This document shows positions 1-51,833 of a stretch of 51,833 nt of DNA, in pieces. How positions within the stretch are numbered: the first letter of the stretch is position 1; every line of letters begins with the position of its first letter. The stretch is from IMG/VR virus record IMGVR_UViG_3300025603_000022, positions 1 through 51,833 of that record. The stretch is one strand, 5' to 3'. The notes below the pieces were generated by a model that ran no database searches, was not told where the DNA came from, and worked only from the letters and a program-made list of their open reading frames with translations. The DNA is from a virus. Position numbers and translations under genes: made by a program.

Positions 1-327
1 TATACACATAGTATGAGCGTAGAGGATTACCTGGAATGGTGTGTAGAAAACCCAACCTATCCCTTTTACTTTGATACAAAAAATCCAAAAGATTTTGACA
101 TTGTTGGATCAACAGAAGATATGACAAGGACCATAGATTTGTTAAAAAAAATGTATGATGTTACTTCGGGCAATGGGGACAAAAATGAAAACATAGGTAA
201 AAAAATAAAAGAGCCTTACATAACAAACTACAATAGAAAAGATTTTGAAAATAAATCAATAATAGAATATGAACTTTACCATCAAGGAATAAATAAATTT
301 AATCAATTATGTAGAAAATATCTTTAA
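1..327 (+). CDS. Sulfotransferase-like protein, C-terminal fragment (5' end outside window)
   Basis: The reading frame is open from base 1 with no stop before the first ATG at 13, so the gene probably starts before the window. The visible 108 residues resemble the C-terminal part of sulfotransferase-family proteins: an aspartate- and glycine-containing FDIVGSTEDM-type strand, then a helix (IDLLKKMY), and near the end the IIEYELYHQGINKF helix that resembles the 'D..LY..a...f' end of 2-O-sulfotransferase-like enzymes. Such enzymes move sulfate from PAPS to sugars. The PAPS-binding N-terminus is not in the window, so the activity is inferred. It is the only convincing plus-strand gene and faces the minus-strand genes. 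A sugar sulfation role would fit the glycosyltransferase island further right. Function is moderately supported; partial status is well supported. Confidence 0.55.
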   Translation, partial: YTHSMSVEDYLEWCVENPTYPFYFDTKNPKDFDIVGSTEDMTRTIDLLKKMYDVTSGNGDKNENIGKKIKEPYITNYNRKDFENKSIIEYELYHQGINKFNQLCRKYL

Positions 328-382
328 TCTGCTTTTCATTAAAAGTATATCCCTATAAGGGCAACAGTGGTATCACAGTTCA

Positions 383-565
383 TCATGAATTGTCTACCTC
401 CGAAAGATTGACAAACTCACTAAGTTCTTTCCAGCCATGTCGTAAATATTCCTTGCCACCATCAACAAAGATATTACCACAGGAACATTCCTTAAAATCA
501 TGAACATGTGTAGACTCAATAATGTCTTTACATTGTGCACACTGTGCAGCATTACGAATAATCAT
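383..565 (-). CDS. Small zinc-ribbon protein (DUF7695-like)
   Basis: A 60-residue protein with C9-x2-C12 (CAQC) and a second C-x-C pair (ECSCG), followed by a VDGGKEYLRHG segment. This matches a widespread small phage and bacterial zinc-ribbon family of unknown function, which I recall as DUF7695. The ATG overlaps the TAA of the upstream gene (TAATG), indicating translational coupling at the end of the operon. No catalytic residues are seen; a zinc-stabilised fold is inferred from the cysteines. Confidence 0.7.
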   Translation of the reverse strand: MIIRNAAQCAQCKDIIESTHVHDFKECSCGNIFVDGGKEYLRHGWKELSEFVNLSEVDNS

Positions 566-849
566 TAGTTATATCCTAACTCTACACTGTCATGTGAAAA
601 ATCAAACCTAGCAGGTAGTGGAATGGGAATTCTCATAGTTCTAGACTTGGATGGCTTTGCATCAGCAATAAACCCAAACAGCGACAGAGGAAAATATACA
701 CCATGTCTTTCTAATATGGCATCAGAAAGGTTTCTGTGGTTAGTAACGTCAGCTACAAGCTCTTCATAGATACACACATACTCGCCATCACCAATAGGTA
801 GTCTCCAAATGCATCGTTGTGCATCATACTCTATATCTGTCGTCTTCAT
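565..849 (-). CDS. Hypothetical protein, 94 aa
   Basis: Unrecognised soluble protein with no clear motif. The start ATG at 849 has a good ribosome binding site (AGGAGAAG) and overlaps the stop of the upstream 55-residue gene as ATGA. It is kept because start, RBS and spacing fit the tightly coupled minus-strand operon. Confidence 0.65.
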   Translation of the reverse strand: MKTTDIEYDAQRCIWRLPIGDGEYVCIYEELVADVTNHRNLSDAILERHGVYFPLSLFGFIADAKPSKSRTMRIPIPLPARFDFSHDSVELGYN

Positions 850-1013
850 GCTTCTCTTCTCCTATTGCACTTTCGGCAGAGAACAGCGACTTGCTGTCCG
901 TGCCAAGCAGAGTCGTCAAAATCAATTAGATCAATGTTACCGATATAGATGCGACTTGAACTCCCACATGAAGAATGATTTACGCATACAACCAATATGT
1001 AGCCGCGACTCAT
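846..1013 (-). CDS. Hypothetical 55-aa protein with CRKC zinc-ribbon end
   Basis: A short ORF that exactly fills the space between its neighbours: its ATG overlaps the previous stop (TGATG at 1015-1011) and its stop overlaps the next ATG (ATGA at 849-846). The product has C10 and C16 in the N-terminal half and a CRKC pair followed by a basic RRRE tail, so a small zinc ribbon is plausible. The gene is supported by perfect coupling and the paired cysteines. Function is unknown. Confidence 0.75.
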   Translation of the reverse strand: MSRGYILVVCVNHSSCGSSSRIYIGNIDLIDFDDSAWHGQQVAVLCRKCNRRREA

Positions 1014-1549
1014 CACTTCACCTCCGGCGCGTCGCAGCGTTCGATTGAACGAACATCTGATTCGATCTTATGATTACTCCAACGAAGTAAAAACCCACCT
1101 GCAAGAAGTGCCCCGGTGGCGTTTAGATAAGTAGAGTAGGGGCCAAATGACCTTCCGTTATTCCATTCCCCCCGCACCCATTCATGTTCTTTCAACGTTG
1201 GGATCAGTTCGGCGGGTGTAGGTGGGATGTACAGTGTGAGTGTTCTATAATCGCATTGACTTTGCCCACCCTTGTCCCACGCAACCCAAAACTCATCCTC
1301 CTGATAGTCATATGTTTCCATTGCGGTTACTGTTCCAATGAACATGTCATTCCGTACCCGATCCCCAACCTTGAACTTTGGTTTAGGTGTCGGCTCAAGT
1401 ATTAAACGCATCAATTTGATTTCGGCTTCGTGCGAATCTTCTAATTCTTCAACCCATTTAACGTGATCCTCGTACCGAACCCACGCGCCTTCCCTACTCG
1501 GACTCATGCAGCAGTCGTACAACCTATGTCTTTTTATCTCACTCATCAT
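1013..1549 (-). CDS. Hypothetical protein with SH3/KOW-like segment, 178 aa
   Basis: The N-terminal third contains the EGAWVRYEDH motif found in many small phage proteins, here followed by a charged helix; a related GAWVRY motif occurs at 3731-3994. Residues about 58-105 (FKVGDRVRN ... GTVTAMETYDYQEDEFWVAWDKGG) look like a small SH3-like beta barrel that often binds nucleic acid or protein. The C-terminal part is unrecognised. It overlaps both neighbours by 1-4 nt. Function unknown. Confidence 0.7.
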   Translation of the reverse strand: MMSEIKRHRLYDCCMSPSREGAWVRYEDHVKWVEELEDSHEAEIKLMRLILEPTPKPKFKVGDRVRNDMFIGTVTAMETYDYQEDEFWVAWDKGGQSQCDYRTLTLYIPPTPAELIPTLKEHEWVRGEWNNGRSFGPYSTYLNATGALLAGGFLLRWSNHKIESDVRSIERCDAPEVK

Positions 1550-1866
1550 TTCACCGATCCAATCATTGCATCTACATACTCTCTATCGGTTGAATCATAT
1601 GAAAATTTAAATCCGGGGGTACCTTTCTTGATAAGCTTTACACTCCAAGTATCCCAATCCCCATAACGAAAAGATCCAAGACCAAGAATCTCAAAAGACC
1701 AAAAGCCATTAGGACCAAAGTAACGCAGATCCAGAAAGCCATTCTTTACATTTCTTTCGGGGTGAACAACAACTCCACGACTAACTACTCCACTACCATA
1801 TAGCTCTACACAATCTCCTTCTTGCAGGCTGTTTAATAGCTCTTGTGCTTCTTCATACTCATTCAT
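1546..1866 (-). CDS. Hypothetical beta-rich protein, 106 aa
   Basis: Unrecognised. Residues 15-40 (EGDCVELYGSGVVSRGVVV) suggest a small beta barrel like that of the downstream 1013-1549 protein. ATGA overlap at 1549-1546 indicates coupling to that gene. No cysteine motif or signal peptide. Confidence 0.65.
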   Translation of the reverse strand: MNEYEEAQELLNSLQEGDCVELYGSGVVSRGVVVHPERNVKNGFLDLRYFGPNGFWSFEILGLGSFRYGDWDTWSVKLIKKGTPGFKFSYDSTDREYVDAMIGSVK

Positions 1867-2065
1867 CGGTAACCGACTTCTTATTGTTTAACATGTGCCC
1901 CGCCGTTAACGTACAACTGGAAAATATCATAAACAAAAAAGAAATGAGTAAAATCTTTTCAAATCGTTCGTCATCAGTCCAGACAGATGCATATGCAGAA
2001 AGGATAAAGGCTATAAGGCTAAAGACAAACGTACTGCCGAAAACTCCGTTAAACACTTGTTTCAT
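1859..2065 (-). CDS. Small membrane protein with two transmembrane helices
   Basis: The 68-residue product has two hydrophobic segments, about residues 10-26 and 38-58, separated by a charged loop (WTDDERFEK), so a two-pass inner-membrane protein is likely. The ATG is preceded by GGAGGAG. It is the first gene downstream of the promoter at 2100-2128 and so heads the left-edge operon. Role unknown; a holin-like or superinfection function is possible but not supported by position. Confidence 0.7.
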   Translation of the reverse strand: MKQVFNGVFGSTFVFSLIAFILSAYASVWTDDERFEKILLISFLFMIFSSCTLTAGHMLNNKKSVTDE

Positions 2066-2099
2066 TTTTGCTCCTCCATAATCTCATCTATATATGACT

Positions 2100-2128
2100 A
2101 TTGTATCGAAGATACCTGTTCATGTCAA
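2100..2128 (-). promoter_or_regulatory. Sigma70/SigA-type promoter TTGACA-N17-TACAAT
   Basis: Reading the minus strand, TTGACA (2128-2123) is followed by a 17-nt spacer and TACAAT (2105-2100). It lies in the 101-nt intergenic space before the membrane protein gene at 2065 and is the clearest promoter for the seven genes to its left. Confidence 0.85.
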
Positions 2129-2166
2129 TTGATGTGGGGTGGGTTGTTTTCTATTTTCCGCCGAAA

Positions 2167-2424
2167 TTAAAGGCTATCAGTTCTTTTCCTATTTTCGATC
2201 ACCTTAAAGAATTTAACCTTAGAATCTTCAATCTGTGCGGTGGCTACTATATCACCAAAGAATTTGTGATCAACTGACCAGAAGCCCTGATATCTAATTG
2301 GGTTACTGGTAATGTCTTTAAATACATACATTTCATGATGATCAAAGTATACATAGAGGTCTACAGATGTATCCTCTTCCATGTCCTGTATATATAGATT
2401 AAGTTCTTGATAGTCGTTTGTCAT
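2167..2424 (-). CDS. Hypothetical protein, 85 aa
   Basis: Acidic, aromatic-rich small protein without a recognised domain. ATGA overlap with the upstream gene (2424-2421). It is the last gene before the intergenic promoter region, so it ends an operon. Confidence 0.65.
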   Translation of the reverse strand: MTNDYQELNLYIQDMEEDTSVDLYVYFDHHEMYVFKDITSNPIRYQGFWSVDHKFFGDIVATAQIEDSKVKFFKVIENRKRTDSL

Positions 2425-2771
2425 TCTGTTCCCTCTTCTTCTTGAATAAAAGCACCCTGTTGTCTCATTCTATTAAAATATCCACCACCCAGTCTGGTGT
2501 ATTCCAGCCACAATTCTCTTAGCTGCCGAAGTCTCGTTTCCGGGTGGCCACTGCCCATCATTAACCATGCAAATGACTCTGAGTCTGAAACTCTTCTGGA
2601 AAAGACGTCTAGGTTGTTTTTTTCCATTACTCCTGCACTGTATCCCCGAAAATATTCTTCGCTCATGGCTGACTCATACCCCTCCATATCTGGCTCATTG
2701 ATGTGTGGACCATTGCACTTCCATGGGGTTAAGCAGTTTGGGCACATGTAGTACTCTTCAAAATCATTCAT
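2421..2771 (-). CDS. Hypothetical protein with CPNC motif, 116 aa
   Basis: N-terminal CPNCLTPWKC suggests a zinc-binding knuckle, followed by an acidic region and a YFRGYSAG motif typical of small actinophage proteins. I chose ATG at 2771 because it overlaps the stop of the metallophosphoesterase gene (ATGA) and follows GGAAGAA; an in-frame GTG three codons upstream (2780) is the alternative. Function unknown. Confidence 0.65.
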   Translation of the reverse strand: MNDFEEYYMCPNCLTPWKCNGPHINEPDMEGYESAMSEEYFRGYSAGVMEKNNLDVFSRRVSDSESFAWLMMGSGHPETRLRQLRELWLEYTRLGGGYFNRMRQQGAFIQEEEGTE

Positions 2772-3364
2772 TTCTTCCACTCCATAACGTTGATGTCTGC
2801 TGGACCTAACTTGATCATTTGCTTGATCGTATCTTCTGACACGGGGTTACCTCCCCAAGCGTCTACCCCAACGTTTATCTGCCTACCCTTTTGTCTCCAC
2901 TTCTCATGAACGTGCCCGCATACAAGCCAGGACCCTTCATCCTTGAGTCTCCAATCTACAAACCTATCAACGTGTCCACTATCTCCTCCATAGGGGAAAT
3001 GACTAACTTCTACGAGGTGACTTTCCATGTACAGAGAAACATTTGTAGGGGCTACCTCCATTCTTGCGGAAGTGTACCGTTCTTTGTATTGCTCTGACTT
3101 CTTGTGCATGGGATGACATTTATCATGATTTCCCGGAATAAGAACTATTCTGCCCGCGATAAGCTGTTTCACTAAACTCATGCTATAGTCCCAATTACCC
3201 ATAGCAAGATCTCCAAGAATCCACAGCTCATCTTCTGGCCCCACAGCTCTGTTCATGGTATTTAAAATAGACTGATTCATGTCTTTGACACTTGCAAAAG
3301 GACGATCACAGAATTTAATTATATTTTCATGACCGATGTGCCAGTCAGATGTAAAGAATCTCAT
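2768..3364 (-). CDS. Calcineurin-like metallophosphoesterase
   Basis: All metal-ligand motifs of the metallophosphoesterase superfamily are in order: D7-x-H9 (SDWHIGHEN), GD at 51-52, GNHD at 78-81, H122 and GHVH at 150-153. The 198-residue length matches the compact phage and bacterial phosphoesterases that hydrolyse phosphodiester or phosphomonoester bonds with two metal ions. The substrate cannot be predicted; phage members may act on nucleotides or RNA ends. It lies in an operon of small unknown genes and its ATG directly follows the stop of the upstream gene. Confidence 0.93.
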   Translation of the reverse strand: MRFFTSDWHIGHENIIKFCDRPFASVKDMNQSILNTMNRAVGPEDELWILGDLAMGNWDYSMSLVKQLIAGRIVLIPGNHDKCHPMHKKSEQYKERYTSARMEVAPTNVSLYMESHLVEVSHFPYGGDSGHVDRFVDWRLKDEGSWLVCGHVHEKWRQKGRQINVGVDAWGGNPVSEDTIKQMIKLGPADINVMEWKK

Positions 3365-3553
3365 CTACCTCTCCTTTTTGTATTGATCTACAGTATATCG
3401 GATAGCATCCTCAATGTCAATAGTTCCAGCAGCAACAGACATGATAAGTTCTTTATGACCTTCTGGAACAACAAAGTCTTTCGGCATTTCTACCAGAGCA
3501 CTCCCTAGTATGCTATCTGCTATTTGTTCAGAGGTGAAGATTTCATCACTCAT
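3365..3553 (-). CDS. Hypothetical helical protein, 62 aa
   Basis: Acidic helical protein of unknown function. The arrangement of a helix, a GHKELI helix and a TIDIEDAIRY end faintly recalls antitoxin VbhA-like domains, but no toxin partner is visible, so I do not assign this. Its stop abuts the phosphoesterase ATG. Confidence 0.6.
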   Translation of the reverse strand: MSDEIFTSEQIADSILGSALVEMPKDFVVPEGHKELIMSVAAGTIDIEDAIRYTVDQYKKER

Positions 3554-3734
3554 TAATTGCCCTATGGGTGGCGCTGTTAAGCATTTGTATTGCTAAGGTT
3601 TCCGCGCCCTCGTTAGACCAGCCACAATCTAAAAACTGTTGCTTCAGCCCAGTAACAAGAGCAACGTAGTTCTCCGTCTCTTCCAAAACCTTCAAAAGAT
3701 CCTCTGCGTTAGGTGGCTGCAACTGATCACTCAT
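3546..3734 (-). CDS. Hypothetical phage protein, 62 aa
   Basis: Contains a segment (LVTGLKQQFLDCGWSNEG) typical of a small conserved family in actinophage genomes; function unknown. Start chosen as ATG at 3734 because it forms an ATGA overlap with the upstream gene. The longer frame would run into the preceding coding region. Confidence 0.7.
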   Translation of the reverse strand: MSDQLQPPNAEDLLKVLEETENYVALVTGLKQQFLDCGWSNEGAETLAIQMLNSATHRAINE

Positions 3735-3994
3735 ACCTGAACTTTCACCCATCTAATCGCGGTTTTAACACGCGATCTACTTATTAATTCACCACGAGGT
3801 TCTAACCACCTGTACCCATCCTGCCCCACAGCAACACCGTTAATGTTTTCAACGATCTCTAAGCACCGTATACGCTCAGTCTCAACAGCTGCCTTAACAG
3901 CAGCAAGGTAAGCTCCGTACCGCACCCATGCGCCGCTATCATTGTCTTGATGACAGAAGTTGTTGGTCATTCGGTAACGAGGAATCTCAATCAT
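3731..3994 (-). CDS. Hypothetical protein with GAWVRY motif, 87 aa
   Basis: The start is ATG at 3994, preceded by AAGGAGAAGAAA; the frame stays open to 4153 but that part overlaps two other genes. The product carries SGAWVRYGAYLAAVKAAVE, a helix-rich version of the GAWVRY motif also in the 1013-1549 gene, and a second half of unknown fold. It overlaps the upstream zinc-ribbon gene by 8 nt. Confidence 0.7.
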   Translation of the reverse strand: MIEIPRYRMTNNFCHQDNDSGAWVRYGAYLAAVKAAVETERIRCLEIVENINGVAVGQDGYRWLEPRGELISRSRVKTAIRWVKVQV

Positions 3995-4142
3995 TTTCTT
4001 CTCCTTCAAAGTTTGGATTGTTAAACTGGTAGTCGTGACCCTGGACAGCGAAACAACCACCACGACCAAATTTGGGTTTGTCATGGCTAGACCAAGCATT
4101 GTTTCCACAGTTAATGCATGTGTAGGAATTAGGAACGGACAT
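3987..4142 (-). CDS. Small zinc-ribbon protein, 51 aa
   Basis: Start set at ATG 4142, which overlaps the end of the upstream gene by 14 nt and has GGGAGTGG upstream. The protein has a CINCG knuckle, then a single C and H (GGCFAVQGHDY), so a C3H or C2CH zinc site is plausible. Acidic C-terminus (FEGEEND). Function unknown. Confidence 0.65.
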   Translation of the reverse strand: MSVPNSYTCINCGNNAWSSHDKPKFGRGGCFAVQGHDYQFNNPNFEGEEND

Positions 4143-4350
4143 TGTGCTTCCACTCCCTCTGAGATGCCAGCTTGAGAAGATCAAAATACATGGCCCTCCA
4201 GTAGTCCACATCCAAGTCTAATTCAACAATGTGATTCATGGCGTCTTGAGACCAACGGGTCGTCTCTTCCTTGGGAACCCACTCATCACCGAATGGGGAC
4301 GCAAGTGCGGTGGCGAAGTCGTATACCTTCATAGGTGGGATATCAATCAT
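4129..4350 (-). CDS. Hypothetical protein, 73 aa
   Basis: Unrecognised; residues 1-30 (MIDIPPMKVYDF ... EWVPKEE) resemble the N-termini of other short phage proteins in this region. The C-terminal half is a likely helix. Lies between two microprotein genes. Confidence 0.6.
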   Translation of the reverse strand: MIDIPPMKVYDFATALASPFGDEWVPKEETTRWSQDAMNHIVELDLDVDYWRAMYFDLLKLASQREWKHNVRS

Positions 4351-4359
4351 TTCATTTAC

Positions 4360-4443
4360 TTACTTAAACAATAGGTAGTATAGGACTACAACGATGCTGC
4401 CGATTGCTATTCCGGCACTTGCGTTCATGATAAAACTAGTCAC
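4360..4443 (-). CDS. Single-pass membrane microprotein, 27 aa
   Basis: A GTG start at 4443, preceded by GGGGAAAGAGAAG, opens a 27-codon frame that overlaps the upstream gene's end by 8 nt. Almost all of it from residue 8 on is one hydrophobic helix (GIAIGSIVVVLYYLLF) ending in lysine, so it would insert in the membrane. An internal ATG at 4428 would give 22 residues. It is supported by RBS, overlap and composition, but is short enough to be chance. Confidence 0.5.
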   Translation of the reverse strand: MTSFIMNASAGIAIGSIVVVLYYLLFK

Positions 4444-4564
4444 TGGCTTCTCTTTCCCCGCAGGGGACGCATATGTCCCAGCGATTATTGTTATCGTCTA
4501 TGTACAATGATTCAAGTCTTGTATACTTAAAGCACATGCAACACATCTTGTGTTCTGGAATCAT
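4436..4564 (-). CDS. Zinc-ribbon microprotein, 42 aa
   Basis: The 42-residue frame encodes two CxxC knuckles (CCMC and CVPC) 20-odd residues apart, the classic zinc-ribbon spacing, with an acidic end. The stop overlaps the GTG of the next microprotein. A possible promoter -10 covers its ATG; if that promoter is used, an internal ATG (4546) could serve instead. The real-gene call rests on the paired cysteines and the tight fit. Confidence 0.65.
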   Translation of the reverse strand: MIPEHKMCCMCFKYTRLESLYIDDNNNRWDICVPCGEREASD

Positions 4565-4588
4565 ATCAGAAATCCTGATGGAAGTCAA
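4560..4588 (-). promoter_or_regulatory. Possible internal promoter TTGACT-N17-TATGAT
   Basis: TTGACT (4588-4583) overlaps the stop of the 4585-5106 gene and is followed, after 17 nt, by TATGAT (4565-4560). The spacing is ideal, but the -10 overlaps the start codon of the 42-aa gene, so this may be chance or may serve only the downstream genes. Confidence 0.35.
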
Positions 4589-5106
4589 TCCGATTCCCGT
4601 TGTTCATAGTCGAACCCTTTTTCAGTGGCGCATGTCTTGCAGAGAGTTTTGAGCCAATAGTTCTTTGTTAAGGTCCTTCCATAGTTGCCACAAATTTCAC
4701 AGAAAATTGAAGATGAGTTCTCTGCATAGTGAACAACGTCAGACACAATAGTAAATATCATCTCTCTGTCGCTATCTGATAGTCCTGCTTTATAATCACC
4801 CTTATATGGCATACCCCAATAAAATCTAAGGGTTCCAAACTTCTCTTTAATCTGTTGAATTTCATATTCAGGACAAAGATAGTTTAGCTTTTTATCTACG
4901 TCTATTAATAGCTTGTACCAGCCAGGACCGCACTGGAATCCTGGGTAGATTGACTCTGAGAATCTCTCTAGGATTAGCTTTAGTCCCTCTGCGTACTCTC
5001 CTGCGTCCTGTGGAAGGACGATACAGGTACACCCATATATTGATCCTGGTTCGTATACCAATGCCCCAGGCTTACCCGCAAGGTCACAAAACTTTCTGTG
5101 TGCCAT
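4585..5106 (-). CDS. Conserved phage protein with KFGTLRFY motif and zinc ribbon
   Basis: A 173-residue protein of a family I recognise from many phages by the GPGWYKLL ... QIKEKFGTLRFYW core (residues about 60-98) and the C-terminal CEICGNYG ... WLKTLCKTC zinc ribbon. Biochemical function is unknown. N-terminal C7 and C26/C28 may add a second metal site. It is the first gene after two unknown genes and has its own possible promoter downstream. Confidence 0.75.
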   Translation of the reverse strand: MAHRKFCDLAGKPGALVYEPGSIYGCTCIVLPQDAGEYAEGLKLILERFSESIYPGFQCGPGWYKLLIDVDKKLNYLCPEYEIQQIKEKFGTLRFYWGMPYKGDYKAGLSDSDREMIFTIVSDVVHYAENSSSIFCEICGNYGRTLTKNYWLKTLCKTCATEKGFDYEQRESD

Positions 5107-5108
5107 GA

Positions 5109-5384
5109 TTATTCCTCAGCTTCTTCTATAGAAACAATATTGGTAGAGATACGCCAATCATATTGCTCTCTAGTAGACATCATGAAGTACAAAGACTTTC
5201 CCAATTCTAGCGGATCAAGAGAATGTTCTTGTGTCTCCCGATCAAAGGATGTAAGGCCAACAAAATGAAACCATTGATTATCAGAAAGAAGTTCTCCACG
5301 ATCTGCAGCGGGAACTCTCTTTGCTGTTAAATTTTTCATGTCAATTAGGTAATAGGTTCCATGCTCTGTAGTTGCTTTAATCAT
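5109..5384 (-). CDS. Hypothetical protein, 91 aa
   Basis: Beta-rich small protein (GTYYLIDMKNLTAKRVP) of a type seen in actinophages; no function known. Packed 2 nt from one neighbour and 1 nt from the other. Confidence 0.65.
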   Translation of the reverse strand: MIKATTEHGTYYLIDMKNLTAKRVPAADRGELLSDNQWFHFVGLTSFDRETQEHSLDPLELGKSLYFMMSTREQYDWRISTNIVSIEEAEE

Positions 5385-5385
5385 A

Positions 5386-5886
5386 TCAGTCCCATAACTC
5401 TTGAAAGTGTTCGGATAACCATTGTAGCGAATCTTCTATCTCTTTGTCAAGTACCCCGCCAAATTCTTTTTGCCATTCAGCGTTAAGCATTACCCCGTTC
5501 TTCGCATACTCCTTAAAGATAGCTATATGCTTGACGTATTCTGCATTGCGTCTTTCAATCATACCGTCAACGTCACGGAATTCTACATCAAGGGGGTCTG
5601 CGTATGTCATCTGGCATCCCTGGCCGTTGTCTACGATCCACTGCATAATTCCGGCAATTTGACCAGCAAGGAAGGAGTCTCCGCTATAGGCGTCACGGCT
5701 GCTAAATCCACGGGTAACTCTTTGGTAAGATCGAACAACATACTGATGAGGATACTTCCACCCATACCTAAAGAACATCCTAACTCTATACCAAAGGCGG
5801 TCAATCTTGTCCCATAAGCCTTCCTTGTTCGCTTGTTCTCCCTCTAGGTCATTCATCATTTCCTCCACGCTTATGTATCTTTTCAT
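5386..5886 (-). CDS. Hypothetical protein, 166 aa
   Basis: Charged, tryptophan-rich, predicted helical protein. The N-terminal half is basic (LWYRVRMFFRYGWKYPHQYVVRSYQRVTR region), the C-terminal half acidic. No catalytic motif seen. ATGA overlap with the upstream gene at 5886-5883. Confidence 0.65.
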   Translation of the reverse strand: MKRYISVEEMMNDLEGEQANKEGLWDKIDRLWYRVRMFFRYGWKYPHQYVVRSYQRVTRGFSSRDAYSGDSFLAGQIAGIMQWIVDNGQGCQMTYADPLDVEFRDVDGMIERRNAEYVKHIAIFKEYAKNGVMLNAEWQKEFGGVLDKEIEDSLQWLSEHFQELWD

Positions 5887-6104
5887 CTTTTACCATACCA
5901 ACTGTTAGCTGGATTACTTAAACAATCTTCACATGCAGACGTAGACCACTCTCCTCCATACCCACAAAAGAAACAATCATTGGTATAAAATTCCTCTGCA
6001 TCTGCATATCCACGAAGGTAGGCATCATGTACGCAGGTGGGTCCACCCTCATACTTTGTATGGGAACACACTCCAAAGGGGGTGTCTATAGACGGCTCAC
6101 TCAT
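5883..6104 (-). CDS. Zinc-ribbon protein, 73 aa
   Basis: Contains CFFCGYGGEW and a second pair CEDC about 14 residues later, plus C13 and C24 near the N-terminus, so one or two zinc sites are likely. The central LRGYADAEEFY helix is like the RGY.AG helix of the 2421-2771 product. Function unknown. Confidence 0.65.
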   Translation of the reverse strand: MSEPSIDTPFGVCSHTKYEGGPTCVHDAYLRGYADAEEFYTNDCFFCGYGGEWSTSACEDCLSNPANSWYGKR

Positions 6105-6391
6105 GCTCTCTCCTCCTTGGAAACAATCTTGTCTCTGTCTTCAATTAGTCTTTGATCTACCCCTATTGGTACATAGTGCTTGTTTATCCTATGTTTTCTT
6201 ATATGCTTAATCATTTCGTCATAATCCTCTCCCGCCACAAAATTTTCGTGGACGGTATAAAGATCTCCAGTAAGAAGAAAGTTGGTCTCTACTTCTTTTG
6301 TGGGTGCAATAGAGCACATGCAGCAAATCAAACCAAAATGGGTATCGTCGTAGATGTAAACATCTGCTTCTCCAAATCTACAATACGACAC
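6101..6391 (-). CDS. Conserved actinophage protein (CRFGEADVY family), 96 aa
   Basis: The core YCRFGEADVYIY, a CCMC knuckle and the ending HIRKHRINKHYVP follow the pattern of a small family common in actinophage genomes (a C-x-C knuckle and a terminal 'HL.EH...GH.VP' helix). Start taken as GTG 6391, placed just inside the end of the upstream gene with GGGGAAAA before it; the frame is open to 6601 but that part overlaps the 6378-6617 gene. Function unknown. Confidence 0.65.
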   Translation of the reverse strand: MSYCRFGEADVYIYDDTHFGLICCMCSIAPTKEVETNFLLTGDLYTVHENFVAGEDYDEMIKHIRKHRINKHYVPIGVDQRLIEDRDKIVSKEERA

Positions 6392-6617
6392 TTTTCCCCA
6401 TTTCGTTATACCACTTACCAAAGTACACTTCGTTTCCTGACGACCGATAGTATTGTATTGTTGACTCAAGCTCTTCTTCAAGTATAAAACCAAGAAAATC
6501 CCATGTGTCTGGGCACTCGTTAGACCATATTTGATATCCCGGATTGTCGCTTCCAGGATCTCCTTGCCGCATTGCTGGTTCACAATAATCGACCTTCTCA
6601 AACATAACCCTAGACAT
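6378..6617 (-). CDS. Hypothetical protein, 79 aa
   Basis: Start set at ATG 6617, which overlaps the stop of the upstream 59-aa gene (ATGTCTAG); an in-frame TTG at 6632 is less likely. Unrecognised sequence with two cysteines and many acidic residues. Confidence 0.6.
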   Translation of the reverse strand: MSRVMFEKVDYCEPAMRQGDPGSDNPGYQIWSNECPDTWDFLGFILEEELESTIQYYRSSGNEVYFGKWYNEMGKSVVL

Positions 6618-6789
6618 TGGCTTTATTGCCAATAAAAACTTCTGCCCCCATTGACTCGTAGTGGATCATGTCCTCGTACAAGCTTCCTTTTTCTATAAAG
6701 CACAGTAGTTCATATTCTTCTACCGTTGTCCCCGTGTATACGTTGTAGCCATTTTCAAATGGCTCAAAGAGTATTTTGTATTTACTCAT
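6610..6789 (-). CDS. Hypothetical protein, 59 aa
   Basis: First gene after a strong promoter at 6821-6849, with a strong RBS (AGGGAGAAAAA) before ATG 6789. The product is a small alpha/beta-looking protein (residues 1-25 beta, then an EEYELLCFIEKG helix). Function unknown; the promoter and RBS make the gene call firm despite its length. Confidence 0.75.
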   Translation of the reverse strand: MSKYKILFEPFENGYNVYTGTTVEEYELLCFIEKGSLYEDMIHYESMGAEVFIGNKANV

Positions 6790-6820
6790 TTTTTCTCCCT
6801 GCTATTGTCGTTGTCTTATA

Positions 6821-6849
6821 ATCATACAGGATGACGGTTACTCTGTCAA
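6821..6849 (-). promoter_or_regulatory. Sigma70/SigA-type promoter TTGACA-N17-TATGAT
   Basis: TTGACA at 6849-6844, 17-nt spacer, TATGAT at 6826-6821, in the short space between the glycoside hydrolase gene and the 59-aa gene. It should drive the small-gene operon extending left to about 2167. Confidence 0.88.
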
Positions 6850-6850
6850 G

Positions 6851-7723
6851 CTAAAATCGACTTTTTATTTCTTGCCATGCGGCGCTGTTTTCATTTATGA
6901 GCAGTCCGCCAATTTCTGATGACTGGTTCCAGGAATACCAGAAAATCATCACCTTGTCAATACCTGGAGTCGCTCTAAGAAGTCTTATAAGAGCCTTTGA
7001 CTGGTTGTCTGATGGAGTGAATCCAAGAAGATTAAAGTTTGTTTCTGTTACCCAGAGGCCTCCTGGGGCTTTAGTTTTCTTACATGCTACTTGCACATCG
7101 TTATATAGGTTTCTCCACTCGAATACCCCCGCGCCAATTTCCGGGTAGATGTGGCAAGTCATTCCATCTACTGGCCACCCTTTTCTTTTTAGGGCATAAA
7201 GCATTTTTATACCCCTCTTCATTCCACCACTTGAAGATCTGGGAAGTACGGAGGGTGCAAGGACGATTACAGAGCTATCAATAAACTTTATTGTTGAATA
7301 TGCCCTCTTTGTCATTTCCGCAAGAATGTTTCTATTCCTTAAGGTGTATGGGTACATGAAGTCTGCCAGTTGGGGTTCGTTCCAAATCTCATAGGCATCT
7401 ATTCTTCCTTTATATCTCTTTGTGACATTCCAGACAAACTTATTCCACTCATCAATTGATGAGGGCATGGAGTTTGATCCTTCTCCTAGCCACGGGGCAA
7501 AGTGGGGATTGTTTGGATTTTTTGCTAACCATTTAGGAGTAGCGGCAAATACATAAACAATCTTTCTGTCGGAGTATAAGTTTACAAGGTAGTCCAAACG
7601 ATCCCAGTTGTATGTGTTGGGTGCCAGATGTATGTCTTTCCAGGTAACGCCACAATCCCATAGCCTTACCCAATCTGAGGGAGTAATGCCCCTTTCCGGT
7701 CTGTTAAAATGCATACCGATCAT
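6851..7723 (-). CDS. Glycoside hydrolase, clan GH-A type (GH39/GH5-like)
   Basis: A 290-residue TIM-barrel hydrolase. The acid/base signature is YEIWNEPQ with E116 and the nucleophile motif is LWVTETNF with E227, as expected at the ends of strands 4 and 7 in clan-A retaining enzymes. Other barrel features are visible: a FAATPKWL segment near 60-66, H191 before a YPE, and a FWYSW strand near the end. No signal peptide is present, so it acts in the cytoplasm or as part of the virion. Substrate is not predictable; its neighbours suggest trimming of sugars made by the island, or host polysaccharide degradation. The ATG lacks an RBS and lies 6 nt after TATAAT, suggesting a leaderless start. Confidence 0.85.
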   Translation of the reverse strand: MIGMHFNRPERGITPSDWVRLWDCGVTWKDIHLAPNTYNWDRLDYLVNLYSDRKIVYVFAATPKWLAKNPNNPHFAPWLGEGSNSMPSSIDEWNKFVWNVTKRYKGRIDAYEIWNEPQLADFMYPYTLRNRNILAEMTKRAYSTIKFIDSSVIVLAPSVLPRSSSGGMKRGIKMLYALKRKGWPVDGMTCHIYPEIGAGVFEWRNLYNDVQVACKKTKAPGGLWVTETNFNLLGFTPSDNQSKALIRLLRATPGIDKVMIFWYSWNQSSEIGGLLINENSAAWQEIKSRF

Positions 7724-7729
7724 AAAATT

Positions 7730-7735
7730 ATTATA
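7730..7735 (-). promoter_or_regulatory. -10 box positioned for a leaderless start
   Basis: TATAAT at 7735-7730 is separated by exactly 6 nt (AATTTT) from the ATG at 7723, placing the likely +1 on or next to the start codon. No -35 is recognised and the TG extension is absent here (AGG precedes). Confidence 0.45.
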
Positions 7736-7737
7736 CC

Positions 7738-7917
7738 TTACTTGTTTTTACTGTCTGTTGAGTAAAATCCAGAACCATTAAACTTGATTCCCACAGCTTG
7801 AAACATTTTAGTTACATTACCATGGCATTTTGGGCAGTAGGCTAGGGTTGTATCTCTGATGGATTGATGATAGTCAAAATCTCCACAGAGCTCACACTTG
7901 TAGGTGTATACTGGCAC
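7738..7917 (-). CDS. FmdB-like zinc-ribbon protein
   Basis: Starts with PVYTYKCELCG, then CPKC 19 residues after, and ends VGIKFNGSGFYSTDS, a near-diagnostic order for the FmdB/putative regulatory zinc-ribbon family. I place the start at GTG 7917, where TAGTG couples it to the upstream stop, giving 59 residues that begin PVYTYKC as in the family. Function of this family is unclear; a small RNA- or protein-binding role is only inferred. Confidence 0.85.
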   Translation of the reverse strand: MPVYTYKCELCGDFDYHQSIRDTTLAYCPKCHGNVTKMFQAVGIKFNGSGFYSTDSKNK

Positions 7918-8150
7918 TACCAAATCCTAACAATAGTCATGCAAGGATCTCCGCCGTCAATCCATTCTTTTTCTTCTTCATCACTCATCTTGTATCCTTC
8001 GTGTGTTTCACAAAAGGCTTCTGTTGACCACCCCATATCTACTCCATATTGAACCCAATCGTAAATATCAATTGTCTTGCTTAGCATACCGCTTTCTTTA
8101 GCTATTCTATTTCTCCAATACTTCTCAAACTGCGGCTCGTCGGGGCTCAC
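7917..8150 (-). CDS. Hypothetical protein, 77 aa
   Basis: Acidic helical protein with tryptophans (YDWVQYGVDMGWSTEAFCETHEGY), like small conserved phage proteins of unknown function. Coupled by 1-4 nt overlaps on both sides. Confidence 0.65.
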   Translation of the reverse strand: MSPDEPQFEKYWRNRIAKESGMLSKTIDIYDWVQYGVDMGWSTEAFCETHEGYKMSDEEEKEWIDGGDPCMTIVRIW

Positions 8151-8479
8151 AGATATCCCTTATGCTTCCACTCTGAATAGTTCAGGGCTGTGGTGGGTCC
8201 ACCAGATTCATCATCTAGGTTCTTTTTAAGGCTTCCCGTTTGCATTACCGCATTTTTCTTTTCAGAGACTACGGGGGTGCGGTGCTCTTCTGATATTGCC
8301 CAAGACATTGTTGTCCCAATCGTACATCCGACCGTAGAGAATGCGTTGGCGATGTCTTCTGGATGAGCAACCTCATCTTTTCCAAAGTAGTTTTGCTCAT
8401 CAAGAGACCTTAGAACCAGATCCGCAAACTCGCGTGGGGTCATATATATGTTGCTGTTTCCATATTTTGATTTTGACAT
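8147..8479 (-). CDS. Hypothetical protein, 110 aa
   Basis: Start placed at ATG 8479, which follows AAAGGAAAGTA and overlaps the upstream TAA (TAATG). The frame reads further up, but that part belongs to the 8479-8649 gene. The middle (EDIANAFSTVGCTIGTTMSWAIS) may form a helical hairpin. No recognised domain. Confidence 0.65.
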   Translation of the reverse strand: MSKSKYGNSNIYMTPREFADLVLRSLDEQNYFGKDEVAHPEDIANAFSTVGCTIGTTMSWAISEEHRTPVVSEKKNAVMQTGSLKKNLDDESGGPTTALNYSEWKHKGYL

Positions 8480-8649
8480 TACTTTCCTTTCGTTTGATGA
8501 CAAGCGCATCCACACTTGCCATGGTTAAATTGATAAGGACACGTTTCGTGGTGTTCTGTTATGCAAAAACCACTTGGTCCATCCATCTGTCTTTCTGGAG
8601 TGGGTATAGGTCTTGACAGGTCTTCTCTTTTTGACCTTCTCGTTGCCAC
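8479..8649 (-). CDS. Cys/His-rich small protein, 56 aa, with CGCxCH motif
   Basis: GTG start at 8649 after AAGGGGTGAAA, ending in TAATG. The C-terminal half reads ITEHHETCPYQ then GKCGCACHQ, a compact Cys/His cluster likely to bind zinc. The same C..x..CGCxCH pattern ends the glycosyltransferase at 13921. The competing frame (8525-8722) begins inside the promoter and has no motif, so I prefer this one. An upstream GTG at 8655 is an alternative start. Confidence 0.72.
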   Translation of the reverse strand: MATRRSKREDLSRPIPTPERQMDGPSGFCITEHHETCPYQFNHGKCGCACHQTKGK

Positions 8650-8680
8650 TTTCACCCCTTGCGCCAGTTTCCGTTTTCTT

Positions 8681-8710
8681 ATTGTACATTAAGGTGACGC
8701 CCCTTGTCAA
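8681..8710 (-). promoter_or_regulatory. Sigma70/SigA-type promoter TTGACA-N18-TACAAT
   Basis: TTGACA at 8710-8705, 18-nt spacer, TACAAT at 8686-8681. It lies just after the glycosyltransferase stop (8719) and precedes the 56-aa Cys/His gene. Confidence 0.75.
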
Positions 8711-8718
8711 CCCCCAAA

Positions 8719-9753
8719 TCACACCGATTTTATTAAATCTATGTACTTCTGCCTCAGCGATTCTTGCGAGAATGTCTCATACCCAAGGGAAAATGCCTCT
8801 TTTTTTAGCAATTTCTTGTCTGATGCATCAAAGTATTGATCTATTTTCTTTGCTAGGTCCCTTGGATCTGCGCTATAGATGTCTATGCTCTTCTTTGCCA
8901 TGAAGTTTCCAATAATTTCTGACCCTGCCAGCCACTTTTTAGGCAATATCAGGTTATTCGGAGGTATGTCCGTCATGAATACCGGAAGGCCGCTTAAAAG
9001 TGCCTCATTCATCGGCAAGCATAGTCCAGCATACCTTCTAGGAAGCACCATGGCATCAAATCCATGGTATAAATCTTCGTTGTTGTCTTCATTTGACACT
9101 TTTACCTTTAGCCTTACGTCATCACAATCTATATCTAGGGGAGTTTGGCTCTTGATTACCAGATTGTAGTCAGATTCAGAGTATTTTAACATCTCTATAA
9201 CTGACTCTGTTCCGTTTCTGTCGTGAGCAGCGGCTTTACCGGCAATATGCAAGAGCTTTCTGCTATCTTTCATGTTGTCTACCCTGTTTTTGTTAAAAGC
9301 TTCCGCATCTGTTGGGGGAGGGAGAAACTCTATCCTAGAACGGTCTCCAAACCTATCTCTCATCTCGTCAATTCTCCACATAGTTGGTGCTAATAGAATC
9401 GTTGGCATTGACTCTTGCAGGCTAATGAATCCACCAAAAAATTCAAAGTTGTATTGAAGAATTGTCTTTATCTTTTTCTTTCTTGCCATGTCTACAAGCT
9501 TTTTATGATAAAAGGTTTCACAGCTAATTACAACGTCTATTCCAGACAAGAAATTGATTATGTCTGAGCTTGTGGGGAAGCCACTAACAACCTTATGCCT
9601 TGTATCCTGATACCTTTCAGAGTACTGTTTGTTTTTGTTAAAGGGGCTAGAGTCTATTACCAAAACCTTATCTGGATTTAACATCTTAACGAGTTCTAGG
9701 GTTTGATTTCCCAATCCTGTGTTATCACATCTGGCAATAATTCCTAGTCCCAC
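8719..9753 (-). CDS. Glycosyltransferase, GT-B fold (GT4-like)
   Basis: About 344 residues. The N-terminus GLGIIARCDNTGLGNQTLELVK is the glycine-rich first motif of GT-B enzymes, and the second half holds the donor-site region with a LPRRYAGLCLPMNEALLSGLPV stretch, corresponding to the E-x7-E signature of family 4 (E in NEALL). It should transfer a sugar from a nucleotide donor in the cytoplasm. Start taken as GTG 9753 (overlap with the upstream TAG); the longer TTG at 9768 would add five residues. It is the last gene of a four-gene glycosyltransferase operon. Acceptor unknown. Confidence 0.85.
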   Translation of the reverse strand: MGLGIIARCDNTGLGNQTLELVKMLNPDKVLVIDSSPFNKNKQYSERYQDTRHKVVSGFPTSSDIINFLSGIDVVISCETFYHKKLVDMARKKKIKTILQYNFEFFGGFISLQESMPTILLAPTMWRIDEMRDRFGDRSRIEFLPPPTDAEAFNKNRVDNMKDSRKLLHIAGKAAAHDRNGTESVIEMLKYSESDYNLVIKSQTPLDIDCDDVRLKVKVSNEDNNEDLYHGFDAMVLPRRYAGLCLPMNEALLSGLPVFMTDIPPNNLILPKKWLAGSEIIGNFMAKKSIDIYSADPRDLAKKIDQYFDASDKKLLKKEAFSLGYETFSQESLRQKYIDLIKSV

Positions 9754-10481
9754 TCTTTGTACCCCCAACCATTATCATCACTCGTAAACTTTCTGGTTCC
9801 CGCCCTTCCGTCAAGATGATAAGACCTCTTGATCCCTCCATCTGGGTGATAAATCCAGAGCTTGTGCTCGTCCCACCCATCATCTTGAACCTTTCCATGA
9901 AACCTATCCTCAATGAATGTTTTTTCATTTGAATAGGGGAGAACGGAATCTCTGTAGTATTTTGTCAAGCTTAGGTGGGGTCTCTGAGACCACTGAATAG
10001 TCTTCATAAAGTTACCCTCTTTTTCAAACATGAGATATTCATGCGGTTCTGGTATGACTTCTTCAAAGTGGAATCTAATTGTTTTTGCCTTTTCGTATTC
10101 AATCATATCCAGACACTCTTCCCAGTCTAGCTGTTTATCGATGACCAGGGGGGTGTCGTTTTCAATGTAAAGAATAAGGGATGTCTGAACCTCGTCTATT
10201 GTTTTTTTCATCATAGTTGTTTGATGAGAGTGCTCTTCAAAGATAAACGGCAACACGTTGCCCCACTCATGCATACACTTCCATAAAACTCTATTCTTGA
10301 ATTCATCATATTCTGGCTTCTTACCAGCTCTCTCTTTTCTAAGGCCATCAATTTGCAGAATTATCTCAGACTCTGGAAGGTGATGCCTAATGGATCTAAC
10401 AGTCTCTTCAATAATCGCAGTGTCTGGATGAGTTGGGATTATAGATATGGGGACGATAGCCGTTATGTCTGTCTTATTCAT
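9744..10481 (-). CDS. Glycosyltransferase, GT-A-like
   Basis: A 245-residue protein with the layout of a GT-A nucleotide-sugar transferase: N-terminal beta strand ITAIVPISIIPTHPDT, a helix, a second strand SEIILQIDG, and LILYIENDTPL at about 126-136, where the acidic END may take the place of the metal-binding DxD. The C-terminal part has an EDRFHGKVQDDGWDEH region that could hold the general base. Confidence in the fold is moderate, in sugar or acceptor none. It overlaps neighbours by 8-10 nt within the glycosyltransferase run. Confidence 0.65.
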   Translation of the reverse strand: MNKTDITAIVPISIIPTHPDTAIIEETVRSIRHHLPESEIILQIDGLRKERAGKKPEYDEFKNRVLWKCMHEWGNVLPFIFEEHSHQTTMMKKTIDEVQTSLILYIENDTPLVIDKQLDWEECLDMIEYEKAKTIRFHFEEVIPEPHEYLMFEKEGNFMKTIQWSQRPHLSLTKYYRDSVLPYSNEKTFIEDRFHGKVQDDGWDEHKLWIYHPDGGIKRSYHLDGRAGTRKFTSDDNGWGYKEWD

Positions 10482-11319
10482 TCAACTGCCTCATTATCTT
10501 TATCGAAAAATCTCTTTTATACTTAATCCACCAACACACAGCCCGATGCATATTGTTTGGGTAGTCACTTAGCAGTTCTGGAATCAACTTTTCTAGGTCG
10601 TTCCAGTCTTTCACCCTGATTACCGGAGGGTTTACTTCAGACACATAGGTAAAGAAGTCAGCCTCGACACCCCTTGAATCTTTTAGGTCAGCAACTGGTA
10701 AACACATCAACTCTATCGCCTCAAAAAATCTAAAGGAGTCAACTACCACGGCACCGGATGGGCAAGGGGCTATCCTAGCCCTTGACATTAACTCATAATA
10801 CTTCTCTGGTGGGTCGCCCTGTGTGAATCCACTTGTGGGCCTATATAGGCTATTAACGAGCTTGGGCATTACCTGAGAAAGCTCCTGCCTTCTCTGGTGA
10901 GTTATTTGTCCGGCAAAGTATGTGTCGTAATCCTTGACAGGATACCCAGGACGGTATTCCTTTATGTGCTTTGGTGCTCCAACAAAAAACTTGTTGTACT
11001 TTTTGTGCTTTTCGTGAGGGTATTGAACCCAAATTTCAATATTGGGGTGGGTTATCTTGTCTACGTCAAAGTCGGCGCACTCATCACCACTGATAAAAAG
11101 TATTGCTCTTTTTATTTTTAACAACTGTGTGGATATTTCCTTTTCCGCACCGGCATTTCCTTGACCAGGAATTACCACTATCCCCCTGTCTGACTCTGGT
11201 ATTTCTTGTACGACCTCTTGTTTTAGGTGGTTTCTTTCAAACATTTCATTTAAAAGTCCGTAATCCCACTTATCGCTTGCAGAGTCTTGAGGATTAGTAG
11301 AGTATATATATACATTCAC
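10474..11319 (-). CDS. Exostosin-like glycosyltransferase (GT47-like)
   Basis: 281 residues. The signature is YFAGQITHQRRQEL around 135, then about 40 residues later YYELMSRARIAPCPSG and VVVDSFRFFEAIELMCLPV, the ordered motif set of exostosin-type GT-B enzymes (donor-binding region with R-F-E-A). The start is GTG 11319 in a GTGA overlap. Eukaryotic relatives build heparan-type chains, but in phages the acceptor is unknown. Confidence 0.78.
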   Translation of the reverse strand: MNVYIYSTNPQDSASDKWDYGLLNEMFERNHLKQEVVQEIPESDRGIVVIPGQGNAGAEKEISTQLLKIKRAILFISGDECADFDVDKITHPNIEIWVQYPHEKHKKYNKFFVGAPKHIKEYRPGYPVKDYDTYFAGQITHQRRQELSQVMPKLVNSLYRPTSGFTQGDPPEKYYELMSRARIAPCPSGAVVVDSFRFFEAIELMCLPVADLKDSRGVEADFFTYVSEVNPPVIRVKDWNDLEKLIPELLSDYPNNMHRAVCWWIKYKRDFSIKIMRQLNE

Positions 11320-12269
11320 AGATCCAACCCCCTTAATATATCATTCCACCTATTTACATAGGTATGATCCATCTTTGTTCTTTTATGTCCTGCTAAACGA
11401 ATGGACTCTCTCTCTTCGTCATGTTCGAGGTAGTAGTCAATCTTTTTCTTTAGATCCTCTAGGTTTCCATGCTCATACCAAACAATTTCCTTCTTGTCAA
11501 CAAACGTATCCTCAATACCCCGAATTCCTGGATAAATTGTAAAACCACCCCTTCCCGTTGACTCAAACAACCTGTCACTTGTGTAGTAAGGGTATTTAAA
11601 TCCAAGATTAAGGGTATCTCCAACGGCAATCTTACTCTTTGCATAGATTCTATTTAGACTATTCCCTCTGAGGGTTCCCGTATCGCCATCCCCGCTAACA
11701 TGCGTAAATCCATCTCCGTAAGTATCTCTAAGGAATTCAATCAGCTCTGGCCTGTACGGATACTCTGGGTGATACCCCTTGCTGCCAACAAAAATAACTT
11801 CATGTTCAAAGTCATTTGAGTATTCTTTGTCAATGAAACACTCCTTGTCGTACACTCCAGGTAACAGGAAGTGCCCCTTTACATTGGTATTTTCATTAAA
11901 CCAGTCTGCCATTAACTTGTCTACCGTAAAAAAGTGTCCAATTGTTTTATAAAAGTTGTCCTTCTCAAGATCGATCTGTCTCCTTAAACCAAACCATAAG
12001 TCAAGGTGGTAGGTCATCGTGGGTATCCCATCCTTGTTTATCTCATCAAGAACTGAATCCATCGATATCGTTCCCGTCGTCTTCCATCCGTGAGTGTGCA
12101 CCCAAACGAAAAGGTCAGACTTTCTTGCACAACGAAGAACCTGTTGGCTTCTAACCTCACCCTCTTGAAGCTTAATCACTGTATGACCGAGTGACTCCAG
12201 CGTCTTTACATGGTGAGACTCACTCGAATAATCAACACCAAAATTTCCTAAAAACGATATGGTAGACAT
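11316..12269 (-). CDS. Glycosyltransferase, CgeB/GT1-like
   Basis: About 317 residues from ATG 12269 (GGAATAC upstream; beginning STISFLGNFGVDYSSESHH). The C-terminal half has VIFVGSKGYHPEY ... IYAKSKIAVGDTLN ... TSDRLFESTGRGGFTIYPG, the pattern of CgeB-type and Glyco_trans_1_2 proteins. Cytoplasmic sugar transfer is inferred. The frame is open to 12347 but the added 26 residues are basic, low in structure and fill the gap after the HNH gene, so I exclude them. Confidence 0.8.
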   Translation of the reverse strand: MSTISFLGNFGVDYSSESHHVKTLESLGHTVIKLQEGEVRSQQVLRCARKSDLFVWVHTHGWKTTGTISMDSVLDEINKDGIPTMTYHLDLWFGLRRQIDLEKDNFYKTIGHFFTVDKLMADWFNENTNVKGHFLLPGVYDKECFIDKEYSNDFEHEVIFVGSKGYHPEYPYRPELIEFLRDTYGDGFTHVSGDGDTGTLRGNSLNRIYAKSKIAVGDTLNLGFKYPYYTSDRLFESTGRGGFTIYPGIRGIEDTFVDKKEIVWYEHGNLEDLKKKIDYYLEHDEERESIRLAGHKRTKMDHTYVNRWNDILRGLDL

Positions 12270-12346
12270 GTATTCCAATCTGTTTATGTTGTGACAACTA
12301 TACCGAGCCCTGCTTTTGGAGCGATATCTAGATCTTGTAGAGTACA

Positions 12347-12784
12347 CTATTCCGAAGAATAGAAAGTTATTAGGTCCAGGCTATTACCACTTACGTTTGC
12401 ATTTCTAGCAAACGTTCTTATTCTGTGGCAGTTGGCACACACCAGCTCGCACTTCTCGATTTCTCTCTTAACCAACTCAATGTCAGAAGTATGAGCCCAG
12501 AACTGACTAATAGCAAAACTCTTATCCCCCAAATGATCAAAATCTAGAACAAAGTTTGGATACTCTTCTCTACAGTCCAGACATCTCTTCCCTTGCTTGA
12601 AATCTTGTATATATTTCTTAATGCTACCGCGCCGATCACGTTGTCTATGGCGGCTCTTGTCTTTCTGACCTACCCCAAGGTGGTAAGATATTGTTCCCTT
12701 AGAGCACCCAAGTTGCGCCTGAATTTGTCTATAAGACAGCCCTTTGTCATACAGACTTGCGATGTTATCTGATAACTCTGTCAT
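12347..12784 (-). CDS. HNH endonuclease with N-terminal helix-turn-helix
   Basis: 145 residues. Residues 13-37 (YDKGLSYRQIQAQLGCSKGTISYHL) form a recognisable HTH. The nuclease module has C68-x2-C71, DFDH at 81-84, and CANCH at 116-120, so the structural zinc is held by the four cysteines and the catalytic histidine is likely H84. This is the type of free-standing homing-like HNH common in phages. The gene begins 20 nt beyond a truncated tRNA-Gln-like sequence, with an extended -10 and ATG 6 nt after it, so a leaderless mRNA is likely. It resembles the HNH at 20835-21170. Confidence 0.88.
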   Translation of the reverse strand: MTELSDNIASLYDKGLSYRQIQAQLGCSKGTISYHLGVGQKDKSRHRQRDRRGSIKKYIQDFKQGKRCLDCREEYPNFVLDFDHLGDKSFAISQFWAHTSDIELVKREIEKCELVCANCHRIRTFARNANVSGNSLDLITFYSSE

Positions 12785-12790
12785 GGTTCA

Positions 12791-12799
12791 ATTATACCA
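12791..12799 (-). promoter_or_regulatory. Extended -10 TGGTATAAT with leaderless spacing
   Basis: TGGTATAAT at 12799-12791, then TGAACC, then ATG (12784-12782). There is no Shine-Dalgarno, and the 6-nt gap puts +1 at the start codon. The -35 region is tRNA remnant and shows no TTGACA. Confidence 0.65.
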
Positions 12800-12803
12800 C
12801 ATT

Positions 12804-12861
12804 TTCGAACCACGGTTACCAGATTCAGAGCCTGGCGTCTTGCCAGTTAGACGATCTGGGA
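12804..12861 (-). pseudogene. Truncated tRNA-Gln-like sequence (CTG anticodon)
   Basis: Minus-strand bases 12861-12804 give a 5' acceptor strand TCCCAGA, a D arm closed by CGTC/GACG with GG in the loop, an anticodon stem CCAGG/TCTGG around loop CTCTGAA (anticodon CTG, Gln), and a T-arm 5' strand with GGTTCGAA. There the match ends: the 3' T strand and the acceptor 3' strand (TCTGGGA) are absent, and the HNH promoter starts. I looked for the missing 3' part on the far side of the HNH gene and did not see it. It cannot form a full cloverleaf, so it should be non-functional. Confidence 0.68.
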
Positions 12862-12867
12862 ATGCTG

Positions 12868-12948
12868 AGCCAGAGGCAGGATTCGAACCTGCGTTGTTTT
12901 TGTACCGATTTACAAGATCGGTCCCATCGGCCACTAGGGGACTCTGGC
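12868..12948 (-). tRNA. tRNA-Thr (TGT anticodon)
   Basis: GCCAGAG/CTCTGGC acceptor, D arm CCC/GGG with TAGTGG in the loop, anticodon stem CCGAT/ATCGG with loop CTTGTAA (U33, anticodon TGT, A37), and T arm GCAGG-TTCGAAT-CCTGC. The cloverleaf is complete; the discriminator base is T and CCA is not encoded. The 81-nt length comes from a variable region of about 12 nt, longer than usual for tRNA-Thr. It ends 7 nt before the tRNA-Gln remnant. Confidence 0.88.
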
Positions 12949-12958
12949 GTAAATCTAT

Positions 12959-13168
12959 TTACTTGTGGTTAGCCTTATAAGATTCGTCAATAATCTCAAA
13001 CGCCCACGCACGAATCTTTTCTTCATTCTTGAGAAAATGATGTCGGCAGAATAAAAGATCTCCGGATACTCCGTTTGCCCACACATATGCCTGACTGCCA
13101 CATGCATCACAACGATCTGATGAGTTTAATCCATTTGATAATTCTTTAACCTCAGTCATTGTATCCAT
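12959..13168 (-). CDS. DUF7455-like zinc-ribbon protein, 69 aa
   Basis: Contains RCDACGSQAYVW, LLFCRHHFLKNE and a terminal helix, the pattern of the DUF7455 family found almost only in actinobacteria and their phages; C20, C23, C41 and H43/H44 likely bind zinc. It follows a perfect promoter (13198-13226) and AAAAGGAGAT. It supports the host inference; the function is unknown. Confidence 0.82.
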   Translation of the reverse strand: MDTMTEVKELSNGLNSSDRCDACGSQAYVWANGVSGDLLFCRHHFLKNEEKIRAWAFEIIDESYKANHK

Positions 13169-13197
13169 TATATCTCCTTTTTTATGTGTGTAGGTAT

Positions 13198-13226
13198 ATT
13201 ATACAGACTGTTGTTTATGCTGTCAA
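13198..13226 (-). promoter_or_regulatory. Consensus promoter TTGACA-N17-TATAAT
   Basis: Perfect TTGACA (13226-13221), 17-nt spacer and perfect TATAAT (13203-13198). It should drive the DUF7455 gene and possibly the tRNA and downstream genes. Confidence 0.92.
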
Positions 13227-13238
13227 GTGAAAACTCAA

Positions 13239-13400
13239 CTACTCTTCTGTAGTTTTTTTGTTTTGTAAGTTGATCTTGCTGTTAAGCAAAAAGATTTGTG
13301 ATCCCAAGTTTGCAATTTCTGCTTCATAGTTAATTGCCATGCGGCCCAGCCGTTCAATGGTAGCATTAAGTGTTTTCTGTAATAGCTCTTCGTTAGTCAT
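13239..13400 (-). CDS. Hypothetical coiled-coil-like protein, 53 aa
   Basis: A short frame from ATG 13400 with AAGGAGAAGTT upstream. Heptad-like helix (MTNEELLQKT ... IERLGRMAINYEAEI ... LNSKINLQNK) without cysteines, resembling small coiled-coil proteins in actinophages. It overlaps the upstream gene by 8 nt. Function unknown. Confidence 0.72.
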   Translation of the reverse strand: MTNEELLQKTLNATIERLGRMAINYEAEIANLGSQIFLLNSKINLQNKKTTEE

Positions 13401-13623
13401 TCCAACTTCTCCTTATAATGTCTTTTTCTCTAATAAGTATTGTGCTTCCGGACTTCATCCCGTGCTTTATTATTTTTATTTGTGCCCATTTAATTGAGGA
13501 CGTACACCTAAAAAACTTACGAGCAAGCCAAACACTTTCAATTCCATCTTCTGACTTCCACAAGGTAACGCAATATCTAAACATCCCCCTTGGATTTGGA
13601 GACACCCTTGCATACAGCTCCAC
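13393..13623 (-). CDS. Hypothetical protein, 76 aa
   Basis: Basic small protein, unrecognised. The GTG start at 13623 is coupled as TAGTG to the previous stop. A WKSEDGIESVWLARKFF segment suggests a small beta sheet. Confidence 0.6.
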   Translation of the reverse strand: MELYARVSPNPRGMFRYCVTLWKSEDGIESVWLARKFFRCTSSIKWAQIKIIKHGMKSGSTILIREKDIIRRSWND

Positions 13624-13802
13624 TACATCTCTACTAGATCAAGTGGGGTTGGTGCCGTTAGCTTTGTCTTACAGTTAGAGCACTCTGCGTTTAAAAGGTA
13701 TCCTGCAATTTCATAATCATCATCAAATGATGCTTGAATGGTAAACAGGGTTGATCCACAGTTCGGGCAAGCCCTTGTTGGTATTCCTCTAGCATCTAAC
13801 AT
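13623..13802 (-). CDS. Zinc-ribbon protein (RGIPTRACPNCG family), 59 aa
   Basis: CPNC and CSNC pairs about 30 residues apart form a zinc ribbon, framed by MLDARGIPTR and APTPLDL, a combination I know from small proteins of many actinophages. AAAGGATGACAA precedes the ATG. It is the first gene after the promoter at 13877. Function unknown. Confidence 0.78.
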   Translation of the reverse strand: MLDARGIPTRACPNCGSTLFTIQASFDDDYEIAGYLLNAECSNCKTKLTAPTPLDLVEM

Positions 13803-13876
13803 TTGTCATCCTTTGCAATAATAAGACAGGTATTTTTTTATTATATATATTATCGTAAAACCCTTTCACTAAAAAA

Positions 13877-13905
13877 ATTATACATCAATCGCCACATGCT
13901 GTCAA
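13877..13905 (-). promoter_or_regulatory. Consensus promoter TTGACA-N17-TATAAT
   Basis: Perfect TTGACA (13905-13900), 17-nt spacer, perfect TATAAT (13882-13877). It drives the zinc-ribbon and following small genes. The -35 lies just after the glycosyltransferase stop at 13921. Confidence 0.92.
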
Positions 13906-13920
13906 GTGTAAGGTGTGTGT

Positions 13921-14988
13921 TTATCTTTTTGAAGAAAAGATCCTCTCAGAATGACATTTACATCCACATCCTGGAGTTTCGCATTCTTTGTGACCATTTC
14001 CTATGCACCATCCGCTCTTCTTAAGGCTTTCTAAGAAGCTTATCTCTTCTACCAGCGGAGACTTGTTTGTTTTTTCCTGAATCCCCTTGTCATAAAAATC
14101 ATTAAAGTTTACCCCCACCAACTCCTGATACTCTAAATACTTTTTCTGATCACCTATTCCGTACACCCCCTTCTCTATACCGCGAAGAATCCTTTCCTGC
14201 ATCTTCTTGGAATCCATCTCCAAGTCAATCCAGTTAACACTTCTTGCCAAGTCATCCATCTGGCTCCAAGGCTTTACCCTATCTTTTCTCGTATAGAAGT
14301 GCCAAACAAGCATTTCGTTTGGAGCATAGATCTTCCATCCCCGCGTGAACGCACGGATGGCAACACAAAGCTCTTCACCCATAAAGGATATACGCTCATC
14401 ATACGGAACCTCCTCAACAAAGCTGCCTAGGGCAAATATATATCCCGCTAAAATGCTGTGGGACTCCTGGGGCTTTGTCTTGTCTTTAAGGTCTACCCTT
14501 GATCCAGTCCACGATCCGTGCCAGTTGTTTTTTACTGCTGTCCAGGTGGGCCGAGACCAAAACTCATCATCGTTCTTTGGGTAGTGGTCCCTTCCATCAG
14601 AGTGGGGAATGTATGGCTCTGGGTACTGACTTAAGATTATCTTATTTGTCCCCGACTCTTTGCTAATTTCATGAAACATCTTAATCATCTTCGTGTCCCA
14701 GAATGGGGCAAATCTTTCATGCGAGTCGATTTGAAAGAAAAACTCTTCCCCCCTATACTGATCCATCAAGATCTTTCTTGCATAGCCAGCCCCCCTTGCT
14801 TCACGAAAGTCCATCTCAATCACCTCTACGTTCTCATATTCAGGGAACGACGGATGAGACCTCTTCTTATCTTGAGACAGTATTACAACACGAAGTTCCT
14901 TTGGATTTTCAGAGTTTTTAATTAAACTTTCGATTGTTTTTTTTAACTGATCGTCCCTATAAGATGCAACAGAAACAAAGATGCTCAT
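13921..14988 (-). CDS. GlcNAc-transferase-family glycosyltransferase (GT60-like) with Cys-rich tail
   Basis: 355 residues. The N-terminus IFVSVASYRDDQLKKTIESL, the EARGAGYARKILMDQYRGEEFFFQIDSH segment with D88-S-H90, and the later MGEELCVAIRAFTRGWKI segment are typical of the GlcNAc transferase family (PF11397, like the Skp1 hydroxyproline GlcNAc-transferase), with DSH as the metal-binding DxD-like motif. The end carries a Cys/His group (CIGNGHKEC ... GCGCKCH) not usual in the family, which matches the 56-aa protein at 8479. The acceptor could be a protein side chain, which would fit virion glycosylation. ATGA-coupled to the upstream gene. Confidence 0.85.
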   Translation of the reverse strand: MSIFVSVASYRDDQLKKTIESLIKNSENPKELRVVILSQDKKRSHPSFPEYENVEVIEMDFREARGAGYARKILMDQYRGEEFFFQIDSHERFAPFWDTKMIKMFHEISKESGTNKIILSQYPEPYIPHSDGRDHYPKNDDEFWSRPTWTAVKNNWHGSWTGSRVDLKDKTKPQESHSILAGYIFALGSFVEEVPYDERISFMGEELCVAIRAFTRGWKIYAPNEMLVWHFYTRKDRVKPWSQMDDLARSVNWIDLEMDSKKMQERILRGIEKGVYGIGDQKKYLEYQELVGVNFNDFYDKGIQEKTNKSPLVEEISFLESLKKSGWCIGNGHKECETPGCGCKCHSERIFSSKR

Positions 14989-15275
14989 GAAAGTCTTTGA
15001 CCACCTGGGACATCGTACACCGGATCAAGGGTAACAGGTATTCCATAGGACTCTATTACTCCCTTTACCCTTTGAAGATAAACAATACACTTAAACCTTT
15101 CCTTTTCTGACATGTGTCTCCAGTAGCTTTCGTAGAACCTAAGACCAATATAGGGGGGAACCATGTCGTACTCCACGATGTCCATTGCAAAGTCAGACGG
15201 TACTGGTATTTTTCTTACCTGTGACTTAATCTTTGGGGTGTATATCACCCTTCCTCCATCGTCAAAGATTTCCAT
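14985..15275 (-). CDS. Hypothetical protein, 96 aa
   Basis: Unrecognised. Residues 40-75 (PPYIGLRFYESYWRHMSEKERF) suggest a helical small protein. It overlaps the WhiB gene end by 31 nt, and is ATGA-coupled to the glycosyltransferase gene. Confidence 0.6.
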   Translation of the reverse strand: MEIFDDGGRVIYTPKIKSQVRKIPVPSDFAMDIVEYDMVPPYIGLRFYESYWRHMSEKERFKCIVYLQRVKGVIESYGIPVTLDPVYDVPGGQRLS

Positions 15276-15526
15276 GTCTCAAACCAGTCTTGCTTTTCTT
15301 TGTGTAGGTTAAACTCTTTGTCTATCTTTCCCTCTTTTAGGTAGACTCCGCCCCAGACCCCCCACTCTTTGTTGGAAACCCCTACGGCGAAGCATTCCTG
15401 TCTAACGGGACAACTACGGCAAAACTTATCGATTGTGATGGACATGCTCCTATCTTCCTCATACTTGTCAAAGAATATATTAGTGTCCATCCCCAAACAC
15501 TTAGATTTTTCTCTCCACTTAGACAT
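15245..15526 (-). CDS. WhiB-family transcription factor
   Basis: From ATG 15526 the protein has 93 residues with C10, C36-x2-C39-x5-C45, the four cysteines that hold the 4Fe-4S cluster of Wbl proteins, followed by SNKEWGVWGGVY, the GVWGG turn that contacts sigma factor. The first-second cysteine gap is 25 residues. Wbl proteins are found in actinobacteria and their phages and act on RNA polymerase containing the primary sigma factor; phage versions can redirect host transcription. An ATG two codons earlier (15532) is also possible. Coupled by 8 nt to the upstream gene. Confidence 0.93.
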   Translation of the reverse strand: MSKWREKSKCLGMDTNIFFDKYEEDRSMSITIDKFCRSCPVRQECFAVGVSNKEWGVWGGVYLKEGKIDKEFNLHKEKQDWFETWKSLTMEEG

Positions 15527-15737
15527 CGGCATCAGCAATCGAATTTGGAATTTTCCACCCAAACTCTGTGATTGAGAATACACTGGCGTGATGCCATTGA
15601 CCTTTCCAAATCACACCATTCTTGTTAAATTGAGCAGAGTTTCCTCTTTTGTATTTAACTACATCCCAGCCAACCCATCCAAGATCTGAACGAGAATTAA
15701 CAATTTTTTCCATCTTTACTAAATCACTAACTAACAT
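15519..15737 (-). CDS. Hypothetical protein, 72 aa
   Basis: Small tryptophan-rich protein, unrecognised, with AGGA before ATG 15737. It precedes WhiB and probably shares its transcript. Confidence 0.6.
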   Translation of the reverse strand: MLVSDLVKMEKIVNSRSDLGWVGWDVVKYKRGNSAQFNKNGVIWKGQWHHASVFSITEFGWKIPNSIADADV

Positions 15738-15782
15738 ATTGTTTTTTCCTGACTGTTTTATTTGTTTGGTTTTTTTATTTTA

Positions 15783-16127
15783 CTAGTATCGAAAAAGACC
15801 GATTTCGACACCACTTAGCTCCGCAGAAGCAACGAGCTTCGATGGCTTTTGATTTGGAGTAGACAAAAAAGCAACATAGTCTACGGTCTTCATGTTTTCT
15901 TCTACAAAGGACTGAGGTACACGGTAAAACTTTGTTTTAATTCCTCTCTGCTTAAGGCTGTTTTCTGACATGTTGCAAAACTCAGCAGTAAAGGAGTTTA
16001 TTTGTGCTGGTCCAACGGAGTACACGTTAAACTCTTTGTCTCTTATTCCAGACAGGGCTACCCCCATAGCCCTCATAAAAACATTGTAGTCTGAAAATTC
16101 TTTTGTTCCTTGAACAACTATGTTCAC
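15783..16127 (-). CDS. SLOG/YspA-like protein, 114 aa
   Basis: N-terminal NIVVQGTKEFSDYNVFMRAM resembles the glycine-rich nucleotide-binding start of DUF2493/YspA (SLOG) proteins, and VDYVAFLSTPNQKPSKLVASAEL matches the second strand-helix region of that fold. SLOG domains bind nucleotide-derived signals. The similarity is by eye only. GTG start in a GTGA overlap with the preceding gene. Confidence 0.5.
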   Translation of the reverse strand: MNIVVQGTKEFSDYNVFMRAMGVALSGIRDKEFNVYSVGPAQINSFTAEFCNMSENSLKQRGIKTKFYRVPQSFVEENMKTVDYVAFLSTPNQKPSKLVASAELSGVEIGLFRY

Positions 16128-16468
16128 GGTGTCTCCTCTCCCAGATTATCCAATATGTAAAGCATTTTGGCGAGGTCTCCTGCTGACATGGCAAAGGCAT
16201 CTATTGGCTTAGAGGTGTCTCTATCCACTTGTCCATCAACCACATCTGCCTGATAGAATGTATTATTTACTACCCAGTAGGCCTTGTCTTCAATAAGAGC
16301 TACGCTTATTCCTTCGCTGTCCTTTTCCATTTCTTTTTCAGCCTCTTCTACTATGTTTAAAAATGACCTGTCCGTCTTGCTTATTTTAAAATATTCTATA
16401 AGATCTACAGCTATTGATATTAGGAGGCTGATAGATGGATTGAACGAAATTAAGATAACACTGAACAC
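16124..16468 (-). CDS. Hypothetical protein with N-terminal hydrophobic segment, 114 aa
   Basis: GTG at 16468 with AAAGGGAG upstream; the first 24 residues (VILISFNPSISLLISIAV) could be a membrane segment or a leader. The rest is acidic and helical. First gene after the promoter at 16490-16518. Unrecognised. Confidence 0.6.
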   Translation of the reverse strand: MFSVILISFNPSISLLISIAVDLIEYFKISKTDRSFLNIVEEAEKEMEKDSEGISVALIEDKAYWVVNNTFYQADVVDGQVDRDTSKPIDAFAMSAGDLAKMLYILDNLGEETP

Positions 16469-16489
16469 GCTCTCAACTCCCTTTGTTAA

Positions 16490-16518
16490 ACTTTATCAAA
16501 AAGAATGGTGTTTGTCAA
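16490..16518 (-). promoter_or_regulatory. Promoter TTGACA-N17-TAAAGT
   Basis: TTGACA (16518-16513) overlaps the endolysin stop, and after 17 nt TAAAGT (16495-16490) follows, just before the RBS of the 16468 gene. Confidence 0.7.
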
Positions 16519-17228
16519 CTCCACAGGGATTTCCATGCAGATGGATCGAACACCATGCCATTCTTGTTCTTCCCCAGGGAAGCATAGAAAGCCTTGACTG
16601 CTTCTGTTGTTTGTGATCCATAGAAACCTGTCGGCCCTGCTGGTATCTTAAATCCTTTTGATATTAGCTTTTTCTGAAGATCCTTTACGTCACCATTTCT
16701 GGAACCGAAGTCTAATCTATTCCTTCCTGGGTAGGTCTTAGATGGCTTTGATTTGACTGGTGCTTTTTTAACTGGAAATTCATCCTCGAACATTGGAAGA
16801 AAAAACTTCTTTCCACCAAAGTCTGCCTTGTTAGTAAAGCTGATATGAATGTGTTGAAAATGGGAGAATCCAGATCCCCTAAAGTTCCAGTTATCTTTTG
16901 TAGCTGAAGCTACTTGATCTTCATAGACTATGTGGGCTATTCTTCCGTTGTCTTTTCCTTCTCTGCAGTATGTAGCGAGCTCTTCTGCAAATTTCTTTGC
17001 AGTGGTACCCTTTTTCCACCCTGGACCAAAGGACTCATCAACGTCTATCGCGTGGACGATTCCCCGAGGGTCCGGATTGTGAAAGCTGCCTTTTCCGTTA
17101 GTACCCCAGCCGTCTCTTGCTGCATGTGCTGCATCTCCGATCCAGCCATCGCTAGATTTATCTCTCTTAGGCCACTCTTTGTTTATTTGGTTTCTGAGGG
17201 TTACCCCTGCTGCACAAAGTTTTGCCAT
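16515..17228 (-). CDS. Endolysin: peptidase M15-like domain plus peptidoglycan-binding domain
   Basis: 237 residues. The first 135 form an M15-like metallopeptidase candidate: H59-A-I-D62-V-D64 and HFQHIHISF with H126/H128 supply the zinc ligands and nearby acid of D-Ala-D-Ala or L-Ala-D-Glu peptidases. After a linker rich in lysine and proline (about 150-168) comes a peptidoglycan-binding type 1 domain (GSRNGDVKDLQKKL ... GFYGSQTTEAVKAFYA). No signal peptide, so release needs a holin; a holin candidate lies two genes upstream. TAATG-coupled to a 55-aa acidic gene. Confidence 0.85.
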   Translation of the reverse strand: MAKLCAAGVTLRNQINKEWPKRDKSSDGWIGDAAHAARDGWGTNGKGSFHNPDPRGIVHAIDVDESFGPGWKKGTTAKKFAEELATYCREGKDNGRIAHIVYEDQVASATKDNWNFRGSGFSHFQHIHISFTNKADFGGKKFFLPMFEDEFPVKKAPVKSKPSKTYPGRNRLDFGSRNGDVKDLQKKLISKGFKIPAGPTGFYGSQTTEAVKAFYASLGKNKNGMVFDPSAWKSLWS

Positions 17229-17395
17229 TACAGGGCCGCCCAGTCTATATCGGATTCGTCTACTTTTGTATAGTCAGAGTCTACTAGATCTTCTGTGAAC
17301 TCAATAGATACATTTTCTTGCCCCTCTATTTCTGAAACAACATCTTCTACGATGTTTGGGTCAACCTCATCCTGATCAAATAACGAATATTCCAT
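17228..17395 (-). CDS. Acidic protein, 55 aa, coupled to endolysin
   Basis: Short ORF of strongly acidic composition (about 18 D/E) with ATG 17395 located 6 nt after TACAAT and without an RBS, so it probably starts a leaderless transcript. TAATG joins it to the endolysin. Function unknown; it may modulate lysis, or be only a leader that sets endolysin translation. Confidence 0.68.
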   Translation of the reverse strand: MEYSLFDQDEVDPNIVEDVVSEIEGQENVSIEFTEDLVDSDYTKVDESDIDWAAL

Positions 17396-17401
17396 ATTAT
17401 A

Positions 17402-17410
17402 ATTGTACCA
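17402..17410 (-). promoter_or_regulatory. Extended -10 TGGTACAAT with leaderless spacing
   Basis: TGGTACAAT at 17410-17402 lies just after the 17414 stop; the 6-nt gap (TATAAT) leads to ATG 17395. A second -10-like TATAAT immediately precedes the ATG but is too close to serve it. Confidence 0.6.
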
Positions 17411-17413
17411 CCT

Positions 17414-17599
17414 TTACCAGCCATCGATTGTTATAGCTAAGCCACCTGCTGGGGGGCCATGCATTAATTGCACTTGATTTAAAACTGTTCTTATTGCACA
17501 TCCAGGTCTTGGCTCTACAGAAGACGCTACTCTTTCATCATTGATGTAAAGTGTTGCGGAGAACCTTCTCTTGTCTAGTTGCATCACTACTATCTTCAC
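17414..17599 (-). CDS. Hypothetical protein, 61 aa, GTG start
   Basis: GTG at 17599 is 6 nt downstream of TACAAT (17611-17606), with no Shine-Dalgarno. Small beta-rich protein (KIVVMQLDKRRFSATLYI ... GGLAITID), no recognised fold. Sits between the putative holin and the acidic lysis-linked gene. Confidence 0.6.
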   Translation of the reverse strand: MKIVVMQLDKRRFSATLYINDERVASSVEPRPGCAIRTVLNQVQLMHGPPAGGLAITIDGW

Positions 17600-17605
17600 A
17601 AGATG

Positions 17606-17614
17606 ATTGTATCA
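17606..17614 (-). promoter_or_regulatory. Extended -10 TGATACAAT with leaderless spacing
   Basis: TGATACAAT at 17614-17606, gap CATCTT, then GTG 17599. It lies 8 nt after the holin stop codon. Confidence 0.6.
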
Positions 17615-17619
17615 CCTTG

Positions 17620-17796
17620 TCAGGAATATTGGTCAAAGATCAACAACATGCTCCAGGAAAACATGAGTGTGTAGATGATCAACCCAATAATAGATGCCGT
17701 CTTCCTTTCTGAAAAGTTATTTGCTATGTAGACAGAGTTACTCAAAACCGATACCACAAAAAGAAATGCTGTGGCTATTAAGAATGCAGTTAACAT
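17620..17796 (-). CDS. Putative holin, two transmembrane helices, 58 aa
   Basis: A short ORF with a very strong RBS (AAAGGAGAAAAA) before ATG 17796. Residues 2-18 (LTAFLIATAFLFVVSVL) and about 35-54 (TASIIGLIIYTLMFSWSMLL) form two helices separated by a short polar turn with SERK, the architecture of class II holins. It lies between the terminase and endolysin genes, where actinophage holins often sit. Holin is the best guess, but no sequence family is recognised. Confidence 0.65.
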   Translation of the reverse strand: MLTAFLIATAFLFVVSVLSNSVYIANNFSERKTASIIGLIIYTLMFSWSMLLIFDQYS

Positions 17797-17816
17797 TTTT
17801 TCTCCTTTTACTTATA

Positions 17817-19604
17817 TTAGATAAGACCCATGTTCGAGAGAAATTCACGAACCTCTGGTGTTGCTTTTGGTGGTTCAACAACCCCTTCAGACTTTTCTTT
17901 TTCTATTCTTTCTTTGTTAGAAGAGCTGTATGAGTGGACTGATATTTCCTGATTGGTGTTACGGGGGCTGTGTGCAATCGCATTGTATACCGCCCCAGTG
18001 ACGGCATCACTTAAATCTTTTGAACCTTTTCGAGGATGATCCACTTTTTTATCACTGACAATGCGGAGCTGACTCATCTCCTCTAACAGGATGCTTATGT
18101 GGGGCATAAGAACGCGCTCTTCGTATACAAGCATGGCTAGGTCTTCATAGTGCTTCTTTGCTACAGAAAGGGTGTCTGTTTTTATCCCAACACTTTTAAG
18201 TTCTTGCTGGATGTCAAAGGACTGCCATCTATCAAACGTGACCAAGCCTATCTCGTAGCCATCTCTACGAAAGTTAATGATCCAGTTTTTTACTTCTGAC
18301 AGGTCTACTGGCCCTTCCTTGTGCGGCTCCCACCAAACGATTGCATCAACAATAACAAATGGATGAGTCTGCGTATAGTCGTTAAACGTCCTTATCTGTA
18401 CCCACCTATCCACATGAGAGATTGCTATAGCGCACTTGTCATGCTTCTGGGCAAGGTCAGCATGAAGAAAGTACTTAACACCCTCCTGTGGCTTAAAAGA
18501 TGCCTCAAGCCTCTTGAAGTTATCCACGGGGTTGTGTAGGCACATTACCTTTTCCAACTTATCTTTTTGTTTGAAGAATGCGTCTGAGACAAAGGACGGA
18601 ACACAAGCAAACCTCTGCATGGCATCACCATAGTCTGTCATAAAGGCAATCTTAAAGTCATCAATGCTCCTTGTTGGGTTGGCATCCCAAGTTGATCTCT
18701 TAATAGCAAAGACTCCTGGATACTTATAAGAAAGAATGTGGTCTTCTTCCCACTCAATGGTAAAGTTGTTGTCTGGGCTATCATGGGGGAGATCGTCATT
18801 GATAACGAAGGTGTGGGTTTTGTGCTCTACTTCTTTTTCAGATACCACGGCATCATACCTCTTAGATATAAAGTCACCTGGATATCTAGGGAAAGATAGA
18901 AGAACTACCTTGCCAAAGTCTGGGAACCGTGAGTCAACAGATGCCCGAAACGCCTTGTAAATAGCATCACCAGTTTTAGCATTTTCGTTTCCACTTGATG
19001 ACTCCTGAGCAAATCCAGAGATCTCATCGAGGATTGCTAGGATCAGGTTCAGCCCTTCGTGACCTTCTCTTTCTGAGTGACCAGAATATACCGTTATAGC
19101 TTTATCAAACTCAATATTGTTTACCTTTGAGTCATACTTTCCAGAAAACCATGGTGACCTTGCAATCTTGTTCTTAAAACCCTTAAAGAAAACAGTCTTT
19201 GCCTGCTCGCTGTTAATCGCTATGTTGATAATGTCAATGGCATCTCCAGGTGGCTTCCCAAAGTATCTTGCTGGGTCCTTTAAGCACAAAAGCTTATACA
19301 CAAGGTATGCACAGCCGATTGTAGAAGTGTGATCTTTTCCTGACCCCTTTCCCAGTTGCAGGATTACCTCTGACTTCGTGTATTTCTTGTAATGCTTGTA
19401 TCCTTCATCTTCCCCCAAAAATCTTTGCAGGTCCTCCACTCTGAATATTTGACTCATGGCCTCTACAAGATCTCTCTGGATGTCTGAAAGTATGGGTTGG
19501 GCTAGGTAGTCAACGCTATAAACAAATGTTTCAAGATCAACTGGTACCTCTTCAAACGGATCGTCGTCAAGTACCCCCAAAAAGTCATTAAAGTCTATGC
19601 TCAT
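17817..19604 (-). CDS. terL: Terminase large subunit
   Basis: 595 residues. ATPase: an unusual Walker A GKGSGKD at 85-91 (after VILQL), and Walker B LILAILDEISG with catalytic E194. Nuclease: D in LHADLAQKHD (about 394), D in LVTFDRWQS, and D in GSKDLSDAVTGAVY near 547, the RNase H-type acid triad that cuts the concatemer. It packages DNA into proheads with the small subunit, portal and prohead. ATGA-coupled to the terminase-small-like gene. The C-terminal 60 residues are charged and variable. Confidence 0.95.
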   Translation of the reverse strand: MSIDFNDFLGVLDDDPFEEVPVDLETFVYSVDYLAQPILSDIQRDLVEAMSQIFRVEDLQRFLGEDEGYKHYKKYTKSEVILQLGKGSGKDHTSTIGCAYLVYKLLCLKDPARYFGKPPGDAIDIINIAINSEQAKTVFFKGFKNKIARSPWFSGKYDSKVNNIEFDKAITVYSGHSEREGHEGLNLILAILDEISGFAQESSSGNENAKTGDAIYKAFRASVDSRFPDFGKVVLLSFPRYPGDFISKRYDAVVSEKEVEHKTHTFVINDDLPHDSPDNNFTIEWEEDHILSYKYPGVFAIKRSTWDANPTRSIDDFKIAFMTDYGDAMQRFACVPSFVSDAFFKQKDKLEKVMCLHNPVDNFKRLEASFKPQEGVKYFLHADLAQKHDKCAIAISHVDRWVQIRTFNDYTQTHPFVIVDAIVWWEPHKEGPVDLSEVKNWIINFRRDGYEIGLVTFDRWQSFDIQQELKSVGIKTDTLSVAKKHYEDLAMLVYEERVLMPHISILLEEMSQLRIVSDKKVDHPRKGSKDLSDAVTGAVYNAIAHSPRNTNQEISVHSYSSSNKERIEKEKSEGVVEPPKATPEVREFLSNMGLI

Positions 19605-20182
19605 ATTGTTACAACCTCATCCGGTCCTCCGTAGCCAGCCAGCCTTCTAGCTACCTCAGGCTTACAGGTCTTGCACTGCCCTACAACATCTTTTAATATC
19701 CCCAACAGTATGTCTTGTTTTCTTTCTTGTTCCAGGAGTTGATCTGCGAGTTCTTTATTTTCTAAAAGACCAGCTTTTTGCAACATCTCAATTCTTTTGG
19801 TTTCTATATCAAGTATCAGCTTGATAGCATTTGTCTTTGCTCCAAGGTTTTGTGCCTGTTCCGCATCTTCAATGACCTCATACGATCTTTTTATTAGTCC
19901 TGAGTAGTGTTGATCTGCGCTTGCCAGGGCTTGCCTAGCTCTTGATCTAATGGCTTCGTTGTTTGAAACCATCTTCCTCCACTCGTTCAAAAGACTAACT
20001 ACGCGGTTTCTAGGTATCTTTAAGGATATGGCTATGGATGACTCGTCGTTCCCCTTGATGTACTCAGAGGCTACGCGGTTTACTTCTTCTAGATGCAAGA
20101 CAATTTCGTTTTCCATTTTTACCATTTCCTTTTCATTGGCAATTATAGCAGTGGTTGGGGTAGGATTGTTGCCACCTAGCAA
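19601..20182 (-). CDS. Terminase small subunit-like protein
   Basis: 193 residues with an HTH-like region SSIAISLKIPRNRVVSLLNEW at about 48-68, then long helices (residues 72-150) and a C-terminal CKTC pair. It directly precedes and overlaps the large terminase gene, which supports the small-subunit role of recognising DNA. Start: TTG 20182 has AGGAAAA at correct distance and gives a sensible N-terminus; ATG 20125 is the alternative. Confidence 0.65.
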   Translation of the reverse strand: MLGGNNPTPTTAIIANEKEMVKMENEIVLHLEEVNRVASEYIKGNDESSIAISLKIPRNRVVSLLNEWRKMVSNNEAIRSRARQALASADQHYSGLIKRSYEVIEDAEQAQNLGAKTNAIKLILDIETKRIEMLQKAGLLENKELADQLLEQERKQDILLGILKDVVGQCKTCKPEVARRLAGYGGPDEVVTI

Positions 20183-20205
20183 TTGGTTTTCCTACCCCCA
20201 CCGAA

Positions 20206-20748
20206 CTACATACAGTTAGAATTAAATTGATACCAATGTTTCATTCCAGAGCTGTTTCTCCACGCTGTAAAAAAGGCACGATCTTGATAGTACCTATTCC
20301 ATTTGTGTATTGGCTTGTCTCTTAGTTTTTTAATATTTTTCGACAAGCCGTCTTCTGATTCTTTTGATTCTTCTAACATCATCCAAACCAGCCCATCTCT
20401 CCATTGACGATCTAAAAATTGATACGCGCCTCTGGCAGATGAGGTTTTGTTTGCTGATCTATAGTTGAATCGGGATTCACCGTACATAATACACTTACGA
20501 GTATCCTCCCATTTTGCCTTGTACCATTTTCCTTGATAGAGTGAATCTTCGTACCCCATCATGTCTTTAGCATCTTTTGATTGTGACATCCGATACTCAT
20601 GGCTTACTTTTACGACTTGTACCGTCGCAGTAGGTGTGGACTTAGCATACACCTGTTGCGGAGGAGAAACCAAAGCGGTAGCTGGAACTATTGTTCCGAC
20701 TATAACTATTGACACTAACACTCCTCCTAGCAGTTTCGATTTCGTCAT
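20206..20748 (-). CDS. Secreted lysozyme/transglycosylase-like protein
   Basis: Residues 1-36 are a Sec signal peptide: basic start (MTKSKLL), hydrophobic core, and AKS-type cleavage region near 35-37. The mature part has KCIMYGESRFNYRSANKTSSARGAYQFLDRQW, in which E91 sits where the catalytic Glu of SLT/Rpf-type lysozyme domains lies and SSARGAYQF is the typical following strand. It likely cleaves peptidoglycan outside the membrane; C86 and C179 may form a disulfide. It could aid exit, or be delivered from the infected cell. RBS CCAGGAGGAA. Confidence 0.75.
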   Translation of the reverse strand: MTKSKLLGGVLVSIVIVGTIVPATALVSPPQQVYAKSTPTATVQVVKVSHEYRMSQSKDAKDMMGYEDSLYQGKWYKAKWEDTRKCIMYGESRFNYRSANKTSSARGAYQFLDRQWRDGLVWMMLEESKESEDGLSKNIKKLRDKPIHKWNRYYQDRAFFTAWRNSSGMKHWYQFNSNCM

Positions 20749-20777
20749 TTGTTCCTCCTGGCGGCGGCAACTTAACT

Positions 20778-20806
20778 AGGATATCACAAATGTCGTTGAT
20801 GTTCAA
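20778..20806 (-). promoter_or_regulatory. Possible promoter TTGAAC-N17-TATCCT
   Basis: TTGAAC at 20806-20801 and TATCCT at 20783-20778 with 17-nt spacing, located in the intergenic space before the secreted lysozyme-like gene. Confidence 0.5.
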
Positions 20807-20834
20807 CACATTTTGACTTTTTTCTTACAAAGCT

Positions 20835-21170
20835 CTATCCATGTTTTCTAAGATAGGTTCTTGATCTGTGGCAGTTTGAACACACAATGTCGCACTTTTT
20901 TACTTCTTTCAGGATGTCCTCAATGCTAAAATAATCTAACATCTGCCCTATGTTTGATACCTTTGTCCCGCGAGCGTGATCAAAATCAAGAACGTAAAAT
21001 GGATATTTTTTATTGCAGTCGATGCATCCGCTTTTTTCTTTTATCTTTCCAAGAATTTCCTGTACTTCTCTTTTTTTGGAAGCAATTCTTTTTTGTGGTT
21101 TTTCTTTTTTGTTTTTTTCATTATCAAAAGAGTAAGGCTGGGAACAATTCTTTAGATTATCCTTCGTCAT
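20835..21170 (-). CDS. HNH endonuclease, 111 aa
   Basis: C49-x2-C52, VLDFDH at 60-65 and CSNCH at 97-101 match the HNH/zinc module of the 12347 protein, which has the same spacing and the shared words VLDFDH and CxNCHR.RT. The N-terminal 45 residues are basic with no HTH. Its start lies inside the last codons of the DUF3310 gene (14-nt overlap), suggesting insertion behind it. Homing-type DNA cleavage is inferred. Confidence 0.87.
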   Translation of the reverse strand: MTKDNLKNCSQPYSFDNEKNKKEKPQKRIASKKREVQEILGKIKEKSGCIDCNKKYPFYVLDFDHARGTKVSNIGQMLDYFSIEDILKEVKKCDIVCSNCHRSRTYLRKHG

Positions 21171-21378
21171 CTTTTTCTGCTTCTTCGCGGGCTATCTCTC
21201 TCTTGAGATACCATTCTGCTTTTTTGAGATCTTGCAGCCTGTTACCCTTTTGATCTGCCCTCAATACATATTTTATTACATTCCCCAAGCAAAAATTCAT
21301 ATGCTCTGTAATTTGTATTGTCTCTATTCCGCTAGGATGAGAGGTGTAATGTTTTGGGTGGTTTACTGGATCGCTCAT
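21157..21378 (-). CDS. DUF3310 protein, 73 aa
   Basis: VNHPKHYTSHPSGIETIQI ... NFCLGNVIKYVLRAD ... DLKKAEWYLKREI is the full signature of DUF3310 (Pfam), a small phage family often next to nucleotide or replication genes. The biochemical role is unknown. AAGAGG precedes the ATG. Confidence 0.93.
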   Translation of the reverse strand: MSDPVNHPKHYTSHPSGIETIQITEHMNFCLGNVIKYVLRADQKGNRLQDLKKAEWYLKREIAREEAEKDDEG

Positions 21379-21385
21379 CTTTTCA

Positions 21386-21535
21386 TTACCTCTTTAGCTT
21401 AAACTTTTTTAGTTGACGGTATATTAATTGTACGCTCACTTCACACTCTTTGGCAATGTCTTCAGGAGTTTTCTTATCCATAACGTATCTTTTTCTTAGA
21501 AAAGCTTCTGATAGATGTAGGCCTATGCTTCTCAT
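21386..21535 (-). CDS. Small helix-turn-helix protein, 49 aa
   Basis: A 49-codon ORF with ATGA overlap (21535-21532) to the resolvase gene. FLRKRYVMDKKTPEDIAKEC ... VSVQLIYRQLKKF is a clear HTH of the kind found in HNH-associated and resolvase-type proteins, with the basic recognition helix at the end. It may bind DNA as a small regulator, or be a detached DNA-binding arm of the neighbouring HNH. Confidence 0.75.
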   Translation of the reverse strand: MRSIGLHLSEAFLRKRYVMDKKTPEDIAKECEVSVQLIYRQLKKFKLKR

Positions 21536-22098
21536 GGCTTTATCACCTTGTCCCAATTATCAATAGCAAACATCCCAATGCCCACAGCATCTGCCACATC
21601 ATTGTCCGTTATGTTTACGTTATATTTAAAGCTAACTATGTCTATAGTTCTTTCTTTTCTGATGCTTCTTTCTTTTGCTTTATACCACGCAGCAGACATT
21701 CCTGGATTGATGCTTTTTATTTTTTCTTTTTCTTCCTTTTTTATCAAAGGGTTTCCTATGTAAGATTGCCATGATATCGGTGCTACGGAGTGAACCTCTT
21801 TTACCCCGGACATGGTAGCACCTGCAATCAGAGCCCCCTGACTTAGGGCCAGGTTTGCTGCAACCATAGGACTGTTTGCAAAGATAGTCTTCTCAATCAC
21901 CATACACTCTGTGGGCATGGCCTTAAATATTGACTGTGTTTTTTTGGCCGTGTCTGCAATTTTTTCATATATTCCAGAACCAGAAAACATTACCTTTCCA
22001 TAACTATGTAGGTTTGACTCAACAAAAAAAGCAAAGGCTATGCTCATTGTGCTAGCATCAACAGAACAAAAGGAAACTGGAGCGTTACTCTTTTTCAT
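21532..22098 (-). CDS. RuvC-like Holliday junction resolvase
   Basis: 188 residues of RNase H fold: D14 in FCSVDASTMSI, E69 in MVIEKTIF, and D165/D167/D170 in ITDNDVADAVGIG are the four metal-binding acids; PISWQSYIGN near 107-116 is the RuvC W-Q-Y type helix. It would resolve branched DNA before packaging. Length fits phage RuvC-like proteins. It lies in the recombination group with RecA and Cas4-like nuclease. Confidence 0.85.
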   Translation of the reverse strand: MKKSNAPVSFCSVDASTMSIAFAFFVESNLHSYGKVMFSGSGIYEKIADTAKKTQSIFKAMPTECMVIEKTIFANSPMVAANLALSQGALIAGATMSGVKEVHSVAPISWQSYIGNPLIKKEEKEKIKSINPGMSAAWYKAKERSIRKERTIDIVSFKYNVNITDNDVADAVGIGMFAIDNWDKVIKP

Positions 22099-22375
22099 AA
22101 TCGAAAAGCCCCTTAAGGTCTTCTATCATTTTGTCAACCTTCTTTTTGTTTACGTTGCATACGCTGCAAAACAAACTTTCGTTGTACATGGATATCACGG
22201 TTCCGCACTCTCCCGCACACTTGATTCTCTTTTTAGATCTTTTCTTTGCCCCATTACTCCTATACCTGTCGTATATCTTTTTTCTAGTTGCAAGCTCCCT
22301 GCACTCTACAGTGCAGTAAATTTGGTAGCTTACTTTTGGCTGGAATTCAGTAGAACACCAGTCGCAACTTTTCAT
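22085..22375 (-). CDS. Double zinc-finger protein, 96 aa
   Basis: Start ATG 22375 overlaps the Cas4-like gene stop (ATGA); the longer frame would read antisense codons of no value. First motif CDWCSTEFQPKVSYQIYC..EC with a basic ELATRKKIYDRYR helix, second CAGECG ... FCSVC. This pattern recurs in actinophages. DNA or RNA binding is inferred from the zinc-finger plus basic helix. Confidence 0.75.
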   Translation of the reverse strand: MKSCDWCSTEFQPKVSYQIYCTVECRELATRKKIYDRYRSNGAKKRSKKRIKCAGECGTVISMYNESLFCSVCNVNKKKVDKMIEDLKGLFDYEKE

Positions 22376-23142
22376 GCAAGATACTCCAGTGGTTCGATCT
22401 TGAGGGTTCCTACAGGGGCAGCGGCACAAGCATCTCTTACGGGACACCCCTTGCATACCTTGGAGTTAGATCTATACGTCTTCTTTGAGATTTCTCCAGT
22501 TTCCCATTGAGCACGAACCTTTCTCATCCACCCAAAGGCGTAGTCAATCCAGTTGTCATACTCCTCTTTTGACTCAACGGTAATCGCGTGGAGTTCATGA
22601 GAGTTCTTGTTTTCGTAAAGAAGAATCCCCATCTTTCTTCCGAGCACCTTCATGTAAATCAACAGCTGCATGAGGTGGTAGTTGGGTGGCTTAGCAAACT
22701 TCCGATAAGCAAAAGACTCTTCCCTCATTGTCTTTATTTCTAGGATAAGTTGCTCTTCTCCCCACTGAACTACCCCGTCAGCAAAACCAAAGATGGGTGG
22801 GTCTTGAGCGACAACTCTTTTTTCTTTTTCTACTAAGAGACCTTCGACATTACCCATGGCTGTCTGAATTCTCTCATGTCCGTCAATACCGCTTCTCATG
22901 TTTGCTGAGGAGTATGCATCTACATCATCCTGAAAGTCTGCTCCTGAAAATGCCAAGAACCAGTATCTGGGGCAAGCCCCACTTCCGTATACTAGGGTTG
23001 ATGGGCTAAATGATTTCTTAGTCTTGAATTCAGTTTTCCTGTTTACCGTGTATCCAGACTCCACGCTTTCAATAAAAGCCCTTGTGTCTATTGCGTTTGC
23101 TGGTTGCTTGTCGATTACTTGCTTTAAGAAGTTCTTAGCCAT
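22372..23142 (-). CDS. Cas4-like PD-(D/E)XK exonuclease with Fe-S cluster
   Basis: 256 residues. D122 in FGFADGVV, E135 and K137 in LILEIKT give the PD-(D/E)XK core; H89 lies in a GHERI helix. C57 (GACPRYW) plus C230, C233 and C239 (VCKGCPVRDAC) are the four cysteines that hold a 4Fe-4S cluster in Cas4 and AddB nucleases. Phage members are recombination or DNA-degradation nucleases; no CRISPR array or cas1/2 is present here. It sits between RuvC-like and RecA genes. Confidence 0.9.
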   Translation of the reverse strand: MAKNFLKQVIDKQPANAIDTRAFIESVESGYTVNRKTEFKTKKSFSPSTLVYGSGACPRYWFLAFSGADFQDDVDAYSSANMRSGIDGHERIQTAMGNVEGLLVEKEKRVVAQDPPIFGFADGVVQWGEEQLILEIKTMREESFAYRKFAKPPNYHLMQLLIYMKVLGRKMGILLYENKNSHELHAITVESKEEYDNWIDYAFGWMRKVRAQWETGEISKKTYRSNSKVCKGCPVRDACAAAPVGTLKIEPLEYLA

Positions 23143-23169
23143 TTTGTTTTCCTATCTTTTTAGGTAATA

Positions 23170-23178
23170 ATTATATCA
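23170..23178 (-). promoter_or_regulatory. Extended -10 TGATATAAT
   Basis: TGATATAAT at 23178-23170; its TGA is the stop codon of the 23176 gene. Followed by a 27-nt leader with AGGA before the nuclease ATG 23142. Confidence 0.55.
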
Positions 23179-23475
23179 CTTTAATATGAATTTTAGTGCT
23201 GCCACAATCTTATCTAGCTCTGCTGCTGTTGTGAAATAAATGTTTTTTCTTGGACGATCTGATTTATCAACATTTGCCATCCATGTAGCTCGCATCTGCA
23301 TCTTTGCAGCAATTGCCTGTAGTCTAACAATTTCCAGAGTAGCCACATGGGGTGGGATATCGGGCTTGAGGATTATCTTGGCTATAAACTCTAGAGCCTG
23401 AGACAGTTCCTTGTCTTCCATGTACTCTGCTATTTCATACAGGCCATCAACCATTGCAATTGTTGTCTGGTTCAT
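23176..23475 (-). CDS. Hypothetical protein, 99 aa
   Basis: Helical protein (EIAEYMEDKELSQALEFIAKI ... EIVRLQAIAAKMQMRATWM ... KIVAALKFILK) of a type conserved beside nuclease genes in actinophages. Overlaps the upstream gene by 29 nt. Function unknown. Confidence 0.65.
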   Translation of the reverse strand: MNQTTIAMVDGLYEIAEYMEDKELSQALEFIAKIILKPDIPPHVATLEIVRLQAIAAKMQMRATWMANVDKSDRPRKNIYFTTAAELDKIVAALKFILK

Positions 23476-23767
23476 CTGACTCTACCAACCTTTCAAACTC
23501 AGACCATTCAATAATGGCCAGCCTGGTCTTTCCATCAAGGATAAGACATATTGCAGGAGACTTCTTTCTATCTACCTTTAACGTATCCGTAACAACCTTT
23601 GCCCATACACTTTGAGATATAGAAAAGCTTTTAGTAAAGTGTTTATAGTCAAGAACATAGTTTTTCCAGCTTGCGTCACCCTTTTTTGTCCCACGACCGG
23701 AGTTTGGGTGTGGGGTTGCCCCCATTCGTTTTGCCTCTGACTGCTCTCTCTTGTTATTACTTACCAC
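23447..23767 (-). CDS. Small PD-(D/E)XK-like nuclease candidate (resolvase-like)
   Basis: 106 residues. HPNSGRGTKKGDASWKNYVLDYKHFTKSFSIS contains a G-D followed by D-x-K-H (D40, K42), the arrangement of Hjc or VRR_NUC-like endonucleases; a later strand AICLILDGKTRLAIIEWSEFE fits the fold. Start GTG 23767. Nuclease call is by motif only and could be wrong; a Holliday junction or endonuclease role would fit between RecA and Cas4-like genes. Confidence 0.5.
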   Translation of the reverse strand: MVSNNKREQSEAKRMGATPHPNSGRGTKKGDASWKNYVLDYKHFTKSFSISQSVWAKVVTDTLKVDRKKSPAICLILDGKTRLAIIEWSEFERLVESDEPDNNCNG

Positions 23768-23921
23768 TGTAACCCTTGGATACTAGGGAAACTCTTGATG
23801 TGTGTTTTGATTCACAGAACCATGTCAGATCTAATGTTTCATGCCATAGCCTAAGGCTGTCTACCTCTAGGTCACATCTTTGGCAAACAAAGATACCTGA
23901 ATATACGCTAAACTTGTTCAT
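23757..23921 (-). CDS. Small CQRC protein, 54 aa
   Basis: Short ORF overlapping RecA's end by 14 nt and the next gene by 11 nt. FVCQRCDLEVDSLRLW ... DLTWFC looks like a zinc ribbon with three cysteines plus histidine (H41), a pattern seen next to phage recA genes. Function unknown. Confidence 0.7.
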   Translation of the reverse strand: MNKFSVYSGIFVCQRCDLEVDSLRLWHETLDLTWFCESKHTSRVSLVSKGYSGK

Positions 23922-24924
23922 TGTTTATCTTCCTTATGAGTGTTTCCTGTATGTCCAGATTTTCTTTTACTCCAAGGATTAGCCTTTCTCTTCCCTGGAA
24001 TCTTTCTCCTTCTACTGTGTACCAAGCGCCTGCGCGTTCAACATACCCCAACATCTCTGCTGTGTCAACTAGGTCTGCTACGGTGTCAACCCCAACATCC
24101 TGACCCCTAAAGTAGAAGTCGTACTCTCCGGTCTGAAAGGCTGGGCTTGTCTTTGAGAATTGAACGTCCCACCTCACCTTCCTGCCCACCTTCTCCTCAA
24201 TAATCTTGTCTCCAACGTAAATCTTCCCCTTGATTGCTTGGTTATCTGATTCAGATGAAAACAGCTTTATGATTGTTGATGAGTAGAACTTTGTGGCCAG
24301 ACCTCCCGTGGGTTGCTGAGACACATACATTGCTCCGATATTATTTCTTGCTTGGCTAATAAGGACAAGTAGAGTAGGCTTTTCCTGATTGTTAGCATAG
24401 TTTAACATCTTGACGGCATTGGTCATGTCTCTTGCTTCAGCACCGATCTGCTTAGTGTTTTCTAGCTGCTTCAGCTCTGTTGAATCTTTTTCAAAGTAGA
24501 TTGCAGGTAGCAGGGCAGAGATACTATCCACAACTATAAGATCTACTCCAGCCTTCATCAAGTCCGTACCTACATCTACCATATCGTTCATTGTTCTGGC
24601 TGTAGAGACGATAAGGTTTTCCGTGTCTACCCCCAACTGGGTTGCCCAGTATGGAGAAAAGCTCATTTCTGCATCTATCCACGCACATATTTTTCCTTCT
24701 TTTTGAGCTTGGGCAATTATCTGTAGGCAGAATGATGACTTGCCGCTTGACTTGTTCCCCCAGACAAGTACCTGCCTTCCATAGGGAAATCCTCCGTTCA
24801 GACTTCTATTTAGTCCAAAAGATGGTGTCTTTGCAAACTGAGTGTCTGCTATCTCGTTGCCAAGGGTTATCTTCTTTCTCAGCTTTGGGTTTAGTCCCGC
24901 GAGCACCTCTTCTACTGATGTCAT
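23908..24924 (-). CDS. recA: RecA/UvsX-like recombinase
   Basis: 338 residues. Walker A GNKSSGKS at 56-63, Walker B LIVVDSISALLP near 128-139, and PTGGLATKFYSS near 214 in the loop L2 position. It promotes strand exchange and repair in replication. The N-terminus is short and the C-terminus acidic as in phage RecA forms. ATGA-coupled to MazG and overlaps the 54-aa zinc-ribbon gene. Confidence 0.93.
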   Translation of the reverse strand: MTSVEEVLAGLNPKLRKKITLGNEIADTQFAKTPSFGLNRSLNGGFPYGRQVLVWGNKSSGKSSFCLQIIAQAQKEGKICAWIDAEMSFSPYWATQLGVDTENLIVSTARTMNDMVDVGTDLMKAGVDLIVVDSISALLPAIYFEKDSTELKQLENTKQIGAEARDMTNAVKMLNYANNQEKPTLLVLISQARNNIGAMYVSQQPTGGLATKFYSSTIIKLFSSESDNQAIKGKIYVGDKIIEEKVGRKVRWDVQFSKTSPAFQTGEYDFYFRGQDVGVDTVADLVDTAEMLGYVERAGAWYTVEGERFQGRERLILGVKENLDIQETLIRKINNEQV

Positions 24925-25253
24925 GCTAGCACCCCGTGCATTACTGGGCGTGTCAAGTTAAAAACATTCTTTTCTGCCATCACTTCGTCCAAAGAAAGCT
25001 CTGTGTATCCATCACGAACTAATCCGCCAAAGAGGTCAAGGGATCTGATGATTATATCCGCTATTTCTCCCACAACCTCCTCATCTCCCTTCTCCTTCCT
25101 AATTGCCTCCAAAACCTCAGAGCATTCAGAGTGAATCATTGCAATCTGCTTAAGGTAAAATATTGTATGATTGCCCTCCGTATTCGGTTCCCAAAACCCT
25201 TTTGCTACTGCATTTTGATGAATCATCTTTGACATGCTGTCTAATGTCGTCAC
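24921..25253 (-). CDS. mazG: MazG-like nucleoside triphosphate pyrophosphohydrolase
   Basis: 110 residues. EC-S-E-V-L-E-A-I near 44-51, then GEIADIIIRSLD near 72-83 supply the paired Glu/Asp that bind Mg in the all-alpha MazG fold, and KNVFNLTRPVMHG is the usual basic end. It may lower (p)ppGpp or clean dNTP pools in infection. GTG start in a GTGA overlap with dnaE. Confidence 0.85.
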   Translation of the reverse strand: MTTLDSMSKMIHQNAVAKGFWEPNTEGNHTIFYLKQIAMIHSECSEVLEAIRKEKGDEEVVGEIADIIIRSLDLFGGLVRDGYTELSLDEVMAEKNVFNLTRPVMHGVLA

Positions 25254-28200
25254 GCTACCACTACCTCCTGAAATACTAGATCTTCATCTTTTGAAATTGA
25301 ATAGTTAATGTTATATGCCTTTCCTTGCTCTAGTCTTGTGAACGCCATTGCAAAGTTTGAAGGGAAAACTATAAGCGAGAGGAGGTTCCTATCGCTGTCA
25401 ACAAGAATAAGCGAAGCCATTCTCTTTCCGGCTTTTGTTATTCTTGGCTTAAAGGATAACACAAAATACTCCTCCTGTCCATACGGCAACTGCTTGTAGT
25501 TTAGGAACCGTACCAACGCTGATTTGCTTTCTCGTATCTCTTCCACAGGAATCGCCTCAAGAATCCTGTTAGATCCAACAAGAATAATATAAGTACGACC
25601 TGCTTCGATTGTTGTCTCTTCTTCATCAAACACTCCTATCGATCCCGTGGAGTCAAGGATATCTACCCTGCTCCATCCACTTCCTCTTTTAATGCTTCTG
25701 ACGACTCCCATTAAGATGTATGCCCCTTTTTCCTCAAAATCATCTACTGGGCTTATGTATGCATGGTAGTGTTGTGGTACCTGAATATTGAATTCCGGAA
25801 GATTAAGGTATTCGTACATGCTCTCCTTAATTTTTTCTTCATCTCTTGGGTGGTCTGGGAACGTTAAGGCTCCTACGGTGCTCATAGAGGCGAGAGCACG
25901 GCTATTGACTCCATTCCCCTTGGTAAAAGTAAACTCCTCTATCTCCTTGTATGACGAGAATGGCCTAGCCTCAATATACCTAGAAGCTATCTTGTCTGAT
26001 ATGTATTTGATGCTTGATAGGCCAAACCTAATACCTTTTCCCTCAATATGAAAATCTATTCCAGAGTCATTGACATGTGGAAGCCTCATGGGAATTCCCA
26101 TTCTTTTTGCCTCAATCAAATACTCTGTTCTAGCATCTTTATCCTTTTCATTCTTAAGAAGGGCAAACATAAACTCTAGAGGGAAGTAGTACTTTAGCCA
26201 TGCCGTCCAGTACGAAACTGTTGAATAAGCAACCGCATGAGACTTGTTGAATGAGTATCCTGCGTGGGCTTCAAAGTCATGCCACATCTTTTCAGCAGCT
26301 TTCCCGCCAAGTGGCCCAGTCGCATTCCGAACAAAAAGCTCTTTGAATTCGTCAAAATCCTGGGCATCTCCCTTCTTTCCAATAATCTTTCTCACCTTGT
26401 TGGCCTCTCCCATACTCATACCGCCAAGGTTGGTGCAAGCAAGCATAACTTGCTCCTGATAAAGAATTGTACCGTAAGTATCCTCAGTAAAATCTTTCAT
26501 CAATGGACTTGCATATGTTATTCCCTGTTTTCCATGTTTACGAGCAATGTAGTCCTTGCCGATTGTATTCATGGCTCCTGGCCTTACAAGAGCGTTAGAG
26601 GCAACGAGTTCGTTAAACTTACTTACCCCCATCTTAACAAGAAGGTTAGTGTATGGCGTTGCCTCGCACTGAAACACCCCCTTCGTGTGTCCGTCAGAAA
26701 GCATGTCGTAGATGTTCTTATCTTCCATGTCCACCTTATGGAGGTCTAGCTTCTTACCTGTTCGATCCTTGACGATGTTCAGCGTGTCATGGATAACGGT
26801 CAGGGTTTTTAGTCCAAGCGCGTCAATCTTGATGAGTCCGATATCCGCTGCTTCTGACATATCTACCGCAACCACAGGGAGTCTTGTGTCGCTTCCGGTG
26901 ACACTGCGAGTTTCCATTGGGGCGATGCGGCTAATGGGAATCTTTGAGGTTACAACCCCTGCTGCGTGAACTCCCGTACCTCGAATTCTTCCACGGAGTT
27001 TGTTTGCATACACCTCTACTTCTGGATACTTGTCTCGAAACCATAAGGTATTTTTAGAGAATACAAACTCATCCCATGTGTCTACCGTCTTGAGTGCCCT
27101 GTTGACATCTGCAAGAGGAACGTTAAAGCAGCGAGCAACATCTCTGACAACACCCTTATCTTTAAACTGTAGGAAGGTGGCAATAGAGGCAACGTGCTTG
27201 TATTGATCCTCTAAGTAGCTCTTAACCTCTTCTCTGCGGGTGTCTTGAATATCACTATCTATGTCTGGCATATCGTCTCTATCAACGTCAATAAACCTAA
27301 AAAATAGCAATCCATGTTTAATTGGATCGACGTCTGTAATCCCCAAAGCAAAGCACAGCAAAGATCCTGCTGATGATCCTCTACCTGGGCCGACCATTAT
27401 GTCATTCTTCTTTGCCCAGTTCAACATGTTTTGAACAACAAGAAAGTATGATGCAAAATTCTTCTGCTTGATAGCATCTAATTCTTCATTAAGGCGATCA
27501 ACATATTCCTGACTAGAATCCAGTCCCTTTTCTTTTAAGAAGGATTCTGCATATTTTCTAATCATCTTATCGGGATCTTTATGTTCAACAGGAAGCAGAT
27601 TTAAGTTTCTGTGGATGGTGTACTCTTCTATTTTTTCCGCAACCTCAATCGTGTTGGCAAACATGTCTGGACGAGAGTCCTCCCCCATAGCCTCATGCAT
27701 CTCATCACCAGAAAGTAGGTGGATATCAAACTTATTAAAGCTCATCATCCTATCTTCACCGTATAGGTAGTCAAGCCGTTTCATTGGATCTTCAATCTTG
27801 CGGGACTTATCGTATGTAATCTCTTTTTGAAGTTTGGCGTGTGTGTTGTTTATAAGCATGATCTCTTGAATTACTTTTTGATCTACCGTTGCATGATGGC
27901 AATCTGGAGTCACCACAATCTTGTGTCCTGCTGCATCGGCAAGTTCAATCAAAGCCTTGTTCATTCCAGCTGTGTTGTGAGGCATTACCTCAACGTAAAA
28001 ATCTTCCCCAAACCTGTCCCCAAACCACTTTAGGTGTGACTTTGCTGCTGCGTAGTCATCAACCTCTATTGCCTTATTAATAAGACCTGACATGCAGGCA
28101 GAAGTAACAATAAGGCCTTCACGATACTTTTCTAATAGCTCAAAGTCAATTCGTGGCTTACGGTAAAATCCTTCATTCCAAGCAATCTCATTCAATCTTC

Positions 28201-28522
28201 CCAGATTTTCTAGACCAAGGTCATTCTTTGCAAGAATAACAATGTGATTATAGATAACATCAAGGGGGTCTGTTCTTTCTTTCTTTTCCCTCTTATCAAA
28301 TCTATCTGCTGTTATGTACCCTTCTATTCCAAGAATTGGCTTTATTCCCCCCGCTTTTGCAGCACGGACCATGGGGCGGTGGCCCGATAGGGTTCCGTGG
28401 TCAGTGATGGCAATAGCCGTCATCTTGTTTTCAATTGCTTTTTCAACATACTCTTCGGGGTTGGATACTCCGTCCATCAGGGAGTAGTGGGTATGAACGT
28501 GAAGCGGTTCGTAGCTATGCAC
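25250..28522 (-). CDS. dnaE: DNA polymerase III alpha subunit (DnaE-type)
   Basis: 1090 residues, close to bacterial DnaE length. PHP domain at 1-about 240 (HVHTHYSLMDG, AITDHGTLSGH). Catalytic palm with GPGRGSSAGS near 375 and PDIDSDIQD near 417-425 (two acids in DxD, third D nearby). Thumb/fingers with GVFQCEA, YQEQVM and SFNKSHAVAYS, and a C-terminal OB-type region (AYILMGVVRSIKRGSGW ... ITKAGKRMASLILVD). GTG start with AAGGAAAA. It is the replicative polymerase of the phage. A candidate structured RNA with a terminator-like 3' end lies just upstream in its leader. Confidence 0.95.
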   Translation of the reverse strand: MHSYEPLHVHTHYSLMDGVSNPEEYVEKAIENKMTAIAITDHGTLSGHRPMVRAAKAGGIKPILGIEGYITADRFDKREKKERTDPLDVIYNHIVILAKNDLGLENLGRLNEIAWNEGFYRKPRIDFELLEKYREGLIVTSACMSGLINKAIEVDDYAAAKSHLKWFGDRFGEDFYVEVMPHNTAGMNKALIELADAAGHKIVVTPDCHHATVDQKVIQEIMLINNTHAKLQKEITYDKSRKIEDPMKRLDYLYGEDRMMSFNKFDIHLLSGDEMHEAMGEDSRPDMFANTIEVAEKIEEYTIHRNLNLLPVEHKDPDKMIRKYAESFLKEKGLDSSQEYVDRLNEELDAIKQKNFASYFLVVQNMLNWAKKNDIMVGPGRGSSAGSLLCFALGITDVDPIKHGLLFFRFIDVDRDDMPDIDSDIQDTRREEVKSYLEDQYKHVASIATFLQFKDKGVVRDVARCFNVPLADVNRALKTVDTWDEFVFSKNTLWFRDKYPEVEVYANKLRGRIRGTGVHAAGVVTSKIPISRIAPMETRSVTGSDTRLPVVAVDMSEAADIGLIKIDALGLKTLTVIHDTLNIVKDRTGKKLDLHKVDMEDKNIYDMLSDGHTKGVFQCEATPYTNLLVKMGVSKFNELVASNALVRPGAMNTIGKDYIARKHGKQGITYASPLMKDFTEDTYGTILYQEQVMLACTNLGGMSMGEANKVRKIIGKKGDAQDFDEFKELFVRNATGPLGGKAAEKMWHDFEAHAGYSFNKSHAVAYSTVSYWTAWLKYYFPLEFMFALLKNEKDKDARTEYLIEAKRMGIPMRLPHVNDSGIDFHIEGKGIRFGLSSIKYISDKIASRYIEARPFSSYKEIEEFTFTKGNGVNSRALASMSTVGALTFPDHPRDEEKIKESMYEYLNLPEFNIQVPQHYHAYISPVDDFEEKGAYILMGVVRSIKRGSGWSRVDILDSTGSIGVFDEEETTIEAGRTYIILVGSNRILEAIPVEEIRESKSALVRFLNYKQLPYGQEEYFVLSFKPRITKAGKRMASLILVDSDRNLLSLIVFPSNFAMAFTRLEQGKAYNINYSISKDEDLVFQEVVVA

Positions 28523-28540
28523 TAGTTTTCCTTATCTAAT

Positions 28541-28652
28541 AAAAAAGGTAGGAGGGCAACTTCTATACTGGATTTCAACCTCGCTTTGCCGATTAACTAT
28601 AACCACCCTAGGGGTTGCGAGAATTCAGCACGATGGAGTATACCCTCCTACC
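28541..28652 (-). ncRNA. Structured RNA candidate upstream of dnaE, with terminator-like end
   Basis: Between the SSB stop (28660) and dnaE (28522). Minus-strand 5' GGTAGGAGGG (28652-28643) pairs perfectly with CCCTCCTACC (28556-28547), followed by six T residues (28546-28541). Directly inside, TATACT (28642-28637) pairs with AGTATA (28569-28564), leaving a 7-nt bulge on one side. Further inside, CTCGC (28621-28617) can pair with GCGAG (28584-28580) and GCTGA (28629-28625) with TCGGC (28592-28588); these two cross, so a pseudoknot is possible. A small ACCC/GGGT hairpin lies in the middle. It could be a regulatory leader or a stable small RNA. I recognise no known family. Confidence 0.7.
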
Positions 28653-28659
28653 AGCCTAA

Positions 28660-29319
28660 TTACCAATCAATGTTGGTGGTATTACTTGTTCCGGCAGCTT
28701 CAAATCCCAAGTAAAAGGACTCTTGCTCTGCATATGCTACTTCACGAACAACCTTTTCTAGGTTGAAGGGCTCTACTCCAGTCCAGTCATGCTTTTCTGT
28801 GTCTGGATCTCCTGGAAGAATGATGTAGGTAGTATCCGTTCCGCTGCCATTGCGCTTCATGCGCCAGGTTCGGTTAGAAATAGATCCTGTATCAATCGCA
28901 TACTCCTTGAGAGTGTTGAATGCAGACTGCTTTCCTACTCCCTGTGACCATACGGCAACGTAAGGATCTTCTAGACCATCATCAACAAGGAGGTTGGTGT
29001 AAAATCGGAACCTTGCTCTCCAACCACTCTTTGGTTCTTTGCGAGCCATCTCGCATCCAAAGCATCGCCCTTCGCTCTCTACTGTGCAGACAGCCTTTCG
29101 CTTGTAGTCTTTTGGATTTGTGTGCTCAGAAACAACAATAGCCAGATCTCTCTCGACATCAAAGTTGGGAGAGTCTTCGTCCAGCTCATTGATAAAACGA
29201 ACCTTGGAGCTTTGACCATCATCCAGCTTTAGCCAGCGAACCTTGATTCCGCCTTCGCCGGAAACTGATGGACGCTCTAAGGCTTTTTCCATTTGTTTTA
29301 ATCCCTTTATTACACCCAT
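28660..29319 (-). CDS. ssb: gp32-like single-stranded DNA-binding protein
   Basis: 219 residues. The central part has WLKLDDGQSSKVRFINEL, then H66 and C78, C86, C89 (CTVESEGRCFGC), the zinc site seen in T4 gp32-type and related phage SSBs, with FRFYTNLLVDDG and YVAVWSQG strands of the OB fold. No acidic tail of the usual kind except the IDW end. It should protect single-stranded DNA and bind replisome proteins. RBS ATAAGGAG. Confidence 0.75.
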   Translation of the reverse strand: MGVIKGLKQMEKALERPSVSGEGGIKVRWLKLDDGQSSKVRFINELDEDSPNFDVERDLAIVVSEHTNPKDYKRKAVCTVESEGRCFGCEMARKEPKSGWRARFRFYTNLLVDDGLEDPYVAVWSQGVGKQSAFNTLKEYAIDTGSISNRTWRMKRNGSGTDTTYIILPGDPDTEKHDWTGVEPFNLEKVVREVAYAEQESFYLGFEAAGTSNTTNIDW

Positions 29320-29336
29320 AATACGCTCCTTATATT

Positions 29337-30284
29337 TTATTTATACATTGCCAGCAGTGGGTCGCTGGTCTTTATATCTAACTGTTTTATATCAGCATCA
29401 CTCATGTCGCCAATATCTTTGAATCTATTTGGTAGGCTAAAAGCTACAGCCCTTGTGCCTACCTTGTCTATGATTTTGTCGGCCATATTCTTGCCAGCAT
29501 CATCATTGTCAGGTATAACTATCATAGAGTTAAAGCTCTTTGTCAATAGTTCTATCTGAAACTTTGAAATATTTGAACCTAGGGAGGCCACCGATGCCAA
29601 GCCACACTGATCCAGCCTGATCGCATCAAATGAGGACTCCACAACGTAGACTGTATCATATCTTTTTGCGCGGTGCAAATTGAACAGAACCTTGGACTTT
29701 GGAAGGTTGGGGGTATTTTTAAATCTTTTACCCTCAACGCTGCGACCAACGAATCCCACAAACATAGAGCCACTAGGGTCATTAATTGGTACTGTTATCA
29801 TGTCTTGTTTTTCGCTGTACCCCAAAGAAAACTTAGCCATCGAATCTGTACTAATTCTTCTACTTTCAAAATACCAGACTGCCCTGGGGGACTTCCGTCC
29901 CTGACTGCCCAATCTCTTTATCTGTATCTCATCATAAGAAACATAGTCTACTTTCTCAACGAGTATTTTATCTAAGCTTCCCAGGATGTCTATCTCCTCC
30001 TTGGCTGAATCAATAAATCTTGAAGATTCAAAGTATGACTTCTTTGTTGTATGCATAACTAACTCAATTAAAGATCTTGACTCATGGCAAGAAAAGCAAA
30101 AGAAGGTCCCCTTTTCCTTGCTAACTTCTCCCGCAGGTGTTCGATAGTTATTATGGTATGGACAAAATATCAAATAGTCAGAGTCTACTTCTGATTCAAT
30201 GTCTGTTCCTGACCAGGAGAGGGCTCTCTTGACTTGCTCACCCGTGTATATATTGGATGATTCTTGTCCAAACCTTCTATACAT
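29337..30284 (-). CDS. dnaG: DNA primase (DnaG-type, CHC2 and TOPRIM)
   Basis: 315 residues. CHC2 zinc site C41-P-Y-H44 and C63-F-S-C66. TOPRIM core: VYVVESSFDAIRL with E216 and D220, then SLGSNIS, then MIVIPDNDDAGKNM with D259 and D261. The usual glycine after the TOPRIM Glu is replaced by Ser. There is no C-terminal helicase-binding domain of normal size. It makes RNA primers with the helicase encoded next door. It overlaps the upstream gene by 100 nt, which is unusual here. Confidence 0.9.
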   Translation of the reverse strand: MYRRFGQESSNIYTGEQVKRALSWSGTDIESEVDSDYLIFCPYHNNYRTPAGEVSKEKGTFFCFSCHESRSLIELVMHTTKKSYFESSRFIDSAKEEIDILGSLDKILVEKVDYVSYDEIQIKRLGSQGRKSPRAVWYFESRRISTDSMAKFSLGYSEKQDMITVPINDPSGSMFVGFVGRSVEGKRFKNTPNLPKSKVLFNLHRAKRYDTVYVVESSFDAIRLDQCGLASVASLGSNISKFQIELLTKSFNSMIVIPDNDDAGKNMADKIIDKVGTRAVAFSLPNRFKDIGDMSDADIKQLDIKTSDPLLAMYK

Positions 30285-30523
30285 GTTGCACTCTTTCTCC
30301 CTACATATGATCCATATAAGCTTAAAACAAACTCATAATAGTTTCCAGTGTATGATAGCGACCAGTCTGGACCTATATCGTACCTTTGAACATATCCGGT
30401 TTCTTTCATTGAATCAGAAAGAAGCCTTATATATTCACCCCTCATCCTTGGAATAAAGGAGTCGTCTAGTATCTGACCCGACAGCTCAAATCTTTTTATT
30501 CTCTTGTGAAGGTAATCCGTCAT
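30185..30523 (-). CDS. Hypothetical protein overlapping primase, 112 aa
   Basis: Residues 1-75 (KRIKRFELSGQILDDSFIPRMRGEY ... GPDWSLSYTGNYYEFVLSLYGSYVG) look like a conserved protein in the replication region of actinophages. The last 33 codons run 100 nt into the primase gene and look unlike normal protein (SREPSPGQEQT). Either the overlap is real or the natural end is lost by a frameshift near 30290. ATG 30523 has no RBS and lies 6 nt after TATACT. Confidence 0.6.
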   Translation of the reverse strand: MTDYLHKRIKRFELSGQILDDSFIPRMRGEYIRLLSDSMKETGYVQRYDIGPDWSLSYTGNYYEFVLSLYGSYVGRKSATCIEGLDKNHPIYTRVSKSREPSPGQEQTLNQK

Positions 30524-30529
30524 GACTCA

Positions 30530-30535
30530 AGTATA
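30530..30535 (-). promoter_or_regulatory. -10 TATACT with leaderless spacing
   Basis: TATACT at 30535-30530, then TGAGTC, then ATG 30523. A GTGATG precedes the hexamer, close to but not exactly the GTGR extension. Confidence 0.45.
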
Positions 30536-30541
30536 CATCAC

Positions 30542-31756
30542 CTATGCAAACTCTTTGTTTACAAATCTACCACCGTCAAAGTCTACCTGAACCAGAAAAT
30601 CTCCTAGCGGCCCATTTCTTGATTTTCGGAAGACACACTCTATTACATCGCTATTAGGTGCTCTACCCAAGGCTAGCAGGAAGTCGGCATCGTAGGCAAT
30701 CTGTCTTGACCATGAGGTCTGACCAAGGGTCGGAACGCTGTTCATGTTGGTTACATCATCTGGTGTTGCAGAAGAGATTGCTATGATTGGAACCTGCTCG
30801 CTAATGGCCAAAAGCTTTAGTTCACGACTAAGGTTTTTCATTTTAACAACTTCGTTGTCAGTCTTTTGATTGCTTGTCATTAGGTTAAGGTAGTCTAGGA
30901 AAACAATGTCTGGCTTGTACTGATCAATCTTACCCTTAACCACGCTGGGTGAAACCTCTCCTATACCCTCATTAGAAACAATATGTATTGGTGGCTTTCC
31001 CTCAAACGTTTTCTCTGCCCACTTCTTGAACATGTCAATTTCAACCTGTCCAGAGCTGAGCTTTCTGTGAGACCACATTCCGTTTCCAATGATTGTCAAC
31101 ACCCTGTTTCTTACTTCTGATTCTGTCATCTCTAAGGAAACAATTAGCGGTGTCTTTCCATTCTTCCAAGCAGCTACCGCAAAGTATAGTGCCATCCAGC
31201 TCTTCCCTATTGCAGGGTAGGCTAGGAGGACCCCCAGCTGCCCGGGAACGATACCTGATGGCATGAACATGTCAAAGCCCTTAATACCTGTATAGATTCC
31301 ATGATTGCCGCTCTCCTTCATCTTTTTGATGTGTTCGAAGTAGGCAATGGTCTCGTCAATGTTAGTAACGTCTAGATCCCTGACCGTTGAGGTAACTCGC
31401 TTTATGCTAGAGGTTTCTGTTATTAACCTATCAAGTGCGTCTGTAGCCTTTCCTTCCTGAACGTCTGTGGCAGCAGCCCTCAACATCATCTTTACGTTAT
31501 CAACAAGATAGTCTTGTCTAAGTTCGTCAAGGTGGTGCTTGGTTGCTCCAGTTTCCGCAGTATAGTCAAAGTCTGGGAACTGCTGCTTAACGATGCTTAT
31601 TGGTGGTATAGATTGATTCTGATCATAATAATTACGGGTAAATTCCCAGATGTCGTTGTGAGTTCTTAAAAGTGACTCCACGTTAGCTTGCAGCAATACA
31701 TGCATCTGTTTGTCGTTAAGTACCGCCGACAAAGTTTTTGCTTCTAGGTTAGTCAC
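30542..31756 (-). CDS. dnaB: Replicative DNA helicase (DnaB-like)
   Basis: 404 residues. N-terminal all-helical domain, then a RecA-fold motor: Walker A GVLLAYPAIGKSW at 175-187 (unusual AYPAIGKS in place of AxPxxGKT), PLIVSLEMTESEVRNR, Walker B DIVFLDYLNLM near 283-293, and IIAISSATPDD. C-terminal FRKSRNGPLGDF carries the arginine-finger-type motif. It unwinds DNA at the fork. GTG start overlaps the upstream gene. Confidence 0.9.
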   Translation of the reverse strand: MTNLEAKTLSAVLNDKQMHVLLQANVESLLRTHNDIWEFTRNYYDQNQSIPPISIVKQQFPDFDYTAETGATKHHLDELRQDYLVDNVKMMLRAAATDVQEGKATDALDRLITETSSIKRVTSTVRDLDVTNIDETIAYFEHIKKMKESGNHGIYTGIKGFDMFMPSGIVPGQLGVLLAYPAIGKSWMALYFAVAAWKNGKTPLIVSLEMTESEVRNRVLTIIGNGMWSHRKLSSGQVEIDMFKKWAEKTFEGKPPIHIVSNEGIGEVSPSVVKGKIDQYKPDIVFLDYLNLMTSNQKTDNEVVKMKNLSRELKLLAISEQVPIIAISSATPDDVTNMNSVPTLGQTSWSRQIAYDADFLLALGRAPNSDVIECVFRKSRNGPLGDFLVQVDFDGGRFVNKEFA

Positions 31757-32057
31757 TGGCCCAGTCCTTCGCTTTTATACGCATCTCTGATCGAAACTGA
31801 TCATCTTCTTCTTGCATTTTAATGGATTGTAGCAGACGATCTACATTGTTGGCAAACCCTTTCCACTTTGGAGAACCATTTATCTTAAAGTAGTATTCCA
31901 TTGCAGAAAGAATGTCCTCATACTTAAACGATTCTAGCAGTGCATCTGCTGCCCACTGCTCGCTATACTTGTTAATTGGCTCTCTTACTATGTTGTTTTT
32001 TTTACAATACTGCTCGAACTTACTGATAAGAGCAAACTTGCTCTTACGATCAGACAC
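31749..32057 (-). CDS. Hypothetical helical protein beside helicase, 102 aa
   Basis: Helical protein (WAADALLESFKYEDILSAMEYYF ... WKGFANNVDRLLQS) directly before the helicase gene and overlapping it by 8 nt. Position suggests a helicase loader or accessory factor, but there is no loader motif visible. GTG start in TAGTG. Confidence 0.6.
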   Translation of the reverse strand: MSDRKSKFALISKFEQYCKKNNIVREPINKYSEQWAADALLESFKYEDILSAMEYYFKINGSPKWKGFANNVDRLLQSIKMQEEDDQFRSEMRIKAKDWASD

Positions 32058-32284
32058 TAGACACCTGCTGTAGATAGCGTTGCTGTTACGCAGAACTCTC
32101 CGCTTTCATCATATGAGGAGTTCAGTCCAAGAACCAGGATTTCTGGGTTCTTCTTTACAGTGGTATCAATTAGCTTACCCACTTTTTTTAGGGCTGATCC
32201 ATAGGTGTTTCCGTATCCACAAATAAGAAAGGCATTCTCTCCATGTGCGATGTATGCGTTTGAGTTGTTTTCTTTGTTTTTCAT
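32057..32284 (-). CDS. Hypothetical protein, 75 aa
   Basis: Residues 45-75 (NPEILVLGLNSSYDESGEFCVTATLSTAGV) form the conserved part of a small actinophage family; function unknown. Overlaps neighbours. Confidence 0.65.
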   Translation of the reverse strand: MKNKENNSNAYIAHGENAFLICGYGNTYGSALKKVGKLIDTTVKKNPEILVLGLNSSYDESGEFCVTATLSTAGV

Positions 32285-32478
32285 CCTAATTCTTCCTTTG
32301 CTTGGTTGAGTTTTTCTACTAGCTCTTGCTCTACAAAAGCGTATACACGATCAGATGCCTCTTTTGCTGTTTCGGCTTCGTGCTTATAGTCTGTTATCTG
32401 ACAATCAAGGCGCAGTGACTGGAAGTTTCCTACATTCACCGTGTACCCCAAAGTCCACTGTATTCTCGTTGGTTCCAT
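32281..32478 (-). CDS. Conserved actinophage protein, 65 aa
   Basis: Start at ATG 32478, after AAGG and the promoter at 32510-32538. PTRIQWTLGYTVNVGNFQSL and a final helix SDRVYAFVEQELVEK match a small conserved family with unknown role. The longer upstream frame (to 32538) covers the promoter and is rejected. Confidence 0.75.
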   Translation of the reverse strand: MEPTRIQWTLGYTVNVGNFQSLRLDCQITDYKHEAETAKEASDRVYAFVEQELVEKLNQAKEELG

Positions 32479-32509
32479 AAAAAACCTTTCCGTAGTTTTG
32501 TGTGTTTTT

Positions 32510-32538
32510 ATAATATCAGAAGCTAAGCCTCCTGTCAA
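32510..32538 (-). promoter_or_regulatory. Promoter TTGACA-N17-TATTAT
   Basis: TTGACA at 32538-32533, 17-nt spacer, TATTAT at 32515-32510, 32 nt before ATG 32478. It should drive the helicase-primase-SSB group leftwards. Confidence 0.88.
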
Positions 32539-32541
32539 CCC

Positions 32542-33084
32542 TTATATTGTTTCAGAAAATATTGGGGTAAACTTGCCATTTTCATCTTTTGTATAAAGAA
32601 GGATACCATCCCCCATGGCATAGCGCAATTCTTGCTCAGTGGGTACCTTGTTGTTTGTAATCAATCCATCTTTTCTTTTGCATCCATGGTGTATCTGGGC
32701 CATTGCTCTTCTTGCCTCCATGATGATGTCTTCTGAGTAGTATGATAGATGATGAAATGCCCTGACCCCTCCTGGAAGCTCGCCTATTGGGTTGGGTATT
32801 AAACCTTTTTCAACAAGTCTGGGGATGTGCTTTCTGTGATAGTTTAACAGGGTAGCTGCTTCTTTTACAGTAAAAGCTCTTTTTCTTTTCTTTTTAAATT
32901 CGACAATAGTCGTTACTTCTTTTTTGTCTTTTGTTAAATTGTCTAATGTAACAATTCCTGCTGCCCTGCTGGTATGAGCAATTCTAACCAAATCTCCGTT
33001 TAAGAACCAGACTTTTCTTCTTGGCCTTCTTATAACGGTGATTGTGTTGTTCTTGATCTCTTCTTCTCCGTCTCCAGCAGCCAT
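32542..33084 (-). CDS. Helix-turn-helix DNA-binding protein, 180 aa
   Basis: A central HTH, KRAFTVKEAATLLNYHRKHIPRLVEKGLIPNP (about 67-98), like MerR/excisionase winged-helix proteins, followed by HLSYYSEDIIMEARRAM and a conserved end DGLITNNKVPTEQELRYAMGDGILLYT. It is a conserved actinophage protein; a regulator or replication-origin role is inferred only from position at the boundary of replication and tail genes. N-terminal residues 15-60 are a separate beta segment. Confidence 0.75.
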   Translation of the reverse strand: MAAGDGEEEIKNNTITVIRRPRRKVWFLNGDLVRIAHTSRAAGIVTLDNLTKDKKEVTTIVEFKKKRKRAFTVKEAATLLNYHRKHIPRLVEKGLIPNPIGELPGGVRAFHHLSYYSEDIIMEARRAMAQIHHGCKRKDGLITNNKVPTEQELRYAMGDGILLYTKDENGKFTPIFSETI

Positions 33085-33224
33085 ACGGCCTCCCTGTTAT
33101 CTGAACTCCAGTTATGATAAAATCTTCTTGCCCCACAAATAATGCAAAAAGTCTCTAGATGGTTTTCAGAGCTAAATAGCCTATCAACAAAAACTTTCCC
33201 TTTACACCTTCTGCAAGATAACAT
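33030..33224 (-). CDS. Zinc-ribbon protein, 64 aa
   Basis: CRRCKGKVFVDRLF ... TFCIICGARRFYH holds two CxxC pairs about 22 apart, then a W-LL-KK basic tail ending SPL, as in a conserved actinophage family. Overlaps the HTH gene by 55 nt. The ATG is 8 nt after an extended -10 and has no RBS, so the start may be leaderless. Confidence 0.78.
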   Translation of the reverse strand: MLSCRRCKGKVFVDRLFSSENHLETFCIICGARRFYHNWSSDNREAVWLLETEKKRSRTTQSPL

Positions 33225-33232
33225 AGCGGTTA

Positions 33233-33241
33233 ATTATATCA
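33233..33241 (-). promoter_or_regulatory. Extended -10 TGATATAAT
   Basis: TGATATAAT at 33241-33233; its TGA is the stop of the 33239 gene. Followed by TAACCGCT and ATG 33224. The downstream bases TAACC are shared with the site at 33698. Confidence 0.6.
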
Positions 33242-33682
33242 CGCTGGGATGCCAATGGCAATGATGTTTACAGATGTACTAACTTGTCCAGAGGAGTTGA
33301 ACCTAACAACTCCCTCTACCCTAGTTGTAGATACCTGAGTAATGACGACCGTTACATCGTTTCCCACCGAACTAGTACCAATATTTACTGGAGTTGCGGT
33401 GACTACGGGAATGTATTTAAAGTCTGATGCAAAGTCAATTGCCCATGGCTTTGTGGTGTTTGAGGAAACGTTTTCTTCTGTAACGATATCCTTGTATCCT
33501 GCATAAAACTTTGCATTGTTGTTTTTTAGATCTTGTCTGCCGAGGGATCTTGTGTCTACGGAGGTGTAGTTATATGATGCCGTAGATATGGCATCTGATA
33601 TATCATTGACCGCGTTAGCTATCTGATAGATATACGTTACGTCTAGGGGTTGTCCCTTGTCGGGAAGGGGTACTCTTGCCAT
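33239..33682 (-). CDS. Putative virion protein, 147 aa
   Basis: An N-terminal helix (PLDVTYIYQIANAVNDI) and C-terminal beta-rich domain (PVVTATPVNIGTSS ... VEGVVRFNSSG) like small tail or decoration proteins. It is last in the tail gene block. RBS AGGAG. No family recognised with certainty. Confidence 0.6.
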   Translation of the reverse strand: MARVPLPDKGQPLDVTYIYQIANAVNDISDAISTASYNYTSVDTRSLGRQDLKNNNAKFYAGYKDIVTEENVSSNTTKPWAIDFASDFKYIPVVTATPVNIGTSSVGNDVTVVITQVSTTRVEGVVRFNSSGQVSTSVNIIAIGIPA

Positions 33683-33697
33683 TTTATCTCCTGGTTA

Positions 33698-33706
33698 ATT
33701 ATATCA
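33698..33706 (-). promoter_or_regulatory. Extended -10 TGATATAAT
   Basis: TGATATAAT at 33706-33698, followed by TAACC and a 15-nt leader with AGGAG to ATG 33682. Same TGATATAATTAACC core as the site at 33233. Confidence 0.6.
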
Positions 33707-34462
33707 TTACGATGGAACGTTATACTCTGAGTATAGCAAAAAATCATAAACTAGGGACTCTTGTGACTTAAAATATCCAAAGAAGTTGTTTGTTGATGTT
33801 ATGTCTACTATATTCGTGTCATCTATCGCATCCTGTTTTGTTGGGTGAAAGGTAACCTCATCGGTGGCGTATACTCTTGCGTAATATGTGGTATCGTTAA
33901 CCAGACCTCCAAGGGGTGTGGGGGATGTGTATCTCATGGCATCACCGTTACTGATGTTCGCAGTTGGCATGATCATTGTGTCTTTTATGAGATCAACTTT
34001 AAGGGCTGCTGCGCTCTGGTCTACCTCGTATAGGTCAATTCTATGATCGGTTGGTCTCATTGGCCTATACACCTCCACACTTGCATAGCTGATTGCCAAA
34101 ACACCCACATCTTCCACCAAACTAAAGGAGTTTCCTATAACTCTTTGGGAGTATTTCCAATCTCCCGTTGCCTCAGATAGCCCCAGCCTAATCCAAACAT
34201 CGTATTCTGGCAGCAGTGCGATGTCTATACCATCTTTTTTTACTTGAGCTAGTGCCCAGGAAGCTAAGACCTGAGTTGATGTCCTATCTACTGTGACGTT
34301 GTTATAGGGAATGAAGTCAAATCCGGTATCTACGGAAAATATTGGAGACCAGTAAGAAAAATTGTTTTTGTTTTCGGAGACAATCCTATATCTTACGCTT
34401 TCTTTTCTAGTGTAGATGTCGGTTTCAAAAAAGTTTTCTTTTGGTATTGATATCTGTGGCAT
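33707..34462 (-). CDS. Minor tail protein, beta-rich, 251 aa
   Basis: Beta-sheet-rich with two likely FN3-like repeats (VRYRIVSENKNNFSYWSPIF and TYYARVYATDEVTF segments). Occurs in the tail block and is coupled as TAATG. It probably sits at the tail tip or on fibres. Family uncertain. Confidence 0.6.
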   Translation of the reverse strand: MPQISIPKENFFETDIYTRKESVRYRIVSENKNNFSYWSPIFSVDTGFDFIPYNNVTVDRTSTQVLASWALAQVKKDGIDIALLPEYDVWIRLGLSEATGDWKYSQRVIGNSFSLVEDVGVLAISYASVEVYRPMRPTDHRIDLYEVDQSAAALKVDLIKDTMIMPTANISNGDAMRYTSPTPLGGLVNDTTYYARVYATDEVTFHPTKQDAIDDTNIVDITSTNNFFGYFKSQESLVYDFLLYSEYNVPS

Positions 34463-35799
34463 TATCCCACATCCAGATTGAACCTAAATTCAACATAGTT
34501 GTTGGTATTCTTATATTTATGAATTGGCTGTCCATCAGGAGTTCTCACGATGGAGTATCCAACCATTCCATATACTGGATTTATTGTAGTTTCATTTTCA
34601 ATCCGAAGTCCTTCTAGCTCCACATAGTGAAGGGGTGAGGACATCTGCTCTCCTGATGCCGTGTAGATTACCGATGCAAAAACCCTTGCTACTCTTATTT
34701 GCTCCGAGCTGAAGTCTGGGCTTGTGATTAAGCTAGATATTGGAATCTCGACAACCTTGTACCTATCATTGGCAAACTCACCCCCAGCTATATACACTTC
34801 TGCCTTTGCAAATCCCGTGGTAATAGATGTTTCATTTCTATAAAATTCAACAAGTATCTTTACATAGTCGGGATCTCCACCCCCTACAGAATCTTTATCT
34901 ATTAAACTAAAGGCTAGGGATATGATGTCTGATGGTGAGTTTTTTGAGATATCAAAGTTGATGGCGTTTAGATGGATATGTGTTGATCCTGAAAACACCA
35001 CGGTTCCCGCTGCTGCAATGGACGCAACGGTGCTGGATAGGTCGTGCTCATATGTTATCTCTGTGTTGGTTCTTGCAGTAATCTCATGGGTTCCATCAAA
35101 CTCTAAGTCAGATATATTTACCGTTATGCTATCCCCAACATTAAGAAGGTGGGTTACCGTTGTTAGGATTGCCGTCGTTCCAGCTTTTTCTTTGTTGTTT
35201 ACATTAAAGGATGGATTTTCTCCACTCCAGGAGCCTGTTGCCCCTTGAATAACAGAGGAGTCTCCCCTTAATAAAATTTTTGAATCAAGGAATCTTGGAC
35301 CCTCCTTTCTTGATCTGCGCTCTGAGGTAGAAAAAACGCTGTCACTGCTTGATGCTCTAAACTGTTTAAGGGCTGTTGTTATATCTCCCGTTATTCCCGG
35401 TGGTGTTGGGGTTGTTATGCTTGAGATAGATGTGCTATGGGCTTGCCAATCTTCTGAAAAGTTAAATATTGTCCGACTGTTAAAGCTTGCTGCCAGACTG
35501 TTGCTTCCGGAAGACCACAGACCTATTTCAGTAATGTCGTACTTGTTTTCTTTTGGAAGGTCTGCTGTAAAGGAAACCTTGGTTGTTCCGTTATCGTCAA
35601 CAAACCCCTTTGATGATATTGGTACACGAATCATCTCAAAATCCATCTTAGTTTTTGCTGCTAGCTCTGCTGGTAAGGGGGCGACATCATTTGCATCTAA
35701 TGGCTTTGCTCCACATCCAATAGATATGTGGCTTGCATATGATGGAATCTGTCCCAAAAGGTACTTTGATATAATTTCTTTTCCTGAGTCTGTAATCAT
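34462..35799 (-). CDS. Tail protein, 445 aa, fibre-like
   Basis: N-terminus ITDSGKEIISKYLLGQIPSYASHISIGCG resembles phage tail-collar/minor tail proteins, followed by two beta domains (LTTVTHLLNVGDSITVNISD and FRFNLDV end). It likely forms part of the tail tip or fibre. No catalytic motif. Confidence 0.65.
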   Translation of the reverse strand: MITDSGKEIISKYLLGQIPSYASHISIGCGAKPLDANDVAPLPAELAAKTKMDFEMIRVPISSKGFVDDNGTTKVSFTADLPKENKYDITEIGLWSSGSNSLAASFNSRTIFNFSEDWQAHSTSISSITTPTPPGITGDITTALKQFRASSSDSVFSTSERRSRKEGPRFLDSKILLRGDSSVIQGATGSWSGENPSFNVNNKEKAGTTAILTTVTHLLNVGDSITVNISDLEFDGTHEITARTNTEITYEHDLSSTVASIAAAGTVVFSGSTHIHLNAINFDISKNSPSDIISLAFSLIDKDSVGGGDPDYVKILVEFYRNETSITTGFAKAEVYIAGGEFANDRYKVVEIPISSLITSPDFSSEQIRVARVFASVIYTASGEQMSSPLHYVELEGLRIENETTINPVYGMVGYSIVRTPDGQPIHKYKNTNNYVEFRFNLDVG

Positions 35800-36431
35800 A
35801 ATTCAATCCTTGTCAATGTTCCGCTTTGAGAAATTTCAACCTCAATATTTTCCTCTGACCTAATTATATCAACTTCTACGATTAAGTTTCCGCTACTATT
35901 GAAAAGTGGAATATTCATTCCTCTTGAAACCAAATCTATGCTTGATCTTGCAAATTCACTATCTGAAAGGGCATCAGTGGCAATAATGTTATTTGGATTA
36001 AATCTTTGTCTTAGTTTTGATAAGTTTGCTATTGGGTTATAGGATACCTGAACCCCATCAATTAAGTCATGTCTAGATAAATTTATCAACTCTGTTCCTC
36101 CGAGTTCTTCAAAAAATCTTTCAGCAATATAGTCTGCAGATGTTGTTACCTCTGAATCCAAAACAATGTCCGGCTGAGCTTGCTTTATTCCAGAGGGGGA
36201 CTTATAAGAGCTTGTTGTAATCCATGGGCTTGGTGGGGTTGGAGGGGGAGGCGGTGGAGGTGGTGGAGATTGGGGCGCGGGAGGAGCAGATTGATAGTTT
36301 GCCCACCAAGCCCTTGCCGCGTTAGCATTTGCATTTGCAGCTTCAAACCCTGGTTTGTTTTGATCGGCACCCCAAAGGTCAGACTCTGCCCTAAGAGCTG
36401 CCTCTACGTCTCCATAATTGCTAAATCCCAT
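35796..36431 (-). CDS. Tail-associated protein with proline stretch, 211 aa
   Basis: Has an N-terminal helical part, a linker of about 20 residues that is almost all proline near 50-72, and a C-terminal domain (NPIANLSKLRQRFNPNNI ... GMNIPLFNSSGN) that resembles the assembly-type region of minor tail proteins. The proline run probably needs elongation factor P to translate well. Overlaps the 34462 gene's start. Confidence 0.6.
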   Translation of the reverse strand: MGFSNYGDVEAALRAESDLWGADQNKPGFEAANANANAARAWWANYQSAPPAPQSPPPPPPPPPTPPSPWITTSSYKSPSGIKQAQPDIVLDSEVTTSADYIAERFFEELGGTELINLSRHDLIDGVQVSYNPIANLSKLRQRFNPNNIIATDALSDSEFARSSIDLVSRGMNIPLFNSSGNLIVEVDIIRSEENIEVEISQSGTLTRIEL

Positions 36432-36432
36432 A

Positions 36433-39400
36433 TTATACCTCTACCAAGTATAACGTAGTTGTAAGTCCGGAATCATCCTTTTTGTATTCCATATTGTACA
36501 CGACAAACCTTGTATTGTCTGGAGATATTATGTCAATCAAGCCGCCCTGACTATCCTTGTAATCGATTGTTAAAATGTCTCCAAGCTGCAGGTTTGTGGT
36601 GGCAAAAGTGTTTATCCCGACAGATTTTTTGGGGGATCGAACTTTGTCTATTACCCAACCAAAAATGCTCTCCGCAACATCGGTACTTTGGATGTATGGA
36701 CTGTCTATTGCCGAAAACTGCTTTATTCCATACTTAATTCTAGAGTTTTTAATCTTGTCATACTCATCTATAACTCTAAGTGGATTGAATATGGTTGAGG
36801 ATGATCCGACTTCCGTGTTCTTGAGAATAGACTTTTTCTTGTAGTAGTCATCTACTGTTAGGCTATAGGTTGTGTCCTGAGTAAAGGCTATTCCCTGAAT
36901 TCTTAAATAGTTTCCGGACGTATCGTCAAGATTTAATAAGAAGTCTGTGCAGTTAAAAATTAAAAAATCCGCTCCATACGAACCAGCATAGAATCCGGAG
37001 ACAGAGTAGCCCTGATACCTGTTTAGAATTTTCATAAGCTTTGCATACAGTGCTGGATAAGCTCTGTCATATTTAACGTTAAAGTGGGACATCTCCCTCA
37101 GTATTGTTCCAAATTCTTCAAAATAAATCTTATGCTTTGGTGGTTCGCTCGAACTAATTCCAGACAGATAGGTCTTCTGAATTATTCCACTTATTGCATA
37201 TTTTCTTAGTGCTTCTGTTGCGTCCACCTCTGAATCTCCAAATATTTTTGATATTCCGGTGTCAAGGGTGAAGGTTGTGTTTTCTGAATAGTTGCTTGCC
37301 AGTGCATATACATTTTCAAACATACATCTCGAAGACCCTCTAGAGAATATTGCCATGTTGTTATATTCGGGTAGAGGATCTGTATCGTCAACTGTTGCAA
37401 CTTGTTTTCCATTCAAGTATAGAAAAAATCTTCTTGCTGTTCCAACATTCACATATTCCGCAGCGAGGTCGTATACCGTTGTAGACGACTCTCCCGCTAA
37501 CCTATTCTGACCGATAAACTCTCCACCGTCAACGTTAATCTGACCAAGACCGGACCAAAGTTTTACGGGTACCGCATTTCCATTTCCATCAGAAAGAACT
37601 TTATAGAAGTATATGTTTGAGATGTTTGTGTATTCTGCAATAGATTGAGATGCATTTCCTCCCGTCGATGCTGTTGTTGTGAGGGGGGATAATGGACTAA
37701 CTACATACTGAAATGATTTCTTGTTTGTGTTTATTGCAGTGATTGAGTATTCTCCGTTTAGAGGAGTTCTTGTGTTTGTTGGGTCATTTGCATCAACCAG
37801 ACCCAAAACCGTAACCAATTCTCCCACCTGGAAGTCAAACTGATTTTCTGTGTAAACAGTTACGGTGTTGGCAACACAGGTAGCTGCTGGGGAAATTAAT
37901 ATGTTTGCAGACTTCACTCCAGAGCTGTTGTTTGAAGCATAGGAATCAACATTATCTGCCGTAAGAGCTACAATCTCAAAAAAATATCCATTATTTGTTG
38001 TCTTGTTTATTCCAAATCCGACCCCACCAGATCCTCCATAAATTTTTATCTGCTGTTCTGGTGAAGTTTGTGATATCGATCCGGAGGATTCATACAGATG
38101 TCCACCGGACACCCCCTCAAACATCGGATACCCACCTATGGGTGTTTGAGAATTATTAGTTCCAGACTCCACCTTTCCAATTATCCTCATTCTTGTCCCA
38201 AAGTGCTTGTATGGAACTGCCTGGCCATCTTGATCAACAAAGTCTTTGTAGATGTAGGATACAAAGGAAGATGGAGCAAAGCTTTCATCAAACCTTGGAC
38301 CTTTGAGTATTAGGGCAGAGGTTTGAACTGTTCCTGGTCCCGTTGTTTTATAGTAGTTTATCTCTTCTTCTGTAGCATATCTATCTGCAAGAAAGTTTTT
38401 AATTACTCCGTTCCTGGTTGATGATTGTGAAAGGATGTCTGCGTCAAGGTAAGGTTCATTCTTGATCTTTCCGGCAACCCCTTGAGAAAGTCCTGAAGGA
38501 TAATCTATGTAAGATCCAGTGGTAAACAAGTACTTTGATGCATCCATAATACAGCCACGGACATAATCATTATTTGTCCAATAGTTGTCATTGATTAATC
38601 CAGCATTGTGAGATGCAACTGGTGTCCCAAACTGACCCCTGCCGTTATTAACAATCACTCCATCCGTCATGCTGGACACCCCATCCACAAGCTCATAACC
38701 CGGCTTTGTGTAGATTCTTACGTTTCCTGTTGGATACATCTTCCCATTAAACGTGAGTGCAGACATATAGTTTTGATACTCTTGATTATTATTTATCCAT
38801 ACAGGGCTTGCTTGTCCTGATACGGCATACTCTATTGACTCAAATCTAATAATCTCTCCACTAGCATAAAAGTATCCTGAATATGATGGAATCCAATACA
38901 CATTTTCCCCAACGTCAATAATGTCATTGTATATGATGTTTCCAAGGACGTAGGGGAGATCTTCTGATAGGTCTGAGTTTAATGGTACCGCCCCCAGGGT
39001 GTATCCTGCATTCTGTGCCCCTATCTGGTTGAGGGTTTGCCTTGATTCTCTCCCCTGAACTTCCCACAAAAGAACGGGCTTGTACACAAACTGTTTATAC
39101 TGATCAATCTTCTGTGCCGTTTGAGTAGACCCAATAGACCTTTGAATGTATCTAGTTGTGTAGTTAACCTGACCATCATTGTAAACCAGCTTGTCTTGTG
39201 CTGACAGATTTATAATGTTCGGAAGGTTATCCCCCTCAACTTGTCCATAAAGGGTGTTGTCAGTTGCCCTTTCTTCTTCCGTGTTGGGTAGTAGGTATTC
39301 TTTTGACATAATTATTAAATTGTTGTATTCATCAAAAAACATTGCTGACTGGCTGGCCACCGCCAACTTTTGCAATATCTCTGCAATGTTTTGATTCGGC

Positions 39401-41217
39401 TCAACAAAGAAAAAAGGAATTATTATTTCTGGATAACCTGCAACTCTCTTAAAGTTGTAATTTGAGAAACCCGCAAAGTCAAGCAGGACGGTTATGGCTG
39501 AGCTCAAAGAGATGTCGGTAAGAAGTATTTCAGGGGCTGGCATTGATTCAAGAAGAAAGAACAAGTCTCTTAGCTGAATATCAACGGTCGCAGCTGATCC
39601 TGTTACCTGAGGAAAAGATTCTGAATACATACTCTTTACCGGAATAAAGTAATCTGTTCCGTTTACATTTTTTGTGATGTCATAGAACAAAAACTTTATG
39701 GGCATGTCTAGGTAGGGGGAAAGAATGCTTCCCGTATTTAAGTCAAAGTCAAAGTTATTGTTTTGGTTAAAAGAAAAGTCAACGTCGAAAATTTCCAAGG
39801 AACCTGTTGAAACGGACAGCCCACTTACTGGCAAAGAGCTGTTTCCTAAATCTGACATTGTTTTTGTAATTGAAAAAGAGGAAACAGAATCACTAATGTC
39901 AACAAGAAGTCTTGGAGAAAACTCAATCAGGTCAAAGGTACAGTTATTTTTGTTCATTGTCTGAACAACAATTCTTATTCCCCCTATCCATTCAAACTCC
40001 CTAAACTTTTTTACACCATTAGAATCAAAAAAGTAATCTGGGTTTGAGGCATTACTCACAAACTTGCTGTTGTAGTTTATCCCTTCGCTTGAAACCTTCC
40101 AGGAGTAATCTGGGGCAAAGCTCTCCCACAGAGAGTTTATATAAACATACATCATTCCCAGTTCGTGATCTGTCTCTTTTACCAAATAAGAGTAGCCCTC
40201 TGGGGCACTGCTTGGAAGAAGGGTGCTGCTAGAAATTGTATCTGCAAATATAAAAATTTCCTGATATTCTTCTGGTACGTTTAGTCCATAGGAAACCTCT
40301 AATATCCCGTCTGGTCCCAGGATCGCGGAGCCGTCATCTCTCGAAGAGTTTGCTCCAAAGCTTTCTATTTCTTCCCAACTACTATCCTGATTTAGTTTTT
40401 CAATTCTCCATGATGTTGGGGTAGTCTTATTTAAATCTCCATACATTGGATCGGGTATTGATTCATCACCATATCTCAAGTTTCCAAGATCTATGTCTCC
40501 GACGTTTGTTTGAACCTTTATGACTATCTTGTTTGATGGTACCCGATCCTTATAGACGACAAATGGGACTGCATCTTCTATATAGTGGGTATTGTTGTCT
40601 GTAAAGGATATTCCCCGCTCTACCTGCCTTAAAGTCGCAGCATCCGACTCACCTATTCTTGGGGTGGGAAGTCCATACTCAGTTCTATAGGATGTCCAAT
40701 ATTTAAACAAGTCATCTTTGTGAGACATGTAGTATCTAGGTCTTCTGACTATGTAAGATTGATTTACCTCTTGTACCCCCGTTTCCTTGTTTATTGGAGA
40801 TGGGTTTGTGATGTATTGAGAAGATTCATAGGAGCTGCCGGAACTTCCAAGGTACAAAGGCTTGTTTATTCCAGACCTTGGTCTGTGGGGCTTTATGCAC
40901 TCTTCAAGTGAATATAGAAGTTTCATTTTTTCTTTTTGTGAGATAAACAGAGTTGGTTGATCGTCATCGTCAAATCCACTGCTAATGGCAACATCTGCGT
41001 CAGTTGCTCCAGTATAGTAATTTCCAATGTCTGATGAGTCATAGCTCATTGGGAGCAAGTAGTATTGAGATGCGGTGTACGTTGGCCTGTATCTGTAGTT
41101 TCCAAGCCTAGCGATGTTATCAGGATGATTCATGTTCCACTCAGCATATACCGCCGATTCCACCTGAACAGTATCTGATGTCTTTAAGTGATTGGCAAGC
41201 TCTTCCGATTTAAACAT
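36433..41217 (-). CDS. Large minor tail protein, 1594 aa
   Basis: Largest tail protein after the tape measure. It comprises several beta domains, with a concanavalin/LamG-like part around residues 1235-1320 (VKLWSGLGQINVDGG ... RRFFLYLNGKQVATVDD) that often binds sugar. The N-terminus MFKSEELANHLKTSDTVQ and the final LGDILTIDYKDSQGG part are typical of actinophage minor tail or central tip proteins. Receptor binding or tail-tip hub role is inferred from position next to the distal tail gene. Confidence 0.72.
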   Translation of the reverse strand: MFKSEELANHLKTSDTVQVESAVYAEWNMNHPDNIARLGNYRYRPTYTASQYYLLPMSYDSSDIGNYYTGATDADVAISSGFDDDDQPTLFISQKEKMKLLYSLEECIKPHRPRSGINKPLYLGSSGSSYESSQYITNPSPINKETGVQEVNQSYIVRRPRYYMSHKDDLFKYWTSYRTEYGLPTPRIGESDAATLRQVERGISFTDNNTHYIEDAVPFVVYKDRVPSNKIVIKVQTNVGDIDLGNLRYGDESIPDPMYGDLNKTTPTSWRIEKLNQDSSWEEIESFGANSSRDDGSAILGPDGILEVSYGLNVPEEYQEIFIFADTISSSTLLPSSAPEGYSYLVKETDHELGMMYVYINSLWESFAPDYSWKVSSEGINYNSKFVSNASNPDYFFDSNGVKKFREFEWIGGIRIVVQTMNKNNCTFDLIEFSPRLLVDISDSVSSFSITKTMSDLGNSSLPVSGLSVSTGSLEIFDVDFSFNQNNNFDFDLNTGSILSPYLDMPIKFLFYDITKNVNGTDYFIPVKSMYSESFPQVTGSAATVDIQLRDLFFLLESMPAPEILLTDISLSSAITVLLDFAGFSNYNFKRVAGYPEIIIPFFFVEPNQNIAEILQKLAVASQSAMFFDEYNNLIIMSKEYLLPNTEEERATDNTLYGQVEGDNLPNIINLSAQDKLVYNDGQVNYTTRYIQRSIGSTQTAQKIDQYKQFVYKPVLLWEVQGRESRQTLNQIGAQNAGYTLGAVPLNSDLSEDLPYVLGNIIYNDIIDVGENVYWIPSYSGYFYASGEIIRFESIEYAVSGQASPVWINNNQEYQNYMSALTFNGKMYPTGNVRIYTKPGYELVDGVSSMTDGVIVNNGRGQFGTPVASHNAGLINDNYWTNNDYVRGCIMDASKYLFTTGSYIDYPSGLSQGVAGKIKNEPYLDADILSQSSTRNGVIKNFLADRYATEEEINYYKTTGPGTVQTSALILKGPRFDESFAPSSFVSYIYKDFVDQDGQAVPYKHFGTRMRIIGKVESGTNNSQTPIGGYPMFEGVSGGHLYESSGSISQTSPEQQIKIYGGSGGVGFGINKTTNNGYFFEIVALTADNVDSYASNNSSGVKSANILISPAATCVANTVTVYTENQFDFQVGELVTVLGLVDANDPTNTRTPLNGEYSITAINTNKKSFQYVVSPLSPLTTTASTGGNASQSIAEYTNISNIYFYKVLSDGNGNAVPVKLWSGLGQINVDGGEFIGQNRLAGESSTTVYDLAAEYVNVGTARRFFLYLNGKQVATVDDTDPLPEYNNMAIFSRGSSRCMFENVYALASNYSENTTFTLDTGISKIFGDSEVDATEALRKYAISGIIQKTYLSGISSSEPPKHKIYFEEFGTILREMSHFNVKYDRAYPALYAKLMKILNRYQGYSVSGFYAGSYGADFLIFNCTDFLLNLDDTSGNYLRIQGIAFTQDTTYSLTVDDYYKKKSILKNTEVGSSSTIFNPLRVIDEYDKIKNSRIKYGIKQFSAIDSPYIQSTDVAESIFGWVIDKVRSPKKSVGINTFATTNLQLGDILTIDYKDSQGGLIDIISPDNTRFVVYNMEYKKDDSGLTTTLYLVEV

Positions 41218-41849
41218 TAAACTTCTTCCAAGGATAGGTTGATGTTCCAGAAGTCAAATCCAGTTGAAGTCCCCCCGCTTGACCAAGTTCCGCCTCTTTT
41301 TTCGATAGTGTAGTCAAGGGAAGATATGAACATTTTTAACACTTGATTGTACCCCCCAAGCCTATTAAAGTTTTCCACTCCATTAACCCTAAACTTGTCA
41401 TATGCAAGAAAAACATAAAACGGTCCAGTATGATCTTCATACCAAGACAGAATGTCAACACCACCAGCACCTCCATCAACTGTATACATTGAATATGTCG
41501 ATGCATCTTCAACCACTTGACCAGTGGTGTTGTCAAAGGAAACTTCTCCAGAAAATGCCCTAGATGGTATTCTCGCCCAGGAGGTGGACAGGTTTAGCTT
41601 ATCTGCTGTCCAGTACGAACGCATGTTTCCGTTTACCATTCTTTGTCGGGACTCAATTCTTTGAGGTGTTATGGATATTTCTGATCTATTTCCATCGGTA
41701 AGTATGATGAAATCTTCCCCCTCAATGCCTGTTGGTACATACTGACCACCGTCAAGCGTTCCTGGGTTGTTTGACAGAAGGATTGCTTGTGGGCGGCTCG
41801 CCCCTTTTAAGTACCCTTTTCTTCCAGACATGTAACCACTACTAGCCAC
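41217..41849 (-). CDS. Distal tail-like minor tail protein, 210 aa
   Basis: Between the tape measure and the large minor tail protein, the place of distal tail proteins. Beta-rich with ISITPQRIESRQRMVNGNMRSYW and a YVFLAYDKFR strand. GTG start; 8-nt overlap with the tape measure end, and TAATG into the next gene. Confidence 0.68.
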   Translation of the reverse strand: MASSGYMSGRKGYLKGASRPQAILLSNNPGTLDGGQYVPTGIEGEDFIILTDGNRSEISITPQRIESRQRMVNGNMRSYWTADKLNLSTSWARIPSRAFSGEVSFDNTTGQVVEDASTYSMYTVDGGAGGVDILSWYEDHTGPFYVFLAYDKFRVNGVENFNRLGGYNQVLKMFISSLDYTIEKRGGTWSSGGTSTGFDFWNINLSLEEV

Positions 41850-44800
41850 GACTGCTCCTCACTTGCATATTCTGCATTTGTTTAATTTTCATGACAGCCT
41901 TGTTTGCTATGTCGTCAGCGTTGGCGTTCGTTGTTGCGCTCACACTGACGCTAAAGTTATTATACACTGGAGCGTTAATGCTTGTAGATGCACCACCCTT
42001 TTTGCTAATGCTAGGGGTATCTGGACCTGAGCTATATTTTGGCATGACAAACGATCCTTGATTTATTGCCTTAAGCATTGGGGCTCCATACTTTTCCACC
42101 ATAGACTTACGAACAACAAACTCTCCTGGTGTCAGCATTGCACTTATAGAGTCTCTTCCTCCAGAACCAGGGATGCTTCCAGCAACCTTGTTCATAATTC
42201 TCCCACCCATATTCTTGTTAAGTGCATCCTGTCCTGAACCTAGGATTGCGTCCACGGTTGAATCTAATCTTTTATCTATTCTCTCTATCTTTCGGTTATG
42301 TTGGGCTATTTTTGAGTCATAGTTCTTCTTTGTTTTGTCCATTGGCTTGACGTTGTTTAGCTCTACCTTTTGCCTTGCTGCTAGCTTCATGGCTTGATCA
42401 ATCTGCTTCCCCACTTCATACCAAGCAGATCCTAAAAGACCAGCTCTTTCAATTTGATCATCTGTCATTTCTGACAACAGGTTTGCCCCATCAATTAATC
42501 CTGAGTCTATGTCAAGTTGCTTTTTCTTTTCTTGTGCTTGCTCTGAGTAACTTTTCAGCAGTTTTTCGGCTGGTTCGAGCTTGCTCTCTTCTATCTTAAG
42601 TATTTGTGTCTCTCTGTTGTAAATGACATCTGCAATGTTTCGTATCTCTCTATCCCTTAACAATAGCTGATCCTTTAGAGGAATTAGAAGCAGGTTGTTA
42701 CTAAATATTTTATCTTCGACATCCCTGATGAGCAATGAGGTTTGGTAAGACTGTTCTTTTATCTGCTTAATTCTTTCTTCTGCCTCGTCTCTTGTCAAGC
42801 CGCCGCTTGTTTTAAGACTATCAACAGAACTTTCCATTGACTGATTTAAGGCACCCCTTGTTTGTTGCTGTGCTGCCTTAACTTGATTCTGCCTCATCTG
42901 TTGTACGGCGATAGTGGCGGCGTAAATATCTCCTTCTGCCAAGGCCTGAGACACTCCAAGTTGATCCTTTTGCTGTTGCACGATGTTATTGTTTAGGCTC
43001 GATACCTTTCCTAATGCATCAATTCTTTCCGCATATGTTTCACGAATCTTTTTTTCCATGTCAGAAAGAACTTCTAGCTCATGGCCCATAGCACTTGCTT
43101 CACGATTTCTTAATTCGTCTTGTCTTTGCAGTGTGTCTATTTTTCTTTGATCTAGTTCGTTTATTCTTTCATGATCCTCTATTTGTCTCTGAATCATTTC
43201 TTTTTGACGTTCAAGAGACCTTGTTTTCTTTTGATCAGTGTCGTTTATTTTTTTAAGAGCATCTAACTCTTCTTGTATTGCATCAACTATATCTTGCTGC
43301 TTGTCAATTTTTTCCTGAAGAGGAAGCATCGATGCTTTGTATACATCGTTAATATCTTTGAGTTTTTTTTCTATTGGATCTAAGTATTCTGGTACGTCTT
43401 TCATTGACTCGTAGGCTCTGACAACCTTTTTGGTAGCCTTTCCTGTTTTGTCTAGTTCTGCTGTCAGAAGTTCTTGGACTCTTCCTGCATCGGAGGCAAA
43501 CCCAACAGCGTCTTCGCTAGACATCCCTCTCGCCATGAGAATATCGATTGCTTGGTTCTTTTGTTTTTTTCTATTTTTTTCTACTCTGGATGCCTTAATT
43601 GCTTCGTTTACCAGGTTTTTATTAAAGCTGGTGATTAGATCTTTTAGTTGTTTCTTGCTTACGTTGAGAAGTTCTTTTGCTTTCTTAAGTCCTTCTTCTC
43701 CTCCGCCAATCATGTCAATTATTTGCTCTGGAATTCCTTTTCCTTTAAGCTTGTTTAGCATTTTTGGGAAAAGAGCAAGGTCTGCTTTTGTATCATCAAG
43801 AAGTTGTTGGAAGAAAGACTTTGCAGGACTGCTGCCTTTTTCACCATCGTCATCAGGTTTATTATCGTCTTCTATGTTATTCTTTGTTGGAGTAACTTTA
43901 AGGGTTTCACTCGTCGACGCTATAAGCCTCGCTCTTTCATTTGCCACCCATTCTGCTGCTGCGGTTCGCCCCTCCTCAGTCACAAATTTTGGCGGTATCA
44001 GCTCTAGAGTTGCAACTGCCATGATTGCCATTTTAAAAGAAGATGGTTTTTTAGCAAACTCCTGAAGACTTAGCCCCATTGCATCAAGGTTGCTTGCTAT
44101 GGTTTTTGGATCGGTTGTTCCGAAGGCGACTTCTGCTTGTTTTTTAGCATTTTTTTTATTTTGAAACATTGAGTATGCGTCTGTCATTTTTTTCAGACCA
44201 TCTTCTCCTATAGACTCAACATTTATTATCTTTTTTAATATTTCTGGTAAAGATCCTATTTGACCAAGAACTAAAGTAAGATCCCCTAACTCTTCTGTTG
44301 ACATTTCTTCTGCAGTGACAATTATTTCGGCTCTTATTGAGTCTGGAATGCTATCTGGAAGTTCTTTTAGGAATTTAGCATATGCAACAATATCTTCTGG
44401 TTTTTTTCCTGTAGTATTTACAACGACATCAAATTCTATTTTTTGCTTTTCTGTCATAGATGTGTACAGTGTTATAATTTCATTTGCTTCGCCTACATCT
44501 CCTTGTGTTTGTAAATCAAATATTAATCCCATGGTTTTTGATGCAGCTGATTCAGCACCTCCCCCCTCTAAAATTAGATCATTCATTATTTTGTATGACA
44601 TCGCATCAATATTTCCCACTTGAATATCAAACTCTAAAGAGCGTACGGATTTCCTTGATTCTGCAAATGAAAGATCTTCTCCATCTTCTTTTCTTCTTGC
44701 AGCTAATGCAGTCCTTGCTGAATATGCTGCAGAAGTTGCATCAAGACCTGGAGCTTGAGCTTCTATAGTTTGTCTCGCCGCGTGGGAAACGGCATTAAGT

Positions 44801-47800
44801 TCAGCATCTTCCCTAGAAGACATATAATCTACAGCTGTTTTCCTTCTTTCGTCCATAATTGCTTTTTGTTCTGCAGCGATCAAGTCTTTTTGATCTCTCG
44901 CGGCTTGCAATTTACCTTGGAGTTTTTTCTGCTCCTCTATGTCTTTTTCTTTTTTGAGCTGGTCTTTTATTTTTTTAATTTTTTCATCTTGGGCTGCAAG
45001 TTCATTTTTAGCTACATTGGCCAGAGTGCTACTGTTTGCAATTAAAGAGTCGTAGTAAGCAACGCTAGTATTAATCATTTCATCGTATTCTCCAGAATAC
45101 CAAGATCCGAAGTTGAAGACGTTATCCCAGAAAGAATCTCCATAGGACTTACCAGCTTTTTCTGCTTGAGACTTTAAGTAATCTTCATCTGCTTCAACGT
45201 TTGCAGTAATTTGTGCGATTATCTGTAGGGGAGAGTTTGTTATATCATTTCCAACGGGATCTAAAATTATCCCTAGCTGCCCTATAATGTTTGCTGTCAG
45301 CTCTGACTTGTCCAAAGCTTCTGCTACACCAGCGGCAATTGCATTTGCTTGTTCTGGAGTTACAGCATTGTTAATCACTGCCACGGCAAGCTGATTTGAA
45401 AGATTTCTAGCAAAACCAGAAGCATTCGTTTCAAAAGATTTCCTAGCTCCCTCAACAAACTCTTTACCAAAGTCGCTTTGAACAAACTCTCTTCCCTGAT
45501 CAAGTGACTCTGGGGTCAATCCTTCAATTTCAGAAATATTTCCTTTTTTATTTAAATCTCTAACATTGTTTTTAAAGTATCCTGCCAAGGAGTCTATTTC
45601 ATCTTTTGCAATGGTCATAGACTTTGCCATCTCTTTACCGGCTGCTATGGTATTGTCCATTCCCTTTTTTAGCAAAAAACCCACTGCTCCCACTGCAACA
45701 AAAGCTGCTACAGCCAACCCTATGGGGTTTGCTAGCAGAAGCAACGCTCCTTTTAGCATTGGCAAAGCCATAACAACTCCTTGTAGACCAAAGACTGCTG
45801 GCATTATTTTTTGAGCAAACTCTCCCATTCCTCCCCCCATCATGGATGCAGCAAAAGCCATTCCACTAACAGCCCCCATTGCTCCATTTACTTTTAATCC
45901 TCCTGAAGTCAATGTCTTTCCAAATTTTGAAGAAACACCCCTAAGCTTCGACTGTTCTTTTCCTAACGACTCTGCCGCAACTGAAGATTTTAAAACATTT
46001 TTCGTATTTTGTTCTATGGCAGCCCCGTGTGCCTGTTCTATGTTATGAATTCTCCCCTGGTCACCCTGTCTTGGACCGTTTACATTTGGAACAAACCCAT
46101 CTCCAGAACCCTGCATACCTGATGTGCTGAAAAGCTCTCCCTGTACTGGACTATTATTTATGTCGAGAATGCTGAGTTGTCCTGATCTTGCTGCCTGAAC
46201 TGCAGACTCTGACATTGCTTGAGAGGCCCGTACCGCTTCCCCTTTGCTGCCAGCTACTCCTGAAACCCACCCATCAACAAATTCTTCACCCACTACCTTC
46301 ATCTTTTTTGATGGAGAATTCGACCCTTGCCCACTTCTCCCACCATCGACAGCACCTTGAGTTACATCTTCTGCTTCACGATAAGCTCGTTGTTTCATCG
46401 TGTTAATGTAAGACGATGATGAGTTATCGGCAAGCCTTACCTGAGTTGTAGCTAGCGCGGCTGATGCCTGACTTCCGCTGGCGGCGTTTACCCCCAAAGC
46501 ATTCTTCATTTGTCCTGTTCTTTTTTGTGACAAACCTGTTTGCTCTCTTGCTTGTATTTCCTGCAAAGAGTATTGCTCATCTAGTCCTGCCAAGGCATCT
46601 AAAACCTCGAAAGATTCCCTTGTTTGTGGGTGAATTCCCTGTTGGAGGCGCTGGACTTCCGACAACACTTCTTGATACTCCATACCTGTTGCTTTTACTA
46701 GCTCGCTCATTACCTCAGAACCGTTGGCAGTGTCTAGTGTCATTGACTCTACTCTGTTAAGGTAGTTGTTTATAGCTCCCAGGTCTGGGGTCAGGTTTTT
46801 TGGTGACCAAATCTTGCCCCCAAAGCTGTCCTCCATCTTTGTTAAGTGAGAGGCTTGGACGGAAGCCATATTTCCTAGCTGTTTTTCCGTAGCCCCCCCG
46901 TACTGGTTCCACTTTTGAGCAACTCTTGACTGTATTGCCTCTATCTCTTTAGATTTTGATTCCCATCCTAGGCCTGCAGTTTGTTTTCTTATAAACTCTG
47001 GTGCCGAATAATTTTTGTCTTTTATGGATCTCATTCCACTTAGCTCTGGTGCCGCTCTCAGGGCACTATCTACCTGTGGAGTAAGAAGACTTACCTCATT
47101 AACTAACTTCATCAGCTCCCTGGCAAGTGCTTCTAAGGCTGACTCTCCCAAGCTGGCTGCCTCTGAAATCCTACGGTTAATTGCCAATTCGGTCGATCCC
47201 GATACGTTCAAAGGTATGCTTTGTCCACCCACACTGAATAACTTTTTCCCAGAAGTTTTTCCCTCATTGAACATTCCAACGTCACCCTCGTTAATGGATG
47301 TGAGCAGTGGTCCGAACTTTTTAGAAGATTCTGCATTAATTACAAACTCTCCTGGGGTAAGAAGTGCTGGTTCGGTGTCTCTGTTTCCCGTTCCCCCCAC
47401 AACTCCTCCAGTTGCCATCCTTCTTGGAGCTGCCCCCGCTGTGCCACCAGCGAAACCTCTGGGAATAATCGCTGCTGTGGACATTGCACTTGCCGCATAG
47501 TTTTGATAGGCTCTCGAAAGGTTCATTACGGAAGTTTTCTGTAAGTTTAGTGCATTGGTCAGGCTTGTTGTTTTTCCTTCTAGAGAAGCGGCAGCTGCGG
47601 CTGCATCAAGTTCTGCAGAAGACAAATACTTCAAATCTGATCCTCCACCCCGAATTCTATTAAAGAAGTTGTTGAACATAGCAGCACCCTTTATAGCTTG
47701 ACCAATAAAGTTAGCAAACAGACCAATTAGCATAATTACTGATGGGACAACTATTCCTACCCCTGCCACAAGAACGGTAATAAAAGTCTTGACTCCTGGA

Positions 47801-49401
47801 CTAAGATCGTCAAACTTACTCAAAAGCCTTGTTACCACTTCAATTATTGGGGTTGCAATTCTTAGAAACATCTCTCCAATTGGGGCGATTGCAAGCTTTA
47901 GTCTTTCTAGGGCTCCTGTAAACTTTACACCAATGGAATCCTCGATGGCTCCAAGCTCTTTATCTGCAAGTTCAGCTAACTCTTCAACGCTTTGACCAGT
48001 AAGGTCAATTACCCTCTGTGCTTGAGATCCATCTTCGTTTATGTTTTCAAACAGTGCCCCAAGTCTTGCAAACTGAAACTTTCCAAAAACCTTTGCAAGT
48101 GTTTGCTGCTTTGAGAATTTATCTAAAGTTCCCAGAGCTTCCCCAAAAGACATTACCATCCCTCTAATGTCCCCTTTATTGGCGTTAATAATTGAGTCGA
48201 TGTTTATTCCTACCGCTTCAAGCTGTTCTCTTGCTCCTTTTGTAGGGTTAATTAAAGAGGCAAGACCTGACTTCAGTGCGTTTGCTCCCTCTGCAGCATT
48301 AACCCCACCTTCGCGCATTGCCGCCAGGAAGACTGATAGGTCCTGAACATCTCCGCCAAGCCCCTTGATAATGGTAGCCACTTTTGGAATCGCAACCGTG
48401 ACGTCATCAAGAGACAAAACAGTTTGGTTCTCTACTGCGTTCAAGAAGTTTACAGATTCATTAAGCTCGTCAGAGCTTAGTTTAAACGCAGACTGGAGGG
48501 CAATCGTAGCCGTCAATGCCTGCTGCTGATCTATCATACCAAGAGTTGAAAGACGCGTGGCACCGACGGTCTGAGCCACTAAGTCGTCTCCTGACGCACC
48601 TGCGGCGGCGGCGTCTCCGGCAAGCTTCATCGTGTCCTTTACAGCAATGCCGTACTTCGTAAACTCAGAACCAAGCTCTTTTATCTGCTCGATCATTCCG
48701 TTAGTTTCTTCTAGCGGTGTTGTGGCATCTCCATACACTCTTCTAAAATTAACTATCTGCTTTTCTAAGTCCATGAAGATTTTTCCAGCTATTCCTCCAA
48801 AAATTGTCAAAGGAACGGTAAATCCAACCATCAACTGCCTACCAGCCCACTGAGTATTTTTACCAAAGTTAACTAATGAGGTCGATCCATCTCTAAGCAT
48901 TTTTCCAAATAATATCTGTCTCTGGGTTGCTATTGCTGTAGATGCGTTAAATAGATTTAAAGGTCTTACTGCCATGGACTTGGTTAATCCATTTTGGGAA
49001 GCCGCCAAAGCAATGTATTGAGTTTGAAGGGCTTTTACTCTTGAGGACGCGACAGCAGTCATCTCTATGTGTTCTTTTTTAAACACACTCCCAAAAGTTT
49101 TACTTGAGGCAATTCCATACCTAAAGTATTGTCCAAGGGAGAGTCTGTTTGAGTCTATGGACCTACCCAGCCGAGATACGCTAGATTCGACGTTTACTAT
49201 TGATGTCGAGAACTGTTTTGTTGCCCCTATTTGGGCCGCAAGTCCAGCCACCGCCCCTTTCTGGGCTGCGATAGCGGATGCGTTGCTTGCTATTACGGAC
49301 TTGTTGAAAGTGGATATTTGGCTTTGCAAAGACCTCAGTGATGCAAGGGCTTGAGTAGAGTCAACCCCTATGTTAATATTAGCATTTACGTCGTTAGCCA
49401 T
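41842..49401 (-). CDS. Tape measure protein
   Basis: 2519 residues. N-terminal region with TP901-type core (AGDAAAAGASGDDLVAQTVGATRLS ... FLAAMREGGVNAAEGANALKSG), two hydrophobic membrane-type segments (about 545-575, LVAGVGIVVPSVIMLIGLF, and 1225-1250, LLANPIGLAVAAFVAVGAV), then long helices with many charged coiled-coil repeats (1500-2300). A motif TPGEFV followed by a K-x-G-x-P-x-L-x-x-I-N pattern occurs twice, near 680 and 2425. Length sets the tail; using about 1.5 A per residue gives a tail of roughly 380 nm. RBS AGAGGTGAT. Confidence 0.95.
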   Translation of the reverse strand: MANDVNANINIGVDSTQALASLRSLQSQISTFNKSVIASNASAIAAQKGAVAGLAAQIGATKQFSTSIVNVESSVSRLGRSIDSNRLSLGQYFRYGIASSKTFGSVFKKEHIEMTAVASSRVKALQTQYIALAASQNGLTKSMAVRPLNLFNASTAIATQRQILFGKMLRDGSTSLVNFGKNTQWAGRQLMVGFTVPLTIFGGIAGKIFMDLEKQIVNFRRVYGDATTPLEETNGMIEQIKELGSEFTKYGIAVKDTMKLAGDAAAAGASGDDLVAQTVGATRLSTLGMIDQQQALTATIALQSAFKLSSDELNESVNFLNAVENQTVLSLDDVTVAIPKVATIIKGLGGDVQDLSVFLAAMREGGVNAAEGANALKSGLASLINPTKGAREQLEAVGINIDSIINANKGDIRGMVMSFGEALGTLDKFSKQQTLAKVFGKFQFARLGALFENINEDGSQAQRVIDLTGQSVEELAELADKELGAIEDSIGVKFTGALERLKLAIAPIGEMFLRIATPIIEVVTRLLSKFDDLSPGVKTFITVLVAGVGIVVPSVIMLIGLFANFIGQAIKGAAMFNNFFNRIRGGGSDLKYLSSAELDAAAAAASLEGKTTSLTNALNLQKTSVMNLSRAYQNYAASAMSTAAIIPRGFAGGTAGAAPRRMATGGVVGGTGNRDTEPALLTPGEFVINAESSKKFGPLLTSINEGDVGMFNEGKTSGKKLFSVGGQSIPLNVSGSTELAINRRISEAASLGESALEALARELMKLVNEVSLLTPQVDSALRAAPELSGMRSIKDKNYSAPEFIRKQTAGLGWESKSKEIEAIQSRVAQKWNQYGGATEKQLGNMASVQASHLTKMEDSFGGKIWSPKNLTPDLGAINNYLNRVESMTLDTANGSEVMSELVKATGMEYQEVLSEVQRLQQGIHPQTRESFEVLDALAGLDEQYSLQEIQAREQTGLSQKRTGQMKNALGVNAASGSQASAALATTQVRLADNSSSSYINTMKQRAYREAEDVTQGAVDGGRSGQGSNSPSKKMKVVGEEFVDGWVSGVAGSKGEAVRASQAMSESAVQAARSGQLSILDINNSPVQGELFSTSGMQGSGDGFVPNVNGPRQGDQGRIHNIEQAHGAAIEQNTKNVLKSSVAAESLGKEQSKLRGVSSKFGKTLTSGGLKVNGAMGAVSGMAFAASMMGGGMGEFAQKIMPAVFGLQGVVMALPMLKGALLLLANPIGLAVAAFVAVGAVGFLLKKGMDNTIAAGKEMAKSMTIAKDEIDSLAGYFKNNVRDLNKKGNISEIEGLTPESLDQGREFVQSDFGKEFVEGARKSFETNASGFARNLSNQLAVAVINNAVTPEQANAIAAGVAEALDKSELTANIIGQLGIILDPVGNDITNSPLQIIAQITANVEADEDYLKSQAEKAGKSYGDSFWDNVFNFGSWYSGEYDEMINTSVAYYDSLIANSSTLANVAKNELAAQDEKIKKIKDQLKKEKDIEEQKKLQGKLQAARDQKDLIAAEQKAIMDERRKTAVDYMSSREDAELNAVSHAARQTIEAQAPGLDATSAAYSARTALAARRKEDGEDLSFAESRKSVRSLEFDIQVGNIDAMSYKIMNDLILEGGGAESAASKTMGLIFDLQTQGDVGEANEIITLYTSMTEKQKIEFDVVVNTTGKKPEDIVAYAKFLKELPDSIPDSIRAEIIVTAEEMSTEELGDLTLVLGQIGSLPEILKKIINVESIGEDGLKKMTDAYSMFQNKKNAKKQAEVAFGTTDPKTIASNLDAMGLSLQEFAKKPSSFKMAIMAVATLELIPPKFVTEEGRTAAAEWVANERARLIASTSETLKVTPTKNNIEDDNKPDDDGEKGSSPAKSFFQQLLDDTKADLALFPKMLNKLKGKGIPEQIIDMIGGGEEGLKKAKELLNVSKKQLKDLITSFNKNLVNEAIKASRVEKNRKKQKNQAIDILMARGMSSEDAVGFASDAGRVQELLTAELDKTGKATKKVVRAYESMKDVPEYLDPIEKKLKDINDVYKASMLPLQEKIDKQQDIVDAIQEELDALKKINDTDQKKTRSLERQKEMIQRQIEDHERINELDQRKIDTLQRQDELRNREASAMGHELEVLSDMEKKIRETYAERIDALGKVSSLNNNIVQQQKDQLGVSQALAEGDIYAATIAVQQMRQNQVKAAQQQTRGALNQSMESSVDSLKTSGGLTRDEAEERIKQIKEQSYQTSLLIRDVEDKIFSNNLLLIPLKDQLLLRDREIRNIADVIYNRETQILKIEESKLEPAEKLLKSYSEQAQEKKKQLDIDSGLIDGANLLSEMTDDQIERAGLLGSAWYEVGKQIDQAMKLAARQKVELNNVKPMDKTKKNYDSKIAQHNRKIERIDKRLDSTVDAILGSGQDALNKNMGGRIMNKVAGSIPGSGGRDSISAMLTPGEFVVRKSMVEKYGAPMLKAINQGSFVMPKYSSGPDTPSISKKGGASTSINAPVYNNFSVSVSATTNANADDIANKAVMKIKQMQNMQVRSSRG

Positions 49402-49420
49402 GAACTATCACCTCTAGTGA

Positions 49421-49429
49421 ATTATACCA
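49421..49429 (-). promoter_or_regulatory. Extended -10 TGGTATAAT
   Basis: TGGTATAAT at 49429-49421, immediately after the chaperone stop, 19 nt before ATG 49401 of the tape measure gene, which has its own RBS. Confidence 0.6.
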
Positions 49430-49831
49430 TTATCTCATAGGATTCTTAGAGGTGTTTGATGAATCATACTCCAAGCCGTTCTTTATTCCAAAACCAGCTT
49501 TAGCTGCATTCTGACCTTGCAATGAGGTTATGTCGTTAGAGTCTTTTGCTGATCCTCCAGTAAATACTCTAGACTTCATATCTTCCCACTCTTTTTGCCC
49601 CTTTTGAGAGCTTTCGCCATCCAGGTTTATTCCCTTTAAGGCTGCGAGAAATTTTTTATCTTCATATTCTTTTTCTCTTTTAGCGACGAGGATTACTGTT
49701 AACTCTGCCATGCAGAGGCTGTCTTCTATGTCTTGAAAGTCTTTCCATATTCCCAAAAGAAACACTTCGGACTCTATCTTTACAAGATCTAGCTCAGACC
49801 ACGAATCGCCGTCGCCGCTACGTTTCCCTCG
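49430..49831 (-). CDS. Tail assembly chaperone, frameshift-extended C-terminal part
   Basis: The frame is open from the TGA at 49834 to 49430, and overlaps the end of the preceding gene. It is reached by a -1 slip at GGGAAAC (49828-49822), giving a fused protein of about 231 residues with the 50124 start (101 codons, then about 130). The region after the slip is acidic (SWSELDLVKIESEVFLLG ...). An in-frame GTG at 49765 could start it alone, but no RBS is convincing. This arrangement is as in lambda gpG/gpGT, the chaperones of the tape measure protein. Confidence 0.85.
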   Translation of the reverse strand, partial: RGKRSGDGDSWSELDLVKIESEVFLLGIWKDFQDIEDSLCMAELTVILVAKREKEYEDKKFLAALKGINLDGESSQKGQKEWEDMKSRVFTGGSAKDSNDITSLQGQNAAKAGFGIKNGLEYDSSNTSKNPMR

Positions 49832-50124
49832 TCATCAAACTTAATTCCCGATGCTGCTTCTACTACTTTGTAGACGTTTGGAAGGTCTATCACATCTTCT
49901 AGTTTTTCACGATCTGTAGCCAGCTCTGGTGAGTATTGCTTCATTGCAATCTGAACACAATCTATAAGAATATCCATTGACTTGCTGTTGTCTTCTGCTA
50001 CCTTTGCAATGCTTTCGAACTTCTTCATAAACTCTCTGAGAAGAGAAATCTTTAGTGGTCGTACCTTAATCTTTGTACCATCCATAAGTTCGATTTCTGT
50101 TGTTTCATATACGCTTGTGGCCAT
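49789..50124 (-). CDS. Tail assembly chaperone, short form
   Basis: 111 residues; N-terminal beta segment (YETTEIELMDGTKIKVRPLKI) and helices, the common pattern of G-type chaperones between the major tail and tape measure genes. AAAGGG before ATG 50124. Acidic end. It is made when ribosomes do not slip at 49822-49828. Confidence 0.8.
   Translation of the reverse strand: MATSVYETTEIELMDGTKIKVRPLKISLLREFMKKFESIAKVAEDNSKSMDILIDCVQIAMKQYSPELATDREKLEDVIDLPNVYKVVEAASGIKFDDEGNVAATAIRGLS
49822..49828 (-). promoter_or_regulatory. Programmed -1 ribosomal frameshift site GGGAAAC
   Basis: Minus-strand GGGAAAC lies in phase as G GGA AAC of the 50124 ORF (X XXY YYZ rule). After a -1 slip, reading proceeds in the frame of 49430. 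The stop of the 0 frame (49791-49789) is 33 nt later. Confidence 0.9.
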
Positions 50125-50154
50125 TTTTTACCCTTTCTGGTATTTAATAGGTAA

Positions 50155-50163
50155 AGTATATCA
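50155..50163 (-). promoter_or_regulatory. Extended -10 TGATATACT
   Basis: TGATATACT at 50163-50155, after the terminator hairpin at 50200 and before the AAAGGG leader of the chaperone gene. Confidence 0.5.
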
Positions 50164-50199
50164 TAGCTACCCCAGGAAAATAACGGTGGAAAATGACAA

Positions 50200-50229
50200 C
50201 AGCCCCCGTGCAAAACGCACTAGGGGCTG
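50200..50229 (-). terminator. Hairpin terminator after major tail gene
   Basis: Minus strand CAGCCCC-TA-GTGC-GTTTT-GCAC-G-GGGGCTG forms a strong two-part stem with a 5-nt loop, followed by TTGTCATTTTCC. It lies between the major tail gene stop (50258) and the chaperone gene and could limit read-through or stabilise mRNA ends. Confidence 0.75.
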
Positions 50230-50257
50230 CTGACTATTCAGTTATTATTATGTTTTA

Positions 50258-50938
50258 TCAGGTCGTAGAGTTAATCGTTCTATCAACAATTTTTCCATAA
50301 GAACCGCTGTTTGCCGGAAGCAAACGGAATGAAACTTCAAACATAGAAGCTTCATCTCTTTTTGCTGATACAGTCACACTGTCAATAGACAGAGCACGGT
50401 AAGCAACATAAATGCGCTCAATGTATGCTCCTGGGTCACAGTCTCCTGTGCCTGGTCCAACTGCAACAAGACCTCTTTCTACTGGACATTCGCCAATAGC
50501 TCCTGAAGTCATTTCAAGCACGGATGCTGTTGATGCAGGTCCACTATCCATTGGATTGTCAAGTGTTGTGCTTTCATTATAATCAGCTGATGGTGCTGCA
50601 ATAGCAACCAAAAGGTTCTCAAGCGTAGCCTCTGCAAAAGCAGTATTAAGATTAACTTGCATTCCTTGCTTATACAATTTTGCAACGTCAAGAAGTTGAT
50701 CTACCTGAACCTCCCCAAAATCTGGCTGAAACTGAAGTTCGAGACCATTGGTCGTGTAACCAATGTTCCGAACCAAAGCTTGACCATCTACTGAGTCTGT
50801 TAGCGTGTCAATGTATTTTGTATCCTCAACAAAGTCTGGGAAGACTACTGTAGCTGGATCAAAATCTGCACTAGTCGAAACGAACATTGCTGCTGCGCCG
50901 ACAATAATGTTTTTTGAATCTCCGCGTGTATATGCCAT
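50258..50938 (-). CDS. Major tail protein
   Basis: 226 residues starting AYTRGDSKNIIVGAAAMFVS, with the VRNIGYTTNGLELQF and FEVSFRLLPA features of siphovirus major tail tube subunits. Position before the chaperones and tape measure supports this. Strong RBS (GAAAGAGGTG) for high expression, and a terminator after it. Confidence 0.8.
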   Translation of the reverse strand: MAYTRGDSKNIIVGAAAMFVSTSADFDPATVVFPDFVEDTKYIDTLTDSVDGQALVRNIGYTTNGLELQFQPDFGEVQVDQLLDVAKLYKQGMQVNLNTAFAEATLENLLVAIAAPSADYNESTTLDNPMDSGPASTASVLEMTSGAIGECPVERGLVAVGPGTGDCDPGAYIERIYVAYRALSIDSVTVSAKRDEASMFEVSFRLLPANSGSYGKIVDRTINSTT

Positions 50939-50992
50939 ATCTTTTCACCTCTTTCTCCATATTTTTATTTATGGTGACGTTCCCTCTTTTAT

Positions 50993-51001
50993 ATTATATC
51001 A
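50993..51001 (-). promoter_or_regulatory. Extended -10 TGATATAAT
   Basis: TGATATAAT at 51001-50993, preceded by CG, immediately after the 51007 gene stop. The 5' leader to the major tail ATG 50938 is about 50 nt with GAGGTG close to the ATG. Confidence 0.6.
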
Positions 51002-51006
51002 CCGTT

Positions 51007-51540
51007 TTATAGGTAATCCTCTATGGATTTCGTGTAGTGGTATTTCATATCGACTGCAAACTCTGTTACATAAAAAGACCTTGAGCTCAAATCTCTTGTG
51101 TTTGTTGAATCGCTCGCCAGATTTGCTGATAGCTGAAACACCCTTAGACTATGGAAGAATATGGGATAAGCGTTATCCCCACCATTGCTCCTTATCCAAC
51201 TATTAACATCCTTTGCTGCATCATCGTGTCTGTCAAGAATTTGCTGTATTGCAGATCCCCAAATAAAAGTATCTTGCTCTTTTGCCTTTAACTGATACTT
51301 AACCTCTTCACACTTCACCCAATAGGATGGGTCTTTCATTGCTTTAAACATTCTGTCATATATAACATACGTTTTGTCTTCCCACCCCAGGGTTCCCGCT
51401 GCCGCGTCGCCTAGCGGGAGAAAGGGGATGGTTGACCCATAGTTTGATGGACTGGAAAGAGATGGCTCCACCAACTTCATTACGCTCCAGAGGTAATTAT
51501 TCACAACAGTTGGGGCAAACCCGAAGTTAGAAAGACTCAT
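51007..51540 (-). CDS. Tail completion/terminator candidate, 177 aa
   Basis: Between the head-tail gene at 51527 and the major tail gene, where tail terminator proteins are coded. It has no recognised family; a mixed fold with YPIFFHSLRVFQLS and FYVTEFAVDMKYHY strands as in tail terminator proteins. Function inferred mainly from gene order. Confidence 0.55.
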   Translation of the reverse strand: MSLSNFGFAPTVVNNYLWSVMKLVEPSLSSPSNYGSTIPFLPLGDAAAGTLGWEDKTYVIYDRMFKAMKDPSYWVKCEEVKYQLKAKEQDTFIWGSAIQQILDRHDDAAKDVNSWIRSNGGDNAYPIFFHSLRVFQLSANLASDSTNTRDLSSRSFYVTEFAVDMKYHYTKSIEDYL

Positions 51541-51833
51541 TTAACCCTGCCCCTCTTACCTTAAAATATTTTCTTCCAGCAGCAACCCCCACAGACCTTC
51601 CACCAGATTCTACCCCTTGAGGAAAAAGTCTAGAAAACTCTTGTGGAGTTCTTAAATCTGCCAAGAGTTGTCTGAGGATTGAGGACGTAAAGTATTGTTG
51701 AAAAAATTCGTCTACTACAGAGCCAAAACTTCCTGCAACCATGTCCCCACCAGGATTAGCTATGTACACATCGCTTGATGTAAACACCATCTCTCCCTCA
51801 CTCTCAAAAGCAAGAACCTCTGAGTTTTTCGGT
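51527..51833 (-). CDS. Head-tail connector-type protein, partial (5' end outside window)
   Basis: The frame is open to the window edge: before the ATG at 51790 it continues upstream with NSEVLAFESEGE, which reads as real protein in line with the following VFTSSDVYIANPGG. The gene should therefore begin beyond 51833, with ATG 51790 (GGGAGAG upstream) as alternative. Position next to tail completion and major tail genes suggests a neck protein. It overlaps the next gene by 14 nt. Confidence 0.6.
   Translation of the reverse strand, partial: PKNSEVLAFESEGEMVFTSSDVYIANPGGDMVAGSFGSVVDEFFQQYFTSSILRQLLADLRTPQEFSRLFPQGVESGGRSVGVAAGRKYFKVRGAGLNESF

Follow-up and report, generated by a model that had tools for sequence, protein, structure and literature searches.

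Extended -10 promoter elements spaced 6 nt from start codons suggest leaderless initiation in a group of uncultured, probably actinobacterial phages

Introduction

Leaderless mRNAs are translated by intact 70S ribosomes, and this type of translation is common in Actinobacteria. Leaderless bacterial genes are reported to carry a TANNNT or Pribnow-like signal some 12 bp upstream of the start codon, to lack a Shine-Dalgarno (SD) sequence and to be abundant in Actinobacteria (PMC3160421). For Corndog and other cluster O mycobacteriophages, SigA promoters PL1 and PR2, and similarly PL2, have been predicted, with a +1 position that coincides with the start codon (PMC4351075). Leaderless initiation was also proposed for a ShiLan-type HNH homing gene hidden in a mycobacteriophage methylase (PMC11855218), and a passing remark in the AR9 paper describes transcripts of phages as often leaderless. 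In a literature search of incomplete coverage, we found direct precedents only in the Corndog and ShiLan papers, and more may be in print.

Here, we analyzed a viral DNA stretch of 51,833 nucleotides (IMG/VR record IMGVR_UViG_3300025603_000022, referred to as the window) together with its relatives. Like cluster O phages, this group combines an actinobacterial host, here a probable one, with a predicted +1 on the start codon; the cluster O case concerns three promoters and mycobacterial hosts, whereas here about one-tenth of the called genes of a low-GC group are involved, mostly with an extended -10 element (PMC4351075). The TA-led genes of Actinobacteria share the signal spacing and the SD absence, and we reproduced the spacing on Frankia DNA; these are cellular genes, however, making up more than 20% of genes, whereas the phage fraction is lower and the -10 element closer to the full TATAAT (PMC3160421). 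In addition, the ShiLan proposal is based on the absence of a ribosome binding site (RBS) in an out-of-frame insert, whereas in the present group a correctly spaced promoter is seen for free-standing HNH genes (PMC11855218). The leaderless phage genes reported here are thus a well-supported instance of a known phenomenon, and it is the idea of an HNH cassette, set out below, that would be new.

Results

The earlier note had described six start codons preceded by a TATAAT, TACAAT or TATACT box, and all six boxes and gaps were found as described: all are on the minus strand, as are the genes that they precede, five have a gap of exactly 6 nt to ATG or GTG, and the sixth, at 33224, has a gap of 8 nt. 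An extended -10 (TGn) is present at four of them (12784, 17395, 17599 and 33224). The 7723 site (7721..7735) consists of TATAAT (7730-7735), the spacer aatttt and ATG, and opens a gene (6851-7723) for a protein of 290 aa with a weak glycosyl hydrolase 39/10 match below the Pfam cut-off. The 12784 site (12782..12799) reads TGG-TATAAT (box 12791-12796), tgaacc and ATG; its gene (12347-12784) encodes 145 aa with helix-turn-helix (HTH) and HNH domains and matches to PHROG HNH families. At the 17395 site (17393..17410), TGG-TACAAT (box 17402-17407) is followed by tataat and ATG, the start of a gene (17228-17395) of 55 aa, function unassigned. The endolysin gene (16515..17228, minus strand; PHROG endolysin families and PG_binding_1) comes directly after it, the stop codon of the first gene and the start codon of the second overlapping in the junction TAATG. 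The 17599 site (17597..17614) reads TGA-TACAAT (box 17606-17611), catctt and GTG, and leads into a gene (17414-17599) of 61 aa, function unassigned. The 30523 site (30521..30535), with TATACT (30530-30535), tgagtc and ATG, precedes a phrog_17515 gene (30185-30523) flanked by helicase and primase genes. Finally, the 33224 site (33222..33241) carries TGA-TATAAT (box 33233-33238), the 8-nt spacer taaccgct and ATG, and belongs to a phrog_12850 gene (33030-33224). By eye, none of the six has GGAG, GAGG or AGGA at SD distance, in agreement with the claim that they lack a purine-rich RBS. The accompanying claim that most other genes possess one was half true, as a strict SD core was found in 34 of the 70 other called genes of the window (5'-most start). 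Several further boxes in the window stand 5 to 8 nt before a potential start with no gene behind them.

Since this AT-rich hexamer is common and the reader could have chosen fitting cases, chance has to be considered. The 6-nt gap was compared statistically with other gaps on genes called, with predicted starts, by a home-made gene caller, the genes at 30523 and 33224 being missing from the window's called set because each overlaps the next gene. In the window, one of the three boxes stands at gap 6 in 4/75 called genes, compared with 0.475 per other gap (Poisson P of 0.0015 before and about 0.06 after correction for the choice of gap). Since this count leaves room for chance once the gap choice is allowed for, eight related IMG/VR records, found via the terminase, were added (1170 called genes in nine records). 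In these eight relatives, unseen by the reader, a box at gap 6 precedes 67 of 1095 genes, against a mean of 4.1 per other gap (Poisson P of about 4e-56). Across all nine records, 69 genes have TATAAT at gap 6 and 14 have it at gap 7; the other gaps, 8 included, hold about 4 each, which leaves a sharp mode at 6 and a second, lower value at 7. The reversed hexamer gives a flat profile with 1 at gap 6. With a stricter gene caller that missed short genes of the window, the profile peaked at gap 6 as well (59 at that gap). Patterns were also counted in 15 whole records, of which the larger ones agree: G002, for instance, has 11 forward and 0 reverse matches (backward pattern, 0 and 0), and G003 has 18 and 0 (backward pattern, 0 and 2). 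Several small records have only one or two matches, and G007 and G009 are not above the control. As a positive control, TANNNT in Frankia occurs 24 times at gap 6, 35 times at gap 7 and about 4 times elsewhere (17 related, non-independent loci), and 50 kb of T4, a low-GC E. coli phage, showed no peak, with 1 at gap 6. Taken alone, the window is only suggestive; with the relatives, the pattern is far beyond chance, and a chance alignment of an AT-rich hexamer, which we consider extremely improbable, is contradicted by the relatives and the reversed-box control.

By sequence, the leaderless class comprises 105 of the 1170 called genes (about 9%), although some members are false: the box before the window's start 13159, rejected as a leaderless start, belongs to the SD-led start 13168, with TATAAT sitting between the SD sequence and a second ATG. 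TG precedes 49 of the 83 TATAAT boxes at gap 6-7, compared with 171 of 847 TATAAT overall, and -35 matches are weak, at least five of six bases being matched in 5/72 extended and 4/33 other boxes. The two modes of initiation separate by distance. An SD core follows the extended TATAAT in 0/49 cases at gap 6-7 and in 43/62 cases at 15-30 nt; in the wider comparison, it is present at 8/105 leaderless-class starts versus 489/1065 others. In 11 of the 105, the upstream gene lies 7 nt away, a distance that by arithmetic, and not case by case, would place its stop codon on the TAA within TATAAT. The window itself holds a contrasting pair: at 33680..33706 (minus strand), an extended -10 (box 33698-33703) lies 15 nt before the ATG of the gene 33239-33682, with CAGGAG as the SD sequence in the leader, and this box and the one at 33233-33238 are near-identical, the first with a 15-nt gap and an SD sequence and the second with an 8-nt gap and none. 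In described leaderless genes, a -10-like box ends about 7 nt upstream of the start codon, which gaps of 6 to 7 nt match; 33224, with 8, does not strictly conform.

The hexamer could alternatively act as an A/T-rich translation signal on a longer mRNA, with no promoter involved. A/U-rich sequence upstream of a start can aid ribosomes, and many leaderless-class genes start close behind an upstream gene. However, a sigma-factor element predicts the TG extension two bases upstream, and equally the SD-led class behind the same box at 15-30 nt, the matching spacing of the looser TANNNT in Frankia and the flat profile of the reversed hexamer. We therefore regard a pure translation signal as very improbable and continue with the promoter reading.

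Loss of the hexamers in close relatives, named by the earlier note as evidence that would speak against its claim, was looked for, and the outcome was in its favor, with box and gap conserved in orthologues. For the 30523 gene, all 16 loci compared, down to 56% protein identity, keep a box 6-7 nt from the start; the weakest of these boxes is the TATACT of the window. The 17599 gene keeps its box in 8/8 matched loci; in the homologues L010, L011, L012, L013 and L017 (63-69% identity), TGATATAAT stands at gap 6 while the surrounding sequence drifts. For the 17395 gene, the box is kept in 6/6 matched loci, and orthologues in L010, L011, L012, L013, L016, L035 and L052 have it at gap 6-7. Three of five homologues of the 7723 gene retain the box (L155 and L156 at gap 6, L157 at gap 5), L158 and L159, the most distant full-length homologues, lack it, and L160, a sixth homologue with a partial match, was left out of the count; the box is also found at 6-7 in L009, L019, L021, L022, L023 and L042. 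HNH genes matching that at 12784 have gap 6 in L019 and L021 as well.

The 33224 gene behaves differently: of 15 relatives, 14 keep a box 7-10 nt from the start, and in 13 of these the distance is 8-10 nt (a sixteenth locus, L152, lacking upstream DNA, was not counted). In L150, the sequence upstream of position 1501 contains no -10 box and has the purine-rich SD-like leader AAAGGTGGGG, an apparent switch from a putative short leader to an SD start. Since relatives keep the box at 7-10 nt, mostly 8-10, a leader of 1-4 nt is more likely at 33224 than a strictly leaderless start. Extended to the whole class, the same reasoning would make the promoters real with +1 a few bases upstream of the start codon, which suits 33224 and the 13 of 15 relatives at gaps 8-10; the other genes, however, peak sharply at 6, followed by 7, with gap 8 no higher than background, and this canonical +1 distance is not expected from a short-leader design, so we consider short leaders improbable as the general rule. 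The earlier note's reading of +1 at the start codon, giving leaderless beside SD-led initiation, is thus the best one for five of the six sites, 33224 being the exception.

The host is likely an actinobacterium, given that (i) a WhiB-like gene (15245..15583, minus strand; match 15335-15517 over the Pfam cut-off) is present in the window and WhiB exceeds the cut-off in nine of nine records, and in one of 14 control genomes, that of the actinobacterium C. glutamicum; (ii) the DUF7455 gene at 12959-13168 has relatives in 18 genome loci, 17 of which are Frankia, Pseudofrankia or Parafrankia (Frankiaceae); and (iii) the terminase is nearest to that of Streptomyces phages of the Gilson type (53% identity). 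Megablast of window positions 5000-29000 matched no named phage, and by eye the gene order of helicase, small gene, primase and DnaE-like polymerase is similar to that in Stanwilliamsviridae. In the parts of the Gilson and NootNoot genomes that were covered (Streptomyces phages of this family with a related terminase), 8 of 21 boxes at 5-7 nt match an annotated start exactly, two of these starts belonging to HNH genes (Gilson 60 and 237), and there is a modest gap-6 peak of 10 versus about 3.5 per other gap. In the part of Gilson covered, these two are among four annotated HNH genes, their boxes lying at 5-6 nt. Unlike here, the host genus of both phages is known and culturable.

The claim that leaderless starts fall on lysis-linked, HNH and glycosidase genes did not hold as a general rule, since the class in relatives also includes tail-fibre-like genes and many of unknown function; the HNH part was borne out as an enrichment. 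A search of the nine records with PF01844, PF13392 and phrog_2255, the last a biased query because it was chosen for matching the window's leaderless HNH gene, yielded 24 HNH reading frames, 12 of them with a leaderless-class start. Among called genes only, the class accounts for 11/21 HNH genes versus 94/1149 others (Fisher P 3e-7). For an insert test, 16 genes listed in the leaderless class as HNH or HNH-like were compared with relatives. A possible empty site was present for 8 and absent for 7; the remaining one (L022) turned out to be a conserved gene and was dismissed as an insert. Among the eight, the promoter lies inside the insert in three clear cases, one is contrary and four are ambiguous. 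The clear cases are G003 83868, with its empty site in L019; G001 11148, compared with L011 by BLAST ends and printed sequences, the global alignment of the pair being poor; and the endonuclease VII/HNH-like gene G001 17145, compared with L014 and L007. All three inserts lie in the start region of a downstream gene, and homology with the empty site stops short of the box, 15-32 nt ahead of the start codon, which suggests that the promoter arrived with the gene. The HNH gene of G004 with a start near 38996 (TATAAT 7 nt before GTG) was rejected as such a case, with its box outside the insert and homology of the empty site reaching 27 nt into the gene, and was kept in the HNH/leaderless counts.

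Further observations concern individual inserts. L083:17145-17588 holds an HNH/endonuclease VII-like insert at the terminase start, and its right end appears to give the terminase a new GGGG-containing leader and ATG. In the window, directly after a tRNA-Thr gene, positions 12785-12866 contain a piece that resembles the 5' part of the tRNA-Gln (ctg) gene that L017 has in this position (local score of 36 versus a best of 24 in 300 shuffles); ARAGORN calls no tRNA there, and the 12784 HNH gene, whose left junction is not exactly placeable, begins where the 3' half would be expected. This gene probably broke a tRNA gene. A second HNH frame at 20835-21170 has no leaderless box and shares 76% DNA identity over 66 nt with the 12784 gene.

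Discussion

The gap peak, SD absence, conservation in orthologues, the Frankia and T4 controls and WhiB together argue that these genes very probably use host-type sigma-A promoters, mostly with extended -10 elements, whose +1 is the first nucleotide of the start codon and which produce leaderless mRNAs beside SD-led ones. Under this model, read from the DNA, sigma-A of the host type would bind a strong, mostly extended -10 (TGn-TATAAT) beside the start; with the hexamer at -12 to -7, the 6-nt spacer would make the A of ATG the +1 position, so that AUG or GUG would form the 5' end of the mRNAs and translation would proceed with no SD sequence. Other genes of the same phage would use an SD leader, sometimes with the same promoter element 15-30 nt upstream.

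More tentatively, and with somewhat less than an even chance in our judgment, HNH homing genes might move as minimal self-expressing cassettes that begin on the left with an extended -10, continue after 6 nt with a leaderless start and the ORF, and end on the right with an RBS or start that restores the downstream gene whose start region received the insert. A leaderless promoter, shorter than 20 bp and independent of any leader or RBS at the insertion site, would suit a mobile gene ideally as an expression signal.

To conclude, leaderless initiation, previously predicted at a few phage promoters, very probably operates across an entire group of uncultured phages that likely infect actinobacteria. 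In this group, a single promoter element appears to have two uses, near the start with no SD sequence or farther off with one. The simple rule TGn-TATAAT-N6-ATG can serve to correct gene starts in these phages. If the cassette reading is true, it would explain how free-standing homing genes are expressed at any site in which they land.

Follow-up and report, generated by a model that had tools for sequence, protein, structure and literature searches.

What occupies the 137-nt gap between the SSB and dnaE genes in a virus record of 51,833 bases (analysed as a whole and called the window here), and what might it do there? The neighbouring minus-strand genes are, in order, a DnaB-type helicase, a primase, SSB, the gap, dnaE, a pyrophosphatase-type gene, and RecA. 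An earlier reading of the letters (hereafter, the original prediction) placed a structured RNA with a long closing stem, a possible pseudoknot and a terminator tail between SSB and dnaE, and the element indeed lies inside the gap. Since the genes around it are on the minus strand, it is read from position 28652 down to 28547 (Table 1). Its outer stem, P1, stops short of the dnaE Shine-Dalgarno sequence, which it adjoins without covering. A replication origin was considered for this region and rejected, GC skew having no switch near 28.6 kb.

Table 1. Coordinates of the element, its parts and the flanking genes in the window
Feature	Position	Strand	Remarks
SSB gene	28660-29319	minus	upstream of the element; phrog_9721 single strand DNA binding protein, E 4.8e-42
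dnaE (DNA polymerase III alpha)	25250-28522	minus	downstream of the element; Pfam DNA_pol3_alpha, finger and PHP domains
Whole structured RNA element, ca. 106 nt	28547-28652	minus, dnaE sense	covariance-model match
P1 outer stem, 5' arm (GGTAGGAGGG)	28643-28652	minus	10 of 10 pairs in all 12 aligned homologues
P1 outer stem, 3' arm (CCCTCCTACC)	28547-28556	minus	10 of 10 pairs in all 12 aligned homologues
Run of six T after P1	28541-28546	minus	not kept in most homologues
Antisense segment I (CCATCGTGC)	28628-28636	minus	complement of the 23S rRNA immediately 3' of helix 71
Antisense segment II (ATT[C]TCGC; relatives ATTTCGC)	28617-28624	minus	complementary to 23S GCGAAAU; also the P2 5' arm
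Antisense segment III (CCTAGGGTGGTTATAGTTA; relatives CTTAGGATGGTTRTAGTTA)	28594-28612	minus	complementary to 23S UAACUAUAACCAUCCUAAG (helix 69 loop, 3' side); RNA apical loop
P2 inner stem, 3' arm (GAAATCCAG)	28568-28576	minus	pairs with the segment II region; RNAalifold/covariance-model alignment

The perfect 10-bp stem of GGTAGGAGGG and CCCTCCTACC, with 86 nt between its arms, the six T residues behind it, and a 6-bp TATACT/AGTATA helix had all been predicted, and all are present in the window sequence. A 10-bp inverted repeat alone is unremarkable, since a repeat search of the window gave 15 inverted repeats with a length of 10 nt or more. The window element as a whole folds better than 200 dinucleotide shuffles (z -3.19).

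The element is a real conserved structured RNA. It has 11-12 distinct homologues in IMG/VR, with a single copy per genome, and all copies with readable flanks sit at the SSB/dnaE junction. A search with SSB yielded 80 IMG/VR loci, most of them with only a few bases between SSB and dnaE and a minority with a gap of 53-136 nt. Homologues were found among the wider-gap loci (L002, a near-copy of the window, L006, L007, and L008); only a shorter, usually GC-rich hairpin right after the SSB stop was present in L003, L004, L005, L009, L051, L055, L057, L059, L070, L072, L076, L080, and L081. Motif and flank scans added L105, L111/L113/L114, L115, L116 (a cut copy), L130/L141 (near-copies of L007), L133, L136, L138, and L149, the last of which has both structures, the plain hairpin first and the element downstream. 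The element is absent in related phages, where a plain hairpin or nothing takes its place. The gene order recurs in Streptomyces phage isolates belonging to the Stanwilliamsviridae, where SSB is followed by a plain hairpin and, in some phages, an HNH gene is inserted ahead of dnaE. On the SSB tree, element and plain hairpin swap more than once, at least two changes being forced by well-supported branches. No second copies were found in the window, in 17 IMG/VR records, or in two Streptomyces phage genomes; a scan of 296 actinobacterial genomes, conducted without a positive control, returned no further copies, and no homologues were found in isolate phages or plasmids. Other motif searches, aimed at more distant family members, gave only the known set.

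To assess the structure, a covariance model was built from five homologues, with the window excluded. It found the window copy at 58.1 bits (E 2.6e-10) as the sole match in the window. In an alignment of 12 sequences, 92% of cells are paired, 13 pairs have both sides changed, above all shuffles, and the covariation score is 0.294 versus 0.168 in shuffles; because this structure guided the alignment and the sequences have common descent, the shuffle counts cannot be read as probabilities. Compensatory changes in relatives, on which the original prediction had staked its case, are present: the outer stem covaries, with 10 of the 14 outer-stem pairs of the model varying on both sides, and it is kept in all homologues. 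RNAalifold gave the family a better fold on the dnaE-sense strand than on the complementary one (-65.9 versus -51.1 kcal/mol; column shuffles ca. -30), and the dnaE-sense structure contains 64 G.U versus 8 A.C cells, a difference partly biased by how the structure was chosen. Inside P1, the family fold continues with two inner stems, P2 (GGATTTC with GAAATTCC) and P3 (AACTTAG with CTGAGTT), and ends in a large apical loop.

The inner helices seen in the window fared differently. TATACT/AGTATA, complete in the window and, among homologues, only in L002, is no family stem. Of the two crossing helices from which a pseudoknot had been proposed, CTCGC/GCGAG likewise has its full set of pairs in the window and L002 alone; for GCTGA/TCGGC, L138 joins these two. 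The predicted inner helices belong only to the clade of the window. As neither crossing helix is kept in relatives, the H-type pseudoknot as originally drawn was rejected. Nor is the T run conserved, at least five T within 8 nt after the stem being found in 4 of 12 distinct tails. We conclude that the original prediction was right about an orphan conserved RNA with a covarying outer stem, and that the pseudoknot and a conserved terminator tail lack support. Orphan status agrees with Rfam 15, which has no match to the element at curated score. With the whole window as query, Rfam returned only a tRNA lying elsewhere than the element (tRNA-Thr, anticodon TGT, 12867-12948, minus strand; the same gene was the only one found by ARAGORN). 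Permissive Rfam searches gave one weak spurious match for the window element (mir-942, 14.5 of 100 bits) and none for the relatives tested. A known riboswitch or ribozyme was rejected, nothing appearing at gathering or permissive thresholds, and no hammerhead, HDV, twister, pistol, or tRNA-like motifs were seen by eye.

The 5' half of the element, read in the dnaE sense, is antisense to domain IV of 23S rRNA, a property absent from the original prediction. It came to light when the family core, CTTAGGATGGTTRTAGTTA, which is the most strongly conserved part of the element, was scanned against 84,980 bacterial and archaeal genomes in a search intended for prophages: the 18.5-base core pattern had at least 119 matches in actinobacterial genomes, and the contexts listed were one rRNA sequence. 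Rfam placed LSU rRNA on the strand opposite to the core match in both contigs checked, and the core is therefore antisense to 23S rRNA. The antisense pieces are collinear with the rRNA: TACGC-ATTCGTGC, then, with helix 71 skipped, ATTTCGC and CTTAGGATGGTTRTAGTTA. In E. coli, the sense stretch TAACTATAACGGTCCTAAGGTAGCGAAATTCC is found at 1910-1941 of the 2903-nt annotated 23S gene, which we take to be 1911-1942 in the usual numbering, positions that cover the loop and 3' side of helix 69 and the beginning of helix 71. At one place, the core has the actinobacterial GGATGG; E. coli 23S would require GGACCG there. Compared with bacterial LSU rRNA (Rfam RF02541, helices 69-71), the element thus has the antisense of the same pieces in the same order, but on the opposite strand, without helix 71, with a clamp stem (P1) of its own, and with the helix 69 stem not preserved.

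Across the family, 198 of 209 core cells form Watson-Crick pairs with the rRNA, 10 form G.U pairs, and one is a mismatch; in the last piece, CTTAGGATGGTTRTAGTTA, 10 of the 11 deviations retain pairing via G.U. Segment I is less well kept, and poorly so in L006 and L007. Complementarity is retained in the core among phages with ca. 20-30% DNA divergence in SSB and dnaE, and core invariance is not only search bias, as L006, L007, and L008 came from the SSB search, and L105, L133, L136, and L149 were also matched by a flank pattern without the core. When the 5' half was aligned locally, with affine gaps, to antisense 23S, the scores were 52 for L149, 52 for L133, and 37 for the window; with both strands of 16S and 23S as targets, 1500 dinucleotide shuffles of each reached at most 36, 33, and 33, respectively. 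The sense 23S strand and both 16S strands scored at shuffle level. In plain BLAST against rRNA, the window copy alone gave a 17-nt match with an E of 3 in 52 kb, which is not above background (another 15-mer scores higher); core matches of single relatives were modest (E about 0.02-0.05; 1e-4 for L133), and the plain hairpins of L003, L005, and L009 had no 23S match above background. The window core has one mismatch and one wobble against 23S, and a host 23S variant matching it exactly was found in none of 396 actinobacterial genomes. Our proposal of complementarity to 23S rRNA accordingly draws on the family and on collinearity, not on the window copy alone. Common descent of the homologues means that their likeness to 23S counts as one event, not several.

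Duplexes predicted between the element and the actinobacterial 23S site had energies between -51.6 and -60.8 kcal/mol, compared with means of -25 to -30 kcal/mol for shuffles and values of -16 to -24 kcal/mol for the opposite strand. In predicted hybrids, the domain IV tile ranked first among 92 rRNA tiles for all nine variants tested. The complementarity is extended, above chance, and directed to one rRNA site, and the core changes, which represent few independent events, preserve pairing. The conserved, structured RNA thus has its dnaE sense as the complementary sense, a potential to pair with 23S rRNA, and a complementarity kept across divergent phages. We infer from this that the RNA is transcribed and binds 23S rRNA, and that binding has consequences and a purpose. 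Binding to host 23S rRNA or its precursors appears to be the most likely function, and we put its probability somewhat short of even.

According to the mechanism that we propose, the RNA would be transcribed with the SSB-dnaE message in a lineage of actinobacterial phages and would be a natural antisense hairpin against host 23S rRNA, presenting an anti-H69 loop. P1 would act as a clamp stem that holds the P2-P3 hairpin. The large apical loop of this hairpin reads GGAUGGUURUAGUUA and is complementary to the helix 69 loop and its 3' side; the internal loop and the 5' arms of P2 and P3 are complementary to the rRNA that flanks helix 71 on either side. Antisense hairpin RNAs of the plasmid copy-control type start pairing loop to loop; they are likewise stable hairpins with an exposed loop complementary to a target loop, but the element and its putative target are encoded at separate places, and that target would be host 23S rRNA instead of an mRNA. 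Here, a loop-loop contact with the helix 69 region might come first; the rRNA could then invade the inner stems, which hide part of the complementary pieces, and a domain IV hybrid of ca. 40 nt would result, with helix 71 left as a bulge. The outcome may be that free or maturing host 50S subunits are marked, held, or disturbed, or that the phage message is tethered to them, during the replication phase. This scheme as a whole, in which a phage RNA of ca. 106 nt docks loop-loop on helix 69 and the helix 71 flanks and either retunes host ribosomes or couples replication-gene expression to the free 50S pool, is offered as a conjecture that is more likely wrong in some part than is binding as such. 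Against binding to 23S rRNA and its proposed outcome, some of the complementary sequence is buried in P2 and P3 of the predicted fold, much of the target rRNA stays structured in mature 50S, a simple inhibitor would be costly to a phage that needs ribosomes, and related phages manage without the element.

The place of the element invites readings that involve transcription. The stem expected of an intrinsic terminator is there, a conserved T run is not, and with the run in too few copies we do not call the element an intrinsic terminator; a terminator-type role of the outer stem is nevertheless possible, because related phages have a plain terminator-like hairpin at the same place. In one such reading, P1 would be a partial terminator after SSB, and the inner RNA would sense some protein or ligand and so set read-through into dnaE, the rRNA-like core being mere sequence origin. 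Plain terminator-like hairpins at the same spot in L003-L005, L009, L051-L081, and Streptomyces phages Enygma, Sham, Wakanda, Gilson, Daubenski, and Navo argue for such an intercistronic attenuator, as does the replacement of element and plain hairpin by one another on the SSB tree. Some of the plain hairpins are, moreover, followed by a TTGACA promoter for dnaE; a search of the gap in four loci with the element (L002, L006, L007, and L008) gave no such promoter. The lack of a conserved T run counts against it, an alternative anti-terminator pairing was not seen by eye, and the conserved 23S complementarity is left unexplained; L149, with its element downstream of a separate plain hairpin, indicates that the element is not simply an elaborated SSB terminator. 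We consider an attenuator rather unlikely, if worth keeping in view. A more modest account is that an antisense fragment of a host 23S gene was captured, shed the palindrome of helix 71, and persists only as padding in a hairpin that separates SSB from dnaE and has a stabilising or RNase-processing role. Collinearity with antisense 23S except for helix 71 looks like capture followed by deletion, and P1 is very stable; yet the complementarity of the core has persisted through the divergence of SSB and dnaE given above, and nearly all core changes preserve pairing. This makes a passive fragment unlikely.

Regulation by a protein has a precedent in T4, where the gene 32 and gene 43 mRNA operators are likewise structured RNAs beside phage SSB and DNA polymerase genes; they lie 5' of the gene for their binding protein and reach its ribosome-binding site (PMC3014915). 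A translational operator bound by phage DNA polymerase or SSB would suit an element that lies beside SSB and directly upstream of the dnaE ribosome-binding site. The element differs from the T4 operators in lying between both genes, in leaving the Shine-Dalgarno sequence uncovered, P1 ending before it, and in being complementary to rRNA, which an operator does not explain; in L111, an HNH gene separates it from dnaE. We judge an operator improbable. Still less credible is an element acting as DNA, either a homing-endonuclease target or a recombination site, similar to the place in rDNA at which enzymes of the I-CeuI type act. The core presumably overlaps the conserved 23S stretch used by I-CeuI, HNH genes occur at the junction in L111 and several Streptomyces phages, and the window and L111 have SSB genes 98% identical and dnaE genes only 69% identical, which marks the junction as a recombination border. 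However, the complementarity reaches beyond the endonuclease site, the changes in P1 are compensatory, and the structure is G.U-rich in one strand (with the selection bias stated above). The plus strand resembles sense 23S rRNA and could in principle yield a decoy of helices 68-71, but conservation does not extend to the 5' half of the helix 69 stem, most plus-strand copies have C at the position that we take to be U1917, and this strand folds less well as a family; we give such an rRNA mimic hardly any credence.

Antisense binding to 23S rRNA can be set beside what is known of the site. Helix 69 is the central intersubunit bridge. Synthetic antisense PNA oligomers against the same 23S helix inhibited E. 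coli growth (PMC7038079), from which it follows that the site is reachable by antisense and sensitive. No report of a phage RNA base-pairing with 23S rRNA was found in a small search of open-licence literature, and the element would represent a family of RNAs whose defining mark is being antisense to 23S rRNA. If the proposal is true, it would be a natural RNA-based takeover of ribosomes and a new way for phages of actinobacteria to act on them. If the rRNA link is one of ancestry only, the element is a structured phage intercistronic RNA, and even then a captured, structurally maintained piece of antisense rRNA at a replication-gene junction would be unusual.

Several further observations concern the junction. 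The plain SSB-dnaE hairpins of the Stanwilliamsviridae and the freshwater relatives occupy the same genomic place as the element and have a GC-rich stem just after the SSB stop, but their loops are short and lack the core. Those of L003, L149, and L268 have a common loop, (A)A(T)CTCACGA, on differing stems, and its CTCACGA could pair with TCGTG of the structured element. In L051, L057, L081, and Streptomyces phage Enygma, a TTGACA-type promoter for dnaE comes next after the plain SSB hairpin, which gives the junction the look of a border between transcription units there. HNH endonuclease genes between SSB and dnaE were seen in L111 (4780-5382, directly after the element), L113, and Streptomyces phages Sham, Wakanda, and Gilson. 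L004 has a different ORF at this junction (4718-5437; phrog_7084, of unknown function), and ORFs of L268 and L024 start similarly.

Elsewhere, an unrelated phage contig (L453, ca. 8759-8781, minus strand) contains CCTTAGGACCGTTGTAGTTA, which is antisense to 23S in the E. coli form and has the same A-to-G change, a match within chance expectation for the scan. In the window itself, a second strong hairpin, GGTGGGGGTAGGA / TCCTACCCCAACC, was found at 20153-20202 (minus strand), at the junction of two genes; it has a 24-nt loop with an inner TTGC-GCAA stem and a fold z of -4.51.
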